From Thermoproteota archaeon (GTDB lineage: Archaea > Thermoproteota > Thermoprotei_A > EX4484-217-1), in the NCBI GenBank assembly GCA_029258915.1, contig JAPDJU010000012.1, positions 62,001 through 126,000 on the forward strand: DNA of 64,000 nucleotides, written 5' to 3'. The stretch's first letter is position 1. Each line of letters starts with the position of its first letter. The notes under the pieces are model-generated. The model did not search any database and had not been told where the DNA came from. It saw only the letters and a program-made list of their open reading frames with translations. Shown here one piece after another: positions 1-64,000 of the stretch. The translations under genes and the position numbers were made by a program.

Positions 1-2
1 TA

Positions 3-728
3 GTTGAACAAGGTATTGTTAAACCAAACTACGCTATTATCGCTGAGCCCAGCGGTTTAAATAGTATTTGGATCGGTAATAAAGGTGCAGTATGGATTAC
101 TGTAGAGGTTTTCGGAAAACAAGCTCACGGAAGTACTCCATGGCTTGGAGTTAATGCTTTCGAAAAAATGGTTGAACTAGCTCATAGAATGGTTAGGGAG
201 CTTAAACCGAAAATAGAAGCTAAAACAAGTAAATACGATTACGGTGTACCTGAAGGTGCAAAAGCAACTATAAACATTGGAGGAGAAGTCAAAGGAGGGG
301 CTAAGGTAAATATTGTTCCAGGATACTTCTCATTCAGTATAGATAGAAGAACAATACCTGAAGAAACAGCTGATGAGGCAGCAAGAGAAATAGTAGAGTT
401 CATAAACAATGTTACAAAAGAAATACCGGATCTCAAAGTAAATGTTAAAATAATGTCGAAATTTAATGCAACAGTATCTGAACCGACAACAGAACTAGTA
501 AAAACAGCAGTTGAATCTGTAAAAGAAGTCCTAGGTATAGAACCTAAAACAACAGTTTGCATTGGGGGATTAGATACAAGGTATTTCCAAGAAAAAGGAA
601 TACAAGCAATAACCTACGGACCCGGCGTCCCATCAACAGCCCACATGGCAGATGAGTACATTGAAATAGAAGATATGGTTAAGGCAGCTAAAATTTATTG
701 TAGAATAATAGTTGGTCTCCTTAAATAG
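3..728 (+). CDS. M20 family metallo-amidohydrolase (ArgE/DapE type), 5'-truncated by window edge
   Basis: The reading frame is open from the first bases of the window, so the N-terminal part of the gene lies outside. The visible part holds the EPSG segment, where M20 enzymes place a metal-binding acidic residue. It then holds the dimerisation (lid) domain, recognisable from KQAHGSTPWLGVNAF, and near the end STAHMADEYIEIEDM, whose His is the usual last zinc ligand. M20 enzymes hydrolyse N-acyl or peptide bonds with two zinc ions. Substrates include acetylornithine, succinyl-diaminopimelate, N-carbamoyl amino acids and peptides, and the sequence does not separate these. It lacks the segments I associate with YgeY. 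A carbamoyl-related role is only suggested by carbamoyltransferases 24 kb away. The family call is firm and the substrate is open. Confidence 0.85.
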   Translation, partial: VEQGIVKPNYAIIAEPSGLNSIWIGNKGAVWITVEVFGKQAHGSTPWLGVNAFEKMVELAHRMVRELKPKIEAKTSKYDYGVPEGAKATINIGGEVKGGAKVNIVPGYFSFSIDRRTIPEETADEAAREIVEFINNVTKEIPDLKVNVKIMSKFNATVSEPTTELVKTAVESVKEVLGIEPKTTVCIGGLDTRYFQEKGIQAITYGPGVPSTAHMADEYIEIEDMVKAAKIYCRIIVGLLK

Positions 729-753
729 CTCAATTCCTTCTATTTTCGCCAAA

Positions 754-766
754 CTATTATAAATAG
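754..766 (+). promoter_or_regulatory. TATA box of the first AAA ATPase gene
   Basis: The segment CTATTATAAATAG lies about 70 bases before the ATG at 833. Transcription would start near 785-790, leaving a leader of about 45 bases that contains the inverted repeats at 797-826. A second, weaker box (GTTATAG, 773-779) would start the RNA near 801. Assignment rests on sequence pattern only. Confidence 0.45.
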
Positions 767-796
767 GTAAACGTTATAGTCTTACATTCTGTAGTA

Positions 797-826
797 AGTA
801 ACTGGCAGTACCACCAGTTACTGGTG
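797..826 (+). promoter_or_regulatory. two overlapping, mutually exclusive inverted repeats covering the ribosome binding site
   Basis: AGTAACTGG (797-805) pairs perfectly with CCAGTTACT (814-822). CACCAG (812-817) pairs perfectly with CTGGTG (821-826) across a three-base loop. The two pairings share bases 814-822, so only one can form at a time. The second hairpin buries GGTGAT (823-828), the ribosome binding site four bases before the ATG at 833. This is either an RNA switch or a DNA operator; the sequence does not decide. Confidence 0.5.
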
Positions 827-832
827 ATTTTA

Positions 833-1936
833 ATGTTATTTGACATAGCACCTAAAACTAAAAGAGAAGATCTATACGACTTTGAACATGAACTCGGAGA
901 ACTTCATAGGTCGATAGAACATAGTAGGTTAATCGCTATTTTAGCGCCGAGAAGATATGGAAAAAGCAGTTTACTTAAAGTATTTCTAGGTGAAACAAGA
1001 CATCTCCATATTTTCTTAGATTTAAGGAAAATAGTAATAGACTATGGTAGAGCCAGTATTAGGGCATTCTATGAATGTTTATCAGATGAACTAACAGGTT
1101 TCATATGTAAGTACGAGAATATAGGCGATAAACTCGTAAAAGCACTTAAACACGTGAAAGGAGTATCGATTTCAGGATTTTCCGTAAGTTTATCTTGGAG
1201 TAGAAAGTCAAGAGCAAACATAGCAACTTTATTCGAGAAAGTAAATGAAATAGCCGAGAAACATAATGTGAAAGTTATCCTAGCTTTAGATGAAGTTCAG
1301 GAGTTAAGAAATATAATTAATGTTCCAATGCTACTAGCCTATATTTATGATAATTTAAGAAATATAGTTACGATAATCACGGGTTCTGAAGTGGGTTTAG
1401 TTTATGATGTGTTGAAACTTGAAGACCCGGAATCACCCCTGTATGGTAGAGTTGTTAAGGAAATTAGGCTTAGAAAACTAAGCTACACTGAAGCCTACGA
1501 GTTCCTAAGGATGGGCTTTAAACAGTTAAACGTAGAGTTTAGCGAGGAACTACTAGATAAGATAATAAGCGAAGTGGATGGAATTATTGGATGGCTAACT
1601 TACTACGGATGGTTCATAACACAACACAGAGCTATAGACATAGAGGAAATTAAGAGAAAAGCGGCAACACAAGCAGCAGTTGAAATCAAAAGATTTCTTG
1701 AAAGAAGTAGAAGTAGGGAAAGATACTACAATATACTTAAAGCCATAAGTTCTGGCATTAAGAGATGGAGCGATATTAAAAGATTTCTAGAGGCCAAGGA
1801 GGGTATGGAAATAGACGATTCAACGTTTAATAAATTACTTAAAACACTAATTAAATTTAGCTTTGTAAGAAAAGCCGATGAAAACTATGCGTTTAACGAC
1901 CCTCTTTTAGAATATGCGGTAAAATACTTACTATAA
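833..1936 (+). CDS. archaeal AAA+ ATPase (ATPase_2 family) with C-terminal winged helix
   Basis: The protein belongs to the archaeal ATPase_2/MNS group of STAND-like AAA ATPases. It shows Walker A in APRRYGKSSLLKVF near residue 45, Walker B in VILALDEVQEL near residue 145, a sensor segment IITGSEVG, and a C-terminal winged helix ending FNDPLLEYAVKYLL. Substrate and partners are unknown for most of this family; nucleic-acid or mobile-element related roles have been proposed. I chose ATG 833 rather than GTG 824 because GGTGAT sits four bases upstream and because the paralogue at 36915 also begins MLFDP. A decayed copy lies at 2896-3350 and an intact paralogue 36 kb away, so the family has been duplicated or acquired repeatedly. 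It is transcribed alone. Confidence 0.85.
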   Translation: MLFDIAPKTKREDLYDFEHELGELHRSIEHSRLIAILAPRRYGKSSLLKVFLGETRHLHIFLDLRKIVIDYGRASIRAFYECLSDELTGFICKYENIGDKLVKALKHVKGVSISGFSVSLSWSRKSRANIATLFEKVNEIAEKHNVKVILALDEVQELRNIINVPMLLAYIYDNLRNIVTIITGSEVGLVYDVLKLEDPESPLYGRVVKEIRLRKLSYTEAYEFLRMGFKQLNVEFSEELLDKIISEVDGIIGWLTYYGWFITQHRAIDIEEIKRKAATQAAVEIKRFLERSRSRERYYNILKAISSGIKRWSDIKRFLEAKEGMEIDDSTFNKLLKTLIKFSFVRKADENYAFNDPLLEYAVKYLL

Positions 1937-2079
1937 CGTTTTTAACGCTAAATTTCTAATACCATGTACATAATGTATTTTACAACATATTCTTGAGGCA
2001 TTATGAGGAATTTAAGTAAAAAAATATATACTCCTAAATTACTAACCTTAAAGAAACATGATCTAATGGGTGATAAGTA

Positions 2080-2901
2080 GTGGGTAAAGAACCCACGATA
2101 TTAGTAACGAACGATGATGGAGTTTATAGCCCTGGTCTTAAGCTACTTTATGAAGCTGTTAAGGATTTAGGTAGGGTTTTTATTGTTGCTCCAGAAGTTC
2201 CTAAAAGTGCTAGTGGTTTAGGGTTAACTCTGCATAAGCCTCTTAGAATTATAAAGTTAATATTAGACGATATGGTTGTCTATGCAGTTAACGGTACTCC
2301 AAGTGATATTATACATCTATCATTACATGTTATAGCTAAAAAGATAGATCTCGTGGTTTCAGGTGTGAACATAGGGGATAATACGAGTATTCAAGTTATT
2401 CTTTCATCGGGGACTATTGGTGCTGCTGCGCAAGCTGCTTTAGAAGGAATCCCGGCTATAGCCTTTTCTATTGCTGTTCCATCAGCTGAAGAACTAGAAA
2501 CCAATTTTGAACTTCAAAACTTAATTAAGCGAATAGTTAGAGTCTTTGTTAAGAAAATTATTGAACGGGGTTATCCTAAAGGCATTGACGTTATTAACGT
2601 AAACTTCCCAGCTGAAATGAAAAAGAATGTTAAGGTTAAAATTGCTAAAGCAGCTAAACTAAGATTCACAGAATATGTTGAAAGAAGAGTTGATCCTAGA
2701 GGTAAAGAGTATTATTGGCTTTACGGACATCCTAAAAAACCAGAACCAAATACCGATATCTACGTTGTCTTTGTTGAAAAGAACATTGCAGTAACGCCTC
2801 TGAAGTTGGATTTAAACATTTCAGTAATAAGTGAGGAGTTCATAAGCTTTGTTAACAATATAGGGTTATTTTTAAGTCATTATTTTAATAACTTCTTATA
2901 G
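2080..2901 (+). CDS. surE: 5'/3'-nucleotidase SurE
   Basis: SurE removes phosphate from nucleoside 5'- and 3'-monophosphates and short polyphosphates in the cytoplasm using a divalent metal. The N-terminus carries the family signature ILVTNDDGVYSPGL with the metal-binding Asp pair at about residues 12-13. The phosphate-site serines are in PKSASG and the Asn ligand is in SGVNIGDN. The length of 273 residues is usual for the family. GTG 2080 is preceded by GGTGAT at 2069-2074, a near-ideal archaeal ribosome binding site. The gene ends facing a decayed ATPase on the other strand, and their stop codons lie within a few bases. In this window SurE could release nucleosides for the deaminases further right, but no linkage shows that. 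Confidence 0.92.
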   Translation: MGKEPTILVTNDDGVYSPGLKLLYEAVKDLGRVFIVAPEVPKSASGLGLTLHKPLRIIKLILDDMVVYAVNGTPSDIIHLSLHVIAKKIDLVVSGVNIGDNTSIQVILSSGTIGAAAQAALEGIPAIAFSIAVPSAEELETNFELQNLIKRIVRVFVKKIIERGYPKGIDVINVNFPAEMKKNVKVKIAKAAKLRFTEYVERRVDPRGKEYYWLYGHPKKPEPNTDIYVVFVEKNIAVTPLKLDLNISVISEEFISFVNNIGLFLSHYFNNFL

Positions 2902-3350
2902 TATTTTTCTAATAGCATATTGGAGCATAGGGTCCGTAATTATATAGCCTTCTTTAAACTTAACTATAAACCCAATGTCAATAAGGTTTCTTATAAGTTT
3001 AATCAGTATTGATGAACTTATTTCCTTAGTTTCTAGCATTTCAAGATTTCTTTTTACCTTACTCTATGAGCAATAATTTAATGTAATACTATACAAAGAT
3101 ATTCACGTACCGTTGTCTAGCTTGTTCACTTATTTTGAGGAAGTTATTTAATTTTTCTCATTTAACGTTAAATCAACTATTCTCTTTTTAACACTGCATT
3201 TTGAAGCTAAAGTTCCGGAGTATGTTAACTAGCCATTAATGTCATTTAACCTATTTACTAAGTCTTTGACAACTTCTACGGGTTGTTTTACGTTTAGCTG
3301 TTTAAATCCTTTAATAATGTAGTCTAAGGATTATTCTTCGCTTAAGTTTT
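2896..3350 (-). pseudogene. decayed copy of the archaeal AAA ATPase (C-terminal part)
   Basis: Read on the minus strand in one constant frame, this stretch gives pieces that match the intact ATPase at 833-1936. GFKQLNV is identical to its residues near 225. LNDING, stop, LTYSG corresponds to VDGIIGWLTYYG with the Trp codon turned into TAG. The end ITDPMLQYAIRKIL matches NDPLLEYAVKYLL. At least six in-frame stop codons interrupt it, at E-stop before SLDY, the Trp-to-TAG site, and four more before the winged helix. The N-terminal ATPase domain with Walker A could not be recognised upstream. No frameshift is needed over the matched part. Decay by point nonsense mutations indicates a once-working third family member. 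Confidence 0.75.
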
Positions 3351-3523
3351 AATCATAACATGAGAATAATTTACTTTATGAGTTATTGAAGCTGCATTGT
3401 TTCTCAACTTAAAAGGATTTAAACGCCATTTTAAGTTGCGGAAAAGCATTGCTAGTAAATTACGTGTAAAAGTGTTTTCAACTAATTAATAATGTCAGAT
3501 ATTAAAGTCTTCTTATTGCTCTT

Positions 3524-3973
3524 TCATTCTCTTTCTGCAGATAGCGAAGTTATTATTTCTAATGTTCCAGCAGAGAATATAACTGATACTGGTTCTTTTA
3601 CGCTTATCTTACTCTTTTCTAATGTTTCTCCGGGTGCTAAGGTGTATGGAAGAGGGTCTTCTTTAAGAACTTCATATGTTCCATCTTCGTAAAGTATTAC
3701 TATTCCCGTTATTGTCACTGGTTCCACATAATTATTTGTTATACTTATGGTTAAGCGTACTCCTCTATAATTCCATGTTCCTTCAACAGCTTTAGCTATG
3801 TTTATTGCCTTAATTCTTACTTCATAAGTTCTTCTTAGTGTTTCTATTTGTTCTTGTTGGGCTCGTAGTCCAAAGTCTATTAGTATGTATGCAATAATGA
3901 TAGAGCTCACTATGAATAGAATTGCTATTATGCCTCCGACGGCTTTACGTAACTTCTCCTGAGGCTTCAACAT
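3524..3973 (-). CDS. type IV pilin-like protein 2
   Basis: A short charged N-terminus (about 11 residues, with KLRK) is followed by one hydrophobic segment, VGGIIAILFIVSSIIIAY, and then by a soluble beta-rich domain of about 110 residues with ITNNYVEPVTITGIVI. This layout is that of archaeal type IV pilin or archaellin-like proteins, whose hydrophobic helix packs into a filament or anchors the protein in the membrane. I chose ATG 3973 because GGAGGAT lies six bases upstream; ATG 3991 has nothing comparable. The start lies inside the end of the preceding pilin-like gene (29-base overlap), so the two are translated from one message. No prepilin peptidase or assembly ATPase is in the window. Function as a filament subunit is inferred. 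Confidence 0.6.
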   Translation of the reverse strand: MLKPQEKLRKAVGGIIAILFIVSSIIIAYILIDFGLRAQQEQIETLRRTYEVRIKAINIAKAVEGTWNYRGVRLTISITNNYVEPVTITGIVILYEDGTYEVLKEDPLPYTLAPGETLEKSKISVKEPVSVIFSAGTLEIITSLSAERE

Positions 3974-4382
3974 AGAAGTATCCTCCAGCATAAACTATTT
4001 TAACGTAAACTATGTCTCCTGAATCAAGTGTGATAGGGCTTGTTATGGAGATTTCTTCTACAGCGTATTTGTCTAGGTTTAATGTTGTTTCGTAAGCTAA
4101 TGTATCATTTACATATATGGCGTTTACTTCTACAGGAAAGGAACCAGTAGCTACGACTATACTGATGCTACGTGTGCTTGAATATCCATGAACCAGGAGA
4201 ATTGTTAATTGCTGCTTTGACCTTATTTCTTCAGCTAATAATTCTTGCGATATTCTTTGTTGGTAAAATGTTGATTTATAGTAAAGATATAGGTAAAGCG
4301 CTGTACCTATGGAAACAACTATTAGGAGAAGCAGCATTGAAGCAACTATTTCGCTAATAGATAGCTTAAACTTATTTCTCAT
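3945..4382 (-). CDS. type IV pilin-like protein 1
   Basis: The protein begins with a basic stretch, MRNKFKLSISEIVASM, followed by a 20-residue hydrophobic helix and a 95-residue extracellular-type domain rich in beta-branched residues. KLSISEIV resembles the class III signal used by archaeal prepilin peptidases, cut between the basic end and the hydrophobic helix. It is the first gene of a two-gene unit, and the second pilin-like gene overlaps its 3' end. A TATA-like AT-rich segment lies about 45-50 bases upstream. The pair may form a heteromeric pilus or sit in the membrane as minor pilins. Membership in the pilin group is fairly well supported; the actual filament is not visible here. Confidence 0.6.
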   Translation of the reverse strand: MRNKFKLSISEIVASMLLLLIVVSIGTALYLYLYYKSTFYQQRISQELLAEEIRSKQQLTILLVHGYSSTRSISIVVATGSFPVEVNAIYVNDTLAYETTLNLDKYAVEEISITSPITLDSGDIVYVKIVYAGGYFYVEASGEVT

Positions 4383-4684
4383 TATGTTTCCCGTTTCAAG
4401 AAGTAACTATGACTACTTCGGGTTTTAAGTTTTAATACGTTACACGTTTCATTTAAAAACTTTACTCTTCCTGAAACTCTTTATGATATTGAATCTAATA
4501 ATTCGTGATATTTCTTTCTTCTTAAGCTCTTTAATTTTAGCGCTAAATAATTATAATGTTTACAGTATTCTCTGAAGTAAGCATTAGCACTAGGTATATA
4601 TTTGGTTATATTATTTTTTGAAACATTGTTAGTTAGGCTTATTTTATGGTTAAAGAAAAGTACGTGCTTTTCCTCATTATTAGG
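4383..4684. other. intergenic stretch of about 300 bases
   Basis: This stretch holds the promoter side of the pilin-like pair at its left end and the 3' side of the GAPOR gene at its right end. Near the right end GAAAAG (4655-4660) and CTTTTC (4667-4672) form a weak hairpin downstream of GAPOR, possibly helping termination. I found no coding sequence, RNA gene or repeat otherwise. Confidence 0.5.
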
Positions 4685-6670
4685 TTATTGTATTTTTATG
4701 TCCCACTTTATTCCTATGATTTCTTCTTCTTTCCATAGAAATCTTTGCCAATATTCTTTAGCTGCTTCTACACCTTCTTTGATTAATTTTTCATACCATT
4801 TCTCTGCTCCATATTCTTTAGCTGCTAAGGTAAAGTAGTCTATTATTCTCTTACTTTCCCAGAAAACTGGTTTATAACCTGCTTTCTTATCATATTCTAC
4901 TATTCTTCTTAAAAGTTCTTTATTGTGTTCATCCATGTTTACCTCTATTCCATAGGCTTCTTCTATGAGTTTAGGCAGTATTTTTTCTCCCCATCCTCTA
5001 TGGAACCTGCATAGTCCTCCTTCTTCAGAGTATAACTCCTTAAAAGCTCTTCTAATCGCTTTTACTGCTAAATCTTCAGGCTCCATAAATATTCCATGAT
5101 AGTATGTTAGATATTTCCCTATTATCGGTAATGGCATTATATTTCCAGGACCCCAATACATTGCCGGTGTTAAGCTTCCATCAGGGCCGAACGGTACGTA
5201 GATTGCTATATCTTCGAATTTGAGATTTTCTCTTCTAACGTTTTCTTCAAACATTTCATCTAATTTTTTAGCTGCTCTTCTAATACCTTCACCAATTACC
5301 TTATAAGCTTCTCCTGCTCCAAAAGCTAGCTTCCAAGCTATTGTTTTAACAATTTCCGCATTATGTTGAGACAGCTCTTTAACCTTAGTTAAGTCATAGT
5401 ATAGTTTATGATCAAAGTATGGTTTGCTCTTCAATCCTAAAGCTTCAACAGGTATTAGGTTTCTATGAACTGCTTCTAAAATCCATGAAACTGTATTTCC
5501 GAATTCTATGGCATCATAACCCATAGCATCTATTACGTCTACTACTTCAACTGCTACATCTAAGTCTAAAACACCTGTATTAGCTGTACTTGCACAGTAT
5601 GGTTCATAGTCTATTTTATATCCTTTATACATTTTCTTACAAACAGCAACACATGGTTCGTCACATGTCCTCCAAAGTCTCTTAGCAATACTTAACTCAT
5701 TAAATGGTTTAACATAAACCTCATTAATAACTTCCTTGAAGAACTTCTTTCTTTCCTCTTCACTCCAATAAATATATGACCAATTAAATGTCGGGTTTAA
5801 GCCGTTATAGTATGCATAGTTATTTCCGAATGTACCTCCGGATTTTGTTTTGGGATCATATCTATACTTTACTGTAGCATTCATTAATACAGTGTTCATA
5901 GGGTTACCTAATAGTTTTTGAAATACATTGTTAAGTACTTTAAAGTTTGAAAGATCCGTTTTCGGAAACTTATGTTTTTTAACGTAGCTTCCTCCATAAA
6001 CTATAGCTGCAACCTTATGTGCTCTATAAAGTACTGATCCTGGCCCTCCTCTTGCAGAATACTCTACGGGCTTACCTTTGAAGTTAAAGTCTCTCGAAGC
6101 ATAAGACATTAGTGCACCATTCCTCGTATATACTGATGCAGGACCTACAGTTATTATTCTTACAGGAACTTTACCGTAGAAATCGCTATAGTTGTCTACA
6201 ATATAGTGTGCCAACGCAAAGCCACCGCATGACTCTTTATACTTCTTAAATATTTCTATAAGTTTTTCCTCAGCCAAATGTTCAAAACGTATTTTAATTT
6301 CTCCTGAAGGCTCAGATTTCATAAGAATTATTGCTGGTTCCTTAGCTTTACCTTCTATTGCAGCATAGTCTACGCCTAAATATCTGAAAACATATGCTGC
6401 GCCGCCCATGCTTGATAGGAAGAAGCCGCCCCATAATGGTGATCTAAAAGTGAAAACTAGCCTTCTTGTACCTGAAATTTCACTCCAGCTTAAAAGACCT
6501 GCCCCGAGACATAGCACATTATGTTCATCAAATATTGAATAATCGTAGCTCCTATATTTTACAAGATGGCAGTGAAGACCCCAACTCACTGGTCCAATTA
6601 TGCTTCCATTCGTATCTTCTATGTGAAAAGTTTCTTTTGAAACATTAATTACTAAGGCTTTACCTACCAT
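4685..6670 (-). CDS. gor: glyceraldehyde-3-phosphate:ferredoxin oxidoreductase (tungsten AOR family)
   Basis: This tungstopterin enzyme oxidises glyceraldehyde 3-phosphate to 3-phosphoglycerate and reduces ferredoxin, replacing GAPDH and PGK in archaeal glycolysis. Against the Pyrococcus enzyme as I remember it, several blocks agree closely: PLWGGFFLSSMGGAAY, ARGGPGSVL, KYRYDPKTKSGGTFGNNY, TCDEPCVAVCKK and CRFHRGWGEKILPKL. The Cys cluster C-x3-C-x3-C plus a later Cys binds the [4Fe-4S] centre. Length is about 660 residues, as in the family. I prefer ATG 6670: the TATA box at 6700-6708 puts the transcript start only a few bases before it. TTG 6685 would add five residues. MoaD and two MoeA genes in the window fit the need for tungstopterin. 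Confidence 0.9.
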   Translation of the reverse strand: MVGKALVINVSKETFHIEDTNGSIIGPVSWGLHCHLVKYRSYDYSIFDEHNVLCLGAGLLSWSEISGTRRLVFTFRSPLWGGFFLSSMGGAAYVFRYLGVDYAAIEGKAKEPAIILMKSEPSGEIKIRFEHLAEEKLIEIFKKYKESCGGFALAHYIVDNYSDFYGKVPVRIITVGPASVYTRNGALMSYASRDFNFKGKPVEYSARGGPGSVLYRAHKVAAIVYGGSYVKKHKFPKTDLSNFKVLNNVFQKLLGNPMNTVLMNATVKYRYDPKTKSGGTFGNNYAYYNGLNPTFNWSYIYWSEEERKKFFKEVINEVYVKPFNELSIAKRLWRTCDEPCVAVCKKMYKGYKIDYEPYCASTANTGVLDLDVAVEVVDVIDAMGYDAIEFGNTVSWILEAVHRNLIPVEALGLKSKPYFDHKLYYDLTKVKELSQHNAEIVKTIAWKLAFGAGEAYKVIGEGIRRAAKKLDEMFEENVRRENLKFEDIAIYVPFGPDGSLTPAMYWGPGNIMPLPIIGKYLTYYHGIFMEPEDLAVKAIRRAFKELYSEEGGLCRFHRGWGEKILPKLIEEAYGIEVNMDEHNKELLRRIVEYDKKAGYKPVFWESKRIIDYFTLAAKEYGAEKWYEKLIKEGVEAAKEYWQRFLWKEEEIIGIKWDIKIQ

Positions 6671-6699
6671 AGTATTGACCTTCAAAACTTTTTATACTA

Positions 6700-6708
6700 C
6701 TTTTATAG
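6700..6708 (-). promoter_or_regulatory. TATA box of the GAPOR gene
   Basis: On the minus strand CTATAAAAG (6708 to 6700) lies about 34 bases before ATG 6670, and a second TATAAAAAG follows at 6696-6688. With the usual distance of about 26 bases, the first would give a leader of under ten bases. This supports a nearly leaderless message starting at ATG 6670. Confidence 0.5.
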
Positions 6709-6788
6709 CGGCGCTTTATTATGTTTTTCCGAAAAAGACTAAGTAAGTTTAACTTTAGGTTACCGTATATACTTTAGTGGGGTCGTAT

Positions 6789-7643
6789 ATGATTGGTCGA
6801 AAAACTCTAATCTACTTTTTAACTGCAATATTAATTATGGTGTTGATATTGACATACATTACTCTACTCAAAAAACCTACTGAAACTACTATGCAAGTAG
6901 AAGCAACTTATTCTCTTAAACCTATACCCTACGTTGAAATTTACGTGCTAAACGATAACTATGAGTATGATGATTTTCTTAGCGACTGGGGTGTTTCATT
7001 CCTCATTAAAACACCTAACAACACTTTCCTATTTGATACTGGTCCAAGCGCTTACACCTTACTTTACAACGCTGAAAAATTGGGTCTAAATCTAAGTAAT
7101 GTAGAGTTCATAGTTATTTCCCATAGTCATGGAGACCACACCGGTGGTTTAGAAGGCCTAGGGCGGATACTTAGAGGAAGAAAAGTTTACATACCTTCAG
7201 GTGCAGGTTATGGTTTATCTTCATGGATAGAGAATTTAGGTTTTGAAGTAGTTAAAGTCAATGAAACAACGGTTATTGCCCCGGGAGCTGCTATCATTGG
7301 AGAGCTATATGGTCCACCTTGGGAGCAAGCTCTCGCTATTTACGTTGAAAATAAGGGGCTCATTATACTTACTGGCTGTAGTCACCCAGGTGTTGAGAAT
7401 ATTGTTGAGAAAGCTACTAAGGAATTAAACATTAAACCATACTTGGTGATTGGCGGTTTCCACTTAGCCGGAGCTTCGGAAAGTAGAATAAGAAACACTA
7501 TAAGTAAACTACTAGCTTTAGGAGTTAAGAAGATATGCCCAATACATTGTAGCGGAGATAGAATTAGAGAAATTTTAGCTAACAATTACCCCGAAGTTTA
7601 CGGAGATGGGCATGTAGGTTTAGTTTTGAAAATAAGTAAATAA
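6789..7643 (+). CDS. membrane-anchored metallo-beta-lactamase-fold hydrolase (COG1237 type)
   Basis: An N-terminal hydrophobic helix, LIYFLTAILIMVLILTYI, acts as signal anchor, so the catalytic domain probably faces outside. The domain carries the zinc motif HSHGDHTGGL, later GCSHPG, GGFHL and CPIHCSG. That pattern is typical of the COG1237 group, which includes the archaeal beta-RFAP/MptA-like and DHPPP-synthase-like hydrolases. The actual substrate is unknown. Start choice is uncertain: GTG 6777 gives four more residues, while ATG 6789 fits a TATA-like GTATATAC about 22 bases upstream with a leaderless transcript. It stands alone, divergent from the GAPOR gene and ending ten bases from the small zinc-ribbon gene. 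Fold is certain; role is not. Confidence 0.8.
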   Translation: MIGRKTLIYFLTAILIMVLILTYITLLKKPTETTMQVEATYSLKPIPYVEIYVLNDNYEYDDFLSDWGVSFLIKTPNNTFLFDTGPSAYTLLYNAEKLGLNLSNVEFIVISHSHGDHTGGLEGLGRILRGRKVYIPSGAGYGLSSWIENLGFEVVKVNETTVIAPGAAIIGELYGPPWEQALAIYVENKGLIILTGCSHPGVENIVEKATKELNIKPYLVIGGFHLAGASESRIRNTISKLLALGVKKICPIHCSGDRIREILANNYPEVYGDGHVGLVLKISK

Positions 7644-7652
7644 GTAAAAAAG

Positions 7653-7880
7653 CTACCATTTAGCTTGCCTAAACCCTCCTCTCATACCCCACTTTTTTCC
7701 TCTTCCTCTACCCTTATCCACTCTTATAATTGTTGGTGCTCCACATTTAGGACATTGCATTGGCCTAGGGGTTCCGTAAGGGACTGTAAACTGGTATCCG
7801 CAGCTTAAACATTTAAAGACCCTATATCCTCCTGGAGGACCATGGTATCCCACAGGTTCCGCCTCAAAACTGCGGTCCAC
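7653..7880 (-). CDS. small zinc-ribbon protein, last gene of the aromatic-rich operon
   Basis: The 75-residue protein contains two Cys pairs, CLSCGYQF and CPKCGAP, spaced as in a rubredoxin-like zinc ribbon. A basic Gly/Arg tail, GRGRGKKWGMRGG, could contact nucleic acid or an acidic partner. GTG 7880 is preceded by GGAGG at a proper distance and lies inside the end of the coiled-coil gene (17-base overlap), so the two are translationally linked. Zinc-ribbon proteins of this kind accompany DUF5320/DUF134 proteins in several archaeal genomes, in my recollection. Function is unknown. Coding status is well supported by the ribosome binding site and by both Cys pairs. Confidence 0.75.
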   Translation of the reverse strand: MDRSFEAEPVGYHGPPGGYRVFKCLSCGYQFTVPYGTPRPMQCPKCGAPTIIRVDKGRGRGKKWGMRGGFRQAKW

Positions 7881-8202
7881 TTTTCCTCCGCTTAACTATT
7901 TCCCTAAGCTCCTTAATTCGTTCCTCGACACTTTTCAGCTCGTCTTGCAGGTCTCTTAAGTCTTCCTCTAATGCTTTCTTATAGTCTTCAAGCATTGCTA
8001 ATTCTTCTTCAGGCGTCATAGGAGGTGGTGGAGGCATAAAGTACGGCATCGGTGGGTATGGTGGATACTGTGGTGTTGGCTGCGTTTGCTGTTGTGTCTG
8101 TTGCTGCTGCGTAGGCGGCTGATACGGGTAGGGTTGAGGATAATACGGCATTGGTGGGGGCATGTATCTCCAAAATCTCCTATACCATCTAAACCATGAC
8201 AT
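7864..8202 (-). CDS. Pro/Gln/Tyr-rich protein with C-terminal coiled coil (DUF5320-like)
   Basis: The first 80 residues are low complexity: MSWFRWYRRFWRYMPPP, then Pro-Tyr runs and a Gln-rich tract. The last 45 residues, starting at TPEEELAMLEDYKKAL, form a clear heptad coiled coil of the kind found in DUF5320 proteins. I chose ATG 8202 rather than GTG 8211 because GGTGA lies five bases before the ATG. It is the third gene of a minus-strand operon of four small proteins. The coiled coil probably makes an oligomer, and the aromatic/Pro part may bind the other two aromatic-rich proteins. Low complexity makes homology claims weak; the DUF5320 resemblance is partly based on gene context. Confidence 0.65.
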   Translation of the reverse strand: MSWFRWYRRFWRYMPPPMPYYPQPYPYQPPTQQQQTQQQTQPTPQYPPYPPMPYFMPPPPPMTPEEELAMLEDYKKALEEDLRDLQDELKSVEERIKELREIVKRRKSGPQF

Positions 8203-8243
8203 ACTGTTCACCGTGTTATATTGATGCTTCCTTCTATTTCTTC

Positions 8244-8450
8244 CTATTTAGTAACGGCTTGCTCTAGAGACTTAGTTATTGCTTCGAAAGCTTTTCTCCA
8301 AGCATCTAGAGCTACTCTATATGCTTCAATATAAAACATCCAGTAATAGGGGTATATCATCCACTGAAACGCTGTAGCCATTAGGTACATTGGGTCATAG
8401 GGTAGGGGATATGTTGGGGTATATGGTGGATACCAGTACCACCAATACAT
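8244..8450 (-). CDS. 68-residue aromatic-rich protein of unknown function
   Basis: The N-terminal 40 residues are dominated by Tyr, Trp and Pro (MYWWYWYPPYTP, then FQWMIYPYYWMFY). The last 25 residues form an amphipathic helix, RVALDAWRKAFEAITKSLEQ. ATG 8450 is preceded by GGTGGTGAT, which overlaps the stop codon of the upstream Trp-rich gene, so translation is probably coupled. I do not recognise a named family. Together with its neighbours it could form a small aromatic assembly on a membrane or a metal cofactor, but that is a guess. The clean ribosome binding site and operon position are the main evidence that it is real. Confidence 0.6.
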   Translation of the reverse strand: MYWWYWYPPYTPTYPLPYDPMYLMATAFQWMIYPYYWMFYIEAYRVALDAWRKAFEAITKSLEQAVTK

Positions 8451-8456
8451 CCCCTA

Positions 8457-8741
8457 TCACCACCACGGGTAGATTCCAGGATAGGGAAATGAGTAGTATG
8501 TTGGGAACCAATAGTATGACGACGGATAGTATGGATATCCATATAGTGGATAGTACCATCTAAAGCCCCAAGGCCATCCGAAAAGCCACCAGCAAGCTCC
8601 TCTACCAAAGTACCATCCAGGTCTTTGCCATGGTGGAAGATAGCTGAATGGTCCTCTACCAGGCCATGGCCCTGTCCAACCCCATCTCCAACCTCCTCTA
8701 CCCCATCCACCTCTCCAACCAAACCATGGTGCCCAAGCCAT
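8457..8741 (-). CDS. extremely Trp/Tyr/Gly-rich small protein (DUF5320-like N-terminus)
   Basis: The 94-residue product has 18 Trp and 14 Tyr, plus abundant Gly, Pro and Arg, and a single Cys in GRGACWW. The centre, GPFSYLPPWQRPGWYFG, resembles a motif I associate with archaeal DUF5320-like proteins. ATG 8741 is preceded by GGTGA at five bases. An overlapping longer frame exists on the same strand but lacks such a site, so I took this one. It opens the four-gene operon 8741 to 7653. TATA-like AATTTATATT lies upstream, and a perfect 11-base inverted repeat touches that box, suggesting control by a DNA-binding protein, perhaps the DUF134 protein encoded nearby. Function is unknown. Confidence 0.7.
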   Translation of the reverse strand: MAWAPWFGWRGGWGRGGWRWGWTGPWPGRGPFSYLPPWQRPGWYFGRGACWWLFGWPWGFRWYYPLYGYPYYPSSYYWFPTYYSFPYPGIYPWW

Positions 8742-8773
8742 ATTTTCACCATTTAAAGTAGAGGTTCTGGGAG

Positions 8774-8784
8774 AATATAAATTT
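8774..8784 (-). promoter_or_regulatory. TATA box of the four-gene aromatic-rich operon
   Basis: On the minus strand the segment AAATTTATATT (8784 to 8774) lies about 40 bases before ATG 8741. Transcription would start near 8752, leaving a leader of about ten bases that holds GGTGA. The inverted repeat 8780-8803 reaches into the upstream edge of this box. Confidence 0.45.
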
Positions 8785-8803
8785 TGTGCATTTGCACAAA
8801 ATT
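8780..8803. promoter_or_regulatory. perfect 11-base inverted repeat, putative operator
   Basis: AATTTTGTGCA (8780-8790) and TGCACAAAATT (8793-8803) are perfect complements with a two-base spacer. The repeat overlaps the BRE/TATA region of the leftward aromatic-rich operon and lies 57 bases before the rightward MFS gene. A dimeric repressor bound here would block TBP/TFB on the left promoter and might also affect the right one. The regulator is not identified; the DUF134 helix-turn-helix protein at 10110-10433 is a candidate by proximity only. Confidence 0.55.
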
Positions 8804-8860
8804 ATTGAAAAACATAATTTACGGGTAACACTAATTTTCTAGCATAGTAGAGGAGTATCT

Positions 8861-10063
8861 ATGAAACAGTATGGTGAAACGTGGGCTAGTATTATATTGT
8901 TAATTGCTGCCGGCTTTATAGGAACTTTAGGTTTTAGATCATCCATACCCGTAATTGCTTTTTTAGGTAGAGACGTTTTACAATTATCAGCATTCCTAGT
9001 TTCGTTCTTTTACCCAGGATATATGGTTTCGAGAGCATTATCTTCAATAACTCTAGGATATATTGTAGATAGAGCTCCAAGGGTAATATATTTAGTGCCT
9101 TTATTTGCTGCTGTTTTCGCGCTAACCATATACTGCTATGTTTACGCAGATAACTGGGTATTTATAGTACTGCTCCGTATGGTTCAGGGGTTCTTAGGTG
9201 GATGTATATGGCCTCTAGTACAATATTTGGTAGCTCAAATTTCACCTCAAAATCTGAAGGGCAGAATATTATCAGTCTATTTTGCTCTAGGCTCCGCGGG
9301 TATTCTTCTAGGTAATGTGGTTTACGCTACAATTGTAGATTATCCTTTAAGCCGTAAATTAGCTATTTCGACATCGTTTTTCCTAGTAGCAGCGCTGTTT
9401 ATGCTTACAGCCATATACCTTACTAGGCAAAGGATTGTTTATTATAGGCGAAGAGAGCAGAGAAGCAGGATTAGTTTTGAACGTCCAGTACTTTATGTCG
9501 TCTTTTCAGGTTTCCTCTTAGCTTTATGTGTTGCTTTTGCATTTGGAGACATAGTTTATATTTATGTTTCAGAAGTGCTATCATTAACGAGATCTGATAC
9601 TGCTTTACTTTTAGCTTTTTGTAGCGGTTTAAGTATTTGCTTTAGCTACATTATAAGCTGGTTTGCAGATAGGGGGTATGAAAGAGAAACACTAGCCTTA
9701 ACTTACATTCTGGTAGCTGCTTCCATACCGCTAATATCTATCGGAAGCATATACATACTTCCATTAGGCTTGACCTTAGCTCTAATATCTATTAGAGTTT
9801 TTCATCCTCTTTCAAGGAGGTACATAGCTTTACATTGCTCAATGCCGGCCACAGGGATTGGAGCCGTAAATATGGCTACGAATCTGGGAATATCCCTGGG
9901 GCTAATAGTTTTCAGTAGAACATATGATTATCTTGAAAATATTAGAACAATATTTTTAGGTTTAAAAATAAATTACGCGCCATATGTGCTTCTAATATTT
10001 GCTATTCTACTAATAGTACTCGCGATTAAACTTTTAACAGCTAAGAGGATAGGAAATGTTTAG
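8861..10063 (+). CDS. major facilitator superfamily transporter
   Basis: The 400-residue protein has twelve predicted hydrophobic segments in two halves of six, with a basic loop in the middle (TRQRIVYYRRREQRSR). The cytoplasmic loop between helices 2 and 3 reads GYIVDRAPR, a form of the MFS G-x3-D-R motif, and R-x-x-Q-G appears in LRMVQGFLGG. These identify a proton- or solute-driven secondary transporter in the cytoplasmic membrane. The substrate cannot be read from sequence. ATG 8861 follows GAGGAG at a suitable distance. The gene is transcribed alone, divergent from the aromatic-rich operon and convergent with the DUF134 gene. Family assignment is firm. Confidence 0.85.
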   Translation: MKQYGETWASIILLIAAGFIGTLGFRSSIPVIAFLGRDVLQLSAFLVSFFYPGYMVSRALSSITLGYIVDRAPRVIYLVPLFAAVFALTIYCYVYADNWVFIVLLRMVQGFLGGCIWPLVQYLVAQISPQNLKGRILSVYFALGSAGILLGNVVYATIVDYPLSRKLAISTSFFLVAALFMLTAIYLTRQRIVYYRRREQRSRISFERPVLYVVFSGFLLALCVAFAFGDIVYIYVSEVLSLTRSDTALLLAFCSGLSICFSYIISWFADRGYERETLALTYILVAASIPLISIGSIYILPLGLTLALISIRVFHPLSRRYIALHCSMPATGIGAVNMATNLGISLGLIVFSRTYDYLENIRTIFLGLKINYAPYVLLIFAILLIVLAIKLLTAKRIGNV

Positions 10064-10109
10064 CGAAGAATTAATTATTTTTAAGAGATTAAGACGTAAT
10101 TAATAGTAA

Positions 10110-10433
10110 TTAACCTACTATCATTATTGGTCTTCTCTCTATAATAGCTTGCACTAGTTTTCTACGTCCACTACTTAAAGTCCTCCATAAAGTCCCTCTA
10201 GAAACACCCATTCTCTTAGCGGCTTCCTCTTGAGTAAGTCCCTCGAAATAAACGAGCCTCATAGCTTCAACTTCATCAGGTGTAAGCTTTAGAGGCTCAT
10301 TATTTATGGGATTACCTGCTTCGTCAAAAGGTATAAACGTTAGCTTAAATGGAGGAAAGCCTATTGTTCTAGGCTTAGGTGGTCTGCCTGGACCTCTTCT
10401 ACACCATCCCCAGCGCCAACCTCTGCGGTGCAT
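10110..10433 (-). CDS. DUF134 family helix-turn-helix protein
   Basis: The core, LTPDEVEAMRLVYFEGLTQEEAAKRMGVSRGTLWRTL, is the sigma-70 region-4-like helix-turn-helix of DUF134 proteins, which are common in archaea and anaerobic bacteria. The N-terminus, HRRGWRWGWCRRGPGRPPKPR, is basic and Trp-rich like other family members. I chose ATG 10433 because the upstream GTG 10472 has no ribosome binding site and adds an atypical leader peptide. DUF134 genes are often found close to NifX/NafY-like, Mrp-like and DUF5320 genes, so the link to the small-protein operon 2 kb away is likely functional. It could be the DNA-binding partner of the inverted repeat at 8780-8803. Confidence 0.85.
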   Translation of the reverse strand: MHRRGWRWGWCRRGPGRPPKPRTIGFPPFKLTFIPFDEAGNPINNEPLKLTPDEVEAMRLVYFEGLTQEEAAKRMGVSRGTLWRTLSSGRRKLVQAIIERRPIMIVG

Positions 10434-10620
10434 GATAAAAACCCCATTCAAGGTATAACATTGTTTAAGCACATATTAATATTTGGGGGAGCTATTGAAG
10501 CTTAAGCTTTAAATAAGCATTACAGACCCTAATCTACTTATAATGCTGAGAATTTAATCATGTATTTTAGGTATTGTTTAAACTTTTCTAAGTAAACTAT
10601 TTCTCAGGGTGAGCTATTTT

Positions 10621-12000
10621 ATGGTGAATTTCGACATTCTAATAAAGAACGGTTTAGTTGTCACAATGGATTCTAAAAGAAGAGTTATTGAGAAAGGATA
10701 TGTCGCTATTGTTGGCGACAGAATTGCCGAAGTCGGTAAAGATTCTTTGGATAAGTCTGCTGAGAAAGTTATTGATGCTAAAGGAGCTATTGTAATGCCG
10801 GGAATTATATGTGGTCACACACACCTATACGGTATTTTGCTTAGAGGCTCTCCATGGTTCGCCAAAATAGAACCTCCAACAGACTTCATCCAGAACCTTC
10901 ATCGTATATGGTGGGCTATGGATGAAATAATGAACTACGATGATGCCTATGCTAGCGCATTAGCAGCATCCTTTGAAATGATGAAGTCTGGTGTAACACT
11001 TTTTGCAGACACGTTTTCAGGACCTAATGCTATTGAAGGTGTTCTAGATAGAATAGAGGAAGCTGTTAAAAAAGTGGGTATTAGGGGAATTATAGCTTTT
11101 GAGGCAACTGAAAGGCATAGTAAAGAAGAGGGCGAAAGGGGGATAAAAGAAAACATTAGATTTATTGAGAGAGTTAGAAGGGAGAAAGACCCATTAGTCA
11201 CAGGGATGATAAGTATTCATGCATCATTTACTGTTACAAACTGGTTACTAAAGTGGGCTAGAGAACTAGCCAATAAGTATGAAGTACCTATAACACTACA
11301 TACATCAGAGGGTCTAGTAGACCCGTACCATAACCTTGAAAGATATGGTATGAGGACTTTCGAAAGATTATATAGGGTAGGTCTTCTAGGACCTGATGTT
11401 GTAGCTGTTCATGCTGTCCATGTTATTGATGATGAGTTAAAACTTATAGCTAAGACAGGAACAAAAATAGCACATAATCCACTAAGTAATATGCTTAATG
11501 CCGTAGGAGCACCGCCAATACATAAAATGTTAGAAATGGGTATAACAGTAACAATAGGTAATGATGGATACATTTTTGATCCCTTCGAAAACATTAGAGG
11601 AGCATATTTGCTAGCTAAAGTAGCATTCAGAGATCCAAGACTAATAACGCCTTTAGAAGCAATAGAAATGGCAACAATAAACGGGGCAAAAGCTTATGGA
11701 TTAGAAGATAAGCTTGGATCCTTAGAGCCAGGTAAGAGAGCAGACATAATAATTGTAATGCCTGAACTCATGCCAACGCCGTTAAATGCAGAAACAGTTT
11801 ACGGACACTTAGTAAATACCATAGATGGCGATGATGTAAAAACGGTAATAGTTAACGGAAAGATCATTATGGAAAACAGGAAATCATTAACAATATCTGA
11901 AGAAGAAGTAAATAAGATATCACAAGAAATTGCAGCAAAATTCTGGAAAAGACTACTAAGCAAGGGAGAACACCAGTTAGACATAGTTAGACTGGAGTAA
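10621..12000 (+). CDS. amidohydrolase of the SsnA/chlorohydrolase/MTA-SAH deaminase group
   Basis: Metal motifs appear in order: GHTHLYG (HxH), a His in TLHTSEGLVD, VHAVHVID, and the catalytic Asp in IGNDGYIFDP. These define a zinc- or iron-dependent deaminase of the TrzN/AtzA/SsnA/MtaD group, acting on amino-heterocycles such as methylthioadenosine, S-adenosylhomocysteine, guanine or related purines. Length is 459 residues from ATG 10621, which lies seven bases after GGGTGAG; GTG 10609 would add four residues. SsnA is one component of bacterial purine/urate degradation loci, and this window has other components of that type. A second member of this group is at 38093-39487. The exact substrate is unresolved. 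Confidence 0.8.
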   Translation: MVNFDILIKNGLVVTMDSKRRVIEKGYVAIVGDRIAEVGKDSLDKSAEKVIDAKGAIVMPGIICGHTHLYGILLRGSPWFAKIEPPTDFIQNLHRIWWAMDEIMNYDDAYASALAASFEMMKSGVTLFADTFSGPNAIEGVLDRIEEAVKKVGIRGIIAFEATERHSKEEGERGIKENIRFIERVRREKDPLVTGMISIHASFTVTNWLLKWARELANKYEVPITLHTSEGLVDPYHNLERYGMRTFERLYRVGLLGPDVVAVHAVHVIDDELKLIAKTGTKIAHNPLSNMLNAVGAPPIHKMLEMGITVTIGNDGYIFDPFENIRGAYLLAKVAFRDPRLITPLEAIEMATINGAKAYGLEDKLGSLEPGKRADIIIVMPELMPTPLNAETVYGHLVNTIDGDDVKTVIVNGKIIMENRKSLTISEEEVNKISQEIAAKFWKRLLSKGEHQLDIVRLE

Positions 12001-12108
12001 GAAAAATAGTTAAATGAAAACTTATTTTTTACATTTTCATACATTACTTTGGCTTTTCTAAGGAAAAGTAGAAATATTTTTCCTAATTTTATATTAACGG
12101 TGTTAATA

Positions 12109-12378
12109 GTGAAGGTACGTGTAGGATTTTATGGTAGAGCCAGAGACATTGTTGGTGAGGATAAAGCTTTCATAGAATTAAACGTTAAAGAAGGAATTTC
12201 AGTAAAGGATTTGTTAAATATCGTAGCAGAAAGGGTTAGCGAAAAACTTGTTAGAAGATTCCTAAACAAAAGTATAATATTAACCATTGTTGTAAACGGT
12301 ACTCCTATTAATGACTTAAATTATAAACTTACGAATAATTCTATGGTAACATTTATACCGCCAAGCCAAGGAGGGTAA
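12109..12378 (+). CDS. MoaD-type molybdopterin synthase sulfur carrier
   Basis: The 89-residue protein has a beta-grasp fold pattern (VRVGFYGRARDIVGED, then VKDLLNIV and VVNGTPIND) and ends in GG, the tail that is thiocarboxylated to supply sulfur. MoaD gives sulfur to MoaE for the dithiolene of molybdo- or tungstopterin, which GAPOR in this window needs. GTG 12109 is preceded by GGTG at six bases; the longer frame from 12049 would add a hydrophobic leader that does not fit the family. In some archaea MoaD-like proteins also act as ubiquitin-like modifiers (SAMPs), so a dual role is possible. It ends 45 bases from a second GG-ended carrier on the other strand. Confidence 0.8.
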   Translation: MKVRVGFYGRARDIVGEDKAFIELNVKEGISVKDLLNIVAERVSEKLVRRFLNKSIILTIVVNGTPINDLNYKLTNNSMVTFIPPSQGG

Positions 12379-12422
12379 AGATCATATTAGTATGTTTTGA
12401 AAATCTCTAAGCTTATTTCTCA

Positions 12423-12632
12423 CTAGCCACCAGAAGCCACAGGCATAATTATATATTCCCCATTCTCTTCAAGTATATCATCTTCTACGAGTGGGAGTTC
12501 ATCTTTAAGTACAATAACATCCTCAACAGTATGGCCTAGTTTATGAATTAAATCTATTACCCTAGCATTGTCATCTAATGTTATCTCTAAAACTTTGTTT
12601 TCTCTTAGAAGTTTGGCTTTAACTTTGATCAT
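12423..12632 (-). CDS. ubiquitin-like sulfur carrier for tRNA thiolation (TtuB/SAMP2-like)
   Basis: The 69-residue protein starts MIKVKAKLLRENKVLEI, continues with a beta-grasp pattern and ends VASGG, giving the di-glycine end required for adenylation and thiocarboxylate formation. Its ATG overlaps the TGA of the TtuA gene in ATGA, so the two are translationally coupled. This operon position points to the sulfur donor for 2-thiouridine in tRNA (TtuB; Urm1/SAMP2 in other systems), which stabilises tRNA in thermophiles. The longer frame to 12680 lies inside the TtuA gene and was rejected. Similar proteins can also be conjugated to lysines as SAMPs; this cannot be read from the sequence. Confidence 0.78.
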   Translation of the reverse strand: MIKVKAKLLRENKVLEITLDDNARVIDLIHKLGHTVEDVIVLKDELPLVEDDILEENGEYIIMPVASGG

Positions 12633-13576
12633 TTCTTTAACACCTTCTCCATAGCTGATTTTATTTTGCAGAAAGAACATATTTTACCTGTAGTTGGCAT
12701 ACCACATATCTTACATTCTTTAAACTTTTTCTCACTTAAGTAATGTGAGTAAAGTATTGGATTTATTTTTTCAAGAAACATTCTAGCAAATGTTATTTTA
12801 AGCCCTGGAACATTTTCTTCAAGGACATTGCTCGTTTTTCTTATATATTCATGAAATGTTCTTAGCCTGGCATATGGGCATACATTGTAGTTAAACGGTA
12901 ATTTTCTGAGCATAGCGTATAGTAATGTTTCTTTCTCTGAAATATAGGCCAACGGTTTCACCTTAGCTACAAATTTAAATTCGGAAGGACTATAAATCGA
13001 TATCTTGGCTAAATTATCTACTCTACCAGAATATAGGCTAGAGAAAATGTAGTAAACCATGTCATCTAAGTTGTGGCCTGTGGCTATGGCATTAGCTCCT
13101 ATTTCTAAAGCATACTTATTCATAATGTATCTCTTGATTGTTCCGCAAATACTGCATATAGGTTTTTTGATGCCTGCTTTCCTTCTATATTTAGCAATAT
13201 CATCTATTGAAAATCCATATTTATTTTTAAGTTCTATGACCTTATACTTAATATTAAGCATTTCATAGTTTTTTAGAGCTTTTTCAACGCTTTCAACAGA
13301 ATACTTTCTAATACCCAAATCTATAGTTAAGCCTATGATTTCGAAGTTAAATTCCTTAGAAACTTTATGGAGCAAATGCAAAAGTGTAACACTATCCTTA
13401 CCTCCTGAAACAGCTACAACAACTTTATCCATGTTTTTAAATAACTTGTTCTTAGAAATTATTTTGCTAAACCTTTTCTCTACATACTCTACGAAGTGTT
13501 TAGAGCATAAACTAAGTTTGGCATATCTAAGCTTAGTAATAGCTTTATTACTGCAAAAACTACACTTAACGGACAT
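12629..13576 (-). CDS. ttuA: tRNA 2-thiouridine synthetase TtuA (NcsA/TIGR00269 family)
   Basis: TtuA activates tRNA U54 by adenylation and inserts sulfur from a thiocarboxylated carrier. The sequence shows an N-terminal zinc finger (CSFC, then CSKH), the PP-loop VAVSGGKDSVTLLHLL, CSICG and ATGHNLDD motifs, a further Cys in NVCPYA completing the Fe-S site, and a C-terminal zinc finger (CKICG, CSFC). Two zinc fingers plus three Fe-S cysteines are the full TtuA set. Length is 315 residues, as expected. The downstream sulfur carrier overlaps its stop codon. It belongs to the group 2 TtcA/TtuA enzymes; NcsA, acting on U34, is the close alternative. Confidence 0.88.
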   Translation of the reverse strand: MSVKCSFCSNKAITKLRYAKLSLCSKHFVEYVEKRFSKIISKNKLFKNMDKVVVAVSGGKDSVTLLHLLHKVSKEFNFEIIGLTIDLGIRKYSVESVEKALKNYEMLNIKYKVIELKNKYGFSIDDIAKYRRKAGIKKPICSICGTIKRYIMNKYALEIGANAIATGHNLDDMVYYIFSSLYSGRVDNLAKISIYSPSEFKFVAKVKPLAYISEKETLLYAMLRKLPFNYNVCPYARLRTFHEYIRKTSNVLEENVPGLKITFARMFLEKINPILYSHYLSEKKFKECKICGMPTTGKICSFCKIKSAMEKVLKK

Positions 13577-13772
13577 TTCTAAATACCTTTCTTCTAATCA
13601 AGAACCTTTCTAAGGGACTTAACTTAAATATTTAAAGTATTATGATATAAGGATTCTCTAAAATTTAATGATTTCTTATGTACTCCAACATATTTGTTGC
13701 ATATATTCTCTTATTTCATATGTAAATAAGTATGTTTTACATAAATTTTAATATGATAAAATATATTTATTT

Positions 13773-13790
13773 TACACCAGTTATGGTGTA
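13773..13790 (+). promoter_or_regulatory. inverted repeat embedding the ribosome binding site of the SsuA-like gene
   Basis: TACACCA (13773-13779) and TGGTGTA (13784-13790) are perfect complements around GTTA. The right arm contains GGTG, the ribosome binding site for ATG 13795. The core CACCAGTTATGGTG differs by one base from the hairpin CACCAGTTACTGGTG before the ATPase gene at 833. Either an RNA hairpin or a DNA operator is possible. Confidence 0.4.
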
Positions 13791-13794
13791 GTAT

Positions 13795-14751
13795 ATGAGG
13801 AAGGTTGTGTTATTATCTCTTGTATTAGCCATATTGCTAATACTTGCATGTCCTACTTTGTTGTTTAGTACTAAGTCTTCGGTTAATATGGCTGTCGAAT
13901 TTAACAATCATGCTTCTGCTGTTTGGATTGCTTTAGAAAAGGGTTATTTTAACGATGAAGGAGTAGATGTTAAAACTCTAGAAACTTTTATAACAGGTCT
14001 TGAACTTTCGGCAGCGTTAGATAGAGGAGATATTCAAGTTGCATGGGCGTGCTTAGGTCCTTTAGTTATAGCTTATTCTAAAGGTGTTCCTATAAAGATC
14101 GTAGCTATGGCGCATGCTCATGGTTACGTTTTAGTGGCTAAACCAGAATTGGAGACTATTTATGACTTGGAAAATAAAACTATTGCTTGTTGTGGAAAGG
14201 GCTCTCCAGTCTATTTACTAGTAAAGTTAGTAATTGAAAGATATGGTTTAAAGAATGTAAAAATAGTTTACATGAAACCTCCTATAGCTATGGCTTCTTT
14301 AATTTCAGGGAAAATAGATGCCGCAGCGTTACCTGAACACTATGCTTCATTAGTTATTAGTAAAGGTTTTAAACTGCTAGTTAGAAGTCAGGATCTTTGG
14401 GGTAAATGGCCTGGCAGTTTCTTAGCTGTTAGAGAAGAATTGTTAAAGAAAAACCCTGAGCTTGTTAAGAAACTAATTAAGGTTACTATTAGAGCCACAG
14501 CGTTCATAAATGAAAACATAAGCGAAGCCGCTAAGATAGTTTCTTCTAAACTTAAGATACCTTATGAAGTGTGTTTAAAGTCTATGGAAAACCTAGAGTA
14601 CTCTAATACCGTAGATGTTTTAGAGATTCAAAAATACCTGGACCTGATGTACAAGTATGGCTGCATAGACAGAAGAATAAATGCCAACGAAATCTTAGAT
14701 TTAACCATACTAAACGAAGTTATTTCTAAAACGAATAAAACTTCCTCCTAG
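13795..14751 (+). CDS. ABC importer substrate-binding protein, NMT1/SsuA-like
   Basis: A signal sequence (MRKVVLLSLVLAILLILAC) precedes a binding-protein fold of the NMT1/THI5/SsuA/TauA group. Recognisable elements are WIALEKGYFNDEGVDV near the N-terminus, AWACLGPLVIAYSKGVPI, and GSFLAVREELLKKNPELVKK. The Cys at the end of the hydrophobic stretch could be a lipid anchor, although no strict lipobox is present. The product binds a small anionic or heterocyclic solute outside the cell and delivers it to the permease encoded next. Known substrates of the family include sulfonates, nitrate, thiamin precursors, riboflavin and phthalates, and none can be favoured here. It begins a three-gene operon. 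Confidence 0.8.
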   Translation: MRKVVLLSLVLAILLILACPTLLFSTKSSVNMAVEFNNHASAVWIALEKGYFNDEGVDVKTLETFITGLELSAALDRGDIQVAWACLGPLVIAYSKGVPIKIVAMAHAHGYVLVAKPELETIYDLENKTIACCGKGSPVYLLVKLVIERYGLKNVKIVYMKPPIAMASLISGKIDAAALPEHYASLVISKGFKLLVRSQDLWGKWPGSFLAVREELLKKNPELVKKLIKVTIRATAFINENISEAAKIVSSKLKIPYEVCLKSMENLEYSNTVDVLEIQKYLDLMYKYGCIDRRINANEILDLTILNEVISKTNKTSS

Positions 14752-14762
14752 GTGGAAAAACA

Positions 14763-15545
14763 ATGTTTATTAGCGGACATAGTTCTGTAAAGGTTTTAGA
14801 AAGAACAGTCTCATATATTTTGATAGCGTTAGCGACATGTTTATGGGAGCTTATATCTAGATCTGGAGTAGTATCTATAGCTCTTTTTCCTCCACCTTCA
14901 ACGGTTTTCTTTAAGTTGTATTTAATGGTTGTTTCTGGTATTTTGTTGCAGGAATATTTTACTACCCTATATCGTGTTTTAGTAGGTTTTCTTTCAGGTG
15001 CAATATTGGGCATGGTATTTGGTGTTTTAATTGCTTATTCACGTATTGCATCAAGTACTCTTTATCCTATAATAGCTATGTTTTCAGTAACGCCTACTTT
15101 GGCTTTAGTGCCTCTATTAATAATCTGGATTGGGTTAAATGATATGTTAGCCATAGCAGCTGTATTTCTATGCTCATTTATACCCTTAGCTTACAATACT
15201 ATTTCAGGTATTAGACATATAGATCCTGAAGTTGTTGATGTTGCCAAAACCCTTGGGGCATCAAGATTAGAACTTTTAGCTAAAATACTGCTTCCACAGG
15301 CTCTTCCATCAATATTTTCTGCTTTAAAACTTGAAGCAGCTATGGCATGGAAAACATGTTTTGTAGCAGAGTTTATAGCTTTAAGCTCAGGTTTAGGAAG
15401 ACTAATGATAGAAGCATTAAATACTCTTAGTGTTGACGAAATGATAGCGCTGCTTTTTATTTTAGCTTTATCATCATATGGTTTTGTTAGGTTTTTTGAA
15501 GAACTTGAAAAAAGCTTCTTAGCAAAATGGGGATATAGGGTGTAG
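14763..15545 (+). CDS. ABC importer permease, SsuC/TauC/NrtB type
   Basis: The 260-residue membrane protein has about six hydrophobic segments and the ABC-permease EAA loop, here VVDVAKTLGASRLELLAKILLP, which contacts the ATPase. AGGTGG lies shortly before ATG 14763. It is the second gene of the operon 13795-16588, twelve bases after the binding-protein gene and six bases before the ATPase gene, so the three make one importer. The SsuC/TauC/NrtB type usually works as a homodimer. Substrate follows the binding protein and is unknown. Confidence 0.85.
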   Translation: MFISGHSSVKVLERTVSYILIALATCLWELISRSGVVSIALFPPPSTVFFKLYLMVVSGILLQEYFTTLYRVLVGFLSGAILGMVFGVLIAYSRIASSTLYPIIAMFSVTPTLALVPLLIIWIGLNDMLAIAAVFLCSFIPLAYNTISGIRHIDPEVVDVAKTLGASRLELLAKILLPQALPSIFSALKLEAAMAWKTCFVAEFIALSSGLGRLMIEALNTLSVDEMIALLFILALSSYGFVRFFEELEKSFLAKWGYRV

Positions 15546-15550
15546 AATCT

Positions 15551-16588
15551 ATGACAGAGATAGAGATAGTTAACGTTAGAAACTATGCTCTTAAAAACGT
15601 TAATCTGGAATTCAAAGATAAAGAGTTCAGTATAATTTTAGGGCCAAGCGGTGCTGGTAAAACAACACTGCTTAAAGTAATTGCCGGAGTTGTAAAGTAT
15701 AAAGGCCATGTGTATTTTAACGGTAAATGTGTTGATAATGTGTTTCCAGGAGAACGTAAAGTTGGCTATGTTCCTCAAAGCCTTGCACTTTTCAATCACA
15801 TGACTGTATGGGATAATGTAGCTTTCGGGCTTAAAGTAAGAGGAATAAGCGAAAAAATAGTGCATGAAAAAGTAGGATACACACTTAAGCTAATGGACAT
15901 TTATCACCTACGTAATAAATATCCTTTAAAACTAAGTGGGGGTGAACGTCAGAGAGTTGCTATAGCAAGAGCATTAGCTATAGAACCTGAAATACTTTTA
16001 CTTGATGAGCCATTTTCTAACTTGCATGTTAGCTTAAAACTAGAGTTACTTTCTAAAATTATTAGTATAAGCAAGGAAAAGGGACTTAATGTAATAATTG
16101 CTACCCATAACCTGGATTACACCGAAATGCTTAATGAAAGAACAGTAGTACTGAATGATGGAAAAGTAGTTTATGATGGTTTGTTTAAAGATCTTCTATT
16201 AGGAAAGGAAATTTTAGACATACTCCCTATAGTCTCGTTACATGTAGACAGTATAGAACCTTTAACTAATGGGTTATCTTTAGCTAGAATAGGTAACCTT
16301 AAAATAATAGTTCCTTGGGAAAGAGAAAGCAATAACGTAAGAGCGATTATAATACCTTCAGATAAAATAGTTCTGTCTAATATTCCTCAAAGAGTACAGG
16401 CAAATACGTATCCTGCTCTAGTAAGAGATATACACATGGTAAATAGCTGGGTAAATTTATCATTAGAAATTAAAGATATGCTTTTAGAAATCAAAGTTCC
16501 ATATAGTAGTATTAGAGGGTTTAAGAACCTTAAGAAGGGAGCAATAGTTTACATCAAATTCCCTATAAGGCATATTAGAGTAATATAG
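15551..16588 (+). CDS. ABC importer ATPase with C-terminal TOBE-like domain
   Basis: All ABC motifs are present: Walker A GPSGAGKTTLLK, Q-loop VPQSLAL, signature LSGGERQRVAIARAL, Walker B ILLLDEPFSN and H-loop ATHN. After about residue 230 comes a beta-rich extension, with IIPSDKIVLSN and a repeat of short strands, resembling the TOBE/MOP domain of ModC/WtpC/PotA ATPases. SsuB-type ATPases normally lack this extension, so here a Ssu-type permease is paired with a ModC/PotA-like ATPase. The extension may sense substrate or allow inhibition by a bound oxyanion. It is the last gene of the operon. Confidence 0.85.
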   Translation: MTEIEIVNVRNYALKNVNLEFKDKEFSIILGPSGAGKTTLLKVIAGVVKYKGHVYFNGKCVDNVFPGERKVGYVPQSLALFNHMTVWDNVAFGLKVRGISEKIVHEKVGYTLKLMDIYHLRNKYPLKLSGGERQRVAIARALAIEPEILLLDEPFSNLHVSLKLELLSKIISISKEKGLNVIIATHNLDYTEMLNERTVVLNDGKVVYDGLFKDLLLGKEILDILPIVSLHVDSIEPLTNGLSLARIGNLKIIVPWERESNNVRAIIIPSDKIVLSNIPQRVQANTYPALVRDIHMVNSWVNLSLEIKDMLLEIKVPYSSIRGFKNLKKGAIVYIKFPIRHIRVI

Positions 16589-16622
16589 TTTTATAGTTAA
16601 AGTAATCAGAGGTATGTCCTTA

Positions 16623-17663
16623 TTATTTTTTCTTAAGCTTCTTAATGATTTTCTCAAACTCTATGGTCTTACTTGGTTTTTCAGGCAATAATCCTTTAGG
16701 TTTAAACATTAATATTAGTATTAAGATTATTCCGAAAAATATGTAGCTTAAATAATTAACATCAAATGGAGCTACTATGTAATGTTTATATTGCATTATA
16801 AGCCTTTCGGTTAAAACATAGATAAAAGAGCCTAGTGCAGCACCTATGTTATTTCCTACTCCACCTATAATTATCATAACCCATATTATGAATGTTCTTA
16901 ACGGCATAAAGTCGTCTGCATGAACCGATCTTACATAAAGAGCATAAAGTACTCCAGCAATACCAGCTATAGCTGAACCTAAAACTAAGATTTTCGTTCT
17001 AACCTTTACTACGTCTTTACCATAAGATTCAGCTGCTATCTCATTATCTCTAATAGCCCTAATGAGCCTGCCTAAAGGTGATCTAGTAAGTTTCTCAACA
17101 AAACCCCATGTAGATAAAGCAATACCCAGCATTATGAATACTTGAACAAATTCCTTAACATTTACAGGGATCCATGCAAAAACATCAGGTACGGAAACAC
17201 CTAAAGTACCGCAAATCAGTGGGTCATAGTTCCTAGCAACAATCCTCAACAGTTCACCAGAAGCTAAAAGAGTTATTCCCAAATACGTTTCTTTAAGTCT
17301 TATAGCAGGGTATGAAGCTACGTAACCTAATAATCCTCCTACAATACATCCAGCTAATAGCATTGTAACAAATATTAACACTGAAAGCAGCGGGTTTTCT
17401 GCAAGGTACTTAGTTACTTCTGAAGCATAAAGAACATTAAAACTGCAATAATTTTCAGACGATAAACCTATAATGATTAGTAATAGTCTTGTAATTACTG
17501 CTCCAGTTATAAAAGCTCCTCCAGCAAAGAACAATACTTTTCCGAAATTAGGGATTCCAGTATAGCCGTACTCTAAATTAAGGCTTATAGATAACATAAG
17601 GTATATTGAAAAGAAAGCTGTAAGATCTATTACGAAACGTATTGGATCAGCAATACCTATCAT
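16623..17663 (-). CDS. Liv-type ABC permease (LivM family)
   Basis: The 346-residue permease has about ten hydrophobic segments and the LivM core: GYTGIPNFGKVLFFAGGAF near the N-terminus, YLGITLLASGELLRI, then RAIRDNEIAAESYGKDV and GSAIAGIAGVLYA. It overlaps the LivH gene by four bases at ATGA. Together with LivH, the binding protein and two ATPases across the divergent promoter it forms one HAAT-class importer for branched-chain amino acids, amides or urea. The C-terminal tail is basic (KKLKKK). Substrate cannot be decided from the permease. Confidence 0.85.
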   Translation of the reverse strand: MIGIADPIRFVIDLTAFFSIYLMLSISLNLEYGYTGIPNFGKVLFFAGGAFITGAVITRLLLIIIGLSSENYCSFNVLYASEVTKYLAENPLLSVLIFVTMLLAGCIVGGLLGYVASYPAIRLKETYLGITLLASGELLRIVARNYDPLICGTLGVSVPDVFAWIPVNVKEFVQVFIMLGIALSTWGFVEKLTRSPLGRLIRAIRDNEIAAESYGKDVVKVRTKILVLGSAIAGIAGVLYALYVRSVHADDFMPLRTFIIWVMIIIGGVGNNIGAALGSFIYVLTERLIMQYKHYIVAPFDVNYLSYIFFGIILILILMFKPKGLLPEKPSKTIEFEKIIKKLKKK

Positions 17664-18619
17664 TGTTTTCTAGTCCTCTTGACGGTTTTTAGCAGTTTAG
17701 ATATTTTTTCAAGTTTTATTTTTGAAGCTAAACCTTCAGGCACAATAAGCAAGGTAATTATTAGAATAATAAAAGATATAGCCGGTCTAAAAGCCGTTGA
17801 GATATTAAGTGGCGGTTTAGATAAGAAATATATTCCTATGATTTCAGCGAAACCAACAGCATAACCACCAAGCATTGCACCATATATACTTAAAAATCCT
17901 CCTAAAATTGATGATGCAAAGGTTCTCAATAACATGTACCACCCAACTTCAGGTCCTGCCGTTATTCTGAAAGGTAAGAAAGCTCCTGCTATTCCTGCAA
18001 GACCACCAGCTAGAAACCATGATATAGCATATACTTTGTTTACGTTAACACCTAAAACTTCAGCTAAATTTGGATTCTCAATAGCAGCCCTCATTGCTAT
18101 ACCAAATTTTGTTTTTGTTAGAAGAATGTAGAATGAAAATATTAAGAATATAGATAGTGCTGACGAAATAATAAATAAATAAGGAAGTGATAACGTGCCT
18201 AAAGTTATCGTATAGTCTCTAAATAGAAACCCTCTAGAGATGACTTTGTAAGTTTCTGAAAGTATATCTGCATAGACGTGTAGTGATGATCTTAGGACAA
18301 CTTCTAAGGCTATTGATGCTATCATTAAACCTATTATCCCTGTACCCCTATCAGCTAGCGGTTTAAAGATAAATAAATATGATAATAAAGCTATTGTACC
18401 TGATATTAGGAATGCGAGTGGAATGCTAAGGTAAGGGCTAATTTTGAGATAAGTATACATAAAATACGCAACATAGGTTCCTATAGTTGCCAAATCTCCA
18501 TGAGCAAAATTAGGTATTCTTAGGGTAATGTAGGTTAAAGTGAGACCTACAGCTAACAGTACTAATAGGTTCCCAAATATCATAGCATCTATGAGTAATG
18601 TTGTTTCTGCCGTTTTCAA
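17660..18619 (-). CDS. Liv-type ABC permease (LivH family)
   Basis: This 319-residue membrane protein shows the LivH hallmarks: GLTLTYITLRIPNFAHGDLATIG near the N-terminus, GIAMRAAIENPNLAEVLGVNV (the ATPase-contact loop) and AGGLAGIAGAFLPF. It is first in a two-gene leftward operon with LivM. A divergent intergenic region of about 150 bases separates it from the binding-protein gene, so the importer is expressed from back-to-back promoters. LivH and LivM form the heterodimeric channel. Family assignment is secure. Confidence 0.87.
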   Translation of the reverse strand: MKTAETTLLIDAMIFGNLLVLLAVGLTLTYITLRIPNFAHGDLATIGTYVAYFMYTYLKISPYLSIPLAFLISGTIALLSYLFIFKPLADRGTGIIGLMIASIALEVVLRSSLHVYADILSETYKVISRGFLFRDYTITLGTLSLPYLFIISSALSIFLIFSFYILLTKTKFGIAMRAAIENPNLAEVLGVNVNKVYAISWFLAGGLAGIAGAFLPFRITAGPEVGWYMLLRTFASSILGGFLSIYGAMLGGYAVGFAEIIGIYFLSKPPLNISTAFRPAISFIILIITLLIVPEGLASKIKLEKISKLLKTVKRTRKQ

Positions 18620-18696
18620 CCACCGCGCTATTTAATTGCTGGAAATTTTTGAAATTTAAATTTTAAATATGTTTCTAATAGGTTTACTAAGGAAAC

Positions 18697-18706
18697 CTAT
18701 ATATAG
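18697..18706 (+). promoter_or_regulatory. TATA box of the Liv-type binding-protein operon
   Basis: CTATATATAG (18697-18706) is a symmetric TATA box. Transcription would begin near 18728-18732, giving a leader of about 35 bases that contains AGGTGA before ATG 18767. The promoter probably drives the genes 18767-21545. Confidence 0.5.
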
Positions 18707-18766
18707 TTCTTCTTTCAATTCCTATAAACTAAAATACAAAATCTGCAATGATAGGTGAATAGTGTA

Positions 18767-20005
18767 ATGCAAAAATATCTAGTTTACATAGTAGTTTCAT
18801 TAATAATCGGTTTAATTGTGGGTTCCGGTGTAACATTTGCTCTCGCAGGTGTAGCAGCTCCACAACAACCAGCATTACCGTCAGAAGTGCCAATAGGTGC
18901 ATTACTGCCACTTTCAGGGGTGCTTTCGTCTTTTGGTGAAAAGTGGAAGCATAGTTTAGAATTAGCTGAAGAAGATATTAACGCATATGTATCTAAGCTT
19001 GGTCTAAATGTTAAATTTAAAATATATGTTGAGGATACAAAAACATCTCCTGAGGGAGCATTAGCAGCTTTACAAACGCTTTCAGCTAAAGGAATAAAGC
19101 TTGTTGTAGGTCCTGCTGCAAGCTCAGAAGTTGCAGCTATAAAGTCTCATGCTGATGCTAATAAAATAGTTATATTTAGTCCATCTTCAACAGCCCCACA
19201 GTTAGCTATAAAGGATGACTACATATTTAGAGCTGTAACATCGGACGTATATCAAGGCAAGGCTTTAGCCAGACTAATGTGGGAAAAAGGCGTTAGAAAA
19301 GTAGTCATAATGTATAGAGGAGATGACTGGGGTGTAGGATTATTTAATGTAGTTAAAGCAAGGTTTGAAGAACTAGGAGGTCAAATAGAAGGAGTAAGAT
19401 ATGATCCTGAAGCACCGGAATTATCCACCGAGGTCAGAAGAGTTTCAGACTATGTTAAGGAATTTGGTGCCGACGAAGAAACAGGAGTCCTATTTATATC
19501 TTTTGAAGACGATGGATTAAACATATTATCTCTTGCTAAAGAAGACCCCATTCTAACTAAGGTTAAATGGTTTGGAACAGATGGGATAGCCTATTCAACT
19601 AAAATAGCTAAACAAGTAGGTGATGTTGTTGAAAGTCTTGGAGTATTAGCAACAGTTTATTTACCTGAAGAATCCCCGAAGAAAGAACAGTTTAAGGAAA
19701 GATATAAGGAAAGATACGGTATAGAGCCGGATCCATATACTTATAACATATATGATGCGGCTTGGATATTGGCATTAGCTGTTCTTGAAGCAGGAAAGTA
19801 CGATGGTGAGGTTGTCGCTAAAGTTCTTCCAGAAATAGCATCAAGATATTTCGGAGTTTCAGGATGGGTTCTTCTCGACAAAACAGGCGATAGAGTAGGA
19901 GAGAGATATGTAATAACAACTGTTGTAAGTGAAAATGGAGAGTTTGTTTGGAAAGATGTAGGCGTATACATAAGTCCTCTTGACAAAGTGGAGTTGTCGA
20001 CGTAA
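18767..20005 (+). CDS. Liv-type ABC substrate-binding protein (HAAT family)
   Basis: After an N-terminal hydrophobic helix (YLVYIVVSLIIGLIVGSGV) the protein begins the LivJ/AmiC-type fold with VPIGALLPLSGVLSSFGEKW. It continues with KLVVGPAASSEVAAI, where the backbone and Ser contact the ligand alpha-carboxylate or amide, and AYSTKIAKQVGD. It is membrane-anchored and faces outside. ATG 18767 lies nine bases after AGGTGA; GTG 18755 would add four residues. Related proteins bind branched-chain amino acids, short amides or urea. Because carbamoyl and purine metabolism dominate the next 20 kb, urea or an amide is a reasonable alternative to leucine, but no diagnostic residue was identified. Confidence 0.85.
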   Translation: MQKYLVYIVVSLIIGLIVGSGVTFALAGVAAPQQPALPSEVPIGALLPLSGVLSSFGEKWKHSLELAEEDINAYVSKLGLNVKFKIYVEDTKTSPEGALAALQTLSAKGIKLVVGPAASSEVAAIKSHADANKIVIFSPSSTAPQLAIKDDYIFRAVTSDVYQGKALARLMWEKGVRKVVIMYRGDDWGVGLFNVVKARFEELGGQIEGVRYDPEAPELSTEVRRVSDYVKEFGADEETGVLFISFEDDGLNILSLAKEDPILTKVKWFGTDGIAYSTKIAKQVGDVVESLGVLATVYLPEESPKKEQFKERYKERYGIEPDPYTYNIYDAAWILALAVLEAGKYDGEVVAKVLPEIASRYFGVSGWVLLDKTGDRVGERYVITTVVSENGEFVWKDVGVYISPLDKVELST

Positions 20006-20070
20006 AGCAAATATACTATCTCTACATTTTTCATCTATCCCAAAATACTGGAAAATAAATGGGATAGGTA

Positions 20071-20829
20071 ATGAGGGATCTGCTAAAAACCGAGAATGTA
20101 AAGAAGAAGTTCGGAGGGGTAATAGCACTTAATGGAGTTTCTGCTAGTGTAAAGAAACGTACTTTAACTATGATTATAGGTCCTAATGGTAGCGGCAAAA
20201 CAACGTTAATCAACGTGATTTCAGGGATATATAAACCTGATGAAGGTAAAGTTGAGTATAATGGACTAGATATTACAGGTAAACCACCGCATGAAATATA
20301 TAAAATGGGGATTGTTAGAACATTCCAAATACCCTTACTATTTACAAACTTAACAGTTTTAGAAAACTTACTTGTAGCCGCCAGGATAAATGAGGGTGAA
20401 AGATTCTTAAACGCTATTTTTAAAACTAAATGGCTTAAACGAGAGGAAGAACTCGTAGAAAAAGCCTATAGAATACTTGAACTTTTAAACTTAGACCACC
20501 TATGGAATCAACCTGTTTTCAAACTAAGTGGAGGCCAAATGAAGCTTATTGAAATAGGAAGAGCATTAATGAGTAATCCACGATTAGTTCTAATGGATGA
20601 ACCTATTGCAGGTGTCAATCCTAAACTCGCACATGAAATATTTGACCACATAGTTCAGTTAAAGAATAAACTGAGTTTATCCTTCTTAATAGTTGAACAT
20701 AGGTTAGATGTAGCACTTAGATATGTTAACTACGTTTATGCTATGCACAGAGGTAAGATAGTGGCTGAAGGAAAACCCGAAGAAGTACTTGAAAACCCTG
20801 AAGTTTCAAAAGCTTACTTAGGCGAATAA
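20071..20829 (+). CDS. Liv-type ABC ATPase (LivG family)
   Basis: The 252-residue ATPase has Walker A GPNGSGKTTLINVISG, the LivG-specific segment GIVRTFQIPLLF around the Q-loop, the insert with RFLNAIFKTKW, the signature LSGGQMKLIEIGRAL, Walker B LVLMDEPIAGVNP and the switch His in VEHRLD. It energises the Liv-type importer whose binding protein is encoded just upstream. The LivF gene follows after two bases. LivG and LivF form a heterodimer that docks on the LivH/LivM channel. No unusual residue was seen. Confidence 0.88.
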   Translation: MRDLLKTENVKKKFGGVIALNGVSASVKKRTLTMIIGPNGSGKTTLINVISGIYKPDEGKVEYNGLDITGKPPHEIYKMGIVRTFQIPLLFTNLTVLENLLVAARINEGERFLNAIFKTKWLKREEELVEKAYRILELLNLDHLWNQPVFKLSGGQMKLIEIGRALMSNPRLVLMDEPIAGVNPKLAHEIFDHIVQLKNKLSLSFLIVEHRLDVALRYVNYVYAMHRGKIVAEGKPEEVLENPEVSKAYLGE

Positions 20830-20831
20830 AC

Positions 20832-21545
20832 ATGCCAAGTAGCATAATTGCTCTTAACGACGTAAATGCAGGTTATGGGAAATTTCAGGTACTATTCGGA
20901 GTATCCATGGCGGCAGATTATAGGGAAATAACAGTTATTGTCGGACCGAATGGTAGCGGAAAATCAACATTGTTAAGAACTATATTTGGGCTTACGTCAA
21001 TATACAGTGGTGAAGTAATATTTAAGAATATCAATATAACATCAAAGAAACCTCATGAAATAGCTAAACTGGGTATAGCCTATTTACCTCAACTTGAAAA
21101 CGTTTTCCTAAACCTTACAGTCAAGGAGAACATACTATTAGCGACATATATTCATGAGGGAGAAACCATGGATATCGAAGAAGCGATAGGCCTTTTTCCG
21201 CAGCTTAAAGCATTATTTGAAAGAAAAGCTTCAACGCTAAGTGGTGGAGAAAGGCAAATGCTAGCAATGACAATGGCCCTCCTTAGAAAACCATCGTTAA
21301 TGCTTTTAGACGAACCAACGGCAAATATGGCACCTAAAATAGCTAAATTAATATTTGAAAAAATAATTGAGCTAAAAGAAAACTATAACATCCCTGTTAT
21401 TCTCGTTGAGCAAAACGCTAAAAAAGCTCTTGAAATAGGTGATAAAGCATATCTCCTTGTAGCTGGAAGAAAAATATTCGAAGGATTACCGCAAGAACTT
21501 CTTGAAAAACCCGACCTAACGAAAGTTTATTTGGGTATAGATTAA
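20832..21545 (+). CDS. Liv-type ABC ATPase (LivF family)
   Basis: Motifs are Walker A GPNGSGKSTLLRTIFG, IAYLPQLENVF (Q-loop), signature LSGGERQMLAMTMALL and Walker B LMLLDEPTANMAP, with the switch region VEQNAKKALEIGDKAYLL typical of LivF. Length is 237 residues, normal for the family. It starts two bases after LivG stops, so translation is coupled. It completes a full five-component HAAT importer: LivH and LivM leftward, binding protein, LivG and LivF rightward. Function as partner ATPase is well supported. Confidence 0.88.
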   Translation: MPSSIIALNDVNAGYGKFQVLFGVSMAADYREITVIVGPNGSGKSTLLRTIFGLTSIYSGEVIFKNINITSKKPHEIAKLGIAYLPQLENVFLNLTVKENILLATYIHEGETMDIEEAIGLFPQLKALFERKASTLSGGERQMLAMTMALLRKPSLMLLDEPTANMAPKIAKLIFEKIIELKENYNIPVILVEQNAKKALEIGDKAYLLVAGRKIFEGLPQELLEKPDLTKVYLGID

Positions 21546-21605
21546 GAATTTAAAAATCGGATTTTATATTTTAAATTTAGAATTTCAGTTAGGTAATGCT
21601 ATAAC

Positions 21606-22382
21606 ATGGTTACTGCTGAATATAAGGAACGTATAAGAGAACTTTATGATAAAATAGCGCCAGAATATGATATATCAAGCAAACTTTACATAACTAGAAT
21701 TATGGAGCGTTGCGAGGAAAAAGTAATTTATAAAATACTTAGGAATAAAAGTTTTCCAAAAAGCTTAGATATAGGCTCTGGAACGGGAAGATACATTCCC
21801 TTACTTTCCAAAATATCAAAATATATTGTAGCCTTAGACTTCAGCTTAAACATGCTTCAAATACTAAAGAAAAAACATAGACACTGCAAAAATTTAGACA
21901 TAATATGTGCAGATGCTGAACATCCTCCCTTTAGAGAGAAAACATTTGACTTTATATTTTCAACTTTAACATTTGACCATATACCAAACTTTGAACTCAT
22001 GCTAGAAGAAATATTTAGATTATTGAAAAACGAGAGAATGTTTATTGTATCATCATTTAACGAAAAATTATTAGAAAGATATAGGAGAAATCATGGCATA
22101 CCGGAAAACACCATAGACTTTGAAACAGAAAATGTACCCAAAACCTACATTTATGAGAAAGGCCATACGCCTGAAGAATTAACTCCTATATTTAAAAAGA
22201 TAGGATTCAAGAATATAATAGTTATTAGCTGCTGCTTATGGCCGGTACTTTTAAGCATACTACCTAAGGGAATTAGAAGTAAAGTGCTAAGAGTATATGG
22301 TCCATTAATAGATAAGGTGCTTCGTTTATTCCGCTCGTTTAGAGAAAACGCTCTTCTCTATATTTACCTGGTTAAAGCTTAA
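21606..22382 (+). CDS. class I SAM-dependent methyltransferase (UbiE-like)
   Basis: The Rossmann methyltransferase core is clear: motif I LDIGSGTGRYIPLLS, the acidic ribose contact LDFSLNML, motif II CADAEHPPFREKTFDFIFS and FDHIPNFELMLEEIFRLLK. This pattern resembles UbiE/MenG and other C- or O-methyltransferases acting on lipids or quinones. The 258-residue length fits. The following gene encodes a geranylgeranyl-reductase-like flavoprotein, so the pair may modify an isoprenoid lipid or a quinone; this is inferred from context. It is separated from the LivF gene by 60 bases and may have its own promoter in the AT-rich gap. Confidence 0.75.
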   Translation: MVTAEYKERIRELYDKIAPEYDISSKLYITRIMERCEEKVIYKILRNKSFPKSLDIGSGTGRYIPLLSKISKYIVALDFSLNMLQILKKKHRHCKNLDIICADAEHPPFREKTFDFIFSTLTFDHIPNFELMLEEIFRLLKNERMFIVSSFNEKLLERYRRNHGIPENTIDFETENVPKTYIYEKGHTPEELTPIFKKIGFKNIIVISCCLWPVLLSILPKGIRSKVLRVYGPLIDKVLRLFRSFRENALLYIYLVKA

Positions 22383-22434
22383 AGACTGGTTTCCTATAAT
22401 ACAAGTTATGGTATAAGAATGCGGTTTGATAGTA

Positions 22435-23472
22435 ATGTATAAGAAAATAGCTATTGTTGGTGCAGGTTCTGCTGGTGCTTTTCTGGCTTCCCTCCTTTCT
22501 CAAGCTGGAGCAAATGTTAATATCTATGAGAAATCTAGGAAAATAGGATGTTTTTGTGCTTGGGGAACTATAGAATCTGAGCTTAAAAACTTACTTAAAT
22601 ATGTTGGTTTAAACTTTGAAGACTACATTTTATCTAAAGTTAAGAGAATTATTGTTGACGATATAGAACTTAAGGTAACAAACCTCGTAACTTTCAATAA
22701 ACCTAAGCTAATATATGATCTAATTAAAGGTTTAAGGGTTTTAAGAGTAGAAGCAACTAAGGAGATTGCTGGAAAATACGACTTAGTAATAGATGCTACA
22801 GGTTATAAAAGAAGCCTTTTACCAAAACTGAAGAATGATCTCTTAACACCAACTATTGAATATGTTATTAGAACCAAAGACCTTGATGAAAATACGATAT
22901 ACATTAAGTTCGGTAAAATAGGTTATGCGTGGATATTTCCTATGGGTGATGGTTATTGGCATATAGGCGCAGGAGATATCATAGTTAATCCTATATTGCT
23001 TGTTAAGAAAATATTTAAGAAATTCAATATTAAGGGTAAGGTAACATGTTCATGTGAAAGCTATATACGGTCTAAACCTCCAGCATATTGTAAGCCCATG
23101 GTTTACCGTAATATAGTTGGATGCGGTGAAAGTGTGGGTACAGTTTTCCCAATAACTGGTGAGGGAATAGCTCACTCCATGAAATGTTCTTTAATCCTCT
23201 TTAACCACATATTAAATGATGGATATTTGAAAAAATATGAAGAAGCTGTTATAAAGGAGTTTAAATGGTTTAACTCCATATTTAAACTTACATGGCTCTT
23301 AACTGGGTCCAGATTTAAACTTGTTTTACCTCTTTTGAAAAGCTCGCTGTCAATATTAAAATACGCTAAAAGATTTGGTGCTAAACCAGCTGCTGTTGTC
23401 AGAGCACTAGCTAAATTATTATTAAGAAGAAAAAATTTAGCTAAATATGAATTATTGGAAGCTCCTTTATAG
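22435..23472 (+). CDS. FAD-dependent geranylgeranyl reductase family protein
   Basis: The N-terminus holds the FAD-binding Rossmann motif IAIVGAGSAGAFLASLLSQAG followed by the family Cys segment KIGCFCAWG. Later come DLVIDATGYKRS, WIFPMGDGYWHIGAGD and the second FAD contact VGCGESVGTVFPITGEGIAHSM. These are features of digeranylgeranylglycerophospholipid reductases and related proteins, which saturate isoprenoid chains of archaeal lipids or quinones. ATG 22435 was chosen over TTG 22426. At 346 residues it is shorter than most GGR proteins, which run near 390-450, so part of the C-terminal domain is reduced. It overlaps the convergent Lrp gene by 32 bases. Confidence 0.8.
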   Translation: MYKKIAIVGAGSAGAFLASLLSQAGANVNIYEKSRKIGCFCAWGTIESELKNLLKYVGLNFEDYILSKVKRIIVDDIELKVTNLVTFNKPKLIYDLIKGLRVLRVEATKEIAGKYDLVIDATGYKRSLLPKLKNDLLTPTIEYVIRTKDLDENTIYIKFGKIGYAWIFPMGDGYWHIGAGDIIVNPILLVKKIFKKFNIKGKVTCSCESYIRSKPPAYCKPMVYRNIVGCGESVGTVFPITGEGIAHSMKCSLILFNHILNDGYLKKYEEAVIKEFKWFNSIFKLTWLLTGSRFKLVLPLLKSSLSILKYAKRFGAKPAAVVRALAKLLLRRKNLAKYELLEAPL

Positions 23473-23896
23473 ATCTCATGACAAGTGATGTACTTGTCGA
23501 TAAGACGCCTTCTATTTGCCCTAAAATGTCCAGTATTCTAGCTAATCCCTCATTGTCTGTGGCATAAACTTTAGCTACCGCAGAATATTCTCCTGTAATA
23601 TCATATAGTTCTACTACTTCCTTAATTTTAGAAATTTTTTCTAAAGCTTCATTATGCTTTTTAGGATCAGTCTTAATAAACACATAGGCTCTAATATTAA
23701 AACCTAATTTAGCAGGATCAACTATAGCAATAATGGATTTAATGTACCCTAGTTCCTTTAACCTTTTTACTCTAAGATGAACAGTTGAGGGACTAACATC
23801 GACTTCTTTAGCTATTTCAGCATATGTTAAATCAGCGTTCTTTTGTAATATATTCAGAATTCTCTTATCAAGGTCATCGATAATATATTTAGCCAA
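23441..23896 (-). CDS. Lrp/AsnC family transcriptional regulator
   Basis: The N-terminal 60 residues form the Lrp helix-turn-helix, LDKRILNILQKNADLTYAEIAKEVDVSPSTVHLRVKRL. The rest is a RAM (ligand-sensing) domain with GFNIRAYVFIKTDP and VVELYDITGEYSAVAKV. Such regulators bind DNA as dimers or octamers and sense amino acids or related effectors. ATG 23896 opens the gene. Its end overlaps the end of the geranylgeranyl-reductase-like gene on the opposite strand. A target could be the amino-acid-type importers or the carbamoyltransferases next door, but no matching operator was found by eye. Family assignment is firm. Confidence 0.9.
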   Translation of the reverse strand: MAKYIIDDLDKRILNILQKNADLTYAEIAKEVDVSPSTVHLRVKRLKELGYIKSIIAIVDPAKLGFNIRAYVFIKTDPKKHNEALEKISKIKEVVELYDITGEYSAVAKVYATDNEGLARILDILGQIEGVLSTSTSLVMRSIKELPIIHI

Positions 23897-24087
23897 ATCT
23901 AACCACCAAGTAGAAAATTTGCAATACTAATAAATATAATTTCTCAAAATATTGAAAATAGAAAATTAGAAAAATAGTTGATTCTATTTTTAATAGATTA
24001 ACTTAACTATTGGCAAAAGTAGTTAAGAATACTTTAAATACACCTTAAAATAAATGAAATATTGTTCGAAACACTATGGTGTAGCTT

Positions 24088-24660
24088 ATGCAGTATTTGA
24101 GTACTTGGAAAATAATGTTTCCTGTCATACTCTTAGTTATAGGAATTATTATAGGATTGCTTATAGGCTATATGCTGCTAACTCAATGTTACGGTGCTTT
24201 AAATGAAACATTAGATAGCGTAAAGGAGATTACTGAAGAATATGAAAAACTAGGCTATAGTTATAAACTATCATTGATTCTTGACGCTATAGAGCTTGCT
24301 CAATGGAATTCTCTATCAGCTGCTCATACATTAAGCCTTAAGCTTATCATGCAGGAAATTAATGTAACCCCATATGATGTAAAACCTGAACTTTACGTTT
24401 TAAGAGTAAAGGAAATACTGAGTGATAGAATAAACATGTTTAAAAACGTAAAACCACCAGAACATGTGAAAGAAGAACATCTAAAGATACTAGTGCTGCT
24501 AAATCAGCTAAGTGATGAAGTTGAAGACCTATACAAAGTTTCTATAAAGGTAACTTTAGAACCAGAAGATATAAGCGACGCTAAGAAAATTGTAAATGAA
24601 ATACTTGACATCACAGGGGAAATAAGAAAAGAAATAGAATATATAACTTCTAATCTCTAA
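24088..24660 (+). CDS. membrane-anchored helical protein of unknown function
   Basis: The 190-residue protein has one N-terminal hydrophobic helix (MFPVILLVIGIIIGLLIGYMLL) followed immediately by a Cys and then about 150 residues of predicted helix with heptad-like patterns, such as NETLDSVKEITEEYEKLGY and LLNQLSDEVEDLYKVSI. It would be anchored in the membrane with a helical bundle outside, similar in outline to sensor or pilus-associated domains, but I recognise no family. ATG 24088 follows GGTG, which sits in a small hairpin (ACAC 24071-24074 with GTGT 24079-24082). It ends facing the first carbamoyltransferase gene. Function unknown. Confidence 0.6.
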   Translation: MQYLSTWKIMFPVILLVIGIIIGLLIGYMLLTQCYGALNETLDSVKEITEEYEKLGYSYKLSLILDAIELAQWNSLSAAHTLSLKLIMQEINVTPYDVKPELYVLRVKEILSDRINMFKNVKPPEHVKEEHLKILVLLNQLSDEVEDLYKVSIKVTLEPEDISDAKKIVNEILDITGEIRKEIEYITSNL

Positions 24661-24695
24661 ATTAACAGCTAAGTTTTCAATAAAAATATTTAAGA

Positions 24696-25769
24696 TTATG
24701 TTTTAGGTTCTCCCATGGTCATGGACATAACTGCCTTCTGCACATGTAGCCTATTTTCTGCTTCTTCAAAGTACAGAGATTTCTTGTATGCATCTAAAAC
24801 TTCATCTGTTACTTCCTGACCTCTATCTGCTGGTCCACAGTGCATGTAATATGGTTTTCCAGTTTCTTCTAGAAGATCTAATGTTACTATCCAGTTCTTG
24901 AACTTATTTTGATATGCTTTAGCTCCTTCCTTATCTACAACTTCATTATATGGTGGGAAAAACCTTCTGGGACTCCATGCTTTCGGATATACGAACGTAG
25001 CCCCTTCAAAAGCTTCCTTCATATCGTGAGTTACTGTTAGGCTTCCACCGTACTGGTCAACTAGTTCCTTGGCTTTCCTCATTACTTCATCCATTAGCTC
25101 AAATCCTGGTGGATGAGCTATAACAACTTCTGCTCCAAACATGGCAGCAATTAATGTTACACTTTGAGGTACAGCTAAAGGTTTAAGCCCGCCAGAATAC
25201 GCATAGCTTACTACAAACTTTTTGCCTCTTAAATCTTTAGGCCATCCAAGAGCTTCTAAAGCTGCCATAATGTCCGCTAGCGCTTGGAACGGATGATATA
25301 CATCATCTTCCATGTTAAGTACCGGTATTGTAGCCCATTTAGCAAACTCGTTAATAACCCTGTGACCTCTGCCAATAATCCACTTTGCTGCATCACCGTA
25401 TATTCTAATAGCTATTGCGTTACCATACCTGCTAAGAACTCTTGCAACATCACCAATAGCCTCTGTTTTGTAGGGTATCATATCTTCAGGCAGAGTTGGT
25501 GTGTAGACATCTTGTGGGCTAAGGAAGTGTGCATGGCCGCCTAGCTGGAACATGCCTGCTTCAAAACTATTTCTTGTCCTCAACGATCTGTTATAGAATA
25601 GCATAAACAATGTTTTACCTTGTAAATAGGGTGTTGGCATACCCTTAGAAAACTTCTCTTTAAGATCTTTAGCTGCCTCAATAACCTTTTTTACTTCCTC
25701 TTGTGTATAGTCTATGTTCTTTAGCCAATCTCTACCTTTAAAATATCCCACATACCAGGGTGTGCTCAA
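24696..25769 (-). CDS. knotted carbamoyltransferase, YgeW-like (paralogue A)
   Basis: The enzyme has the transcarbamylase fold: the carbamoyl-phosphate site RSLRTRNSFE near residue 61, DDVYHPFQALADI near 155, and HCGPADRGQEVTDEV near 309 where ornithine transcarbamylase has HCLP. AHPPGFEL and the tail AENRLHVQKAVM place it with the knotted group (AotC/SotC/YgeW), not with the classical OTC. Length is 357 residues. TTG 25769 follows GAGGTGA at seven bases. A second, diverged copy lies 190 bases upstream in the same direction. The acceptor is unknown. With a PLP enzyme and carbamate kinase adjacent, phosphorolysis of an N-carbamoyl compound to carbamoyl phosphate is the likely direction, as inferred for YgeW. 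Confidence 0.8.
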   Translation of the reverse strand: MSTPWYVGYFKGRDWLKNIDYTQEEVKKVIEAAKDLKEKFSKGMPTPYLQGKTLFMLFYNRSLRTRNSFEAGMFQLGGHAHFLSPQDVYTPTLPEDMIPYKTEAIGDVARVLSRYGNAIAIRIYGDAAKWIIGRGHRVINEFAKWATIPVLNMEDDVYHPFQALADIMAALEALGWPKDLRGKKFVVSYAYSGGLKPLAVPQSVTLIAAMFGAEVVIAHPPGFELMDEVMRKAKELVDQYGGSLTVTHDMKEAFEGATFVYPKAWSPRRFFPPYNEVVDKEGAKAYQNKFKNWIVTLDLLEETGKPYYMHCGPADRGQEVTDEVLDAYKKSLYFEEAENRLHVQKAVMSMTMGEPKT

Positions 25770-25961
25770 AGCTTTTCACCTCGGAGGGGACACTAAGGTA
25801 TAGTATTTAAGAGTATTAAAATTCTATTATAAACCTAAACATAACTTCTAAATTAGAAACGGTAACGTATTTTTAAATGGTTTATAATAAAAAAGGAGGC
25901 CATGGAATACATGGTTAAGTAAGAAAATAAAGTCTATTACAGTTATTCTTTCTTCTTACCT

Positions 25962-27005
25962 CTAAACTAAGCCACCCATGGTTAATACGAGGATAGCGGC
26001 TTTAGTGAATAAATTGTTTTCTGCCTGTTCGTAAATTACAGATCTCGAAGAGTCCATTACAGCATCGTCTGCTTCATAGTCTCTAAGGACTGGAAGCACA
26101 TGAGTTATTATGCCATGGTCGTCCATTAAATCAAGGTCTTCAACTTTAAGCCTCCAGTCACGATATTTCTTATATATCTCTAACTCCTCCTTACCGAAAG
26201 CTGCAGCTCCAAGTTCAGCAAGTTTTCTTGAACACCAGCTTCTTGGAAATACAACATGGGCTCCTTGAAGTGCTTCCCTATAGTCGTTAACAAATTCTAC
26301 TGAGCCTCCGCTTTCTTTAGCATTTTGTTTAGCCCATTCAATATATTTTTCTGGAAGCTCAAAGCCTGGTGGATGAGCTATAACAACATCCATACCGAAC
26401 CTTGTTGCTATAAGCATGTCCGCGTTAATACTGCAATATCCTCTGATTATTGGAGCATAAGCCCACATAATAACGAATTTTTTACCTTCCACATTACCTA
26501 GTTTTTCCTCTACAGTCATAATGTCTCCAAGTGCTTGGGTTGGATGTTCCTGATCATCAGCCATGTTAATAACTGGTACTCTTGCATGTTTAGCAAATTC
26601 TCTGATAACTTTATGTCCTTCACCATACTTATAGTCTATTGCCTTGTCTAAAATTCTAATACCTACACCATTGCCAAATATTTCGTACATTTTAGCGAGG
26701 TCTTTTAGTGCTTCACCCTCCTTAACTCTAGTCATTCTAGCTTCAACATACTGTGCGTGACCTCCAAGCAGTGTCATTGCCGTTTCAAAAGCAGCCCTAG
26801 TTCTAGTTGATGGCGCATAAAATAACATTATGAAAGTTTTCTTTTCAAGATAATTAGGTAACCCCTTGGCCCCTCTGTAATAATACAGTCTTTTAAGTTC
26901 TTGAGCCAGTTCGATAGCCGCCCTTAGTTCCTCTATAGTCCATTCTTGCGTAGTTACTAGGTCTTTACCAACAAGATCTGAAATTGTAGATTTAAGGAAA
27001 ACCAT
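25962..27005 (-). CDS. knotted carbamoyltransferase, YgeW-like (paralogue B)
   Basis: The carbamoyl-phosphate motif is canonical, PSTRTRAAFET near residue 65, followed by DDQEHPTQALGDIM near 150 and WAYAPIIRGYCSIN. The last recalls the knot region of YgeW (WAYAPS). Then come AHPPGFELPEKYIEWA and HVLPVLRDYEADDAVMD, with Val where the classical enzymes have Cys in HCLP. The tail EQAENNLFTKAAIL matches the group. Length is 347 residues. GAGGTG lies ten bases before ATG 27005. It is likely transcribed from the TATA box at 27045-27052. The pair A/B may make a mixed oligomer or handle different acceptors; their residues differ at the acceptor loop. I rate the family high and the substrate open. Confidence 0.82.
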   Translation of the reverse strand: MVFLKSTISDLVGKDLVTTQEWTIEELRAAIELAQELKRLYYYRGAKGLPNYLEKKTFIMLFYAPSTRTRAAFETAMTLLGGHAQYVEARMTRVKEGEALKDLAKMYEIFGNGVGIRILDKAIDYKYGEGHKVIREFAKHARVPVINMADDQEHPTQALGDIMTVEEKLGNVEGKKFVIMWAYAPIIRGYCSINADMLIATRFGMDVVIAHPPGFELPEKYIEWAKQNAKESGGSVEFVNDYREALQGAHVVFPRSWCSRKLAELGAAAFGKEELEIYKKYRDWRLKVEDLDLMDDHGIITHVLPVLRDYEADDAVMDSSRSVIYEQAENNLFTKAAILVLTMGGLV

Positions 27006-27044
27006 TTTTCGGAAACACCTCTAATAAATAGATAGTATTAAAAA

Positions 27045-27052
27045 CTTTATAG
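27045..27052 (-). promoter_or_regulatory. TATA box of carbamoyltransferase B
   Basis: On the minus strand CTATAAAG (27052 to 27045) lies about 40 bases before ATG 27005. Transcription would start near 27022, right at the GAGGTG ribosome binding site. Paralogue A has its own gap of 190 bases, so it may use a separate promoter or follow from this one. Confidence 0.5.
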
Positions 27053-27095
27053 GTATCGTAAGTTAGCTTGTTTGCCTTAGTATACGAGAATTCGC

Positions 27096-27107
27096 TGAGA
27101 TATCTCA
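27096..27107. promoter_or_regulatory. 12-base perfect palindrome upstream of carbamoyltransferase B
   Basis: TGAGATATCTCA lies about 45 bases upstream of the TATA box of carbamoyltransferase B and about 60 bases beyond the end of the PLP-enzyme gene. A flanking weaker repeat, TTTGCCTTA and TAAGCAAA, encloses it. The placement suits an activator or repressor site, or part of a terminator for the PLP gene. No regulator is assigned. Confidence 0.35.
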
Positions 27108-27168
27108 ATGGGTAAGCAAAGGAGAGAAAACACATGGAAAAATTGGTTTTCATGAAGTAGTATAATTC

Positions 27169-28431
27169 TTAAGCATAACGCTCTCTTAAAGTTTTTTCGA
27201 AATCTTCAAGTTTAGGCTCTATTTTCGGTGCATCACCACTTACTTTCTTAACTATATCGGGATCCTTTAGACCATGCCCGGTTATCAGTACCACTACAGT
27301 ATCTCCTCTATCTATAGTTCTCTCCTCCAGCAACTTCATGTACCCTGCTAAACTAGCTACACCCGAGGGCTCGGCAAATATTCCTTCGTACTTTGCAAGC
27401 ATTTTCATAGCCTTAAGTATGAGTTCATCACTTACCTCTTCGGCTACACCATTTGTTTCATGTAGCGCCTTTAAACCTCCATCATGATCCCAAGGATACG
27501 GATCTTCGAGACCTGTAGCTATTGTTTCAGGTTTAGGCCAAGGCTTTACCTTAAATGCTTCAGCTTTCTCATTCCACGCTCTAACGAAAGGCGGATTTCC
27601 TGTAGACTGAATTGCAGCTAATTTAGGTAAGTTATCAATAAATCCTAGTTCCTTAAAGTCTCTAAACCCTTTCCAAACACTTGTAAGTAATGCAGCAGCA
27701 CCTACAGGCACTATAACCCAGTCGGGAATATTCCAATTTAGCTGTTCAACTACTTCATATGATATTGTTTTTGGCCCCTCAATTTGATACGGGTTGAAAG
27801 GTCCGAAGCTTGGACTAGGATACCATCCATACTTTTCATAAGTTAGCTTCATCATTTTCACCGTAGGATCTTCTTTGCCAAGTCCTTTAACTCTGAATAC
27901 TTTAGCACCATAGAATAATAATTGTGCAACCTTACCGTAACCTGCTTCTTCAATTACAAAAGCATATGTTTCTAGGCCTGCTTTAGCACTGTAAGCAGCT
28001 AACGCTGCTGCAGCATTACCGCTCGAAGCAGTAACTGTAACTTTATAGCCGAACTCAACAGCCATACTAACTGCAACAGACATACCACGGTCTTTAAAGC
28101 TTCCAGTAGGATTTCTTGTCTCATCCTTTAAGTACAGGTTTTTAACCCTAAGTTCTTCAGCAAGCCTTTTCGCCTTAATTAGAGGTGTTCCCCCTTCACC
28201 TAAAGTTACTATGTTCTTATCTTCGCTTACAGGCATTAACTCCCTATACCGCCACATGTAAAATCTTCTTTTCTCAAGAATATGCTTTGAAAACACTTCC
28301 TTTACTTTCTTATAATCGTAATATATGTCTAACCTACCTAAGTCCTTGTTTTCGCAAACAATAGGTTTCTGATCTAAGTAGTAGACTTTACCACATCTGC
28401 TGCATTTCAAGTATTTAACGTAGGAAACCAT
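27169..28431 (-). CDS. threonine-synthase-like fold type II PLP enzyme
   Basis: An N-terminal zinc-ribbon-like start (LKCSRCGKVYYLD) precedes the fold II PLP core: GEGGTPLIKAKRL, the PLP lysine in NPTGSFKDRGMSVAVS, SSGNAAAALAAYSAKAGL and the phosphate loop in VPVGAAALLTSVWKG. This is the layout of archaeal threonine synthase (O-phosphohomoserine to threonine). Length 420 is usual. GGGGTAAAAT precedes ATG 28431. The neighbours are not threonine genes: it lies between YgeW-like carbamoyltransferases and carbamate kinase, the place where bacteria have YgeX, a 2,3-diaminopropionate ammonia-lyase of the same fold. Threonine synthase remains the best family name, but a lyase role in this pathway is a fair alternative. 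Confidence 0.75.
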   Translation of the reverse strand: MVSYVKYLKCSRCGKVYYLDQKPIVCENKDLGRLDIYYDYKKVKEVFSKHILEKRRFYMWRYRELMPVSEDKNIVTLGEGGTPLIKAKRLAEELRVKNLYLKDETRNPTGSFKDRGMSVAVSMAVEFGYKVTVTASSGNAAAALAAYSAKAGLETYAFVIEEAGYGKVAQLLFYGAKVFRVKGLGKEDPTVKMMKLTYEKYGWYPSPSFGPFNPYQIEGPKTISYEVVEQLNWNIPDWVIVPVGAAALLTSVWKGFRDFKELGFIDNLPKLAAIQSTGNPPFVRAWNEKAEAFKVKPWPKPETIATGLEDPYPWDHDGGLKALHETNGVAEEVSDELILKAMKMLAKYEGIFAEPSGVASLAGYMKLLEERTIDRGDTVVVLITGHGLKDPDIVKKVSGDAPKIEPKLEDFEKTLRERYA

Positions 28432-28547
28432 ATTTTACCCCAATATAGTAAACAAGCCGATGCTTATTATAATTGTTTTTAAAGGAATAATTAAATATAG
28501 ACTGAAGAGGACCTGGTTAGAGGTTTTGCTGCATATTTAAATGAATA

Positions 28548-28556
28548 CTTATATAC
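28548..28556 (+). promoter_or_regulatory. TATA box of the carbamate kinase gene
   Basis: CTTATATAC (28548-28556) lies 52 bases before ATG 28608. The transcript would start near 28578, leaving a leader of about 30 bases that carries GAGGATG. The divergent PLP-enzyme gene has its own AT-rich promoter about 80 bases to the left. Confidence 0.45.
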
Positions 28557-28607
28557 ATCTTTATTTGAAACTATTTATTATACAAAATTCTTAGAGGATG
28601 TAAAATC

Positions 28608-29558
28608 ATGAGCGAGAATAAGGGTTTAGTTACAATAGCTTTAGGAGGCAATGCCTTCCTTCAAAAGGGTCAAAAAGGAACAGTTGAGGAACAGTGGGAT
28701 AATGTTGTTAAAGCTATGAAGCAAGTAGCCGACATTATAGAAAGAGGTTATAGAGTGATTTTAACTCACGGTAATGGACCTCAAGTAGGTAATATTTTGG
28801 AGTGGATGGATGCTTTAAGGGAGAAAATACCGCCATTAACAATGGATTTTGCTAATGCAATGACTCAGGGATGGATAGGTTACATGATTCAGCAAGCACT
28901 AACAAATGAGCTTAGAAGAAGAGGTATAAATAGACATGTAGTTACCGTAGTAAACCGTGTTCTCGTAAGGAAGGATGACCCAGCATTCCAAAATCCAACA
29001 AAATATGTTGGTCCATATTACGATGAGGAAACTGCTAAGAGAATTGCTAGGGAGAAAGGGTGGGCTATGAAACCTGACCCTAGAGGTGGATGGAGAAGAG
29101 TTGTTCCATCACCCGACCCTGTAGGTAATGTAGAAATAGAAGCAATAAGAACTCTACTTATAAACGGATTCATAGTCGTAGCTTCAGGTGGTGGTGGAAT
29201 ACCAGTAATTGAAGAAAATAGAGAAATTAAGGGTGTTGAAGCAGTTATTGATAAAGACCTTGCAGGTGAAAGGCTGGCTTCTCTTGTTAGAGCAGATTAT
29301 TTCGTAATAGTAACAGATGTTGAAGGAGTCTACTTGCACTTTAGAACTCCGCAGCAAAAGCTTTTAAGAAAATTAACTATTAGTGAAGCAGAAAAACTAT
29401 ACAGAGAAGGCCACTTCCCCCCTGGAAGCATGGGTCCTAAAGTATTAGCAGCAATAAGGTTCATAAAGAATGGAGGGGAAAAAGCAGCAATAGGCCACCT
29501 ATATAAGGCACTAGATATTTTAGAAGGAAGAGCAGGAACAACCATAGTACCTGATTAG
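28608..29558 (+). CDS. arcC: carbamate kinase
   Basis: Carbamate kinase converts carbamoyl phosphate and ADP to ATP, CO2 and ammonia, a substrate-level phosphorylation step. The sequence shows the family start [33 protein letters not shown], the ADP-site segments and [24 protein letters not shown] near the C-terminus. Length is 316 residues, as usual. It is divergent from the PLP enzyme and lies beside two carbamoyltransferases, and no arginine deiminase is in the window. So the carbamoyl phosphate probably comes from phosphorolysis of a carbamoyl compound by the YgeW-like enzymes. The reverse, carbamoyl phosphate synthesis, occurs in some thermophiles and cannot be excluded. Confidence 0.93.
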
Positions 29559-29676
29559 CTATTCCTTTTTAACTATTTTAAAATAAAAACGTTTAAACAA
29601 TTTTTAACTTTAAATACCCGATTACAAAAACCACTAGAAAAACAAAATATGCATTTTTATGGGATTGTTGGAAAGA

Positions 29677-29684
29677 TTTTTATA
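29677..29684 (+). promoter_or_regulatory. TATA box of the nucleoside-type ABC importer operon
   Basis: TTTTATAG (29677-29684) stands about 65 bases before TTG 29746. The RNA would begin near 29707. The operon 29746-33466 shows no other evident promoter, because the genes are 5-20 bases apart. Confidence 0.4.
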
Positions 29685-29745
29685 GACGCATATGAGACTT
29701 TTCTATAGTCCCACTGTGTTTTGACCTGTACTTTGGGTGTTTTTG

Positions 29746-31320
29746 TTGAGCGAAGAGAAGCCATCGGCAGTGTTGATGAAAGAAATTACTAAGAGGTTCC
29801 CTGGCGTAGTTGCCTTAGACAATGTAACATTCGAGGTAAGGCGAGGTGAAATACATGGTCTTCTTGGAGAAAACGGTGCTGGAAAAACAACATTAATGAA
29901 CATACTTTACGGCGTATATAGGGCTGACGAGGGAGAAATACTTATTAACGGTAAGAGAGTCTCTATAAAATCTCCTAAAGACGCTATAAAGCTTGGAATA
30001 GGTATGGTTCCCCAACATTTCAAACTTGTTATGGCACATTCTGTTGTTGAGAATGTTATTTTAGGGTTGAAGGAGTTCGGATTAGTACTTAATCTTAAGG
30101 AAGCTTCTAGGAAAATTAGGGAATTAGCTGAACGATACGGTTTTAGAATAGACCCTAAAGCTAAAATATGGCAACTATCTATGGGTGAAAGACAGTATGT
30201 GGAGCTTCTCAAAGCATTAATAAGAAACGCGAACATACTTATTCTCGACGAACCTACAACAGTTCTTACACCTCAAGAAACAAGAGAGCTATTTAAAACT
30301 CTCAAGAAAATGAAAGAAGAAGGGAGATCAATAATATTTATAACACATAAACTTGAGGAAGCATTAACAGTTTGCGATAGAATAACGGTCCTTAGAAGAG
30401 GACATGTAATAGGAACGGTTACCCCCCAGGAAGTTACGGAAGCAGACTTAGCAAAAATGATGGTTGGTAGGGAAGTTCTTTTCAGAATTAAGAGAGAACA
30501 TAGAAAAGTTATTATTGAAACTCCAATACTTAAAGTTGAAAACTTAAATGTTTTAAGCGATAAAGGTGTTTTAGCCGTAAAGAACGTTTCTTTCGAAGTT
30601 TATCCGGGTGAAATTTTCGGTATTGCAGGTATTGCTGGAAGCGGTCAAGAAGAGCTTGCAGAAGCTATTGCTGGTCTAAGAAAACCTTTAAGAGGTAAAA
30701 TAATAATCGAGGGACAGGATGTAACCGAAGCCTCACCTAAAAAAATTTTTGAACTAGGTGTTGCATACATTCCAGAGGATAGAATTGGCGTTGGAATATT
30801 ACCTAACTTAACAGTTTGGGAGAACATAGTTTTAAGACATCATAGATATCCGCCTATGGCCAAGAATGTGTTCTTATTAGATTTCAATGAAATATACGGG
30901 TTCGTGAATAGGAGAATTAAAGAACTTAACGTAATAACATCAAGCATTTTTGCCCCTGCAAAAACACTTTCAGGTGGAAACATACAAAGACTCATCTTAG
31001 CTAGAGAGCTAGCTGAAAATCCCCGGAGAAAAACTAAACTTATAATTGCAGTTTATCCTACAAGAGGTCTTGACGTTGGAGCAACAGAATATGTTAGAAA
31101 AGTGCTTTTACGGCAAAGAGATAAAGGTATAGCTGTTCTTTTAATATCTGAAGACCTTGAAGAAATACTTATGTTAAGCGATAGAATAGCTGTAATCCAT
31201 AATGGAGAAATTATGGGTATAGTTTCAGCCGAAGAAGCAAACATCGAAGAAATAGGGTTAATGATGGGTGGAGTGCTAAAGAAAACTTCTCAAAAGGTTA
31301 AAGAAAACCCTAAAACCTAA
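29746..31320 (+). CDS. BMP/nucleoside-type ABC importer, double ATPase subunit
   Basis: Two ABC domains are fused in one 524-residue chain, as in the Bmp/Nup/RnsB and sugar-type (RbsA) ATPases. The first has Walker A GENGAGKTTLMNILYG, signature LSMGERQYVELLKAL and Walker B ILILDEPTTVLTP. The second has the degenerate Walker A GIAGSGQEELAEAI and signature LSGGNIQRLILAREL. This asymmetry is normal for the class. TTG 29746 follows GGGTG at six bases, whereas GTG 29737 would overlap that site. It heads an operon with two permeases, and a Tat-exported BMP binding protein is downstream. Known members import purine nucleosides, guanosine or xanthosine, and this fits the deaminases of the window. Confidence 0.87.
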   Translation: MSEEKPSAVLMKEITKRFPGVVALDNVTFEVRRGEIHGLLGENGAGKTTLMNILYGVYRADEGEILINGKRVSIKSPKDAIKLGIGMVPQHFKLVMAHSVVENVILGLKEFGLVLNLKEASRKIRELAERYGFRIDPKAKIWQLSMGERQYVELLKALIRNANILILDEPTTVLTPQETRELFKTLKKMKEEGRSIIFITHKLEEALTVCDRITVLRRGHVIGTVTPQEVTEADLAKMMVGREVLFRIKREHRKVIIETPILKVENLNVLSDKGVLAVKNVSFEVYPGEIFGIAGIAGSGQEELAEAIAGLRKPLRGKIIIEGQDVTEASPKKIFELGVAYIPEDRIGVGILPNLTVWENIVLRHHRYPPMAKNVFLLDFNEIYGFVNRRIKELNVITSSIFAPAKTLSGGNIQRLILARELAENPRRKTKLIIAVYPTRGLDVGATEYVRKVLLRQRDKGIAVLLISEDLEEILMLSDRIAVIHNGEIMGIVSAEEANIEEIGLMMGGVLKKTSQKVKENPKT

Positions 31321-31337
31321 TCTCCATGCAGGTGTAA

Positions 31338-32501
31338 ATGATGGCTATCAGGATCCCTGGAACAAAATATGCTGTGAAAGTTGAAAAAAGACTCATCGTA
31401 AGAAGAGAAATACCAGCAATAGTATCTATAGCATCAGCGATAGCCGGTATTCTTTTAGGCGGTCTCATCTTTATAGCAGTAGGTATTTCGCCTATAGATG
31501 TTTATTCAAGAATAGGGAGAATAGCAATAAGTCCTACAGCACTTATGGGAGCTATCGAAATAGCTTTACCTATAATGTTTACATCCATGGCTTTAGTGCT
31601 CCCCTTTAGAATGGCGTTTTATAACATTGGTGGTGAAGGTCAGTTTGAAGTAGGAGCAATAGCTGCAATGATACCTGTAATATTTTATTGGAGCGGTATG
31701 GACCTACCGCAGTTTTTATATCTACCTATAATGTTTATGTTAGCATTCATAGCTGGCGGTTTCTGGGGCCTTTTACCAGCATTCTTAAGAGCTAAATGGA
31801 GGGTAAACGAAATACTAGTGACATTAATGCTTAACACTATTTCACTACAGTTAATATGGTGGCTTACAACGCCTGGAGGCCCATGGAATGAAGCAAATCC
31901 TGCATTTAAGGAAAGATATTTAGCTTATCTAAAAGAGTTAGGTGTCCATTTAATACCAGGCTTTAAAGGAACACCTGTAATCCCTGAGTTTGCTAGGCTG
32001 CCTAGAATACCTGGTACATTAGTTAATTCAGGGATATTGGTGGCTATTATTATAGCGGCAATACTGTACTTTATATGTACAAAAACGTTGCTAGGATATG
32101 AAGTTAGAGTTGTTGGTGATAGTGAGCGAGGAGCTATGTATGCTGGGATAAATTATTTGAAATTAGTTTTAATAGTAATGTTCATAAGCGGAGGTCTTGC
32201 AGGGCTAGGAGGTTTTATAGGTATTACAGCGTTTCTACCTAAGCTATCGCCTGAAATAGGTGTTGCAGGTTACGGTTACGCTGGGATAATTGTTGCATGG
32301 CTTGCAAGGTTAAACCCAATAGCCTGTCTTCTTGTTTCATTTTTCTTTGGAATATTGACAAAGTCCGCTGATCTGTTACAGCAGGAACTAAAGATTTCAA
32401 GGTTTATTGCTGTAGGTTTTGAAGGACTGATATTCATACTCTTAGTCTTGGGCGATTTCTTTGTACACTACAAGGTAAGATTAATTAAAGTTAGGAGGTA
32501 A
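31338..32501 (+). CDS. BMP/nucleoside-type ABC permease 1
   Basis: The 387-residue permease has about ten hydrophobic helices and the COG4603 type signatures: IALPIMFTSMALVLPFRMAFYNIGGEGQ, VNEILVTLMLNTIS, and GYEVRVVGDSERGAMYAGINYLK, which is the ATPase contact loop. The ATG begins 18 bases after the ATPase gene ends. It pairs with the second permease to form the channel of a nucleoside importer. Its long N-terminal extension and the 190-225 insert (LKELGVHLIPGFKGTPVIPE) are external loops seen in related permeases. Family is clear; substrate is taken from the family. Confidence 0.86.
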   Translation: MMAIRIPGTKYAVKVEKRLIVRREIPAIVSIASAIAGILLGGLIFIAVGISPIDVYSRIGRIAISPTALMGAIEIALPIMFTSMALVLPFRMAFYNIGGEGQFEVGAIAAMIPVIFYWSGMDLPQFLYLPIMFMLAFIAGGFWGLLPAFLRAKWRVNEILVTLMLNTISLQLIWWLTTPGGPWNEANPAFKERYLAYLKELGVHLIPGFKGTPVIPEFARLPRIPGTLVNSGILVAIIIAAILYFICTKTLLGYEVRVVGDSERGAMYAGINYLKLVLIVMFISGGLAGLGGFIGITAFLPKLSPEIGVAGYGYAGIIVAWLARLNPIACLLVSFFFGILTKSADLLQQELKISRFIAVGFEGLIFILLVLGDFFVHYKVRLIKVRR

Positions 32502-32506
32502 GTGCG

Positions 32507-33466
32507 ATGGTAGAACTAACTATGATAAATCAATTTCTAATAGGTGCATTAACTGTCGGTACAATATACCTCATAGCAACGCTTGGTGAAGTCCTTGCAG
32601 AACGCTCCGGGATAGTCAACTTAGGGCTTGAAGGGCTTATGGAAGTCGGTGCCACGGTAGGTATTATAGTGGCTATTTTCACGGAGAATCCATGGCTAGG
32701 TTTTCTAACAGCATTCATTACTGCAGCTATTATCTCAGTTATACATGCTTTTGCATGTATAACACTAAAACTTAATCAGTTTGCAAGCGGGTTAGCATTA
32801 TATATTTTCGGATTGGGTATCGGTATAACGTTTAGGGGATACGCTAGGGACGTAATGTTAGGGCCGAAAGAATTAATGAAAATACCTAAAATAAGACTAT
32901 ATCCTGTAAAAATACCGTTGCTAGGCGATTTACCCGTTATAGGTGCATTATTTAGCTTAAATGTCATGGCTTATTTTGCAGTTATCTTAAGTATAGTGTT
33001 CTGGTTTATACTTTTCAGAACGAGAATAGGCTTAGACATTAGGTCTGTTGGAGAAAATCCTGCAGCAGCTGATGCGGCTGGAATAAATGTTTTTAGACTA
33101 AGATACATAGCGGTGATAATTGGCGGAGGTATGGCTGGTTTATCAGGTGCATATCTTATGCTAGCACATACGCCGCAGATTATGGGTGCTCCAATAATAT
33201 TAGGAAGAGGATGGATAGCAATAGCGCTGGTAATATTCTCCTTCTGGAATCCTTTAAGAGCACTTTTAGGTGCTTATTTATTTGGAGGTTTAGAAATAGC
33301 ATATTTCTGGCTTCAAGGGATTGAAATATTTAAAGGAGTAATTCCACTACTTAAAGCAGTACCTCACGTGTCAGCAATAATACTATTAACCATTATGTCC
33401 ATTGAAGCGCTTAGAAGAAGAATAGGTGCCCCAGAAGCCCTCGGGAAACCGTATTCTAGAGAATGA
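32507..33466 (+). CDS. BMP/nucleoside-type ABC permease 2
   Basis: The 319-residue permease shows the COG1079 pattern: ERSGIVNLGLEGLMEVGATVG near the N-terminus, LDIRSVGENPAAADAAGINVFRLRYIAVI as the ATPase-contact loop, and GGGMAGLSGAYL. It starts five bases after permease 1 stops, so translation is likely coupled. Together the two form the heterodimer used by guanosine, inosine or xanthosine importers. The promoter of the binding protein lies after it, about 55-65 bases before the next gene, so that gene can be expressed at a higher level on its own. Confidence 0.86.
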   Translation: MVELTMINQFLIGALTVGTIYLIATLGEVLAERSGIVNLGLEGLMEVGATVGIIVAIFTENPWLGFLTAFITAAIISVIHAFACITLKLNQFASGLALYIFGLGIGITFRGYARDVMLGPKELMKIPKIRLYPVKIPLLGDLPVIGALFSLNVMAYFAVILSIVFWFILFRTRIGLDIRSVGENPAAADAAGINVFRLRYIAVIIGGGMAGLSGAYLMLAHTPQIMGAPIILGRGWIAIALVIFSFWNPLRALLGAYLFGGLEIAYFWLQGIEIFKGVIPLLKAVPHVSAIILLTIMSIEALRRRIGAPEALGKPYSRE

Positions 33467-33553
33467 GAGCACTTTTTATACGGCTAATTAAAAATATAGA
33501 ATATTCCTTATGCTAACTCTGCTTGAGAATTTTACAACAACCCCTTTTGTAAA

Positions 33554-33563
33554 GATTTATAAG
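33554..33563 (+). promoter_or_regulatory. TATA box of the BMP binding-protein gene
   Basis: GATTTATAAG (33554-33563) lies 55 bases before ATG 33618. A transcript would start near 33585 and carry AGGTG in a leader of about 30 bases. This explains how the binding protein can be made in excess over the transporter subunits. Confidence 0.45.
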
Positions 33564-33617
33564 CTCATATGCAGAGTTTATGTTAGGGACTTCAAGCTCT
33601 AAATAGGTGTTTTATAC

Positions 33618-34976
33618 ATGGGTGAAGTCACTAGAAGAGACTTCCTTAAGGGGCTTATAGGAGGTCTCGTTGTAGGAGCAGCATTAGGTCTGGGAGGAGG
33701 TTATGCAGCAGCACCTAAAGGTGTAGTTACAGAGACAGTAACGAGAACAGAAACAGTAACTGAAACAGTAACAGCGTCTCCCTCGCCGAGTCCTCCACCA
33801 CCCGCTAAGAAAATTAAAGCAGGATTTATTTACGTAGGGCCGATAGGAGATTATGGATGGACATATGCACATAATTCTGGAAGACTTTACGTTGAAAAAC
33901 AATTTGGAGGAACTGTGGAAACCGTATATATTGAAAGCGTTCCAGAAGCCGAAGCCTTACCTAAAATAGAGTCTTTAATTGCTGAAGGATGTAAGGTAAT
34001 ATTTACTACAAGCTTCGGCTTTATGGACCCAACACTTGAAGCTGCAAAGAAATATCCCGACGTATGGTTCTGGCATTGCTCCGGCTATAAACGATGGGAT
34101 AATATGGGAACTTACTTCGCAGAACTATATCAACCATACTACTTATGCGGTTTAGTTGCTGGAGCCATATCACAAACGCTTAAGTTCGGCTATGTTGCAG
34201 CTTATCCTATACCTGAAGTTGTAAGACACATTAACAGCTGGGTTCTAGGAATATGGGAAGGATTATGGCGTAGATATAAACGTGGAGATCTAAGCTTAGA
34301 TGATTTAAAGAAAGTAGAAGTACATGTTAAATGGTTGTACTCATGGTATGATCCGCCAGCTGCAACCGATGCTGCGAGAAGCATGGTTGAAATGTACGAT
34401 GCTGACGTACTAGCTTTTACAGAAGACTCGCCGGCAACATTACAGGTTGCTGAAGAATATCAGAAAGCAGGAAAGAAAGTTTGGAGCTATAGCCACTATA
34501 GTAACATGAGAGATTATGGTCCAACAGCCCATTTAATAGGACAATTAGTCGACTGGGGTTTAATGTACGAATACATTTTAGCATACTATCTTGCAGGGGT
34601 AGCTAGAAGTATGGACCTATGGTGGCTAATGGGTGATGGAGGAGATATTAGAGAGGGATGGAGAAAGGGTAAAGGAGCCGCGTTCATATGGCTTGATGAA
34701 TGGGGAGACTTGAAAGCAGAGCTTGCAGCTAAAGGAGTACCAGACTGGGCAATAGATCTACTACTTAAAAGAGAAACATTAATGAAAGAAAGATACTGGG
34801 ATCCATGGAGTGGAAGCTTCTGGGCACCAATATTCAAGGAATTGACAGGCAAAGAAGGAATAGTTGACAGAGAAGGGAATGTAAGAATAAAGCCGGGAGA
34901 AGTAGCAGACCATGACCTATTATGGAGTATCGACTGGTTTGTATGGGGTCTAGCAGAACCTGTACCTAAGGGCTAA
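33618..34976 (+). CDS. BMP family substrate-binding protein with Tat signal
   Basis: The N-terminus MGEVTRRDFLKGLIGGLVVG carries a textbook twin-arginine motif (RRDFLK), followed by a hydrophobic h-region and a Thr/Glu/Val then Ser/Pro linker (residues about 35-65). The mature domain starts IKAGFIYVGPIGDYGWTYAHN, the BMP/PnrA/Med start, where the purine-binding Trp/Asp region lies. At 452 residues it is about 100 residues longer than usual BMP lipoproteins, with the extra part at the C-terminus. It belongs to the importer 29746-33466 and binds nucleoside or another solute outside the cell after folding inside. TatA and TatC genes begin 110 bases downstream. Role is well supported, exact ligand is not. 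Confidence 0.85.
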   Translation: MGEVTRRDFLKGLIGGLVVGAALGLGGGYAAAPKGVVTETVTRTETVTETVTASPSPSPPPPAKKIKAGFIYVGPIGDYGWTYAHNSGRLYVEKQFGGTVETVYIESVPEAEALPKIESLIAEGCKVIFTTSFGFMDPTLEAAKKYPDVWFWHCSGYKRWDNMGTYFAELYQPYYLCGLVAGAISQTLKFGYVAAYPIPEVVRHINSWVLGIWEGLWRRYKRGDLSLDDLKKVEVHVKWLYSWYDPPAATDAARSMVEMYDADVLAFTEDSPATLQVAEEYQKAGKKVWSYSHYSNMRDYGPTAHLIGQLVDWGLMYEYILAYYLAGVARSMDLWWLMGDGGDIREGWRKGKGAAFIWLDEWGDLKAELAAKGVPDWAIDLLLKRETLMKERYWDPWSGSFWAPIFKELTGKEGIVDREGNVRIKPGEVADHDLLWSIDWFVWGLAEPVPKG

Positions 34977-35033
34977 AAAATAAAAACAATTTTTTCCCTT
35001 AATTTAAATTCCTGCTGAAGTTTTAAACTAAAG

Positions 35034-35041
35034 TTTATATA
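35034..35041 (+). promoter_or_regulatory. TATA box of the tatA gene
   Basis: TTTATATA (35034-35041) lies 48 bases before ATG 35089. The leader of about 25 bases contains GAGAGGT. The tatC gene follows 70 bases after tatA and may share this promoter. Confidence 0.45.
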
Positions 35042-35088
35042 TTTACTCTAAACATTATGCAATAGGGTATCTGAGAGGTAAAAATATA

Positions 35089-35373
35089 ATGGTTATTACA
35101 CAGTGGGAATGGTTAGTAATTTTAGTATTCTTAGCGATACTCATCCTATGGGGTCCTCAGAAGCTTCCTCAATTAGCTAGAGCCATAGGTCAGGCTAAGA
35201 GGGAATTCGAAAAGGCATCTAAAGGAATTGAGGAAGAGTTAAAACCTAAGGATAAAGAAGCAGTAGTAGATGAAAAGATAGTAGACTTAGCAAAAAGCTT
35301 AGGAATATCTACAGAAGGTAAAACTAGAGAGCAAATACTTAAAGAAATCATGGAGAAAATGAAGAAAAAATAA
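35089..35373 (+). CDS. tatA: twin-arginine translocase subunit TatA
   Basis: TatA forms the pore-like part of the translocase for folded proteins. Features: a short N-terminus, one hydrophobic helix (WLVILVFLAILILWGPQKLP) with the family Gly-Pro at its end, and then the amphipathic helix LARAIGQAKREFEKASKGIEEEL. The tail of about 45 residues (IVDLAKSLGISTEGKTREQIL) forms an extra helical unit resembling a small SAP- or LEM-like element, longer than in typical TatA. TatC is encoded immediately downstream and a Tat substrate immediately upstream. Length is 94 residues. Family assignment is clear. Confidence 0.9.
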   Translation: MVITQWEWLVILVFLAILILWGPQKLPQLARAIGQAKREFEKASKGIEEELKPKDKEAVVDEKIVDLAKSLGISTEGKTREQILKEIMEKMKKK

Positions 35374-35442
35374 AACAATACAGTATAGTAAAGGACTTAA
35401 AAAATAATAGAGAACTGTTTAGTCTAATAGTTAGTGATAATC

Positions 35443-36345
35443 ATGGCTTCTGATGAAGAATTCGTTTTAACTAGAATGAGTATGGAGGAGCATCTTAAAG
35501 AGTTAAGATATAGGGTAAAGATATCGCTAATATCTGTGGCCGCAATAACGTTAGCTTTAATGGTAGTACCTGCTGATCCAAATTTTTTAAGCAACCCATT
35601 TATTTTTTATAAGCCCTTAGTTTCAGTCATCCTTGATTACATAAGGGTTTACACATTACCTGAAGAAGTAGAGCTTGTAGGTATAAGGTTTTTAGCTCCA
35701 ATAGAGCTATATCTTTTTTCATCTTTGATACTAGGAGTTATACTGAGCATGCCAATAATAGCTTATGAAGCATATAAGTTCATAGACCCAGCACTTTATT
35801 CTCACGAGAAGAAGCTAATATATCCGTTTACACTTGCATTTACAACATTATTTACTGTAGGGGCTCTTTTTGGATTATTCCTGGTTATACCGTTTCTATT
35901 AAAAGCATCCTTACTATTTTACGGAATTGTAGGAGCAGCACCATTGGTTTATGTGACAGATTTCTATAGCTTAGTACTGTACACAACGCTTCTTTCGGGA
36001 CTTGCCTTTACATTCCCAGCTGTTTTTATTCTTTTAGTGAGATTAGGGTTTATAGATACATCAATAATAGAGGGTAAAAGATTACCATTCTACTTCGCAA
36101 TATTCGTACTGACAGCAATAATAACACCAGATGGAGGCCCAATAGCGGACTTCATTCTATTCTTACCAATAATCATACTGATGGAAATAGCGGTAAAAAT
36201 AGCTAAGAAATATGAGAAAGAAAGGCAAATACCGAAAAGAAGCATATTTACAAAAGTAGTAGAGCCAATAAAATGCCCATACTGCGGACAAACAATACCG
36301 GGAAATACAACATTCTGCCCAAAATGCGGAAAATCAATAAGGTAA
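35443..36345 (+). CDS. tatC: twin-arginine translocase subunit TatC with C-terminal zinc ribbon
   Basis: TatC is the receptor for twin-arginine signals. The N-terminus has SMEEHLKELRYRVKISL, matching the conserved HL-E-LR-R signature, and six hydrophobic segments follow to about residue 250. After a basic linker the last 25 residues contain CPYCGQTIPGNTTFCPKCG, a C-x2-C-x10-C-x2-C zinc ribbon (Cys 278, 281, 292, 295). Ordinary TatC ends soon after helix 6, so this is an added cytoplasmic module. ATG 35443 follows AGTGAT; GTG 35434 would add three residues. The ribbon could dock signal peptides, cofactor-containing substrates or chaperones; this is inference. Confidence 0.88.
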   Translation: MASDEEFVLTRMSMEEHLKELRYRVKISLISVAAITLALMVVPADPNFLSNPFIFYKPLVSVILDYIRVYTLPEEVELVGIRFLAPIELYLFSSLILGVILSMPIIAYEAYKFIDPALYSHEKKLIYPFTLAFTTLFTVGALFGLFLVIPFLLKASLLFYGIVGAAPLVYVTDFYSLVLYTTLLSGLAFTFPAVFILLVRLGFIDTSIIEGKRLPFYFAIFVLTAIITPDGGPIADFILFLPIIILMEIAVKIAKKYEKERQIPKRSIFTKVVEPIKCPYCGQTIPGNTTFCPKCGKSIR

Positions 36346-36571
36346 TCTAAAGAAAATTCAACTTTGTTTTATTGTAGAACATGTAAGCTATAATTACTTC
36401 ATTGGATGCTGTCGAATTTGAGGAGTTAAGGTAGTTGAGATTAGAGATTGGAAAAGGAATGAAGTATATTAGGTTAGCTAAAGTACTTAATATTAATATG
36501 AAGCTTGTAATGCAGAGTCTGCCAGCAAGGTTAAGTCTTTACCTAGTAGTGTAGTTGATTGTTTTAAAGCC

Positions 36572-36790
36572 TTGCATAAGCTTATTGATGTTTTAAGTGG
36601 CGCACTACTTCATATTAAGAGCGGTAGGGTGGATGATGCAAGAGTAACTTTGAGTAAGATCGGGTTGAAACAGTATAGGAGGCTTATTGAGAGTTTAGGT
36701 GATGAAAACATTGTTAAGGGGTATGGTAACATTGTTTTTCTTGCTAAACAGCGTGAAACCTATTTAAGTGCCTTGGAGAGTCATGTTTAA
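36572..36790 (+). CDS. small open frame, possible remnant of a helical protein
   Basis: The frame is open from 36497 to 36790 and codes for a mainly helical peptide, KLIDVLSGALLHIKSGRVDDARVT and following. There is no convincing ribosome binding site before TTG 36572 and I recognise no family. The stretch before it (36346-36496) reads with stop codons in all forward frames. It may be a short real gene or the 3' part of a decayed gene beside the second AAA ATPase. Low confidence. Confidence 0.25.
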   Translation: MHKLIDVLSGALLHIKSGRVDDARVTLSKIGLKQYRRLIESLGDENIVKGYGNIVFLAKQRETYLSALESHV

Positions 36791-36896
36791 AACTTAAAAG
36801 TATGTTGAAAGAGCTAGTTAATAAACTACTTTAGAATACTTTCTAATTTTTCTCTGAAATCTACTGAACATTACGGTTAGCTAAAAAAGTTTATAG

Positions 36897-36912
36897 GTTA
36901 CAGGGGTGTAAC
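36897..36912. promoter_or_regulatory. inverted repeat between TATA box and start of the second AAA ATPase
   Basis: GTTACA (36897-36902) and TGTAAC (36907-36912) are perfect complements around GGGG. A TATA-like TTTATAG at 36890-36896 would place the transcript start at the ATG (36915), so the repeat lies between TATA box and start, the typical place for an archaeal repressor. It also encloses GGGGTG, the only ribosome binding site. The first ATPase gene also has GTAAC/GTTAC repeats before its start. Confidence 0.45.
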
Positions 36913-36914
36913 TT

Positions 36915-38006
36915 ATGCTTTTCGATCCTAGACCTAAGGAGTGTAGAGCTGAATTATTTAATAGAGAGAAGGAGCTTAAGGTTCTTTCAAGATATATGGT
37001 TTCTGGTTCTCCTATTATTTTATGTTTAGGTATAAGGAGGGTGGGGAAAACATCGGTTTTAAAAGTGTTTCTTAGTGAAAGCAATCGCCCTTACATATAC
37101 GTTGATGCTAGAAGGTTATCTGAGTTTGGGTATTCTAAGCAGGGTTTTTACAGGTTACTTTCGGAGGAGTTTACTAGAATCGGAGGCAGATTTGCTTTAA
37201 TTACCGAGTATTTAAAGAATATAAAAGGAGTTAGCATAGCTGGTTACGGAGTGGAATTTAATTGGAAAAATAGGGAACTGTCTTTTTCATCTATTCTTAC
37301 AAAAATGAATGAATATGCTGAAGACGGTAAGACAACATTTATTGTCGCTATCGATGAAGCTCAGGATCTTAGGTTCCTAAGAGGATATAGGAGGATAGAT
37401 TTAGCACAAATTTTAGCATATAGTTATGATAATTTGAAGAGGGTAAAGTTTATTTTAGCAGGTTCTGAAGTAGGTCTACTATATAAATTTCTCGGATTTA
37501 ATAGTCCTGCAAGCCCACTTTATGGTAGAGTAAGAGATGAAGTTGTAATTGAAAGATTTAACAGAGAAAAATCAGTTAAGTTTTTAGAGGCAGGGTTTAA
37601 GGAAGCTAATGTAAAAGTGTCGAAGAACATAATTGAAAATGTTGTTGAAGTTCTTGACGGTATCCCTGGCTGGTTAACGTATTTCGGGTATAAGTTTATA
37701 CAGTCAAGACGGTTAAATATGCTTGATCAGATAATTAGAGAAGCAGAGAATATAGCCTTAAATGAACTTAGGAAACTCAGAACATTCTCTCCTCTCTACA
37801 TTCATATATTAAGAGCAGTATCATTAGGCTTTAACCGTTGGAGCACTATTAGAAAAACCGTTGAAGCATGGACGGGAAGACATGTTCCATCAAAAACCTT
37901 GTACAGTCTTCTAAACAACCTAGTAGACATGAGCATATTAGCTAAGGTAAATGGCAAATACGTATTCCTCGATCCAATATATAGGAGAGCATCTAAAACC
38001 CTTTAA
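36915..38006 (+). CDS. archaeal AAA+ ATPase (ATPase_2 family), paralogue
   Basis: The 363-residue protein shares its layout with the ATPase at 833-1936: MLFDPRPKE at the start, Walker A LGIRRVGKTSVLKVF, Walker B FIVAIDEAQDL, AGSEVGLLYKFL, SPLYGRVRDEVVIERF and GIPGWLTYFGYKFI, then a winged helix with HVPSKTLYSLLNNLVD. The invariant GWLTYFG is the site where the decayed copy has a stop codon. Function is unknown. It is a single-gene unit in a gap between the Tat genes and a convergent amidohydrolase, and close to a possible gene remnant, which fits the tendency of such ATPases to sit at variable loci. Confidence 0.85.
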   Translation: MLFDPRPKECRAELFNREKELKVLSRYMVSGSPIILCLGIRRVGKTSVLKVFLSESNRPYIYVDARRLSEFGYSKQGFYRLLSEEFTRIGGRFALITEYLKNIKGVSIAGYGVEFNWKNRELSFSSILTKMNEYAEDGKTTFIVAIDEAQDLRFLRGYRRIDLAQILAYSYDNLKRVKFILAGSEVGLLYKFLGFNSPASPLYGRVRDEVVIERFNREKSVKFLEAGFKEANVKVSKNIIENVVEVLDGIPGWLTYFGYKFIQSRRLNMLDQIIREAENIALNELRKLRTFSPLYIHILRAVSLGFNRWSTIRKTVEAWTGRHVPSKTLYSLLNNLVDMSILAKVNGKYVFLDPIYRRASKTL

Positions 38007-38092
38007 CAAAAATAGGGAACACGGAAGCCAGGTGTAAAAAGTATGAGTAATACTTTACGCTTACTTAGCTCCATGATGTTTCACTCAAACAC

Positions 38093-39487
38093 TTACTCCA
38101 CGGGCCAATGTATTATTGGCTTTATTCCCGTTCTTTCCACTACTTCATGTCCTCTCTTCTCTGCTTTCTCAAGGATTTTCTCTTCACTTACTGTTAGTAT
38201 TTTCCTGTTCTCCATTACTATTTTTCCGTCTATTATTACTGTTTCTACGTCTTGCCCTTGAGCTGCGTAGACTAAGTGAGTTACAGGGTTTAGCATTGGT
38301 ATTAGGTGTGGTTTCCAGTAGTCTATGATTATTATATCTGCTTTCTTACCTACTTCTATTGACCCTATTTCCCTATCTAATCCTAGAGCTTTTGCACCAT
38401 TTATTGTCGCCATTTCTATTACTTGTTCGGCTGTTATTGCTTTAGGATCTCCATTTATTAGCGCTTGACCTAGTGCTGCTATTTTCATCTCCTCAACCAT
38501 GTCGTAATTATCATTGCTTGGCCCTCCATCGCATCCTAATCCTACATTTACTCCTTCTCTAAGCATTTTAGCTACTGGTGTTAGCCCTGAGCCAAGCTTC
38601 ATGTTACATGATGGGTTGTGGGCTACATGGGTTCCTGTTTTTGCAAGCAATTTTATTTCCTCATCAGTAACCCAAACTACATGTATTAAAACAACATTGG
38701 ACCCAAGCATTCCTATGTAATTACAGAACTCTACTGGCCTCATTCTAAACTCTTTCTTAAAATATCCTAGATCCTCCTTAGCTTCTGCTAAATGCATTGT
38801 TATCCCTATTTTCAGCTCTTTCGCCTTAGCTACTATTTCACGGTATGTTTCAATAGTGACAGCTCCAGGGGTTCTAGGTGCAAACCATACAAATATTCTA
38901 CCATGTTTACCATGCCATTTCTGATACATGTGTAAAACCTCTTTCATACCATACTCTTTAGTTTCAATAAGTCCTGAATGAATAATGCTTTTCTCTAAAG
39001 CATAACCAGGTGTGTCCATTACGTGTCTTCCGAGAACGCCTCTCATACCTATTTGTTCAAGTGCTTCAGCAATACCTTCCATACCATATCTTCCTGAAAG
39101 ACCTGCTTCAAGAAACGTTGTTGTCCCTGATTTCAGCATTTCAACCATACATAGTAGCGCACTTGTTTTACCATCTTCTTTAGTATAGTTTCCTTGAAGA
39201 GGCCAAACATAGTCTTTAAGCCAAGGTATTAACTTAACATACTGTGCCATACCTCTAATCATAGCTTGAGCCATATGTACATGGAGATCTATAAGACCTG
39301 GCATAACTATTTTTCTTGAAGCGTCAATTACAATATCTGAATATTCCTTATATTCTCTGTCAAGTTTTTCCCTCTTACCAACAGCAACTATTCTATTGCC
39401 TTCGATAGCTATTGCTCCATCCCTGATAATCCTTCTATTTTTATCTACTGTAATAAACCAGCCCCCTCTAATGTAAATATCCGCCAT
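38093..39487 (-). CDS. amidohydrolase, amino-heterocycle deaminase type (MTA/SAH/guanine deaminase-like)
   Basis: The metal sites occur in order: LIDLHVHMAQAMIRG (HxH), TMHLAEAKED, LIHVVWVTDEE and LGCDGGPSNDNYDM (catalytic Asp). They define the TrzN/AtzA/SsnA/MtaD class with 464 residues. The metal-near HNPSCNMKLGSG is also typical. The product should hydrolyse an amino group from a purine-like ring. It resembles the enzyme at 10621-12000 only at the family level, so the two probably have different substrates; guanine deaminase, SAH or MTA deaminase are candidates. It is divergent from adenine deaminase across about 330 bases. ATG 39487 has no strong ribosome binding site. Confidence 0.8.
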   Translation of the reverse strand: MADIYIRGGWFITVDKNRRIIRDGAIAIEGNRIVAVGKREKLDREYKEYSDIVIDASRKIVMPGLIDLHVHMAQAMIRGMAQYVKLIPWLKDYVWPLQGNYTKEDGKTSALLCMVEMLKSGTTTFLEAGLSGRYGMEGIAEALEQIGMRGVLGRHVMDTPGYALEKSIIHSGLIETKEYGMKEVLHMYQKWHGKHGRIFVWFAPRTPGAVTIETYREIVAKAKELKIGITMHLAEAKEDLGYFKKEFRMRPVEFCNYIGMLGSNVVLIHVVWVTDEEIKLLAKTGTHVAHNPSCNMKLGSGLTPVAKMLREGVNVGLGCDGGPSNDNYDMVEEMKIAALGQALINGDPKAITAEQVIEMATINGAKALGLDREIGSIEVGKKADIIIIDYWKPHLIPMLNPVTHLVYAAQGQDVETVIIDGKIVMENRKILTVSEEKILEKAEKRGHEVVERTGIKPIIHWPVE

Positions 39488-39820
39488 AATAAGAGACCAC
39501 CAAGTAAAATAATTTAAGAAACATATGTAAAAGTAATGGTTAATTTAAATTTCTAAAAGTAATATTTCATATCTTTGACTTCATAACTGTATTTATTATT
39601 TCATTAACACTTACTTTATTACCTAAGATTTAAGTAGAGCTTTTTAACAACACAAGGTTCTCTTGGTGTTGAGGTTTAAACACGTCATTAAAAACTATAT
39701 ACTTTACACGCTGTGTTATGGTAATTTAGGGATGTGTATAAAGCTAATATAGTTGATAACATATTTAGTCTACAAAAAGGTTGTTCAAAACTTAATTTCT
39801 AAACCAAGGTGTATTACATA
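39488..39820. other. divergent intergenic region between two deaminase genes
   Basis: About 330 AT-rich bases separate the leftward amidohydrolase from adenine deaminase. An imperfect TACACGCTGTGTTA segment (39705-39718) and a nearby TTAAAAACTATATACT box (about 39688-39703) may belong to the rightward promoter. I saw no coding frame, RNA gene or clean repeat. Confidence 0.4.
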
Positions 39821-41608
39821 ATGTATATTAGTGAACTTAATGCTGGGATTATGCGGGAACTTGTTTTAACAGCTTTAGGTAAATTAAAAGCTGATTTAGT
39901 TTTGAAAAATGCTTCTCTAGTTAACGTTTACACTTCTGAAGTTATTGAAAACATAAGTATTGGTATAAAAAATGGTAGAATCGCATATGTTGGTGAAAAC
40001 ATTAAACATTTAATAGGTTCTTCAACTCAGGTTATTGATGTTAAAGGAATGTATGTTACCCCTGGTTTCATGGATTCTCATATTCATATTGAAAGTAGTA
40101 TGTTAACTCCATTAGGATTTTCTGAAGCCGTACTACCTCATGGTACAACAGCTGTTTTCGTGGATCCTCATGAAATAGCTAATGTTCTGGGTGTTAAAGG
40201 TGTTGAGTTTTTCATTAAAGAAGCATTGGAAGCCCCAATCAGAATTTTTATAAATGTTCCATCATGTGTTCCATCAACACCGGAGGATACCACTGGAGCC
40301 ATCTTAGGATATAAGGAAGTTGAACATTTGCTTAAAAACCCGTATACCATAGGGTTAGCTGAGGTAATGGATTTCTATGGTGTTTTAGCTTTAAGAGAAG
40401 ATATTATTAGGAAAATTGAAGCTGCACATAAGTTAGGTAAGGTCGTGGACGGACATGCACCAAGCCTTTCAGGTAAGTATCTTCAAGCATATATCGCTGC
40501 AGGAATATCCTCAGACCATGAGAGTATAAAAGCTGAAGAAGTTATTGAAAAAGCTAGGTTAGGAATGTATGTTATGCTTAGAGAAGGCAGTGCATGGAGA
40601 GATTTAGCTAAAACTGTAAAAGCAATTACTGAGGGAAAGATAGATACACGAATGCTACTTTTAGCAAGTGATGATAGGAATCCTTATAATATAGTTCATG
40701 AAGGTCATATGGACTATCTTATTAGAAAAATTATTAGCCTCGGTGTAGATCCTATTAAAGCTATTCAAATGGCAACGTTGAACATAGCTTTAAGGTTTAA
40801 AGTGGATGACCATTTAGGGGGAATAGCGCCGGGCAAATTAGCTGATATGGTTGTTCTAGATAGTTTAGATAAGGTTAATGTAAAAATGGTTTTCATAGAT
40901 GGTAAACTTTTAGCTAAAGAAGGTAAGCCATTATGGCATGTACCTGAAGGTTACAAAGCGCCTAAACACCTTTATGAAACAATTAATATTAAAAGAAAAA
41001 TTTCTCCTGAAGACTTCAAAATAAAAGCTCCAATAGTAGAAGGCTCTGTTAAAGTTAAGGTTATAGGTATAGTTCCTGAAAAAGCTGTAACTAAAAAACT
41101 TATAATGAATATACATGTTAAAAACGGGTATGTGCTGTCTGAAATTAAAAGAGATATTTTAAAAATTGCAATGATTGAAAGGTATAGCGGTAATGGACGT
41201 GTAGGTGTGGGGTTAGTTCACGGATTCGGATTTAAATATGGAGCATTAGCCTCATCAATAGCTCACGATAGCCATAACATATTAATTGTCGGTGTAAGTG
41301 AAAAAGACATGGCAACTGCTGCTAATAAGGTAATAGAAATCGGTGGTGGAATAGTCTTCGCCGCCGACGGGAAAATAAGAGCAGCTGTAGAACTTCCTAT
41401 TGCAGGCATTTTAAGTGACAAACCTGTGAAAGAAGTTGTAGAAGAATTAGAGAAACTAACTTTAGAAACAAAGAAAGCCGGCTCTAAACTTAGTGAACCA
41501 TACATGACGCTTTCAATTTTAGGTTTAATTGTTATTCCAGAGTTAAGAATAACTGATAAAGGATTATTTGATGTGGTAAATAATAAATTTACAAGTTTAT
41601 TTGCATAA
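39821..41608 (+). CDS. ade: adenine deaminase (Ade family amidohydrolase)
   Basis: Adenine deaminase converts adenine to hypoxanthine and ammonia. The sequence has the family hallmarks: GFMDSHIHIESSMLTPLGF (metal site), GTTAVFVDPHEIANVLG, DGHAPSLSGKYLQAYIAAGISSDHES, LLLASDDRNP, and the C-terminal adenine-deaminase domain with VGLVHGFGFKYGALASSIAHDSHN and AADGKIRAAVELPIAGILS. Length is about 595 residues, as expected for the Bacillus-type enzyme. I chose ATG 39821, ten bases after AAGGTG; GTG 39809 would add four residues. The cyclic amidase gene follows 14 bases later. It supplies the first committed step of adenine breakdown. Confidence 0.93.
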   Translation: MYISELNAGIMRELVLTALGKLKADLVLKNASLVNVYTSEVIENISIGIKNGRIAYVGENIKHLIGSSTQVIDVKGMYVTPGFMDSHIHIESSMLTPLGFSEAVLPHGTTAVFVDPHEIANVLGVKGVEFFIKEALEAPIRIFINVPSCVPSTPEDTTGAILGYKEVEHLLKNPYTIGLAEVMDFYGVLALREDIIRKIEAAHKLGKVVDGHAPSLSGKYLQAYIAAGISSDHESIKAEEVIEKARLGMYVMLREGSAWRDLAKTVKAITEGKIDTRMLLLASDDRNPYNIVHEGHMDYLIRKIISLGVDPIKAIQMATLNIALRFKVDDHLGGIAPGKLADMVVLDSLDKVNVKMVFIDGKLLAKEGKPLWHVPEGYKAPKHLYETINIKRKISPEDFKIKAPIVEGSVKVKVIGIVPEKAVTKKLIMNIHVKNGYVLSEIKRDILKIAMIERYSGNGRVGVGLVHGFGFKYGALASSIAHDSHNILIVGVSEKDMATAANKVIEIGGGIVFAADGKIRAAVELPIAGILSDKPVKEVVEELEKLTLETKKAGSKLSEPYMTLSILGLIVIPELRITDKGLFDVVNNKFTSLFA

Positions 41609-41622
41609 ACGGTGGTTAATCT

Positions 41623-42981
41623 ATGCTATTAGACTTAAAAATAGTTAATGCTAAAATAGCTACTATTAGCGGTATTTACGAAGGGGCCATAGGTGTTTCT
41701 AAGGGTAAGATAAAAGCTATAGTTAAGAACGGAGATGTGTTGAAAGCTGAAAAACAAATAGATGCTAAAGGAAAACTTATTTTGCCAGGAGCTATAGACG
41801 TCCATGCACACATATATGACCCTAAATTTGTTCATAGAGAAGATTTTGAACATGGAACATTAGCTGCTATTTTTGGAGGAGTAACTACGGTTATAATTAT
41901 GCCTTTAGACACTCACATAGACAATGTTAACATACTTAAGCACTATATTGAGGTTGGTGAAAGAGAATCTTACACGGATTTCTCAATTCAAGGAGGCTTC
42001 GTTAAATCAGATAACATTTCCAATGTTGAAGAATTAGCTAAAAATGGTGTTAAAGCATTTAAAATGTTCACATGTAAACCATATATGGCTTCAGATTACG
42101 TATTTATTAGAATGCTTGAGTTAACTAGGAAACTGGACATTTTAATTACAGTTCATGCTGAAGATGAAGCTATTTTAGAGCACAGTATTAGAAAGGCTTT
42201 AGAAACTGGACGGAAAGACCCAATAATACATCATATTTCAAGACCTCCTTTAGCTGAAAAAGCAGCTATAGAAAAACTTCTTACATACCTTGAATATATA
42301 AGTGGAAACATGCATTTATGCCATATTACGACAAGCTATGCTGTAAAAGCTATTGAAGAAGGGAAAAGGAAAGGATTAAACATATCTGCCGAAGTATGTA
42401 CACATCATCTATTATTTACATATAATGATGCTGAAAAATGGGGTCCCTATTTAAAAATGAACCCGCCGCTAAGATCAAGAGAACATGTAGAAGCCTTATG
42501 GAAGGGACTACAAAATGGAGTAATAGATACTGTAACCACAGATCATGCACCAGGAAGCAGGGATGAAAAGGAAGTAGGATGGGAAGATATATGGAGGGCA
42601 TGGGGTGGCGTTGCTGGAGTAGAAACTTTATTGCCAATAATGTTTACCTATGGTTTTAAGCGTAATATTTTAAGCTTAGAAGATATTATAAGGCTCTTAT
42701 CTTTTAATCCCGCTAAGATATTTGGCTTACAGTTTAAAGGAGATATTAAGCCAGGTTTAGATGCTGATCTTCTAATAGTAGATCCCGGTTTTGCTAAGAA
42801 AGTTAAAGCCGAAGATTTACACTATAAGAATCCGTGGACACCTTATGAAGGTTTAAATCTTTATGGTTGGCCTGAAGTAGTTATCCTCAGAGGTAATGTT
42901 ATCATTGAAAACAGTGAGCTTATAGAAGTTAAAGGTTTAGGCAGATTTATTAAAGCAGCTAATGCATTTTCGAGAATATGA
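41623..42981 (+). CDS. cyclic amidohydrolase, allantoinase/hydantoinase/dihydroorotase family
   Basis: Cyclic amide hydrolase with a binuclear metal centre: AIDVHAHIYDP (HxH), the carbamylated Lys in VKAFKMFTCKPY, VHAEDEAIL, ICHITT-like LCHITTSYAVKAI, AEVCTHHLLF and the catalytic Asp in TTDHAPGSRDEKE. NPWTPYEGLNLYGWP near residue 405 is a segment typical of allantoinases. The 452-residue length fits. It is 14 bases after adenine deaminase and should be co-transcribed. It may open a hydantoin, dihydropyrimidine or ureide ring formed from purine breakdown, giving an N-carbamoyl product for the YgeW-like enzymes. The bacterial counterpart in this setting is HyuA. Exact substrate unresolved. Confidence 0.82.
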   Translation: MLLDLKIVNAKIATISGIYEGAIGVSKGKIKAIVKNGDVLKAEKQIDAKGKLILPGAIDVHAHIYDPKFVHREDFEHGTLAAIFGGVTTVIIMPLDTHIDNVNILKHYIEVGERESYTDFSIQGGFVKSDNISNVEELAKNGVKAFKMFTCKPYMASDYVFIRMLELTRKLDILITVHAEDEAILEHSIRKALETGRKDPIIHHISRPPLAEKAAIEKLLTYLEYISGNMHLCHITTSYAVKAIEEGKRKGLNISAEVCTHHLLFTYNDAEKWGPYLKMNPPLRSREHVEALWKGLQNGVIDTVTTDHAPGSRDEKEVGWEDIWRAWGGVAGVETLLPIMFTYGFKRNILSLEDIIRLLSFNPAKIFGLQFKGDIKPGLDADLLIVDPGFAKKVKAEDLHYKNPWTPYEGLNLYGWPEVVILRGNVIIENSELIEVKGLGRFIKAANAFSRI

Positions 42982-43056
42982 GATTACTTGATGTGTTTAT
43001 TAAAAAATATTTTATAGTTTGTTTGCAATTACTAACTGTTTGAGGTGTATTGTTTA

Positions 43057-44220
43057 ATGTTCTCTATAAGGTTTAGTCTACCAACAAAAATTGTTTTCGA
43101 AATAGGTTCTATATCTAGAGTTGGTTATGAGGTTGAAGGTTTAGGCAAGAAAGCGCTCATCGTTATAACAAGAGGAGGGTCGATGATAAAATTTGGTTAC
43201 TTAGGTAATGTAAGGTTAAGCCTTGAAGCTAGAGGTATAAAATATGCTGTATACAATAATATCTCTTCTAATCCTAAAGCCGATGAAGTAGAAAAAGGAG
43301 TTGAATTTGCTGAAAAAGAGAAATGTGATTTTATCATAGGCTTAGGAGGCGGTAGCGCTATAGACGCTGCAAAAGCCATTGCTGCAACCCTTGCTTCAGG
43401 AAAACCTTTCATAAAATATCTTAGAAAGGAAAAAGAAATCTCAGCAGCATACCCTATAGTAGCAATACCTACAACACATGGTACAGGTAGTGAAGTAGAT
43501 AAATATGCCGTAGTAACCGATACCGAGAGAAAAGCAAAAATATCAATAATTAGCTGCTACATCTATCCTAAGGTAGCAATATTAGATCCTGAAACAACAG
43601 TTACCTTACCTCCGCAGTTAACAGCTGCAACAGCTTTTGACGCATTATCTCATGCTTTAGAAGCATATGTTAATAGAAGTACAAATAGTCTTGCAAGAAT
43701 GTTTGCTGCAGAAGCTATCAAAAATATAGCTGAAAATATAGAACATGCAGTAAAACATGGAGTAAACATAACAATTAGAACTAAACTATTATGGGCAAGT
43801 ATGTTAGCCGGGTTAGCAATAGACCTTGTAAGAACAGCTTTATGTCATGCAATGGAACATCCCCTAAGTGCCTTCTATGGTCATGTACACCACGGTTTAG
43901 GATTATCAATACTCTTACCTGCATGGATCAAGTACACTTTAGAATCAGCTAAGAAAGATTTTGCAGAAATAGCGGAAATTATAGGGTTAAAAACAGAAGA
44001 ATTAACTATAGAACAAGCAGCACAATCAGTGTATAACTACATTGTAGATTTACGTAGAACCATAGGTTTAGACTTTAAACTTAGAGATCTAGGCGTTAAA
44101 GTAAAAGATGTAGATGCTATGGTCGAAAACGCCTTCACATATATGAAACCCTTAATAGAAAACAATCCAAGAATACCTACAAGAGAGGAAATGAAGAATA
44201 TCTATATGGAAGCATATTAG
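43057..44220 (+). CDS. iron-containing (group III) alcohol dehydrogenase
   Basis: The 387-residue enzyme has the Fe-ADH dinucleotide motif GLGGGSAIDAAKAI, TTHGTGSEVDKYAVV, and the metal ligands in DALSHALEAYVNR and HAMEHPLSAFYGHVHHGLGLS. These enzymes reduce aldehydes or oxidise alcohols with NAD(P)H in the cytoplasm. Iron is the usual metal; His-rich HVHHGLG provides ligands. ATG 43057 is ten bases after GAGGTG; GTG 43045 would add four residues. It is about 75 bases after the cyclic amidase and has its own AT-rich promoter region. It may dispose of reducing power from fermentation; this is inference. Substrate unknown. Confidence 0.88.
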   Translation: MFSIRFSLPTKIVFEIGSISRVGYEVEGLGKKALIVITRGGSMIKFGYLGNVRLSLEARGIKYAVYNNISSNPKADEVEKGVEFAEKEKCDFIIGLGGGSAIDAAKAIAATLASGKPFIKYLRKEKEISAAYPIVAIPTTHGTGSEVDKYAVVTDTERKAKISIISCYIYPKVAILDPETTVTLPPQLTAATAFDALSHALEAYVNRSTNSLARMFAAEAIKNIAENIEHAVKHGVNITIRTKLLWASMLAGLAIDLVRTALCHAMEHPLSAFYGHVHHGLGLSILLPAWIKYTLESAKKDFAEIAEIIGLKTEELTIEQAAQSVYNYIVDLRRTIGLDFKLRDLGVKVKDVDAMVENAFTYMKPLIENNPRIPTREEMKNIYMEAY

Positions 44221-44256
44221 TAATGAAAATATCTTCATTTAAGCGAAGCGGTTTAA

Positions 44257-45006
44257 ATGTATGAACAAAAGTTACTTACAACGAAAGCTACTAAATGGAT
44301 TGCATTAGCTGGTAGTATTATATCTTCTATCGAAAATGCCTATGAAATTCTAAGCATCAATAATACATATGTTGACAGTGTTTTTTATCAGTATGATGAA
44401 TGGGTTCCCGGAAGCGAAATAGTAATTTCAGTAAGAGAATATGAGGGGAAAATAAAGGACTTTAAAGAACTACTTAACATTGATGAAAGCCTAGCAAAAC
44501 CAATACTGACTAGCAGAGCATCACCTAACGCCACATATCACTGGAAGACACTGTATAATAGAGTTTTAGAAATTTTCTTCAATAACATTGTGGATTATTT
44601 AAAATCAAAAACAATTATAACGAATTCTAAACGCACGGAATACATGTTAATAGTGTCTAAGAGAGGAGAAGGTGTAATCTTACAGGGAGATGTAAACAAG
44701 ATAAGAATACCTAGAGTAAAGGCATGGCTAATGGCTCACACTCATCCAAGCCCTTACAGTTTCTTTTCAGCTAAGGATATTGAGACTACTAGAGATCTTT
44801 TTGCAAATCAAGGGCTTTTAAGTGCTGTGGTTACTTCAATATCTACCTGTGTACTTTATAGATGCAGTGACATGGATGTCAGTGATTATGAAAATCTTAT
44901 AATTGTAGAACGTAAATTAGCTAAAGGCAAAATAGGTGATGCTCTAAAGGTAATGGGTAAATTAAAAAATGTCAAACTTATAGTTAAAGGGTTACCGGGT
45001 TTATAA
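44257..45006 (+). CDS. JAMM/MPN-domain protein, putative metallo-isopeptidase
   Basis: The 249-residue protein contains HTHPSPYSFFSAKD (His 161, His 163, Ser 171, Asp 174), an exact H-x-H-x7-S-x2-D JAMM motif. Glu 128 in RTEYMLIV stands where the catalytic Glu is expected. JAMM proteins remove ubiquitin-like modifiers (Rpn11, HvJAMM1) or process sulfur carriers. The N-terminal 120 residues show no known domain. Other parts of the fold are weakly conserved. The gene is short-spaced after Fe-ADH and convergent with the ABC ATPase, overlapping it by six bases. Its partners could be the MoaD/TtuB-type proteins in this window. Catalytic activity is inferred from the motif. Confidence 0.7.
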   Translation: MYEQKLLTTKATKWIALAGSIISSIENAYEILSINNTYVDSVFYQYDEWVPGSEIVISVREYEGKIKDFKELLNIDESLAKPILTSRASPNATYHWKTLYNRVLEIFFNNIVDYLKSKTIITNSKRTEYMLIVSKRGEGVILQGDVNKIRIPRVKAWLMAHTHPSPYSFFSAKDIETTRDLFANQGLLSAVVTSISTCVLYRCSDMDVSDYENLIIVERKLAKGKIGDALKVMGKLKNVKLIVKGLPGL

Positions 45007-45777
45007 TGTGCTTAATGGTATAACTATTAGTCCTGCTTTCGGATGCTTTAATATTTTAACCTTAACTCCATAAGTTTTAGCGATATTTTCTTCTGTTAGA
45101 ACATCTTGAGGTTTACCTATTGCTATGATTTTGCCTTCATGTAATAGTACGAGTTTATCGGAGAAAATGGATGCTAACCTTAAATCATGCATGGTCATTA
45201 CAGTCAATATGTTCTTAGTTTTACTTATCCTCCTTAAGATGCTGAGCACCTCTAATTGATATTTTAAGTCTAAATGTACTGTAGGTTCATCTACAAGCAG
45301 TATTTTTGCTTGATGTGCAATAAGCTTAGCCATAATTATTCTTTGCAATTCGCCATCGCTTAATTCCTCCATTTTTCTTTCAACAAGGTGTTTTGCATTA
45401 ACCATTGTTAATGCTTCTTCAACTACAGCCAGATCTTCTTCAGTTTCCCATAGTCCTTTAGAATATGGGTATCTGCTTGTAAGTAAGAAATCTAAAACTG
45501 TTAAGTTAAAGCCTTTTGGAACTTCAAATAGTGAGTGAGCAAGTATTTTAGCTAATTCCTTATTGCTAATACTCCATAATTCACGGCCATTTAAGTATAT
45601 AACTCCTTTATGCGGTTTTAAAAGCTTAGCTATGCATTTTAGAAGTGTTGTTTTACCCGCACCATTAGGGCCAATAATACCTACCATTTCTCCTTCTCTA
45701 AATTCTACTGAGACATTTTTTAATGCTTGTATTGAATCATAGTTAAAACTTAAACTTGAAATCTTTATTTTAACCAT
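45001..45777 (-). CDS. iron/cobalamin-type ABC importer ATPase (FecE/BtuD family)
   Basis: Motifs are Walker A GPNGAGKTTLLKCIAK, Q-loop HSLFEVPKGF, signature LSDGELQRIIMAKLI (Asp replacing the first Gly of LSGGE), Walker B ILLVDEPTVHLD and switch His in TMHDLRLAS. The 258-residue length fits. The LSDGE variant also occurs in other FecE/BtuD proteins. It ends the leftward operon binding protein, permease, ATPase, four bases after the permease gene. The last codons overlap the 3' end of the JAMM gene. It drives uptake of an iron chelate, haem or corrinoid. Confidence 0.86.
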   Translation of the reverse strand: MVKIKISSLSFNYDSIQALKNVSVEFREGEMVGIIGPNGAGKTTLLKCIAKLLKPHKGVIYLNGRELWSISNKELAKILAHSLFEVPKGFNLTVLDFLLTSRYPYSKGLWETEEDLAVVEEALTMVNAKHLVERKMEELSDGELQRIIMAKLIAHQAKILLVDEPTVHLDLKYQLEVLSILRRISKTKNILTVMTMHDLRLASIFSDKLVLLHEGKIIAIGKPQDVLTEENIAKTYGVKVKILKHPKAGLIVIPLSTL

Positions 45778-45781
45778 GCTC

Positions 45782-46846
45782 CTAACCTCTCATTTTCTTT
45801 AACAGGAGATATATGAAGAATGGTGCACCAATAATGCTCATTAAAGCCCCTACAGGTAATTCACCTAATCCTAGTTGTATGGAGAAATACCTGACAATAA
45901 TATCAGAGAAGCATAGAAGAGACCCTCCTATGAGAGCTGATGATGGTATAAGAACTCTATGGTCGTTACCTACAATTAGCCTTGAAATATGGGGGACAAC
46001 TAAACCTATAAACCCTATGAGACCTGAAACAGAAACTGCTACACCTGTAAGAAACGAAGTAGTTAGTATTGCTATATATCTTAGTACTTTAGGATTATAG
46101 CCTAGTTGGGAAGCATGTTCATCACCGAAAATTAGGGTGTTTAGTTTCTTAGAAATAACTAACGCAATGATAAAACCTACGGTAAATGATGTTGAAACTA
46201 TGAAAACATGAGTTAAGACAATGTTCGAAAAACTTCCAAGTAGTAATATGAGAAATGGTATGTTAAGTTTGAATTGGACAATGAAAGCGAGTAGTTGTGA
46301 AACTCCAGCAAACATAGCGGAAACAGCTATTCCAGCAAGAATTAGGCTTAAAGGTGTACCTCCAAGAAACTCAGAAATAGTCATAGTTACGAGTAATGCT
46401 GTTAGAGCTCCAGCAAACGATATTAACATTATGGCTGCAGAAGACATGTGAATTTTAGGGGAAATTATCAAGGAAATACAGAGAAACATTAAAGCACCCG
46501 AAGATAAGCCTAAAAGGAAAGGTTCTGCTAAAGGATTTCTAGTTGTTGTCTGTATGAGTACACCTGAAACTGCTAAGGAAGAACCAACCAAAATAGCAAC
46601 CATAGTTCTTGAAAAACGTATACCTAAAACAACTTTCCCTAAAGAGCCCAAATCATAATTTGTAATACCTAGTTTAGATAGAAGAGCTAGTAAAACATCA
46701 ATAAAACTTATATGTACAGACCCTACGGATAATGATAAGATAAAGACTGAAAAAGTAACTACTGTAAGTAAAGCTATTTTAATTACTATACGTTTTAATT
46801 TCAACCTATATTTAACATGAAGTCTATCAACACTATTATTTGTCAT
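45782..46846 (-). CDS. iron/cobalamin-type ABC permease (FecCD/BtuC family)
   Basis: The 354-residue permease has about ten hydrophobic helices and the FecCD features: RFSRTMVAILVGSSLAVSGVLIQ near residue 80, TRNPLAEPFLLGLSSGA (the contact region), GFIGLVVPHISRLIVGNDHR and GELPVGALMSIIGAPFF at the end. It starts eight bases after the binding-protein gene ends and acts as a homodimer. Substrate is set by the binding protein. The operon is controlled by a DtxR-box-like repeat, which favours an iron-related ligand. Confidence 0.88.
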   Translation of the reverse strand: MTNNSVDRLHVKYRLKLKRIVIKIALLTVVTFSVFILSLSVGSVHISFIDVLLALLSKLGITNYDLGSLGKVVLGIRFSRTMVAILVGSSLAVSGVLIQTTTRNPLAEPFLLGLSSGALMFLCISLIISPKIHMSSAAIMLISFAGALTALLVTMTISEFLGGTPLSLILAGIAVSAMFAGVSQLLAFIVQFKLNIPFLILLLGSFSNIVLTHVFIVSTSFTVGFIIALVISKKLNTLIFGDEHASQLGYNPKVLRYIAILTTSFLTGVAVSVSGLIGFIGLVVPHISRLIVGNDHRVLIPSSALIGGSLLCFSDIIVRYFSIQLGLGELPVGALMSIIGAPFFIYLLLKKMRG

Positions 46847-46854
46847 TAAAGGTC

Positions 46855-47919
46855 TTAGCCTCCCATAGAGACAACATCGGGTCTTTTTTGTTCACCAAAT
46901 ATGTCTGAGTGAAGAATTTTAGCAAGTAGGAGAACAGCCTTAGCTACTCTAGGTCCGGGTCTACTTACGATATCATCTGCTTCACCAATTAATACGTAAA
47001 CTTTGCCATTTTTAACAGCCGATGTTTCTGAAAGTTCAGAATTAACTATTTCATTAATTACTGCTTTAGCGTCCTCAGTAGTACCCATGACTAGAGCAAT
47101 AATCACTTCAGGGTCAGCACTAATTACCTCCTCTAAGCTAAGCTGTATCCATCCATAATATTTTTCAGCAATATTTATACCGCCAGCTTTACGTATGATG
47201 TCATTAAGGAACTTACCAGAACCTACAGTCCATAATCCTAGTGATGGCGGACCTAACAGTACAAGAGTTTTCACCTTACCTGCTTCTTTCAGTTTTTCCT
47301 CTATGGCAATTAGCTGCACACTTATATTTTGGACAAGCTTTGCACCATTATCTTCAACATTAAACACCTTAGTTACCAACATAATATCTAGTAGAATATC
47401 TTCTACAGTTGCTGCTGCTCCCCCCCTAATGAAAATCACGTTTAAACCTAGCTCCTCAAATTTGTCCTTGAACTTCATATGGGCATCGGAATCAGCTATG
47501 ATAATGTCTGGAGCGAGTGCAACTATTTTTTCTAAATCAGGCGACCAGAACCCACCTATATCCTCTATAACACCTTTGTCTTTAAGCTCAATAACTTCTG
47601 GCGGGTAGTCGGAAAATGAGTCAACAGCGACAACCTTACTTCCCAAGTTGAGTGAGAAAAGTATTTCAGTTATAGACGGTGATAGCGAGATCACTCTTAG
47701 AGGTTCACTGCTTACTACTACTTGCCTACCTAGAGCATCAACAATCGTTAGAGGATAGATTTTTGGTGGAATTGTTTGAGTTAGAGTCTCGGTGACTGTG
47801 GTTGTGTAGGTTATAGTAACTGTAGCTGGAGTTAAAGCATGCCAGTATAAGGTTAAGCTTCCTCCTAAGAGCAACACTATGAATATTGCAATAATCACGG
47901 ATATGTTTTTAAGTCGCAT
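46855..47919 (-). CDS. iron/cobalamin-type ABC binding protein (FepB/BtuF class III)
   Basis: A hydrophobic anchor (ISVIIAIFIVLLLGGSLTLYW) and a short Thr-rich linker (TITYTTTVTETLTQT) lead to a class III binding protein. It has VVSSEPLRVISLSPSITEILFSLNLGSKVVAVD, IGGFWSPDLEKIVALAPDIIIA and GLWTVGSGKFLNDIIRKAGGINIAE. This arrangement is common to corrinoid, siderophore and haem binding proteins and does not tell them apart. The ATG (47919) overlaps the operator-like repeat 47918-47942 and the transcript is probably leaderless. Neighbouring MtrH and MetE genes would suit a corrinoid, whereas the operator suits iron. Confidence 0.86.
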   Translation of the reverse strand: MRLKNISVIIAIFIVLLLGGSLTLYWHALTPATVTITYTTTVTETLTQTIPPKIYPLTIVDALGRQVVVSSEPLRVISLSPSITEILFSLNLGSKVVAVDSFSDYPPEVIELKDKGVIEDIGGFWSPDLEKIVALAPDIIIADSDAHMKFKDKFEELGLNVIFIRGGAAATVEDILLDIMLVTKVFNVEDNGAKLVQNISVQLIAIEEKLKEAGKVKTLVLLGPPSLGLWTVGSGKFLNDIIRKAGGINIAEKYYGWIQLSLEEVISADPEVIIALVMGTTEDAKAVINEIVNSELSETSAVKNGKVYVLIGEADDIVSRPGPRVAKAVLLLAKILHSDIFGEQKRPDVVSMGG

Positions 47920-47942
47920 ATTTGGATACCCTATCCAAATAT
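47918..47942 (-). promoter_or_regulatory. DtxR/IdeR-box-like operator over the importer start
   Basis: On the plus strand ATATTTGGATA (47918-47928) and TATCCAAATAT (47932-47942) are perfect complements around CCC. The inner 19 bases, TTTGGATACCCTATCCAAA, match the DtxR consensus TTAGGTTAGCCTAACCTAA at 14 positions with the same symmetry. It lies between a TATA box (about 47943-47951) and the probable start, so binding would block transcription. No DtxR gene is in the window. Confidence 0.6.
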
Positions 47943-47951
47943 ATTATATTC
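47943..47951 (-). promoter_or_regulatory. TATA box of the iron/cobalamin-type importer operon
   Basis: On the minus strand GAATATAATA (47951 to 47942) lies about 27 bases before ATG 47919, so the message probably begins at the start codon with no leader. The operator repeat directly follows. Confidence 0.5.
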
Positions 47952-48025
47952 TGCCTTTAAAAATGTATTTGATTAAAATAGTCAATAATTGCTATATTGT
48001 GTAGTGAAGTAGGAACAACAAGTTT

Positions 48026-48943
48026 CTATCTATTTTTATAACAAGGAGAAGTTGTTTGGTATGTAGAATCATGGTATATTATTCTACCATTAAAGCCCTT
48101 TATTACTTCTTTTAGGTTTCTATCTAGATTTACACCCTTATCAAGCATAATTAAAGGTTTTAAACCTATATCGTTAACTATAACTAAGAACTTAAAAACA
48201 TCTAACCTAATGCCTCTATCGCCGTCTATTGATTTTATTTTCTTTACAGCATACTTTGTACCATTAATAGTCACGGTTACTATTTTATGTTCAATACCTG
48301 AAATACCAATAATCCTTTCCTCTTTTAAATTCAGAGTCTTAAGTTTATCCTCAGTCCCTTTTGTTAAAAGAACTGCCAATTTAACGTATGTTTTTAAATA
48401 CATAAGCCCTCTTCTGGAAATTTTAAAAATGCCTTTAACTCTCCTATCGTAATGAATGGTTTCAACCACAATTAGCTTTTTCTTAACGAGTTCTTCTAAG
48501 TATCTGGAAAGTCTAGGAGTATTGGTTCCTAAAATATTTAGCAAACGTGTTCGAGTTACGCCTTTTACCGAGGATTTAAGAATCTTAGCATAAATATCGT
48601 ACTTACATACTTGGTTATTGCTAATGCCGGGCGGTATAGAAATATTATTATCAAGTTTAACATTGTCTTCTTTTAAAGCCTTTTCTTTCAGTAAATAATC
48701 TAAATCCTTAAATGCCTCTAAGACTTCATAACCATATCGTGTTGTATGAAACATTTTTTTATTAGATGAAGTTTGTTTTAACATTCCCTTATTTAACATG
48801 GAGTTAATATATCTATATGCCTGCGTGTAGTTTAAGTTTGACTCACGCATAATTTTTGTTATTGAAGCACCTTTAGCGCATGTATTTAATATGCATGTTA
48901 CTATTTCTAAACGGCTTCTCCTTCTTCCATTATATGATACCAT
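48026..48943 (-). CDS. tandem winged-helix DNA-binding protein
   Basis: Two winged-helix units are visible. The first is around RRSRLEIVTCILNTCAKGASITKIMRESNLNYTQAYRYINSMLNKGML, the archaeal HTH_45 type. The second is around IYAKILKSSVKGVTRTRLLNILGTNTPRLSRYLEELVKKKLI. The C-terminal third (about 110 residues) has no clear fold. I used ATG 48943, which puts the first helix near the N-terminus, as in relatives; the frame extends to 49018. It is divergent from the MetE gene and could control that operon, the metal importer or both. No ligand-binding domain was recognised. Function is inferred from the DNA-binding units. Confidence 0.65.
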   Translation of the reverse strand: MVSYNGRRRSRLEIVTCILNTCAKGASITKIMRESNLNYTQAYRYINSMLNKGMLKQTSSNKKMFHTTRYGYEVLEAFKDLDYLLKEKALKEDNVKLDNNISIPPGISNNQVCKYDIYAKILKSSVKGVTRTRLLNILGTNTPRLSRYLEELVKKKLIVVETIHYDRRVKGIFKISRRGLMYLKTYVKLAVLLTKGTEDKLKTLNLKEERIIGISGIEHKIVTVTINGTKYAVKKIKSIDGDRGIRLDVFKFLVIVNDIGLKPLIMLDKGVNLDRNLKEVIKGFNGRIIYHDSTYQTTSPCYKNR

Positions 48944-49084
48944 GATAGAATTGCATCTCACTAAGACCCTATTTACTGGAACATTATTAAATATTCCTAA
49001 GCTATAACAGTAAACCATAACACGAATTCAATAAAATTTTTACAGACTTTAATATTTAAATTCTAGTTAGCAGTTTTCTCTAAC

Positions 49085-50086
49085 ATGATGATACCTATGT
49101 TTGAGAGAATAGTGTCAAGCCATGTTGGAAGTTTTCCTTTAAAACATAGCCGTGAAAACATTGTTAGATCGTTTAGAGATATGATCGACGTAGGTATAGA
49201 TATTCCTCCATTCCCCCAAATGAGAAGCTTTATAGAAATGTATCTTAAGCCATTAGAGAACGCAGGGCTAATTAAAGCTATTGATCAAAGATATCTTACA
49301 AGTGAGAAAGCGTTGTTAAATGCTAAGATGGCTGAAATCGAAATTGAGGAGGCTACAATAATTTCTAAAGAAGCTGAAAAATTCGATATTCAAATACTTA
49401 GAGCTCCAATAACAGGTCCCTTTACATTGGCTTTGAGTATATATTTAACTAAAGGCGAGAGCCTTTCGGCGACAGCATTAGCTCGGAAAAATATTGTGCT
49501 TACCTTTTTCAAGGAATATGTTAAGTCTATTGTTAAGAAAATGGTTAGTTTAAATTATAAGTTTATTGTGATAGATGACCCCATGTTGGCTAATGTTATA
49601 GGTAAGAGAATTATACTTTATGGATATAGCGAAGAAGAAATAATAGACCTTTACAATGAAATATTTAAAGAAGCTGCAGACAGAATTACAGGAATACATG
49701 TCTGCGGTAGGCTTTCACCGAAATTAGTGAACATTTTAGCACAAATAAGTAGGTTAAATGTGCTAAACCATGAGTTTAAAGATAGCCCTGAAAACATGGC
49801 AGTTTTTTCTAAAGGACTGTTAGAAAAATATGATAAAATACTTAGCCCTGGTATAGTTAGTTCAAGGAATTTAGAAATTGAAAGTTTTGAGGAAACATAT
49901 GGTCTTTTAAGGAATTTAATTAGCAAATTCGGTGATAGGGTAAATATTGTAACAGCTGATTGCGGATTTAAAGCATTAAAAATGCCAAACATCTCATATG
50001 AGAAAGCATATAATGTAGCTATAAGAAAACTTAAGCTCATAGTTGAAGCTGTAAGTAAAGCAAATAAGGAATTAACACCAGTTTAA
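49085..50086 (+). CDS. core methionine synthase (MetE C-terminal domain type)
   Basis: The 333-residue protein is the catalytic half of MetE only, a (beta/alpha)8 barrel starting IVSSHVGSFP, with zinc ligands in GIHVCGRLS (His-x-Cys) and TADCGFKAL (Cys). Core MetE proteins of archaea make methionine from homocysteine. They lack the N-terminal domain for polyglutamyl folate and are thought to take methyl groups from a corrinoid protein or from methyl-tetrahydropterin enzymes. A TATA-like TTTAATATTTAAA lies about 25-35 bases before ATG 49085, so it is probably leaderless. An MtrH-family methyltransferase follows 26 bases later, which strongly suggests the two act together. Confidence 0.85.
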   Translation: MMIPMFERIVSSHVGSFPLKHSRENIVRSFRDMIDVGIDIPPFPQMRSFIEMYLKPLENAGLIKAIDQRYLTSEKALLNAKMAEIEIEEATIISKEAEKFDIQILRAPITGPFTLALSIYLTKGESLSATALARKNIVLTFFKEYVKSIVKKMVSLNYKFIVIDDPMLANVIGKRIILYGYSEEEIIDLYNEIFKEAADRITGIHVCGRLSPKLVNILAQISRLNVLNHEFKDSPENMAVFSKGLLEKYDKILSPGIVSSRNLEIESFEETYGLLRNLISKFGDRVNIVTADCGFKALKMPNISYEKAYNVAIRKLKLIVEAVSKANKELTPV

Positions 50087-50111
50087 CAAACAATGTAGTT
50101 AGGTTATTAAC

Positions 50112-51095
50112 ATGAGGGTGAAAGAACAGCTAAGACCATTTACGTTTAACCGAGAACAGAAGATGTTTAAGATAGGTAACGTGGTTTTCGGGGGAGCACC
50201 TGGTGAAAGACCTGTAGTTCTTGTTGGTAGCCTTTTCTTCTTAGGCGATAAAGCAGTTTCAAATCATAAGAAAGGAGTTTTTGATAAAAGTAAGACTAGA
50301 GAGAAAATAGATTTCGCTGAGAGAATAGCTGAAGGATATAATTTACAGTTTGCAATAGATTTAGTGGCGTACTCTCCTAAAGCAGCTGAAAAATATGTAC
50401 AGTTTGTATGTGAAGTATCTAACGCTCCACTATTTCTTGATGGAATAGAGGAAGCTGTAAGGATAAGAATGTATAAAATATCTAATGAACTAGGTCTAGT
50501 TAGCAGGGTCATAGGAAATGCAATATATGTTCATAGCGGAGATGAAGAGTTAAAAGCATTAAAAGAAAACAAAATAGAAGCAGCTGTTTTAATGGCCTTT
50601 GACATAGCAAACCCTGCTGAAAGTCTAACACCAAATGACAAACTCAGAATATTAAATAATGAGCTTTTACCTAAAGCTGAAAAAGCAGGATTAAGAAAAC
50701 CGCTAGTTGATGTTGTAGTTTTAGACCCTGCATCGATTGCTATGAATGGACCCGCTATTTTAAAGATAAAGTCGGAGACAGGGTTACCGACCGGATGCGC
50801 ACCAGCTAATGCGTTAGGTAGTGTTTCTAGGAAAAAATTTGGTGTTGAAGAGGCAATAGGCATTCATGCTGGTTCAGCTGCTTATCTACAATTTTTCGCA
50901 TCAGATTTCATATTTTATGGTCCATTAAAAAGAATAAAGGATATAGCGCCAGCTGTTTCAATTATAGATTCTTATTTAGGCTATTTAGCAAAGCTTGAAG
51001 GAGTGAAAATACCTAGAGAACATCCATTCTATAAGGTTCTTAAGAAAGTACAAAAAGCGTTTACAGGGATAACTGCTTGGCAACCTATAACATAA
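50112..51095 (+). CDS. MtrH family methyltransferase (tetrahydropterin:corrinoid type)
   Basis: MtrH transfers the methyl group of methyl-tetrahydromethanopterin to a corrinoid cofactor. The sequence follows the methanogen protein: FGGAPGERPVVLVGSLFF, KKGVFDKSKTREKI, PLFLDG, VDVVVLDPASIAMNGPAILKIKSETGLPTGCAPANA, FYGPLKRIKDIAPAVS. It has no MtrA-G partners here, so it serves methyl transfer outside methanogenesis, most likely toward methionine via the core MetE upstream. Length is 327 residues. The AGOG gene overlaps its 3' end by 19 bases. No corrinoid-binding protein is visible in the window. Confidence 0.85.
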   Translation: MRVKEQLRPFTFNREQKMFKIGNVVFGGAPGERPVVLVGSLFFLGDKAVSNHKKGVFDKSKTREKIDFAERIAEGYNLQFAIDLVAYSPKAAEKYVQFVCEVSNAPLFLDGIEEAVRIRMYKISNELGLVSRVIGNAIYVHSGDEELKALKENKIEAAVLMAFDIANPAESLTPNDKLRILNNELLPKAEKAGLRKPLVDVVVLDPASIAMNGPAILKIKSETGLPTGCAPANALGSVSRKKFGVEEAIGIHAGSAAYLQFFASDFIFYGPLKRIKDIAPAVSIIDSYLGYLAKLEGVKIPREHPFYKVLKKVQKAFTGITAWQPIT

Positions 51096-51973
51096 GAGTA
51101 GTAGTTAATGAAAATAGATTGAAGAAGATAGCTGAAATTATTAGAGATATAGGTTTAAAAACAGTGTATGTTATTGAAGATAATGATCCTCAATTAAAGG
51201 CTTTAAAAGTAATCTATGAGAAAACAGGACATATAGGATATACTTGTCTATTAGCTGTAGCAAATGCGCTTATAAGTTATAAGCTTGCTGTTAAAGGTGA
51301 GAAGTATTGGACAGAGTTTTCGAAATACATGGCAAGAACAAGCCCAGAATATAAAAGAGTTTTCGAAAACATTAAAGAATTCCTGGTTAAAACTAAGTTA
51401 AACGTTTTTGCATTAAATAGTAAAGTTAGTAGGCTTGACAAATTCTTGAAATCCCCTATAGCTGCTGAAATATATACAAGCCCTCAATTATATAAGCAGG
51501 ACCTTGAAAAGCTAAGACACAGTATTGCTAAAGCGGTAAGCGCTGATCCTGACGCTAAAACCATAGTTTTCTCCGTAAAAATGTTCTACTATGCATATTG
51601 TTCTTCAACAGGTGAAAGACCAATGGTGCCTTACACAATACCGCTACCTGTAGATATAAGGATTGCTACTTTAACTATTTCATCAGGCATAATGGATGTG
51701 CCTAATATTGAAAGACTGAGAAATAAAGCATTATACTTGCTAGGAAGAAAAACTAACAATATAAGAAAAGTATGGTTTGAAGTTTCATCGCTGTCTGGAA
51801 TCCCTTCCCTAAACATAGATTCTTTACTATGGCCTATAGGGGTATTTATTACAAAGAATATACCGCAAAACATCTTAATTCATAAAACGTTAGAATATAT
51901 GAAAAACATGGTTAAAAATGGAAGAGTTCACGTAGTTGAGAACCTTATTTTAGAACTTTTAAAGCATCACTAA
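51077..51973 (+). CDS. archaeal 8-oxoguanine DNA glycosylase/lyase, AGOG
   Basis: AGOG removes 8-oxoguanine from DNA and nicks the strand. Against the Pyrobaculum protein as I remember it, several blocks match: ALISYKLAVKGEKYWTEFSKYM, KTIVFSVKMFYYAYCSS (with the catalytic Lys), IPLPVDIRIATLTISSG and VSSLSGIPSLNIDSLLWPIG (with the catalytic Asp). The helix-hairpin-helix glycosylase core is complete. The start is unclear: TTG 51077 lies inside the MtrH gene and TTG 51119 is a second option; no ATG fits. At about 290 residues it is slightly longer than the 256-residue Pyrobaculum enzyme. It belongs to the operon 49085-52805 only by spacing. Confidence 0.82.
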   Translation: MATYNIRVVVNENRLKKIAEIIRDIGLKTVYVIEDNDPQLKALKVIYEKTGHIGYTCLLAVANALISYKLAVKGEKYWTEFSKYMARTSPEYKRVFENIKEFLVKTKLNVFALNSKVSRLDKFLKSPIAAEIYTSPQLYKQDLEKLRHSIAKAVSADPDAKTIVFSVKMFYYAYCSSTGERPMVPYTIPLPVDIRIATLTISSGIMDVPNIERLRNKALYLLGRKTNNIRKVWFEVSSLSGIPSLNIDSLLWPIGVFITKNIPQNILIHKTLEYMKNMVKNGRVHVVENLILELLKHH

Positions 51974-51995
51974 CTAAGCTTGAGATGATAAGAAA

Positions 51996-52805
51996 ATGAA
52001 ATATAGCAAAGGAAATATAACTGTGGAACTTACTGCATTTCTAATACTTTGGTTTTTAGGTACAATAGTTTACTTAAGGGTTTTAAGCATAGTATTTACT
52101 GAAGTTTATGGGGTTTACGCTGTACCTTACTGGTTATTACTAATAATAGTGTTTTCTAAGCTATATAACGTAAAATTAAAGGAGCTTGGATTTAAGTATA
52201 AAGTAAAGGATTCATGGACTACCATATTTTACCCTATAATATTAAGTTTATTTTTACCACTAACAATAGCCCTATTTGGTACAATATTTAATGTAGTAGA
52301 ATTTAATTTGCTTAAGAAAATCAGTTTATCAGAAATAGCATACACATTCATAGTGTACTTTATTTGGGCTTTTGGAGAAGAAGCTATATTTAGAGGATAC
52401 ATTTTTCATAGAATTTTAATGCAAGGATACAATGTCAAATATGCTATATTTGTTAATGCAACTCTATTTACATTAGTTCATGCACTTAACATCGGATTTA
52501 ATGTAGTAGCTTTCTTTCAACTTCTTATAGGTGGAATTCTTCTCTCGTTACTTGTTCTTTCTTCAGGATCACTGGTTTCCCCAACACTATTCCATAGTAT
52601 GTGGAACTATATGTTAACATTGTTAGGTTTTCCTGTAAGTGGCAATACTAGATATATACTCTTAAAAGCAAGTACTAAGAACTTTGAATTCATTTTTGGA
52701 GGATCGTTTGGACCTGAAGGAGGACTAGCAGGATTAGCTGTTATTATCTTAGGATTATATATAACTATGACCTTGTTTAAACATAAGGAAATTTTTAAAA
52801 CTTAG
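51996..52805 (+). CDS. CPBP family intramembrane metalloprotease (CAAX/Abi type)
   Basis: Eight or so hydrophobic helices contain the family motifs FGEEAIFRGYIFHRIL (EExxxR), VHALNIGF and FHSMWNYML, which form the zinc site in the membrane. Archaeal members are CAAX-protease homologues of unknown substrate. The length of 269 residues is normal. ATG 51996 lies 22 bases after AGOG. It ends convergently with the amidotransferase gene, overlapping by 11 bases. No natural substrate such as a bacteriocin-like peptide is visible nearby. Confidence 0.82.
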   Translation: MKYSKGNITVELTAFLILWFLGTIVYLRVLSIVFTEVYGVYAVPYWLLLIIVFSKLYNVKLKELGFKYKVKDSWTTIFYPIILSLFLPLTIALFGTIFNVVEFNLLKKISLSEIAYTFIVYFIWAFGEEAIFRGYIFHRILMQGYNVKYAIFVNATLFTLVHALNIGFNVVAFFQLLIGGILLSLLVLSSGSLVSPTLFHSMWNYMLTLLGFPVSGNTRYILLKASTKNFEFIFGGSFGPEGGLAGLAVIILGLYITMTLFKHKEIFKT

Positions 52806-53619
52806 TTTCTACTAGTTTGTCACTATTTACATCGTATTCCCACAAACGTATTTCACCGTTTTTGAAAGCTTCACTGAACTTTCTTTCTTCTTTTAAATAG
52901 AAGTCTATAATTGTTGATGACACTATAGCTTTAAACCCGTCTTTACTGACATGGTATAATTTATAATAGTTACTATATCTATTTATGGTCTCTCTTTCTG
53001 GCACTAAATACTTCATCGCAACGGTTATCAACTTATCTGTATTCATCAATATGATTCCTATATTGAAGGCTGTCTTTACGTATTTTATACAGTCTTTTAT
53101 TACTTTAACGATGTTTTCACCGCCCATATATTTCTTAGCAATAAGCATTGAAGCAAGGTAAGAATCAGAGTATGTTTCCATAAGTTCCTCCTTACCTAGA
53201 ATCTTAGCTATAGTGTTTTTATTTACAGAACCGTTATGTATAAACCACATATAGCCTAGGTTTTCAAGGTTTAAGAAGAATGGCTGTGTTGAGAAAAGGT
53301 TTATAGGTTCTTTTCTACTAGCCAACCGTACATGTATCATACCGAAACATGTATCATTTGAAGATAGAGGTTCTAATATGTAACTGTAGTTAGCTATAGG
53401 GTCATCATATATTGGTTTAAGAGATTTACCATGAAATATTTGGGCTACCCCTTTGTTAAAACATATTATAGAATATCCCCATCCATGGTTATGGCTTTTA
53501 AATTTGCTTATACTAGACAAATATGGATCATTCTTACTTGAATTTATAAATGCTTTAAAGAATTTCTCTAAAGGAGTAAAGCTTCTTCTTTTAGCCTGAA
53601 AAATTATGAACCTGCACAT
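52795..53619 (-). CDS. class II glutamine amidotransferase-like protein (YafJ/EgtC type)
   Basis: The protein starts MCRFIIFQAKR; after Met removal Cys 2 becomes the N-terminal nucleophile of class II glutaminases. Other expected residues are SHNHGWGYSIICFN, MIHVRLASRKEPINLFSTQPFF (Arg contacting the glutamine carboxylate) and MWFIHNGSVN (oxyanion Asn/Gly). The 274-residue length matches YafJ-like stand-alone amidotransferase domains. The acceptor and partner are unknown; EgtC, by comparison, cleaves a gamma-glutamyl bond. It overlaps the CPBP gene by 11 bases on the opposite strand. Confidence 0.8.
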   Translation of the reverse strand: MCRFIIFQAKRRSFTPLEKFFKAFINSSKNDPYLSSISKFKSHNHGWGYSIICFNKGVAQIFHGKSLKPIYDDPIANYSYILEPLSSNDTCFGMIHVRLASRKEPINLFSTQPFFLNLENLGYMWFIHNGSVNKNTIAKILGKEELMETYSDSYLASMLIAKKYMGGENIVKVIKDCIKYVKTAFNIGIILMNTDKLITVAMKYLVPERETINRYSNYYKLYHVSKDGFKAIVSSTIIDFYLKEERKFSEAFKNGEIRLWEYDVNSDKLVETKF

Positions 53620-53679
53620 CAGTTAGTATACGTTAGTTGTTCTGTTTTAAATAAGTTATGCTTGAATTGCCTCTGAAAG

Positions 53680-53892
53680 TTAGGTATGTTTATTTACTGC
53701 TCTACTCCTAGCTTGTTCACCGTTGTGTTTCTCTACTGTTTCTATGAGCCTTGATACCGTAAAGTATGCGTGTCTAATACTGCATAGATTGCACCATCTT
53801 TCGTCGAAACCTGGTTTTCTCATACAACGAGAGCATTCCTCATAAAGCTGGTTTTTAAATATTTTGAGCATTTCCAAAGTAATGTACGACAT
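53680..53892 (-). CDS. small Cys-rich zinc-finger protein
   Basis: Starting at ATG 53892 the product has 70 residues with CSRCMRKPGFDERWCNLCSIRHAY, a C-x2-C-x10-C-x2-C zinc finger, flanked by helices. AGAGGTG lies nine bases before this ATG, whereas the ATG at 54000 has none, so I chose the shorter form. I recognise no family. The gene stands alone between the amidotransferase and the symporter. A palindrome (54037-54050) lies about 145 bases upstream. Confidence 0.5.
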   Translation of the reverse strand: MSYITLEMLKIFKNQLYEECSRCMRKPGFDERWCNLCSIRHAYFTVSRLIETVEKHNGEQARSRAVNKHT

Positions 53893-54036
53893 TGTCTTAG
53901 CACCTCTAGGCATTTTATAGTTTTGGCTAAAGTATATTTTAACTCTAAGGCTTATTACTTCGAACAGTCGAATATTAAAAGCATCCAATCGAAGTTTCAC
54001 TGTTTTCTAGCTTGTTTTAGATTCATAGTAAAATAC

Positions 54037-54050
54037 TAAACTACAGTTTA
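54037..54050. repeat. palindrome TAAACT-AC-AGTTTA, copy 1
   Basis: TAAACT and AGTTTA are perfect inverted arms around AC. The same arms around GC occur at 63921-63934, upstream of a possible gene at the right edge. This copy lies in the gap between the alanine symporter 3' end and the small Cys-rich gene. It may be an operator half of an unknown regulator; nothing else supports this. Confidence 0.35.
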
Positions 54051-54160
54051 AACAGCGAAGACCAATCTATACATGTAAAGAAATATAAATGAGGTTTATG
54101 AGCTAAACATGTTTGAGAAATTAAAAATATGGAAAATTAAATCAAGGAAAAAATAGTGTT

Positions 54161-55720
54161 TTACTTGGAAATTCTCCTACCCATCATATTCTCTTTAATT
54201 AGTACATACGTTGGCGTGAACATTGATCTTAAGAAGTCTTTGGCATAGTACTTCAATATCTGTGAAGCTGGTACCGAAGCTGGTGGTTTGCCTTTTAGCT
54301 CACCTGTAATGTATAAGTGTCTTGTGTAGAAGTCCTTGAGTAGTTTAGCAGCTACAGGCGACAAGTAGATTACGGCGATAATGTTGGGTATGGTCATTAG
54401 ACCGTTCATACAGTCGGAGAAGTCCCAGAATGTTTCAAACAGCTCTGGGCTTACAGCTGCAAACACTATTGGCGGCAGCCATGCAAATCTCCAGAGCCAT
54501 CTAATTATCTTTTCGGGTATTAATTTTAGCTTATATGACCAGAAGTACCACATACATTGTTCTCCGTAGAACTCCCATGTCAACATGGTTGTATATGCGA
54601 AGAGACCTAAAGCAACGCCTAGAAGTATTGGCGCATAAATACCATAGGCTCTATGGAAGGATTCGGCAGCTAACCCAGCTCCTGATAGGTCAGGTCTCTC
54701 CCATAGAGCACCTGTTAACTGGTCATGTATAACTGTTATGCTGCATAGAACTATAGTATCCATGAACACTTCGAATACACCGTAAAATCCTTGTCTACCA
54801 GGGTGGTCTGATTCTCCAAAAGCATAAGCTAATGGCGCGCTACCTAGACCGGCCTCATTCGAGAACTGACCTCTAGCGAAACCGTATCTTATAGCCGAAT
54901 ACACTGTCCAGCCGGCTAAACCTCCAACAGCGGCTGCAGGTGTAAATGCGAACCTGAATATGTTTCCAATAACCTCTGGGAATCTGTACCAGTACATTGC
55001 GAATATTCCGAGGCCGAATATTATGTACCATGCGCTCATGAATGGTATCAGAATGTATGCAGCTTCGGCAATTCTTCTAATGCCGCCTATGACTACTAAA
55101 GCTGTGAAGAAGGCCATGATCAGACCTACTGCTAATCTACCATAGAATACTTCTACATCTCCTCCTCCATAGAATCTAATGACGTATTCTGTAGCATAAG
55201 CTACGTTGTTTGCTTGTATCATGTTACCTATACCGTAAGCTGAGATAAATGTAAACACTGCAAATAGCAGCGCTAATATACCGCCGAGAACAGGTACTTT
55301 TTCAATATAGAAGAATGTACCACCCTGAATTCTACCATCAGGCAAAACTTTTCTTGACCACACGGCTAATGTGACTTCGAAAGACTTGGTGGCCATACCT
55401 ACTAAAGCACAGATCCACATCCAGAAAACTGCACCGGGACCTCCAAGGTGAATAGCAGTGCTAGCACCAGCAATGTTACCAACGCCAATAGTAGCGCCCA
55501 TAACCATACACCATATCTTGAATGGATGTACCTCGCCTCTTGCACCACCTTTCCAGAACATTGTCTTCCATGCTATACCGAACTTTCTGATTTGATGGAA
55601 TCCTCCCATAATACTGAATAATATACCGCCAGCGAATAACATCAGAATTACTGGAGCTCCCCATACAAGACCGTCAACATATAGGATTGCTCCATATATA
55701 ATATCCCAAAGTGTTTGCAT
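54161..55720 (-). CDS. alanine/glycine:cation symporter (AGCS family)
   Basis: The 519-residue protein has about eleven hydrophobic segments and AGCS signatures: MMGATIGVGNIAGASTAIHLGGPGAVFW-like residues near 85-110, ATKSFEVTLAVWSRK, GRIQGGTFFYIE and RYGFARGQFSNEAGLGSAPLAYA. It imports alanine or glycine with Na+ or H+. GGTGGT lies three bases before ATG 55720; TTG 55735 would add five residues. A two-helix small protein gene is divergent 275 bases away. Family is certain. The small neighbour may be an accessory, as in some other cation symporters. Confidence 0.9.
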   Translation of the reverse strand: MQTLWDIIYGAILYVDGLVWGAPVILMLFAGGILFSIMGGFHQIRKFGIAWKTMFWKGGARGEVHPFKIWCMVMGATIGVGNIAGASTAIHLGGPGAVFWMWICALVGMATKSFEVTLAVWSRKVLPDGRIQGGTFFYIEKVPVLGGILALLFAVFTFISAYGIGNMIQANNVAYATEYVIRFYGGGDVEVFYGRLAVGLIMAFFTALVVIGGIRRIAEAAYILIPFMSAWYIIFGLGIFAMYWYRFPEVIGNIFRFAFTPAAAVGGLAGWTVYSAIRYGFARGQFSNEAGLGSAPLAYAFGESDHPGRQGFYGVFEVFMDTIVLCSITVIHDQLTGALWERPDLSGAGLAAESFHRAYGIYAPILLGVALGLFAYTTMLTWEFYGEQCMWYFWSYKLKLIPEKIIRWLWRFAWLPPIVFAAVSPELFETFWDFSDCMNGLMTIPNIIAVIYLSPVAAKLLKDFYTRHLYITGELKGKPPASVPASQILKYYAKDFLRSMFTPTYVLIKENMMGRRISK

Positions 55721-55995
55721 AATACCACCATACAAATAATTGTACCATCACTATAATAAATAATTTTGTAAGTAGGTAATAAAGCTTTCTTATTCAAAGT
55801 TCTATGCCAAGAATAATAAACGTTAACTATTTTTAATTAAACATTGGAAAAAATTTAAGCTTAACACTATTATTTCGTAGAATAAAAACACTAAATTTAA
55901 GTCTGTAGCCAAAAACCTGAAATTAAATATTTATGGTTAGAATTAATTTAAAACTTATATATCATTTAAGCATATTTGTCTAATTGGTGAAGATT

Positions 55996-56229
55996 TTGTC
56001 AGAAGTGAGATTTGAAGTTAAACATGATGAAAGAACAAAGCCCGTGTTTCTATGGATTGTTCTGGCAATAATAGTAGCAGCAGCCATATTAGGCATTCAA
56101 GTAGCTGAAGGATATACTATTGATCCAGGCACACCAGGGCTAGTAATATTGATATTCATAGTACTACTAGCTGTTTGGGCTTTCGGTAAAGGAGCAACAT
56201 ATGAATGGTCTACAGCAACCTGGAAGTAG
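55996..56229 (+). CDS. small two-helix membrane protein, possible symporter accessory
   Basis: The 77-residue protein has a soluble N-terminus of about 15 residues (SEVRFEVKHDERTKP) and two hydrophobic helices (FLWIVLAIIVAAAILGI, LVILIFIVLLAVWAFG). TTG 55996 lies five bases after GGTGA, so I preferred it over TTG 55984. It faces the alanine symporter gene in divergent orientation. Small two-helix partners are known for other cation symporters, and this could be one. I recognise no named family; the idea rests on location. Confidence 0.5.
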   Translation: MSEVRFEVKHDERTKPVFLWIVLAIIVAAAILGIQVAEGYTIDPGTPGLVILIFIVLLAVWAFGKGATYEWSTATWK

Positions 56230-56429
56230 TTTAAAATAAATCTTAACTTTTTATAAAATTTTCGATAAGGAAAATTTTCCATCATTCCGTTAAATCATAA
56301 TACTTTGTTGAACAGATAATCTCTTTATTTACTTATCAATCTAAGCAACATATGGGGAAATATGTAATGTTTTGAAGAAAAACATATATATCAATGTGTA
56401 CGTTAAAAAACGTTAGGTGAGAAAAAGGC

Positions 56430-56846
56430 ATGACGACAGCTAAAACGAAAGCTGCTGTCGCTGTTTTGATAATAATAGTACTCGCAGCAGTAGCAGTAAT
56501 GTATTTCATGTATCTTGCCCCGGGAAAGGAAATACTTATAGTGAAGGGTGAGCCGGAAGTAGTTTATGGGGAAGAGAAAGCAGCTATAAAGCTTGTCTTA
56601 GAAAATACTGATGCTAAGGCGGCAGCTAAAGTTACTAGAGTAGAATATGTTGTATTTGTTCGGGGAGTATATGCTGAAAGAGGACATAAAACATTAGATG
56701 TTACTATAGGACCTAAATCTACAGGAACAGTAACTGTAGAAACACCATGGACTGAAGAATACACTGGAAAAGCTGAGATAAGACTAACATTCACCTATAC
56801 CTACGATGGAAGCACATCAACGTTAAAATATACTGTCAAAGCATAG
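56430..56846 (+). CDS. membrane-anchored beta-sandwich protein of unknown function
   Basis: A single N-terminal helix (AAVAVLIIIVLAAVAVMYFMYL) anchors an extracellular domain of about 105 residues. Repeating beta-branched/Gly patterns (IKLVLENTDAKAAAKVTRVEYVVFVRG, KSTGTVTVETPW) resemble immunoglobulin-like or LEA14/WHy-type domains. GGTGAG precedes ATG 56430 and a TATA-like CATATATATC lies about 45 bases upstream. I do not recognise a specific family. It may be a surface protein or the external part of a transport system; no partner is evident. Confidence 0.55.
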   Translation: MTTAKTKAAVAVLIIIVLAAVAVMYFMYLAPGKEILIVKGEPEVVYGEEKAAIKLVLENTDAKAAAKVTRVEYVVFVRGVYAERGHKTLDVTIGPKSTGTVTVETPWTEEYTGKAEIRLTFTYTYDGSTSTLKYTVKA

Positions 56847-57101
56847 TAAACATAGTTAATTCTTAGTTGAAGCTGTTATACAGAGAGCAAAAGTGGCAAG
56901 GTGAATCAGTAGCATATAGAACATAATGCATATATCAATTTTATTAATAAACCACCTTAACTTTATAACATTTACTTCTCCTTTACCATAATGGTAATTA
57001 TTTGGTTTTTAAAGTTAACAGAAATAACTTTAAAAACTATAACATAGTATTTGAATAGAGAATAAAGCTAAGATTCTTAACTTCTACTTAAGGGGGTTAA
57101 C

Positions 57102-57527
57102 ATGGGAGGTTTCTTAAAATCATTAAAGGAATCCTTAAAATCTATGTTTAAAACGCCTAAGCTAAATTTCGTCAGAATAATATTTGAAAACTACACGGAT
57201 GCTGAAATTAGAGTTGTAATTAAGGGTAGTATGTTTGAGACTATAGAAAAGTCATCACCACTAAGGAGGCCTATAATACTTTATCCTGAAACATATAAGG
57301 TAATCACATTGATAAAAGAGGAATTCGATGAATGGATAAGATACATCTTCGTAGAAGTATCATGTCTAACACCTCCAAGTAAAGGAAAACTAGACATATA
57401 CGTGTTCAAGGAAGAAACCGAAGAGAAAATACCATTAGTAAAAAGTTTAGAAGTAAGAGACACTGAGACGCATACACCAAAAACAGATCCCGATAAAATG
57501 TTTGTACAGCCATTTCAACAACTATAA
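57102..57527 (+). CDS. hypothetical cytoplasmic protein of 141 residues
   Basis: The N-terminal 20 residues are basic and amphipathic (GGFLKSLKESLKSMFKTPK) and may touch a membrane. The rest alternates hydrophobic and charged residues as in a beta-rich domain (FVRIIFENYTDAEIRVVIKG). The C-terminus is Thr/Pro/Asp-rich. GGGGG before ATG 57102 (AAGGGGGTTAAC) gives a good ribosome binding site. I recognise no family and nothing in its context (an isolated gene between a surface protein and RidA) tells its role. Confidence 0.5.
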   Translation: MGGFLKSLKESLKSMFKTPKLNFVRIIFENYTDAEIRVVIKGSMFETIEKSSPLRRPIILYPETYKVITLIKEEFDEWIRYIFVEVSCLTPPSKGKLDIYVFKEETEEKIPLVKSLEVRDTETHTPKTDPDKMFVQPFQQL

Positions 57528-57616
57528 ACAATTACTCTAAGAAAACCTGGTAATTACGGTAGAAACCTGTTTATAAGGATTTTTCTTTAAAAATATTACA
57601 GCCTAGGTGCATAAGT

Positions 57617-58006
57617 ATGGGACCATATGAAGTAGTATATTCTAGAAGAGCACCTAAACCTATAGGGCCGTACAGCCAGGCAGTTAAAGTAGGCGATTTC
57701 CTATTTATTTCAGGCCAACTACCTGTGGATCCTTCTACAGGAGAAATAATTAAAGACAATTTTGAAAAGGCTGTAAAAACTGTTCTTGAAAACATAAAGT
57801 CCATTGTTGAAGAAGCTGGAGGTTCTTTAAACAATATAGTCAAAGTTACAGTGTATTTGAAAGATATAGGTAAATTTAAAAAGTTTAACGAAGTATATAC
57901 ACAGTATTTTAAAGATAGATATCCTGCTAGAGTTGTTGTTGAAGTTTCAAAAATACCTAAAGATGCTGATTTAGAAGTTGAAGCTATAGCTTATATTGGA
58001 AGGTAA
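57617..58006 (+). CDS. ridA: Rid family enamine/imine deaminase
   Basis: RidA hydrolyses reactive 2-aminoacrylate and related enamines made by PLP enzymes such as threonine or serine dehydratase. The signatures are [45 protein letters not shown] and [22 protein letters not shown], with the Arg of PARVVVEV that contacts the carboxylate. Length is 129 residues, as in the family; it works as a trimer. ATG 57617 is clear. It is followed eight bases later by MoeA 1, a linkage without obvious metabolic meaning. The PLP enzyme at 27169 could be a source of its substrate. Confidence 0.93.
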
Positions 58007-58013
58007 AACAGTA

Positions 58014-59267
58014 ATGGGAAAATATAAGGAGCTAGGAAAGCTAACCCCTATATCCAAGGTATTAGATGAACTGAAGAGAAATGTTAAAATTAGACCTAAG
58101 ATCGTAGAGAAACTTACTGTAGACTCTGTAGGCTTTATTTCCGCTGAAACAATTCAATCACCATTTGATTTCCCGCCATATAATAGAAGCGCTGTTGACG
58201 GCTATGCTGTTAGAGCAGAAGATACATACGGTGCTTCAACTTTAAATCCCATAGTGCTAAAAGTTAAGGGGTTTATGCACGCTTCAGATAGTCCTGAAAA
58301 ATATTCTATAGATGAAGGCGAATGTGTTGAAGTAACAACCGGAGCGCCAGTACCGAAAGGAGCTAATGCTGTTGTTATGGTTGAATACACTAAAAGAATA
58401 AGTAAGGAGATTATTGAAATATATCATCCTATACCACCTCTAGGTAATGTTTCGGCTAAAGGAGAAGATGTTAGAAAAGGCGATATTATAGTTAAGATAG
58501 GTGAGGTAATTAGACCCTGGCATATAGGCTTACTTACAACACTTAACATTTCAAAAATAAAGGTTTATGATAAACTTAAAGCAGCTGTTTTCGGTATAGG
58601 TGATGAACTAGTACCCTTAGGTGAAAAAATTAAACCCGGTAAAATTGTTTCTTCAACTTTATACCTTATAGAGGCTTTCCTAAAAGAGAGAAATGTTAGC
58701 GTACTAATTAAGGATATTCTACCTGACGATGTAAGTGTAATATGTGGGGAAATACATGAAGCTCTAAAGAAAGTTGATATGATCTTTACATCGGGAGGTA
58801 CAAGTGTTGGAGTAAAAGATTACACCATAGAAGCCATTAAAAAGCTTAAACCTGAATTAATGATACATGGTTTAGCTATTAAACCAGGAAGACCGGCAGG
58901 CATAGCTGTAATAAAGGGTAAACCTGTTTTTGCACTTTCAGGATATCCTGTAGCGGCACTTGCGGTTCTTTCGGCAGTTTATGAACCATTCCATTACTTT
59001 CTCCATAATAGTGCACTACCGCTTAAACCTAAAGTTAAAGGTATACTTACCAGGAGAATCTATGTGGAACCTGGAATTAGAGGGTATGTGAGGGTTAAAG
59101 TGTTTAAAAGAGAGAGCAAGGTTTTTGTAGAGCCTTTAGCTGTGACAGGTTCAGGTATACTTTCAACAATGGTTAAAGGTAATGGTGTTCTTATAGTTCC
59201 CGAAAATGTTGAAGGTTTTGATGAAGGGGACATGGTAGAAGTGGAATTAATCTCTCAACTATTTTAG
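58014..59267 (+). CDS. moeA: molybdopterin molybdotransferase MoeA, copy 1
   Basis: MoeA inserts molybdate or tungstate into adenylylated molybdopterin. The sequence shows the MoeA start region, FPPYNRSAVDGYAVRAED, CVEVTTGAPVPKGANAVVMVEYT, TSGGTSVGVKDYT and the catalytic core GLAIKPGRPAGIAVIKGKPVFALSGYPVAAL. Length 418 fits a single-domain MoeA. ATG 58014 follows AAGGT; TTG 57996 overlaps the ridA gene. The second MoeA gene begins 12 bases after it. One copy may handle tungsten for GAPOR and the other molybdenum; no residue difference settles this. Confidence 0.9.
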   Translation: MGKYKELGKLTPISKVLDELKRNVKIRPKIVEKLTVDSVGFISAETIQSPFDFPPYNRSAVDGYAVRAEDTYGASTLNPIVLKVKGFMHASDSPEKYSIDEGECVEVTTGAPVPKGANAVVMVEYTKRISKEIIEIYHPIPPLGNVSAKGEDVRKGDIIVKIGEVIRPWHIGLLTTLNISKIKVYDKLKAAVFGIGDELVPLGEKIKPGKIVSSTLYLIEAFLKERNVSVLIKDILPDDVSVICGEIHEALKKVDMIFTSGGTSVGVKDYTIEAIKKLKPELMIHGLAIKPGRPAGIAVIKGKPVFALSGYPVAALAVLSAVYEPFHYFLHNSALPLKPKVKGILTRRIYVEPGIRGYVRVKVFKRESKVFVEPLAVTGSGILSTMVKGNGVLIVPENVEGFDEGDMVEVELISQLF

Positions 59268-59278
59268 GTGCTTAAATA

Positions 59279-61255
59279 ATGAGTAGAAGAATTATATTTC
59301 ATACTTTAATTACCCCTGAAGAAGCTTTAGAAATATTGAAGGCACATATAAAGCTTGAACCTATAGGCGTTGAGGAAGTAAGCTTAATAGAAGCTCCTGG
59401 TAGAGTTCTTGCTGAAAACATCAAATCACCGATAGATATGCCTTCGTTTACAAGATCTTCTGTCGATGGATACGCTGTTAGAAGCATAGATACTGTAGGC
59501 GCTAGAGAAGACAATCCTGTAGAACTTAAATTAATAGGTAAAGTTGGGGTTGGAGAAAAACCTAAGGTAAGTTTAGGACCTAACGAATGTGTAGAAATAT
59601 CCACTGGGGCTCCTTTACCTTCAAGTGCCGATGCTGTTGTTATGGTCGAATACACTAAAAGAACAGGAAATCACGTGAAAATATTTAAACCAGTGACTTC
59701 CGGAGAAAACGTTTCTCAAACAGGATCAGATGTAATGTTCGGAGAAACCATAGTATACAAGGGAACACTGCTTACACCACAGATAATAGCTGCATTAGCA
59801 GCAGCAGGTGTAAGTAAGGTTAAGGTTTATAGAAAACCTAAAGTTGTAATTATAAGTACTGGAAATGAGCTTGTAAAACCAGGTACTAAATTAGAATATG
59901 GTAAAATATATGATACAAACACCTATTCACTATATGCATCAGTTATTGAGGATGGCGGAGAACCTGAAGCACTAGGTATACTGCCTGATGATGAAAGAAT
60001 TATCGGAGAAAAGCTATCGTATGCTATTAGAAAATATGATGTAATACTTGTTTCCGGAGGTACATCGGCAGGTTTAGGAGATATCGTATATAGAATTTTA
60101 GGTAGACTAGGCAAGCCTGGAATACTAGTTCATGGGTTAAATATAAAGCCTGGTAAGCCAACGGTAATAGCTGTTGTAAACGGGAAACCTGTTTTCGGCT
60201 TACCCGGGTTTCCTGTTTCCTGTCTAATAGTTTATAGTTTAATAGTAAAACCTGTTATTAGAGCGTTAGCAGGGCTAAAGCATACAAGGCCTAAAATTGT
60301 AAAGGCAGTTTTGGCTCTTAGAGTTTTTGGAGCAAAAGGAAGAAGAACACATGTACCAGTTTCGCTTACTAAAGGATACAATGATGAATGGGTGGCTTAT
60401 CCTATTAGCGGAGATAGCGGGAGCATAGTAAGGCTTTCTAGAAGCGACGGATACATTGTAATACCTGAAAATGCCATGTATTTTGTTGAAGGAGAAAAAG
60501 TAGACGTGCATCTATTTACCGAACAAAAACATGGATCGGACATGTTCTTTATAGGAAGCCACTGTCCAATAGCTGAAGTTCTTATGGAGAGACTTATGGA
60601 AAAATACAGTGTTAAAATAGTTAATGCAGGATCTATGGGCGGCCTCTTAGCTGTAAAACGTGGGGAAGCTGATGTTGCTGGAATACATCTATATGACCCG
60701 GAAACAAAAACATACAACAAACCATACCTTAAAAAGTATAATGTAAGGAATGTGGTCCTAGTTAAGGGCTATTTTAGGGAGCAAGGGATAATAGTTGCAA
60801 AAGGAAACCCGTACAATATAAAATGTTTCGAAGACATCATAGATAAAGACGTGAGATTTATTAATAGGAATAAAGGTTCAGGAACAAGAATGCTAATAGA
60901 CTTAGCACTTAAAGAAATGGCTAAGAAAAAGAAAACTACGGTAAAGAAGTTAATAAAGAAAATTAAAGGATTTTGGATTGAAGCAAAAACACACTCAGCA
61001 GTAGCTTCAGCAATAAAATACGGTAAAGCAAATGCCGGAATTGGACTAAAATACGTAGCTGAAAAATACGGCTTAGACTTTATACCATTAACGAAAGAAG
61101 AATACGACTTTCTAATAGTGAAAAAATCGCTGAACAAGAATGTTATTAAAGATTTCATAGAAACTTTACAGTCGAAATGGTTTAAGGAAATACTGAAAGA
61201 AGCATCAGGATATGAGCCTAATAAGGACACAGGCAGGATAGTTATGGAATTCTAA
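59279..61255 (+). CDS. moeA: molybdopterin molybdotransferase MoeA fused to a binding-protein domain, copy 2
   Basis: The first 400 residues repeat the MoeA pattern (MPSFTRSSVDGYAVRSID, CVEISTGAPLPSSADAVVMVEYT, GLNIKPGKPTVIAVVNGKPVFGLPGFPVSCL). From about residue 420 a second domain with GSHCPIAEVLMERLMEKYSVKIVNAGSMGGLLAVKRGEADVAG follows, a LysR-type/PBP domain related to the molybdate- or tungstate-sensing modules. Such fusions are known in archaea and some bacteria. It ends about residue 658. The added domain could bind oxyanion or a pterin precursor. Tandem arrangement with copy 1 suggests metal-specific division of labour. Confidence 0.9.
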   Translation: MSRRIIFHTLITPEEALEILKAHIKLEPIGVEEVSLIEAPGRVLAENIKSPIDMPSFTRSSVDGYAVRSIDTVGAREDNPVELKLIGKVGVGEKPKVSLGPNECVEISTGAPLPSSADAVVMVEYTKRTGNHVKIFKPVTSGENVSQTGSDVMFGETIVYKGTLLTPQIIAALAAAGVSKVKVYRKPKVVIISTGNELVKPGTKLEYGKIYDTNTYSLYASVIEDGGEPEALGILPDDERIIGEKLSYAIRKYDVILVSGGTSAGLGDIVYRILGRLGKPGILVHGLNIKPGKPTVIAVVNGKPVFGLPGFPVSCLIVYSLIVKPVIRALAGLKHTRPKIVKAVLALRVFGAKGRRTHVPVSLTKGYNDEWVAYPISGDSGSIVRLSRSDGYIVIPENAMYFVEGEKVDVHLFTEQKHGSDMFFIGSHCPIAEVLMERLMEKYSVKIVNAGSMGGLLAVKRGEADVAGIHLYDPETKTYNKPYLKKYNVRNVVLVKGYFREQGIIVAKGNPYNIKCFEDIIDKDVRFINRNKGSGTRMLIDLALKEMAKKKKTTVKKLIKKIKGFWIEAKTHSAVASAIKYGKANAGIGLKYVAEKYGLDFIPLTKEEYDFLIVKKSLNKNVIKDFIETLQSKWFKEILKEASGYEPNKDTGRIVMEF

Positions 61256-61385
61256 AATCGCTTGCAATAAAGGGCTTGTTGGTAAAAGGGCTGTGTAAAA
61301 CCATTTACCTCCTTTGTGCTCTTAGAAATTTAAAGAATAAAATGATACTTAGTAGTGAGGGATTGCGGTCTTCAGGGTTTAGGTA

Positions 61386-62594
61386 TTGGTTAAATTAGTT
61401 AAAGTAGTTATTGACAGCAGTAAATGTGTAGATTGCGGCTTTTGCAATTCTGTTATCGAATGCGCTAACCCTACTAACTGTGTTGGCTGTTTATCATGCT
61501 ACTGGGGTTGTCCCTACAGCGCTAGAAAAATAATTCACATAGAATCTACAAGAACTGTTAAAATTAAGGTTAATAATGTTGAATACGAAGTTCCAGACGG
61601 AATAACTGTTGCTAAAGCCCTTGAAATAATAGGGTTACCCCTTAATCCTCCAGGTTTTAGAAACCCATCACTTGCCTGTAGTACTGGTGGTTGCTGGGCT
61701 TGCGCAGTTATTATTGACGGAAAATTTAGGAGAAGCTGTATTACACCTGTCCATAATGGACAAGAAATCTCACTTAATATCGAACATTACACACCATTAC
61801 GTATAGTTCATGGACCATCACCGCATATAGTCGGCGGTAAAGCTACACCATGGTGGGAGATAGATTATTTACATTACGTTGAAGCAGCTATATGGCTTGC
61901 AGGATGTGATCTTAGATGTCCCCAATGTCAAAACTTTAGCGTTACATATGATGGCAGGAGTAAAGCTTTAACACCAGCCGAAGCAGCTAAGAAAGTTGTT
62001 ATGTGCCATAAAGAATATGGTACCAGAGGGATTGCTGTTAGCGGTGGTGAACCTACTCTAAATAGGAATTGGCTTATCGAATTTTTTAAGGAGGTGACTA
62101 GAAGGGTTAATAGCAAGGTTAGAAGACACCTTGATAGTAACGGTACATTGCTAACTCCTGATTATATTGATGAGCTTGTTAAGGCGGGATGTAACAATAT
62201 TGGTGTTGAACCTAAATGTGTGAACGTTGAAACATATATGAAAATAACTGGCCTTAGGAATAGAGATTTAGCAGAAAAATATCTTGAAACATCATGGAAA
62301 GCGATAGAATATCTTAATGAAAAATATTTGGATAGAGTATACATAGGTATAGGATTAGTTTATAATAAGGACCTAATAACTTTAGACGAAATTGCTAAAG
62401 CAGGAGAGAAAATAGCATCTATAAATCCCAACTTACAGGTTACCGTTCTAGATTACTTTCCTGCCTTTAAAAGAAGAAGTTTAAGTAGGCCATCTCCTCT
62501 AGAGATGATTAAAGTTAAGAAAATTCTTGAAGATGCAGGTTTAAAGACTGTTATTGTCCAAACCTCTATAGGCCATATAGGGCCTTCAAAATAA
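61386..62594 (+). CDS. radical SAM protein with N-terminal 2[4Fe-4S] and [2Fe-2S] ferredoxin domains
   Basis: Three iron-sulfur modules are arranged in one 402-residue chain. Residues 14-42 hold two four-Cys clusters (C14, 17, 20, 26 and C32, 35, 38, 42). Residues about 58-120 form a beta-grasp [2Fe-2S] domain with C98-x4-C103-x2-C106-x11-C118, as in plant-type and xanthine-dehydrogenase-type ferredoxins. Residues 165-400 form a radical SAM domain with GCDLRCPQCQNF (C174, C178, C181) and VSGGEPTLN, of the PflA/AmmeMemoRadiSam-like type. TTG 61386 is the start in frame. The substrate is unknown. The ferredoxin modules likely feed electrons to the SAM cluster. Confidence 0.75.
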   Translation: MVKLVKVVIDSSKCVDCGFCNSVIECANPTNCVGCLSCYWGCPYSARKIIHIESTRTVKIKVNNVEYEVPDGITVAKALEIIGLPLNPPGFRNPSLACSTGGCWACAVIIDGKFRRSCITPVHNGQEISLNIEHYTPLRIVHGPSPHIVGGKATPWWEIDYLHYVEAAIWLAGCDLRCPQCQNFSVTYDGRSKALTPAEAAKKVVMCHKEYGTRGIAVSGGEPTLNRNWLIEFFKEVTRRVNSKVRRHLDSNGTLLTPDYIDELVKAGCNNIGVEPKCVNVETYMKITGLRNRDLAEKYLETSWKAIEYLNEKYLDRVYIGIGLVYNKDLITLDEIAKAGEKIASINPNLQVTVLDYFPAFKRRSLSRPSPLEMIKVKKILEDAGLKTVIVQTSIGHIGPSK

Positions 62595-62689
62595 ATTTAT
62601 CCTCAGATAGTCGGACACCATAGTTTCATAGGTTAAGTTTAACTATATTTATTCAATTAGATTATGTTTTAAGTATAATTAACACTAAG

Positions 62690-63868
62690 GTGGAACCTAC
62701 GGAGCAGAAATACTTAGAATTACTAATGATGTTCATTATAGTCCTTGCTTCCGCTAAAGTACTAGAGGAAATTATGATAAGGCTCAAACTTGTACCTGTT
62801 CTAGGAGATCTACTTGCAGGAATAATTTTAGGCCCGTCACTACTAAGCATAATTAAACCGAATGAGTTTTTAAACACTTTAGCTACTCTAGGAATAATTC
62901 TCCTTTTACTTCTTGTAGGTATGGAAACAGATATTGGCAAGTTGAAAAGATATGAGAAAATAAGCGTTATTTCGGGTTCCGGTGGAGCCATAGTAAGCTT
63001 TATTTTAGGTGCTACTTTAGGCCTTATTTTTGGATACAACATTGTCTCTTCTCTTTTCATAGGAGCAATTTTAATAGCTACATCTGTTGGTATAACTGTT
63101 AGAACGCTTCTAGAGCTGCATGTTTATGGAACAAAGGAAGCCTATGTCATTTTAGGGGCCGCTGTAGTCGACGATATTTATGGTTTATTAGCATTAGCAC
63201 TTGTTTACACTATAGCAAGAGGTAGTGGAGGGGCGTCGCAGGCATACACCATATTTTTAGCCTTTATAGGTCTCTTAGTAATAATCCTCGTATTTCATTA
63301 TACATCTAAACATATTAGAGAAGTTTATAGAGTTATGAAGCGTTTAAAATCTGAAGAAGCACATTTCATATTTATTCTTATCTATAGTATGGTTGTTGCT
63401 TTAGCTGTAGGAATGCTTGGTCTAAGCCCTATAGTTGGAGCTTTCTTCATAGGATTAGCTTTTTCTAAAATGCCTGGCGTTGAGAATTTACGTGAAAAAC
63501 TAAGTACACTCGTAGCCATATTTACCCCAATATATTTTGTAACAGCAGGGTTAATGCTTAACATAAGAATCCTACATGTAGATTTAAGGTCGATTTCGAT
63601 AGCCTTACTTATCATACTTGTCGGTTTTCTTTCAAAGATCATAGGCTGCGGGTTTATTTTGAAACCATTCCGCTTTAGGATGAGAGAAATACTAACAATA
63701 GGTGTGGGTATGGTTCCCAGAGCAGAAGTAGCAACAATAATAGCTGTAACAGGTTTAGCTGCAGGAATAATTACTCAAGAAATATTTTTAGGCGCTATAC
63801 TTTTAGTCTATACATCATCATTATTAACACCTATACTTCTTAAACAGCTTCTTCTAAGAAAACGTTAG
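62690..63868 (+). CDS. CPA2-type monovalent cation:proton antiporter (KefB/NapA)
   Basis: The 392-residue membrane protein has about 12 hydrophobic segments with the CPA2 landmarks PVLGDLLAGIILGPSLL, LLLVGMETDIGKLKR, GAAVVDDIYGLLAL (the ion-binding Asp pair) and GLSPIVGAFFIGLAFSKMP. It exchanges Na+ or K+ against protons. The GTG start 62690 overlaps AAGGTG; ATG 62726 is an alternative start. No regulatory TrkA-N domain is attached, in line with the shorter NapA type. It stands alone near the right edge. Confidence 0.85.
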   Translation: MEPTEQKYLELLMMFIIVLASAKVLEEIMIRLKLVPVLGDLLAGIILGPSLLSIIKPNEFLNTLATLGIILLLLLVGMETDIGKLKRYEKISVISGSGGAIVSFILGATLGLIFGYNIVSSLFIGAILIATSVGITVRTLLELHVYGTKEAYVILGAAVVDDIYGLLALALVYTIARGSGGASQAYTIFLAFIGLLVIILVFHYTSKHIREVYRVMKRLKSEEAHFIFILIYSMVVALAVGMLGLSPIVGAFFIGLAFSKMPGVENLREKLSTLVAIFTPIYFVTAGLMLNIRILHVDLRSISIALLIILVGFLSKIIGCGFILKPFRFRMREILTIGVGMVPRAEVATIIAVTGLAAGIITQEIFLGAILLVYTSSLLTPILLKQLLLRKR

Positions 63869-63919
63869 CAAAATTAACCATGCAGTAACGATAGCTTGTG
63901 GGAGTTTCTTACATAAACT

Positions 63920-63935
63920 TTAAACTGCAGTTTAA
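63920..63935. repeat. 16-base perfect palindrome, copy 2 of the TAAACT/AGTTTA element
   Basis: TTAAACTGCAGTTTAA is a perfect 16-base palindrome whose central arms (63921-63934) match the element at 54037-54050. It lies 24 bases before a possible start codon (63959) at the edge of the window, a promoter-proximal position. It could be an operator; the edge prevents checking. Confidence 0.4.
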
Positions 63936-63958
63936 GGTAAGTTAGTATTCGGAGAAAA

Positions 63959-64000
63959 ATGAGTGCATGGATAATGTCTTCTTTCATGTTTAAACGAGAG
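63959..64000 (+). CDS. possible start of a gene cut by the window edge
   Basis: ATG 63959 follows CGGAG and the frame stays open to the last base, 14 codons (MSAWIMSSFMFK and on). No family can be read from so few residues. The evidence is the ribosome binding site and the palindrome upstream only. Confidence 0.25.
   Translation, partial: MSAWIMSSFMFKRE

Follow-up and report, generated by a model that had tools for sequence, protein, structure and literature searches.

Genes for a putative archaeal counterpart of the bacterial reductive urate pathway in a Thermoproteota genome

The stretch of DNA analysed here (the window) covers 64,000 nucleotides of a Thermoproteota archaeon genome (contig JAPDJU010000012.1, positions 62,001 to 126,000). 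An earlier note on its sequence had pointed to a candidate purine and ureide fermentation locus resembling the bacterial ygeW-ygeX-hyuA-arcC-ssnA set. Alternative start codons aside, an ORF lies at each position it listed, and the HMM classes agree with its gene list. The window returned no tRNA and no Rfam family. The genes considered are the following:

10609..12000, + strand: SsnA-clade aminohydrolase, proposed to open the reduced purine ring (best NCBIfam model SsnA, 386.7 bits)
24696..25769, - strand: transcarbamylase A, knotted-type, catabolic, proposed to phosphorolyse ureido groups (OTCace domains)
25962..27005, - strand: transcarbamylase B, a paralog with an altered second-substrate site (OTCace domains)
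27169..28431, - strand: PLP1, a threonine-synthase-family PLP enzyme of fold type II that may act as a 2,3-diaminopropionate ammonia-lyase (PRK08197, 354 bits)
28608..29558, + strand: carbamate kinase, carbamoyl phosphate + ADP to ATP (TIGR00746, 415.8 bits, cut-off 358.25)
29737..31320, + strand: ABC importer ATPase, sugar/nucleoside class (two ABC_tran domains)
31338..32501, + strand: ABC importer permease (ABC_B6_perm_2, 144 bits)
32507..33466, + strand: ABC importer permease (from its place in the importer operon; homolog in L043)
33618..34976, + strand: PnrA-like (Bmp) substrate-binding protein carrying a Tat signal, a candidate binder of purine nucleosides (PF02608, 107 bits)
38093..39487, - strand: MtaD/GuaD-class amidohydrolase that may deaminate purine bases or nucleosides (408 bits with the 5'-deoxyadenosine deaminase model, under cut-off)
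39809..41608, + strand: adenine deaminase (TIGR01178, 590.7 bits, cut-off 472.5)
41623..42981, + strand: cyclic amidohydrolase, candidate HyuA for hydantoin ring opening (dihydroorotase/allantoinase/hydantoinase family, under every equivalog cut-off)

Two of these genes had been described together as SsnA/MtaD-type deaminases. The 10609 product has SsnA as its best model, under the curated cut-off of 444 bits, and groups in the tree with E. coli SsnA, apart from the MtaD/GuaD types (support 99), while the 38093 product resembles MtaD and 5'-deoxyadenosine deaminase, not SsnA. Genes of the 38093 type adjoin transcarbamylases in the loci L006, L018, L034 and L037-L042 and in the related genome G049, and homologs of the adenine deaminase, also correctly named before, occur in L006 and in the G049 island. 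The 41623 product is 27% identical to E. coli HyuA and 41% to its counterpart in the G049 island, but its gene lies away from the core cluster in most relatives. A separate PyrC elsewhere in the genome leaves it a spare cyclic amidohydrolase. The products of 10609, 24696, 25962 and 41623 all score under the curated equivalog cut-offs of SsnA, YgeW, N-acetylornithine carbamoyltransferase (AOTC) and allantoinase.

Transcarbamylases A and B had been taken for a YgeW-like knotted pair. Both are of the knotted type, the knot being judged from signature loops only, but they fall outside the YgeW family, whose models report 139-147 bits (143-147 for A) against cut-offs of 453 and 500. The best curated model for both is AOTC (263 bits for A and 223 for B, cut-off 288), and ornithine carbamoyltransferase (OTC) models give 205-224 bits. 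The OTC signature DxxxSMG is missing, and the knotted-type KxW/RxW stands in its place. In the tree, A and B each form a clade of their own (support 96 and 95), and these clades group with YgeW and AOTC rather than with OTC or aspartate carbamoyltransferase (ATC). The YgeW loop and carbamoyl-phosphate motif criteria were taken from PMC4581275. A exhibits the KPL[AS]VPQ proline-rich loop (KPLAVPQ, compared with KPLSVPQ in YgeW), an extended 120s loop and the 240s-loop lysine, and is linked to carbamate kinase and SsnA as YgeW is. It differs from YgeW in being only ~31% identical, in a ~10-residue insert in the 80s loop and in its HCGP/HCLP motif, and alignment indicates that the extra N- and C-terminal helices and the extended 240s loop of YgeW are absent from both A and B. 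B is weaker on the loop criteria, with a loop insertion containing one proline, and keeps the carbamoyl-phosphate residues SxRT, R112, H148 and Q151 invariant. The paralogs part at two other positions: the A clade has K252 in 57 of 57 sequences and E144 in 56, whereas all 28 sequences of the B clade carry R252 and A144. With N-acetylornithine and N-succinylornithine carbamoyltransferases they share the knotted-type fold signatures and, in A, E144 and K252; they differ in the replacement of the AOTC residues W77, E92 and N185 in both, in A144 and R252 of B, and in lying outside arginine gene clusters. The genome encodes a separate canonical OTC and a separate ATC, leaving A and B spare for catabolism.

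PLP1, listed earlier as a fold II PLP enzyme, belongs to that class but is not a YgeX. It resembles threonine synthase of the PRK08197 type in its fold, its SFKDRGM lysine motif and its score, which is above the family cut-off of 303, and it forms its own clade (support 99). At T88, N154, S155 and R160 of the T. thermophilus threonine synthase, which we take to be its substrate-phosphate site, the PLP1 clade has A, G, P/V and Q; PSFG[PV]FNPYQ stands where the T. thermophilus enzyme has VNSVNPHR. These residues are lost across the clade, and most of them also from L071 and L073, the other candidates of this genome, which holds two further threonine-synthase-family genes. PLP1 also differs from threonine synthase in co-occurring strictly with the purine set: it is limited to pathway genomes, and the other genomes keep a different threonine synthase (339-364 bits). 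No homolog of E. coli YgeX was returned at E 1e-8 among the retrieved loci, including the genome's own PALP genes from a Pfam search, so that the last step of the pathway rests on an unproven replacement; we propose that PLP1 or the CysK-like PLP2 (C7:47520-48548) stands in for YgeX.

The carbamate kinase, identified as such before, is 42% identical to E. coli YqeA and directly adjoins the transcarbamylases in many relatives. The importer reported at 29746-34976 consists of four genes (29737-34976) with a PnrA-like binding protein. Its ATPase is linked to A or B also in L022, L043 and L059, and homologs of permease 31338 lie beside A or B in L022 and L043; 33618, whose Tat signal scores 19.6 bits (TIGR01409), has homologs in the same two loci. 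Nucleosides are the proposed cargo.

The absence of a xanthine dehydrogenase (XDH) holds for the window, but a three-subunit XDH lies on the same contig ~10 kb upstream (C7:48554-52192). It reaches 559 bits with the XdhA model, below the cut-off of 780, and is equally like XdhA and XdhD, so the sequence is silent on direction (xanthine oxidation or urate reduction). The search for XdhD/AegA that had been suggested for the rest of the genome found an XDH. The reductase encoded nearby (C7:52615-53775) is a UacX/PreA-type flavo-iron-sulfur protein of the C. difficile UacX class rather than AegA/YgfK, a class assigned from PF01180 and two C-terminal 4Fe-4S motifs. The XDH and reductase genes precede the window by 8-14 kb. 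A different contig carries the gene for a YgeY hydrolase (C4:148927-150111; 340 bits, curated cut-off 321). These XDH, UacX and YgeY genes probably account for the steps thought missing at first reading. A strict replacement of YgeY by B had been considered because the nearby M20 gene (window 1-728) is DapE-like (571 bits) and no YgeY was in sight; it was dropped once YgeY was found on contig C4, and is kept only for genomes devoid of YgeY.

Co-occurrence was profiled in 144 genomes of the class, the order holding just two. A is present in 35 of them, together with B in 34, UacX in 34, PLP1 in 33, XDH in 32, SsnA in 31 and YgeY in 23, YgeY being undetected in the remaining 12. Strong SsnA orthologs occur in 31 of these 35 genomes and in none of the 109 others, and 108 of the 144 lack all six of A, B, SsnA, UacX, PLP1 and XDH (Fisher p 1e-27 to 3e-32, shared ancestry ignored). 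The source archaeon, a heat-loving organism, and roughly one in four of the relatives searched carry what looks like a full pathway. The same classes recur side by side in Desulfurococcales, Nitrososphaeria, Hermodarchaeota, Chloroflexota and a Cloacimonadota genome. G049 exhibits a 35-kb island on one contig with YgeY, PLP1, PLP2, UacX, SsnA, carbamate kinase, A, B, a deaminase, adenine deaminase, a HyuA-like protein, XdhC and three XDH subunits, and L007 a compact same-strand run B-A-carbamate kinase-SsnA-UacX-PLP1, with similar clusters elsewhere. In the Cloacimonadota locus L062, homologs of A, B, carbamate kinase and PLP1 are joined to YgfK (47% identical to E. coli), SsnA, YgeY (54%) and an XdhD-like protein (35%). 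The gene grouping is therefore more than chance, given this recurrence and co-occurrence. The neighbourhood comparison, proposed earlier as a check, reports SsnA, carbamate kinase, UacX, PLP enzymes and XDH as recurrent neighbours, not arginine or lysine biosynthesis genes, and, as first noted for the window, no arginine deiminase was identified among annotated neighbours. Several candidates were rejected: the 863-residue protein of L045 and the 1246-residue protein of L025, considered as XDH, are alanyl- and isoleucyl-tRNA synthetases, and the 796-, 500- and 398-residue genes beside A in L019-L026 encode an STT3-like protein, an unknown and an MFS transporter.

The window very probably holds most of an archaeal reductive, O2-independent purine-degradation pathway, with the remaining genes on contig C4 and, on the window's own contig, just upstream of it. 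It is best read as the archaeal form of the reductive urate route known from anaerobic bacteria, with carbamoyl phosphate and ATP at its end; the co-occurrence profile, the gene order and the trees all support such a counterpart of the bacterial set, as originally suggested. The analysis itself shows which genes and families are present, their motifs and trees, and how they co-occur and cluster; from this, and with the bacterial pathway (PMC12507026) as a model, we infer the activities, substrates and reactions as follows. Purine nucleosides or bases would enter via the PnrA-type importer and be deaminated by adenine deaminase and the MtaD/GuaD-class deaminase. The molybdenum XDH-type enzyme would set the oxidation level (xanthine/urate/yanthine), the UacX-type enzyme would reduce and de-aromatise the ring, and SsnA would then open it. 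The cyclic amidohydrolase may open the resulting hydantoin to 2,3-diureidopropionate, whose ureido groups would be taken off by A and B, plus YgeY where present, at least one as carbamoyl phosphate from which carbamate kinase would make ATP. PLP1, perhaps with PLP2, would convert 2,3-diaminopropionate to pyruvate and ammonia. The route thus looks like one that takes purines such as uric acid to pyruvate and ammonia, with ATP from the fragments. The division of the ureido groups between A and B, and PLP1 in place of YgeX, are deductions of the same kind.

A bolder version, which we regard as possible but rather doubtful, has both ureido groups of 2,3-diureidopropionate phosphorolysed, each by one of the two ancient, specialised paralogs. 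Every purine would then yield carbamoyl phosphate twice and as many as two ATP rather than a single one; diaminopropionate would be cleaved by a new threonine-synthase-derived ammonia-lyase. YgeY would be dispensable: in 12 pathway genomes, some of which are single contigs, A and B are present and no YgeY is detected.

Reductive pyrimidine degradation is an improbable alternative. UacX would then be a PydA/PreA dihydropyrimidine dehydrogenase, the amidohydrolases PydB, and the transcarbamylases would convert N-carbamoyl-beta-alanine to beta-alanine and carbamoyl phosphate. UacX is indeed a PreA-family protein, with 172-210 bits against the PreA model, and its homologs in relatives share 27-29% identity with E. 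coli PreA; a catabolic beta-alanine transcarbamylase has been imagined (PMC4581275). However, XDH, which uracil breakdown does not use, is present in 32 of the 35 genomes. Nor do SsnA, YgeY, adenine deaminase and a PLP enzyme of the diaminopropionate type belong to pyrimidine degradation, which would need only one of the two transcarbamylases, and in L062 the same transcarbamylases accompany YgfK, SsnA, YgeY and XdhD. Citrulline or arginine fermentation, with A and/or B as catabolic OTCs feeding carbamate kinase, is very improbable: the kinase adjoins the transcarbamylases as in arginine deiminase loci and the OTC models do match, but the missing DxxxSMG and present KxW/RxW, the canonical OTC elsewhere, the lack of an identified arginine deiminase among annotated neighbours and the joint inheritance of SsnA, UacX and XDH with A and B speak against it. 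A chance mix of biosynthetic genes, namely anabolic N-acetylornithine or N-succinylornithine carbamoyltransferases for arginine beside a true threonine synthase, is barely credible, for although AOTC is the best model and NCBIfam would name 27169 threonine synthase, the AOTC scores are below cut-off with W77, E92 and N185 replaced, the neighbours are not arginine genes, and PLP1 is limited to pathway genomes in a class where others keep a different threonine synthase and this genome has two more genes of the family.

If the purine reading is true, the pathway, worked out in bacteria in 2025 (PMC12507026; commentary PMC12990295) and called restricted to selected anaerobic bacteria (PMC12990295), reaches a second domain and hyperthermophiles: Thermoproteota, including single-contig Desulfurococcaceae-like genomes, Nitrososphaeria and Asgard archaea. 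It would also account for genes that annotation pipelines would label as ornithine carbamoyltransferase and threonine synthase. The strict pairing of A with B bears on a question left open in PMC12990295, namely the order in which the ureido groups are removed and the enzymes responsible, which becomes testable with two probably heat-stable enzymes.

PMC12507026 and PMC12990295 name bacteria only, and no archaeal version was found in the open-access literature searched. The nearest published case is AllFGHK of ammonia-oxidising archaea (PMC12625717), the oxamate/oxalurate branch of allantoin fermentation (allFGH, allK), for which no upstream purine genes are reported. It is likewise an archaeal purine breakdown ending in carbamoyl phosphate and carbamate kinase, but its transcarbamylase is the three-gene AllFGH and it is devoid of XDH, UacX and SsnA. 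The bacterial systems comprise the E. coli set xdhD-ygfM-ygfK-ssnA-hyuA-ygeW-yqeA-ygeY-ygeX and the UacX/UacY variant of C. difficile (PMC12507026, PMC12990295). The archaeal genes share with them the classes of XDH, reductase (UacX), SsnA, YgeY, transcarbamylase and carbamate kinase, as well as the clustering, down to the XDH accessory protein XdhC in the G049 island. The archaeal UacX goes with carbamoyltransferases, whereas that of C. difficile goes with UacY and no carbamoyltransferase. Compared with E. coli, the host is archaeal, two ancient paralogous knotted-type transcarbamylases take the place of one YgeW, threonine-synthase-like and CysK-like PLP enzymes that of YgeX, and UacX that of YgfK.

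The window covers C7:62001-126000 in an archaeal genome (1.6 Mb, 15 contigs, 99.7% complete); Desulfurococcales MAGs match it most closely. Analysis of ORFs and HMM profiles recovers every gene of the purine fermentation locus proposed in an earlier note, each in the class named. The pair described as YgeW-like indeed belongs to the transcarbamylases, but its 139-147 bits fall short of the curated YgeW cut-offs (453/500); among the two SsnA/MtaD-type deaminases, that at 38093 is of the MtaD/GuaD kind and not SsnA, and the fold II PLP enzyme (27169) can be refined to the threonine synthase family. Xanthine dehydrogenase (XDH), which the same note suggested seeking elsewhere in the genome, was found upon searching it for the DHO_dh and PALP families and reading the 16 kb upstream of the window. 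Components on the window's contig (C7) include:

Window 24696-25769 (-): transcarbamylase A
Window 25962-27005 (-): its paralog B
Window 27169-28431 (-): fold-type II PLP enzyme PLP1
C7:47520-48548, upstream of the window: CysK/CBS-like PLP enzyme PLP2
C7:48554-52192, upstream of the window: XDH, three subunits
C7:52615-53775, upstream of the window: PreA/UacX-type protein

The last protein carries two C-terminal CxxCxxCxxxC motifs, like E. coli PreA, whereas the genome's PyrD has none. It belongs to the same enzyme class as C. difficile UacX, which takes the place of YgfK in that bacterium (PMC12507026). A YgeY equivalog is encoded on contig C4 (340 bits, cut-off 321). Across the window start lies a DapE/ArgE-type M20 hydrolase (window 1-728; C7:61484-62728; 571 bits to the succinyl-diaminopimelate desuccinylase model), with a sibling on contig C6.

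Comparative evidence strongly supports XDH, UacX, SsnA, the transcarbamylases and PLP1 being inherited as one unit, as judged from sequence. Among 144 genomes of the class, at least 85% complete (ortholog thresholds: UacX >480 bits, SsnA >670, PLP1 >440, XDH >800, two XDH fragments being accepted in G045), A is present in 35, together with B in 34, UacX in 34, PLP1 in 33, XDH in 32, SsnA in 31 and YgeY in 23; the four genomes missing SsnA are all fragmented assemblies. All six proteins other than YgeY are absent from 108 genomes. Fisher tests of co-occurrence gave p values of 3e-32 to 8e-16, shared ancestry ignored. The set is missing even among close relatives, as in G097 versus its congeners of genus g42, which have it. 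G097, devoid of A, B, UacX, SsnA and PLP1, retains an XDH paralog as well as a protein resembling YgeY (281 bits).

Gene neighbourhoods were compared at 62 loci with a relative of A. Desulfurococcales (e.g. L007, L008, L011-L017, L063) exhibit a six-gene one-strand run of B, A, carbamate kinase, SsnA, UacX and PLP1, to which L022 adds XDH, PLP2, a HyuA-like gene and a Bmp importer; carbamate kinase adjoins the unit in many clusters. The Nitrososphaerales locus L034 groups adenine deaminase, two XDH, A, PLP2, PLP1, B, a deaminase and SsnA, and Hermodarchaeota (L037-L042) group SsnA, a deaminase, A, B and PLP1, with UacX in most. SsnA adjoins A in several Chloroflexota, and Cloacimonadota L062 combines homologs of A, B, carbamate kinase and PLP1 with YgfK- and YgeY-like proteins (47% and 54% identity to the E. 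coli enzymes). Beside A and B, L062:7010-7993 encodes a third transcarbamylase (327 residues), under every curated cut-off. The single-contig genome G049 holds the full set inside 35 kb: YgeY, PLP1, PLP2, UacX, SsnA, carbamate kinase, A, B, deaminase, adenine deaminase, HyuA-like, XdhC and XDH. Between its SsnA and carbamate kinase lies a DUF917/S-Me-THD gene (S-methyl-thiohydantoin desulfurase-like; L100:15297-16427), a possible hydantoin-ring enzyme.

Other neighbours recur. A metallo-beta-lactamase-fold gene (~330 residues) directly 3' of PLP1 in nine clusters (e.g. L007:16412-17401) could encode an alternative amidase or hydantoinase. Two IF-2B family genes, one reaching 249 bits to ribose-1,5-bisphosphate isomerase (cut-off 314), and a PfkB kinase adjoin the cluster (L007:17390-20425 and relatives), which hints at a link with the nucleoside/pentose bisphosphate metabolism of archaea. 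Loci of a different Desulfurococcales type, L021 (11145-12868), L020, L023, L024 and L026, carry between A and carbamate kinase a radical SAM gene and a gene for a 316-residue protein without Pfam match.

Arginine and pyrimidine synthesis do not require A and B, since canonical ornithine (430 bits, cut-off 306) and aspartate (372 bits, cut-off 237) carbamoyltransferases are encoded outside the window. The curated model nearest to A and B, N-acetylornithine carbamoyltransferase (AOTC), scores under its cut-off. In the tree, both group with YgeW and AOTC, apart from the ornithine and aspartate enzymes (support 98), as two distinct clades (support 96 and 95), each with archaea and bacteria. Two features mark knotted transcarbamylases (PMC4581275): the proline-rich loop has an insertion and the 120s loop is extended. 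A and B have both, the genome's canonical enzymes neither. A looks like the YgeW counterpart, since it reads KPLAVPQ where YgeW has KPLSVPQ and retains two residues of the AOTC/SOTC second-substrate site, K252 and E144. B differs, with R and A at these positions in 28/28 sequences; its carbamoyl-phosphate core (SxRT, R112, H148, Q151) is kept, but C294 and R322 are often replaced by V and G, respectively. B may use a different second substrate or serve as a partner subunit. That A and B co-occur almost perfectly suggests joint action.

The PALP family search of the genome and comparison of retrieved loci with E. coli YgeX returned no YgeX homolog. PLP1 forms its own clade and has PSFG[PV]FNPYQ instead of the threonine synthase segment VNSVNPHR; T88, N154, S155 and R160 of threonine synthase bind the substrate phosphate. 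Being strictly linked to the purine set, PLP1 is the best candidate for diaminopropionate lyase. PLP2 recurs alongside it and could share, or come after, this step.

Weaker evidence, again from sequence, points to replacement of YgeX by another PLP enzyme, to 41623 as a putative HyuA, to the assignment of ureido groups to particular enzymes and to nucleoside import as a possible entry. Directly after the Bmp importer lies a TatC gene (window 35434-36345), an exporter that may serve the Bmp binding protein (33618-34976), which has a twin-arginine signal. Two further ABC importers between SsnA and the transcarbamylases (window 13795-16588, SsuA/NMT1-like; 16623-21545, Liv/urea-like branched) were not seen in relatives' clusters except the near-identical L005.

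A pathway of this kind is already known in bacteria (2025), and no archaeal report was found in the open-access literature; what appears new is its archaeal occurrence, the obligatory transcarbamylase pair and the putatively replaced PLP enzyme.

Follow-up and report, generated by a model that had tools for sequence, protein, structure and literature searches.

A diverged pair of knotted-type carbamoyltransferases with a possible role in archaeal reductive urate degradation

Why would an archaeal genome keep two strongly diverged carbamoyltransferase genes side by side? The genes, A and B, lie in a window of 64,000 nt from a Thermoproteota archaeon (assembly GCA_029258915.1, contig JAPDJU010000012.1, 62,001-126,000 of the forward strand; Table 1). 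An initial annotation described a diverged carbamoyltransferase pair, held that arginine synthesis does not need both copies, and read their retention in tandem as a sign of two acceptors or of an obligate hetero-oligomer. The description stands: both ORFs are intact, the proteins are 37% identical, and each matches the OTCace_N and OTCace domains far above the Pfam cut-offs, with E-values of about 1e-30 or better. The motifs it drew on are also literally present: A has RSLRTR and HCGP, B has STRTR and HVLP, and the two share AHPPGFEL.

Table 1. Carbamoyltransferase genes A and B and selected genes of the window (window coordinates)
Feature	Position	Strand	Remarks
SsnA-family amidohydrolase	10609..12000	+	31% identity to E. 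coli SsnA; 387 bits against a cut-off of 444
Carbamoyltransferase A	24696..25769	-	357 aa, TTG start, ORF intact
Carbamoyltransferase B	25962..27005	-	347 aa, ORF intact
Fold-type II PLP enzyme, threonine-synthase family	27169..28431	-	Candidate diaminopropionate ammonia-lyase, replacing YgeX
Carbamate kinase (arcC)	28608..29558	+	Above curated cut-off; 42% identity to E. coli YqeA
ABC transporter (ATPase, two permeases, PnrA/BMP-type binding protein)	29737..34976	+	
Amidohydrolase related to deoxyadenosine/guanine deaminases	38093..39487	-	Adjoins B in loci L088 and L115
Adenine deaminase	39809..41608	+	Above curated cut-off
Dihydropyrimidinase/hydantoinase-like amidohydrolase	41623..42981	+	HyuA candidate, 27% identity to E. 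coli HyuA
Two MoeA-type molybdenum cofactor genes	57996..61255	+	

Family and fold of the two proteins

The motifs of A and B are not products of chance or error, because they are conserved among orthologs: 14 orthologs of A show little or no variation in SLRTR, HPFQ and HCGP, and the same holds for STRTR, HPTQ and HV[LM]P in 15 orthologs of B. Both proteins conform to the transcarbamylase motifs SxRT, HPxQ and HxLP, except that the Leu of the third is replaced in A (HCGP). AHPPGFEL corresponds to AHPEGYDL in YgeW and is a conserved segment common to these proteins that does not mark the knot. Knotted transcarbamylases are recognized by a proline-rich loop and an extended 120's loop (Shi et al., PMC4581275), and both elements are present in A and B. 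AlphaFold models of the two proteins (pLDDT 96.2 for A and 93.9 for B) have knotted AOTC chains as their best PDB match, with TM scores of 0.84-0.93. Loops and models support the knotted type for both proteins, whose C-terminal domains would carry the trefoil knot, in agreement with the initial annotation.

A and B score below the cut-offs of all the curated NCBIfam models tested (OTC, AOTC, PTC, ATC and YgeW). The best curated match is the AOTC model, with 263 bits for A and 223 for B against a cut-off of 288. The PTC model gives 190 and 188 bits against a cut-off of 500, where a plasmid PTC reaches 571, and the YgeW models (TIGR03316 and PRK07200) give about 139-147 against 453-500. The extra terminal helices and long 240's loop of YgeW are missing from both proteins. 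The OTC motif DxxxSMG, which reads DVWVSMG in true OTCs of related genomes, is absent from A and B, as is the ATC motif RxQxxER, and the ATC score falls below its curated cut-off. The AOTC markers E92, N185 and K302 are absent as well, A having T102, P197 and E319 at these positions. With AOTC and SOTC, the two proteins share the knot-type loops, SxRTR and HPxQ, and A also the extended 80's loop and an E/K pair; they differ in lacking the acceptor-site Trp and in lying outside any arginine cluster. Neither has a Trp in the 80's loop, in contrast to SOTC (Trp75, with H176/R178/R278), which was outside the alignment.

In a maximum-likelihood tree of 48 rows, from which SOTC and UGTC were left out, A and B form separate clades (support 100/99 and 100/100). 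They group with YgeW and AOTC (99/92), outside OTC and ATC, so neither copy falls inside true OTC or AOTC. The order of A and B relative to YgeW has support of 92/54 and 55/21, with AOTC and YgeW on long branches. Each clade contains a Thermoproteota part and a Nitrososphaerota part, and thus either A and B parted early or the two genes have moved together. A recent tandem duplication is ruled out by the tree and by the many genomes in which A and B are unlinked. The genome also encodes a separate OTC (locus L001) and a separate ATC (locus L002), placed by the tree with OTC and ATC; A and B are therefore not needed for arginine or pyrimidine synthesis, and the earlier remark that arginine synthesis does not require both copies is borne out. 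We conclude that each of the two proteins represents a new knotted-type carbamoyltransferase subfamily.

Gene neighbourhood and distribution

The function of A and B is best approached through gene context, as both are recurrently linked to genes of the reductive urate (yanthine) pathway, demonstrated biochemically in E. coli and C. difficile (PMC12507026, PMC12990295). In the bacterial route, urate is converted by XdhD to yanthine, which is dearomatized by YgfK or UacX, and ring opening by SsnA and HyuA yields 2,3-diureidopropionate. YgeW then phosphorolyses one ureido group, a reaction that is itself thermodynamically weak, YgeY hydrolyses the other, and YgeX splits diaminopropionate (PMC12507026, PMC12990295).

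The SsnA-like gene, whose family is a marker of this pathway, lies 13 kb from A and B. On the same contig, genes for XdhD, its 2Fe-2S and FAD subunits and UacX are found upstream of the window, at a distance of 8 to 14 kb; the genome has no Ald_Xan_dh_C gene other than XdhD, and the UacX-like reductase carries two 4Fe-4S motifs. The identities of SsnA, UacX, XdhD and HyuA rest on homology together with linkage, their scores being below curated cut-offs. The two MoeA-type genes possibly serve the XdhD-type enzyme, whose gene lies some 10-14 kb upstream of the window. The ABC transporter is a probable nucleoside or nucleobase importer, and a transporter of the PnrA/BMP type recurs in A loci L096 and L127. 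A tungsten-type aldehyde:ferredoxin oxidoreductase, GAPOR-related, is also encoded in the window (4685-6685; 623 bits against a curated cut-off of 1300).

An ortholog of the PLP enzyme next to B is near A in 35 of 54 A loci. It scores above the NCBI threonine synthase cut-offs despite its purine catabolic cluster, and it is probably misnamed by these family models; a role as the sole threonine synthase was rejected, given two other threonine-synthase-like genes in the genome. A CysK/CBS-like PLP enzyme is encoded at L013:2520-3548 (C7:47520-48548), and enzymes of this kind recur beside A, the PLP enzyme and XdhD in 15 of the 54 loci. The CysK/CBS-like enzyme may be the lyase that splits diaminopropionate, or its substrate may be a ureido intermediate. 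A search of the class, run without a positive control, turned up no canonical YgeX.

The same associations are seen in other archaea. In 13 loci of one family, B and A are followed by carbamate kinase, and most of these loci continue into SsnA-UacX-PLP. The operon B-A-carbamate kinase-SsnA-UacX-PLP of the sister family, with carbamate kinase directly after A, is seen in L045-L049, L076-L085, L087, L134 and L139, with some of these loci truncated where the contig stops. In Caldarchaeales and Nitrososphaerales, A and B occur with XdhD, carbamate kinase and PLP genes, B lying beside XdhD-type genes in L092, L093, L123, L127, L132 and L136. Elsewhere, A or B adjoins genes for XdhD, a luciferase-family reductase, HyuA-like proteins, adenine deaminase or nucleoside transporters. 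Among the 54 A loci that span 8 kb or more, 46 had at least one of B, PLP, CysK-like, carbamate kinase, SsnA, UacX and XdhD nearby, and 8 had no pathway neighbour. The luciferase-family (F420-type) reductase is present in Caldarchaeales and Nitrososphaerales A loci (L108:14720-15724, L112, L113, L127, L136 and L138), in several A loci near SsnA. It resembles the Chloroflexota variant of the pathway, for which Li 2025 proposed a luciferase-family yanthine reductase (PMC12507026). SsnA is linked genetically with XdhD, the UacX or luciferase-family reductase, OTCace-family, YgeY and PALP genes; linkage with HyuA comes from few loci. In the urate gene run of genome G087, an uncharacterized ORF of 376 aa sits between SsnA and carbamate kinase (L142:15297-16427).

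We screened 229 genomes of the class, in which A and B occupy nearly the same set. Among the 122 good genomes (at least 90% completeness and at most 5% contamination), A is present in 30, 29 of which also have B, and B alone is found in none. SsnA and a close XdhD are each present in 28 good genomes, all within the same 30. The co-occurrence of B, SsnA and XdhD with A has a Fisher p < 1e-24 with kinship ignored, and these associations should not be counted as independent support. The two genes adjoin each other in one family, while in many genomes the distance between them is 25 to 640 kb. What is general is their co-occurrence, and the tandem arrangement noted by the initial annotation is not. 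A contig scan with the A alignment found 67 loci, every one of them archaeal, which include Desulfurococcales, Caldarchaeales, Hadesarchaea and Nitrososphaerales; the scan relies on a pair of short peptide patterns and may overlook distant relatives. At many loci beyond the class, for example in Hadesarchaea, no B lies within 10 kb of A.

Taken with the neighbouring genes, these distributions make it likely that the A/B loci encode an archaeal pathway for the reductive breakdown of purines (urate, yanthine). The families of the pathway mapped by Li 2025, in bacteria only (PMC12507026), are all found here: XdhD-type, UacX or luciferase-family reductase, SsnA, HyuA-like, OTCace, carbamate kinase, PALP and YgeY. 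The archaeal version differs in its hosts (Thermoproteota and Nitrososphaerota), in having two carbamoyltransferases, in sometimes missing YgeY, and in the apparent replacement of YgeX by threonine-synthase- or CysK-like enzymes. A and B share with YgeW the knotted group, about 30% identity and the pathway neighbours XdhD, SsnA, carbamate kinase, PALP enzyme and HyuA-like; A in addition retains the proline-rich loop KPL.VPQ and the acceptor-site lysines. They differ from YgeW in being two copies rather than one and in having HCGP (A) or HVLP (B) instead of HCLP.

Active sites and a possible division of labour

Alignment with E. coli YgeW indicates that A keeps the carbamoyl-phosphate core (S62, R64, T65, R122, H159 and Q162) and has R340 at the AENR position. 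The acceptor site of A also follows YgeW, K196, K263, D315 and E319 corresponding to K203, K270, D334 and E344, and E154 aligns with AOTC E144 and YgeW Q160. The alignment likewise retains the carbamoyl-phosphate core of B (S66, T67, R68, T69, R117, H154 and Q157). Its acceptor site departs from that of YgeW, with three of the four YgeW residues changed. R188 and R255 replace the two lysines; A149 replaces Glu/Gln, and V303 replaces Cys. The 80's loop is extended in A, and short in B with an invariant R93. At the position matching R93, other family members contact carbamoyl phosphate from the adjacent subunit (PMC4581275). Carbamoyl-phosphate residues are partly lost in one copy, as B has AENN for AENR and hence no C-terminal carbamoyl-phosphate arginine; the core remains, together with R93. 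SxRTR, HPxQ and the strand-4 arginine are retained in both proteins, and judged by sequence A and B should both bind carbamoyl phosphate. Their acceptor sites, as aligned, differ in a way that fits two acceptors or two regiospecificities. Two acceptors, one of the explanations first offered for the pair, appears the most likely; the purine context had been missed.

We propose that A and B diverged long ago and are knotted-type carbamoyltransferases devoted to reductive urate breakdown in archaea, an overall explanation for which the chances appear evenly balanced. Urate would be reduced to yanthine and then dearomatized, and both rings would be opened to give 2,3-diureidopropionate. Of its 2- and 3-ureido groups, one would be phosphorolysed by A and the other by B, releasing carbamoyl phosphate twice, and carbamate kinase would convert this to ATP. 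Diaminopropionate would be split into pyruvate and ammonia by the PLP enzyme or by the CysK-like enzyme. Where present, as in the source genome, a YgeY-type hydrolase would offer an optional route by hydrolysis instead. That A and B divide the two steps between them in this way is about an even bet. Somewhat more tentatively, if the different regiospecificities of A and B conserve both ureido groups as carbamoyl phosphate, the yield may be 2 ATP per purine ring against 1 in E. coli, and loss of YgeY would be allowed.

The distribution of YgeY bears on this proposal from both sides. A YgeY-family hydrolase is encoded in 18 of the 30 good A genomes, including the source genome (C4:148945; 340 bits against a cut-off of 321); G087 and G001 score 360 and 333 bits. 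In G087 and G079, YgeY forms one run with PLP, CysK-like, UacX and SsnA genes. The other 12 good genomes, which have A and B, contain no YgeY even at loose thresholds, with only remote M20 proteins found, and YgeY is thus dispensable beside A and B. Its retention in 18 A genomes means, in turn, that removal of the second ureido group does not strictly require B there, and B might act on a different acceptor. A strict version of the proposal, in which YgeY is absent, was rejected because YgeY is present on contig C4 of the source genome and in others. The M20 gene straddling the window start (L013:16484-17728) was rejected as YgeY, being DapE-like (571 bits).

Competing explanations and implications

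The strongest alternative is that A is an archaeal counterpart of YgeW working with YgeY, and that B serves another acceptor such as N-carbamoyl-beta-alanine from pyrimidine breakdown. YgeY in the source genome and the YgeW acceptor residues, kept in A and changed at three positions in B, agree with it, and catabolic beta-alanine transcarbamylases have been proposed (PMC4581275). However, B is tied to purine-specific genes (XdhD, SsnA and A) with no pyrimidine-specific neighbour recognized, and the 12 good genomes with A and B would be left without a known enzyme for the second ureido group once YgeY is missing. We regard this alternative as unlikely.

A and B might instead form an obligate mixed trimer in which the 80's loop of one subunit completes the active site of the other. 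Transcarbamylase active sites are shared between subunits (PMC4581275), and the missing C-terminal arginine of B, its unusual 80's-loop arginine and the strict co-occurrence of the pair all point this way. Each copy nevertheless keeps SxRTR, HPxQ and the strand-4 arginine, and the genes are unlinked in many genomes (25 to 640 kb), which makes a hetero-oligomer improbable. The reaction could also run in reverse, carbamate kinase making carbamoyl phosphate and A and B carbamoylating diaminopropionate-type acceptors for biosynthesis. Carbamate-kinase-like enzymes of some hyperthermophilic archaea do produce carbamoyl phosphate. Diaminopropionate transcarbamylases are present in antibiotic pathways (PMC4581275). 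The linked genes, though, are for uptake, deamination, reduction and ring opening, and the characterized bacterial pathway is catabolic, so a biosynthetic direction is decidedly improbable. That A and B are drifted arginine, agmatine or polyamine enzymes, anabolic or catabolic, is scarcely credible and was set aside: their top single-family scores are to the AOTC and OTC models and carbamate kinase is adjacent, but these scores are all below curated cut-offs, DxxxSMG is absent, A and B lie outside the OTC clade in a genome with its own OTC, and it is purine genes that recur beside them.

The reductive urate pathway was elucidated in 2025 and described as bacterial (PMC12507026). The loci reported here place it in Thermoproteota and Nitrososphaerota (Desulfurococcales, Caldarchaeales and Nitrososphaerales), and a literature search, with most subscription journals outside its scope, found no description of it in archaea. 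If both ureido steps are indeed phosphorolytic, these archaea would gain more from fermenting purines than E. coli does. The order in which the two ureido groups of 2,3-diureidopropionate are cleaved is a stated open question (PMC12990295), and a specialized A/B pair makes this regiospecificity directly testable. Current family models would give arginine- or threonine-type names to A, B and the PLP enzyme next to them. In a Hadesarchaeon, a third knotted-type carbamoyltransferase lies directly downstream of A (L126:3134-4117), with HCLP, a proline-rich loop and no DxxxSMG; it scores above the NCBI OTC cut-offs (311 against 306 and 295 against 281 bits), and automatic annotation would therefore name it OTC.
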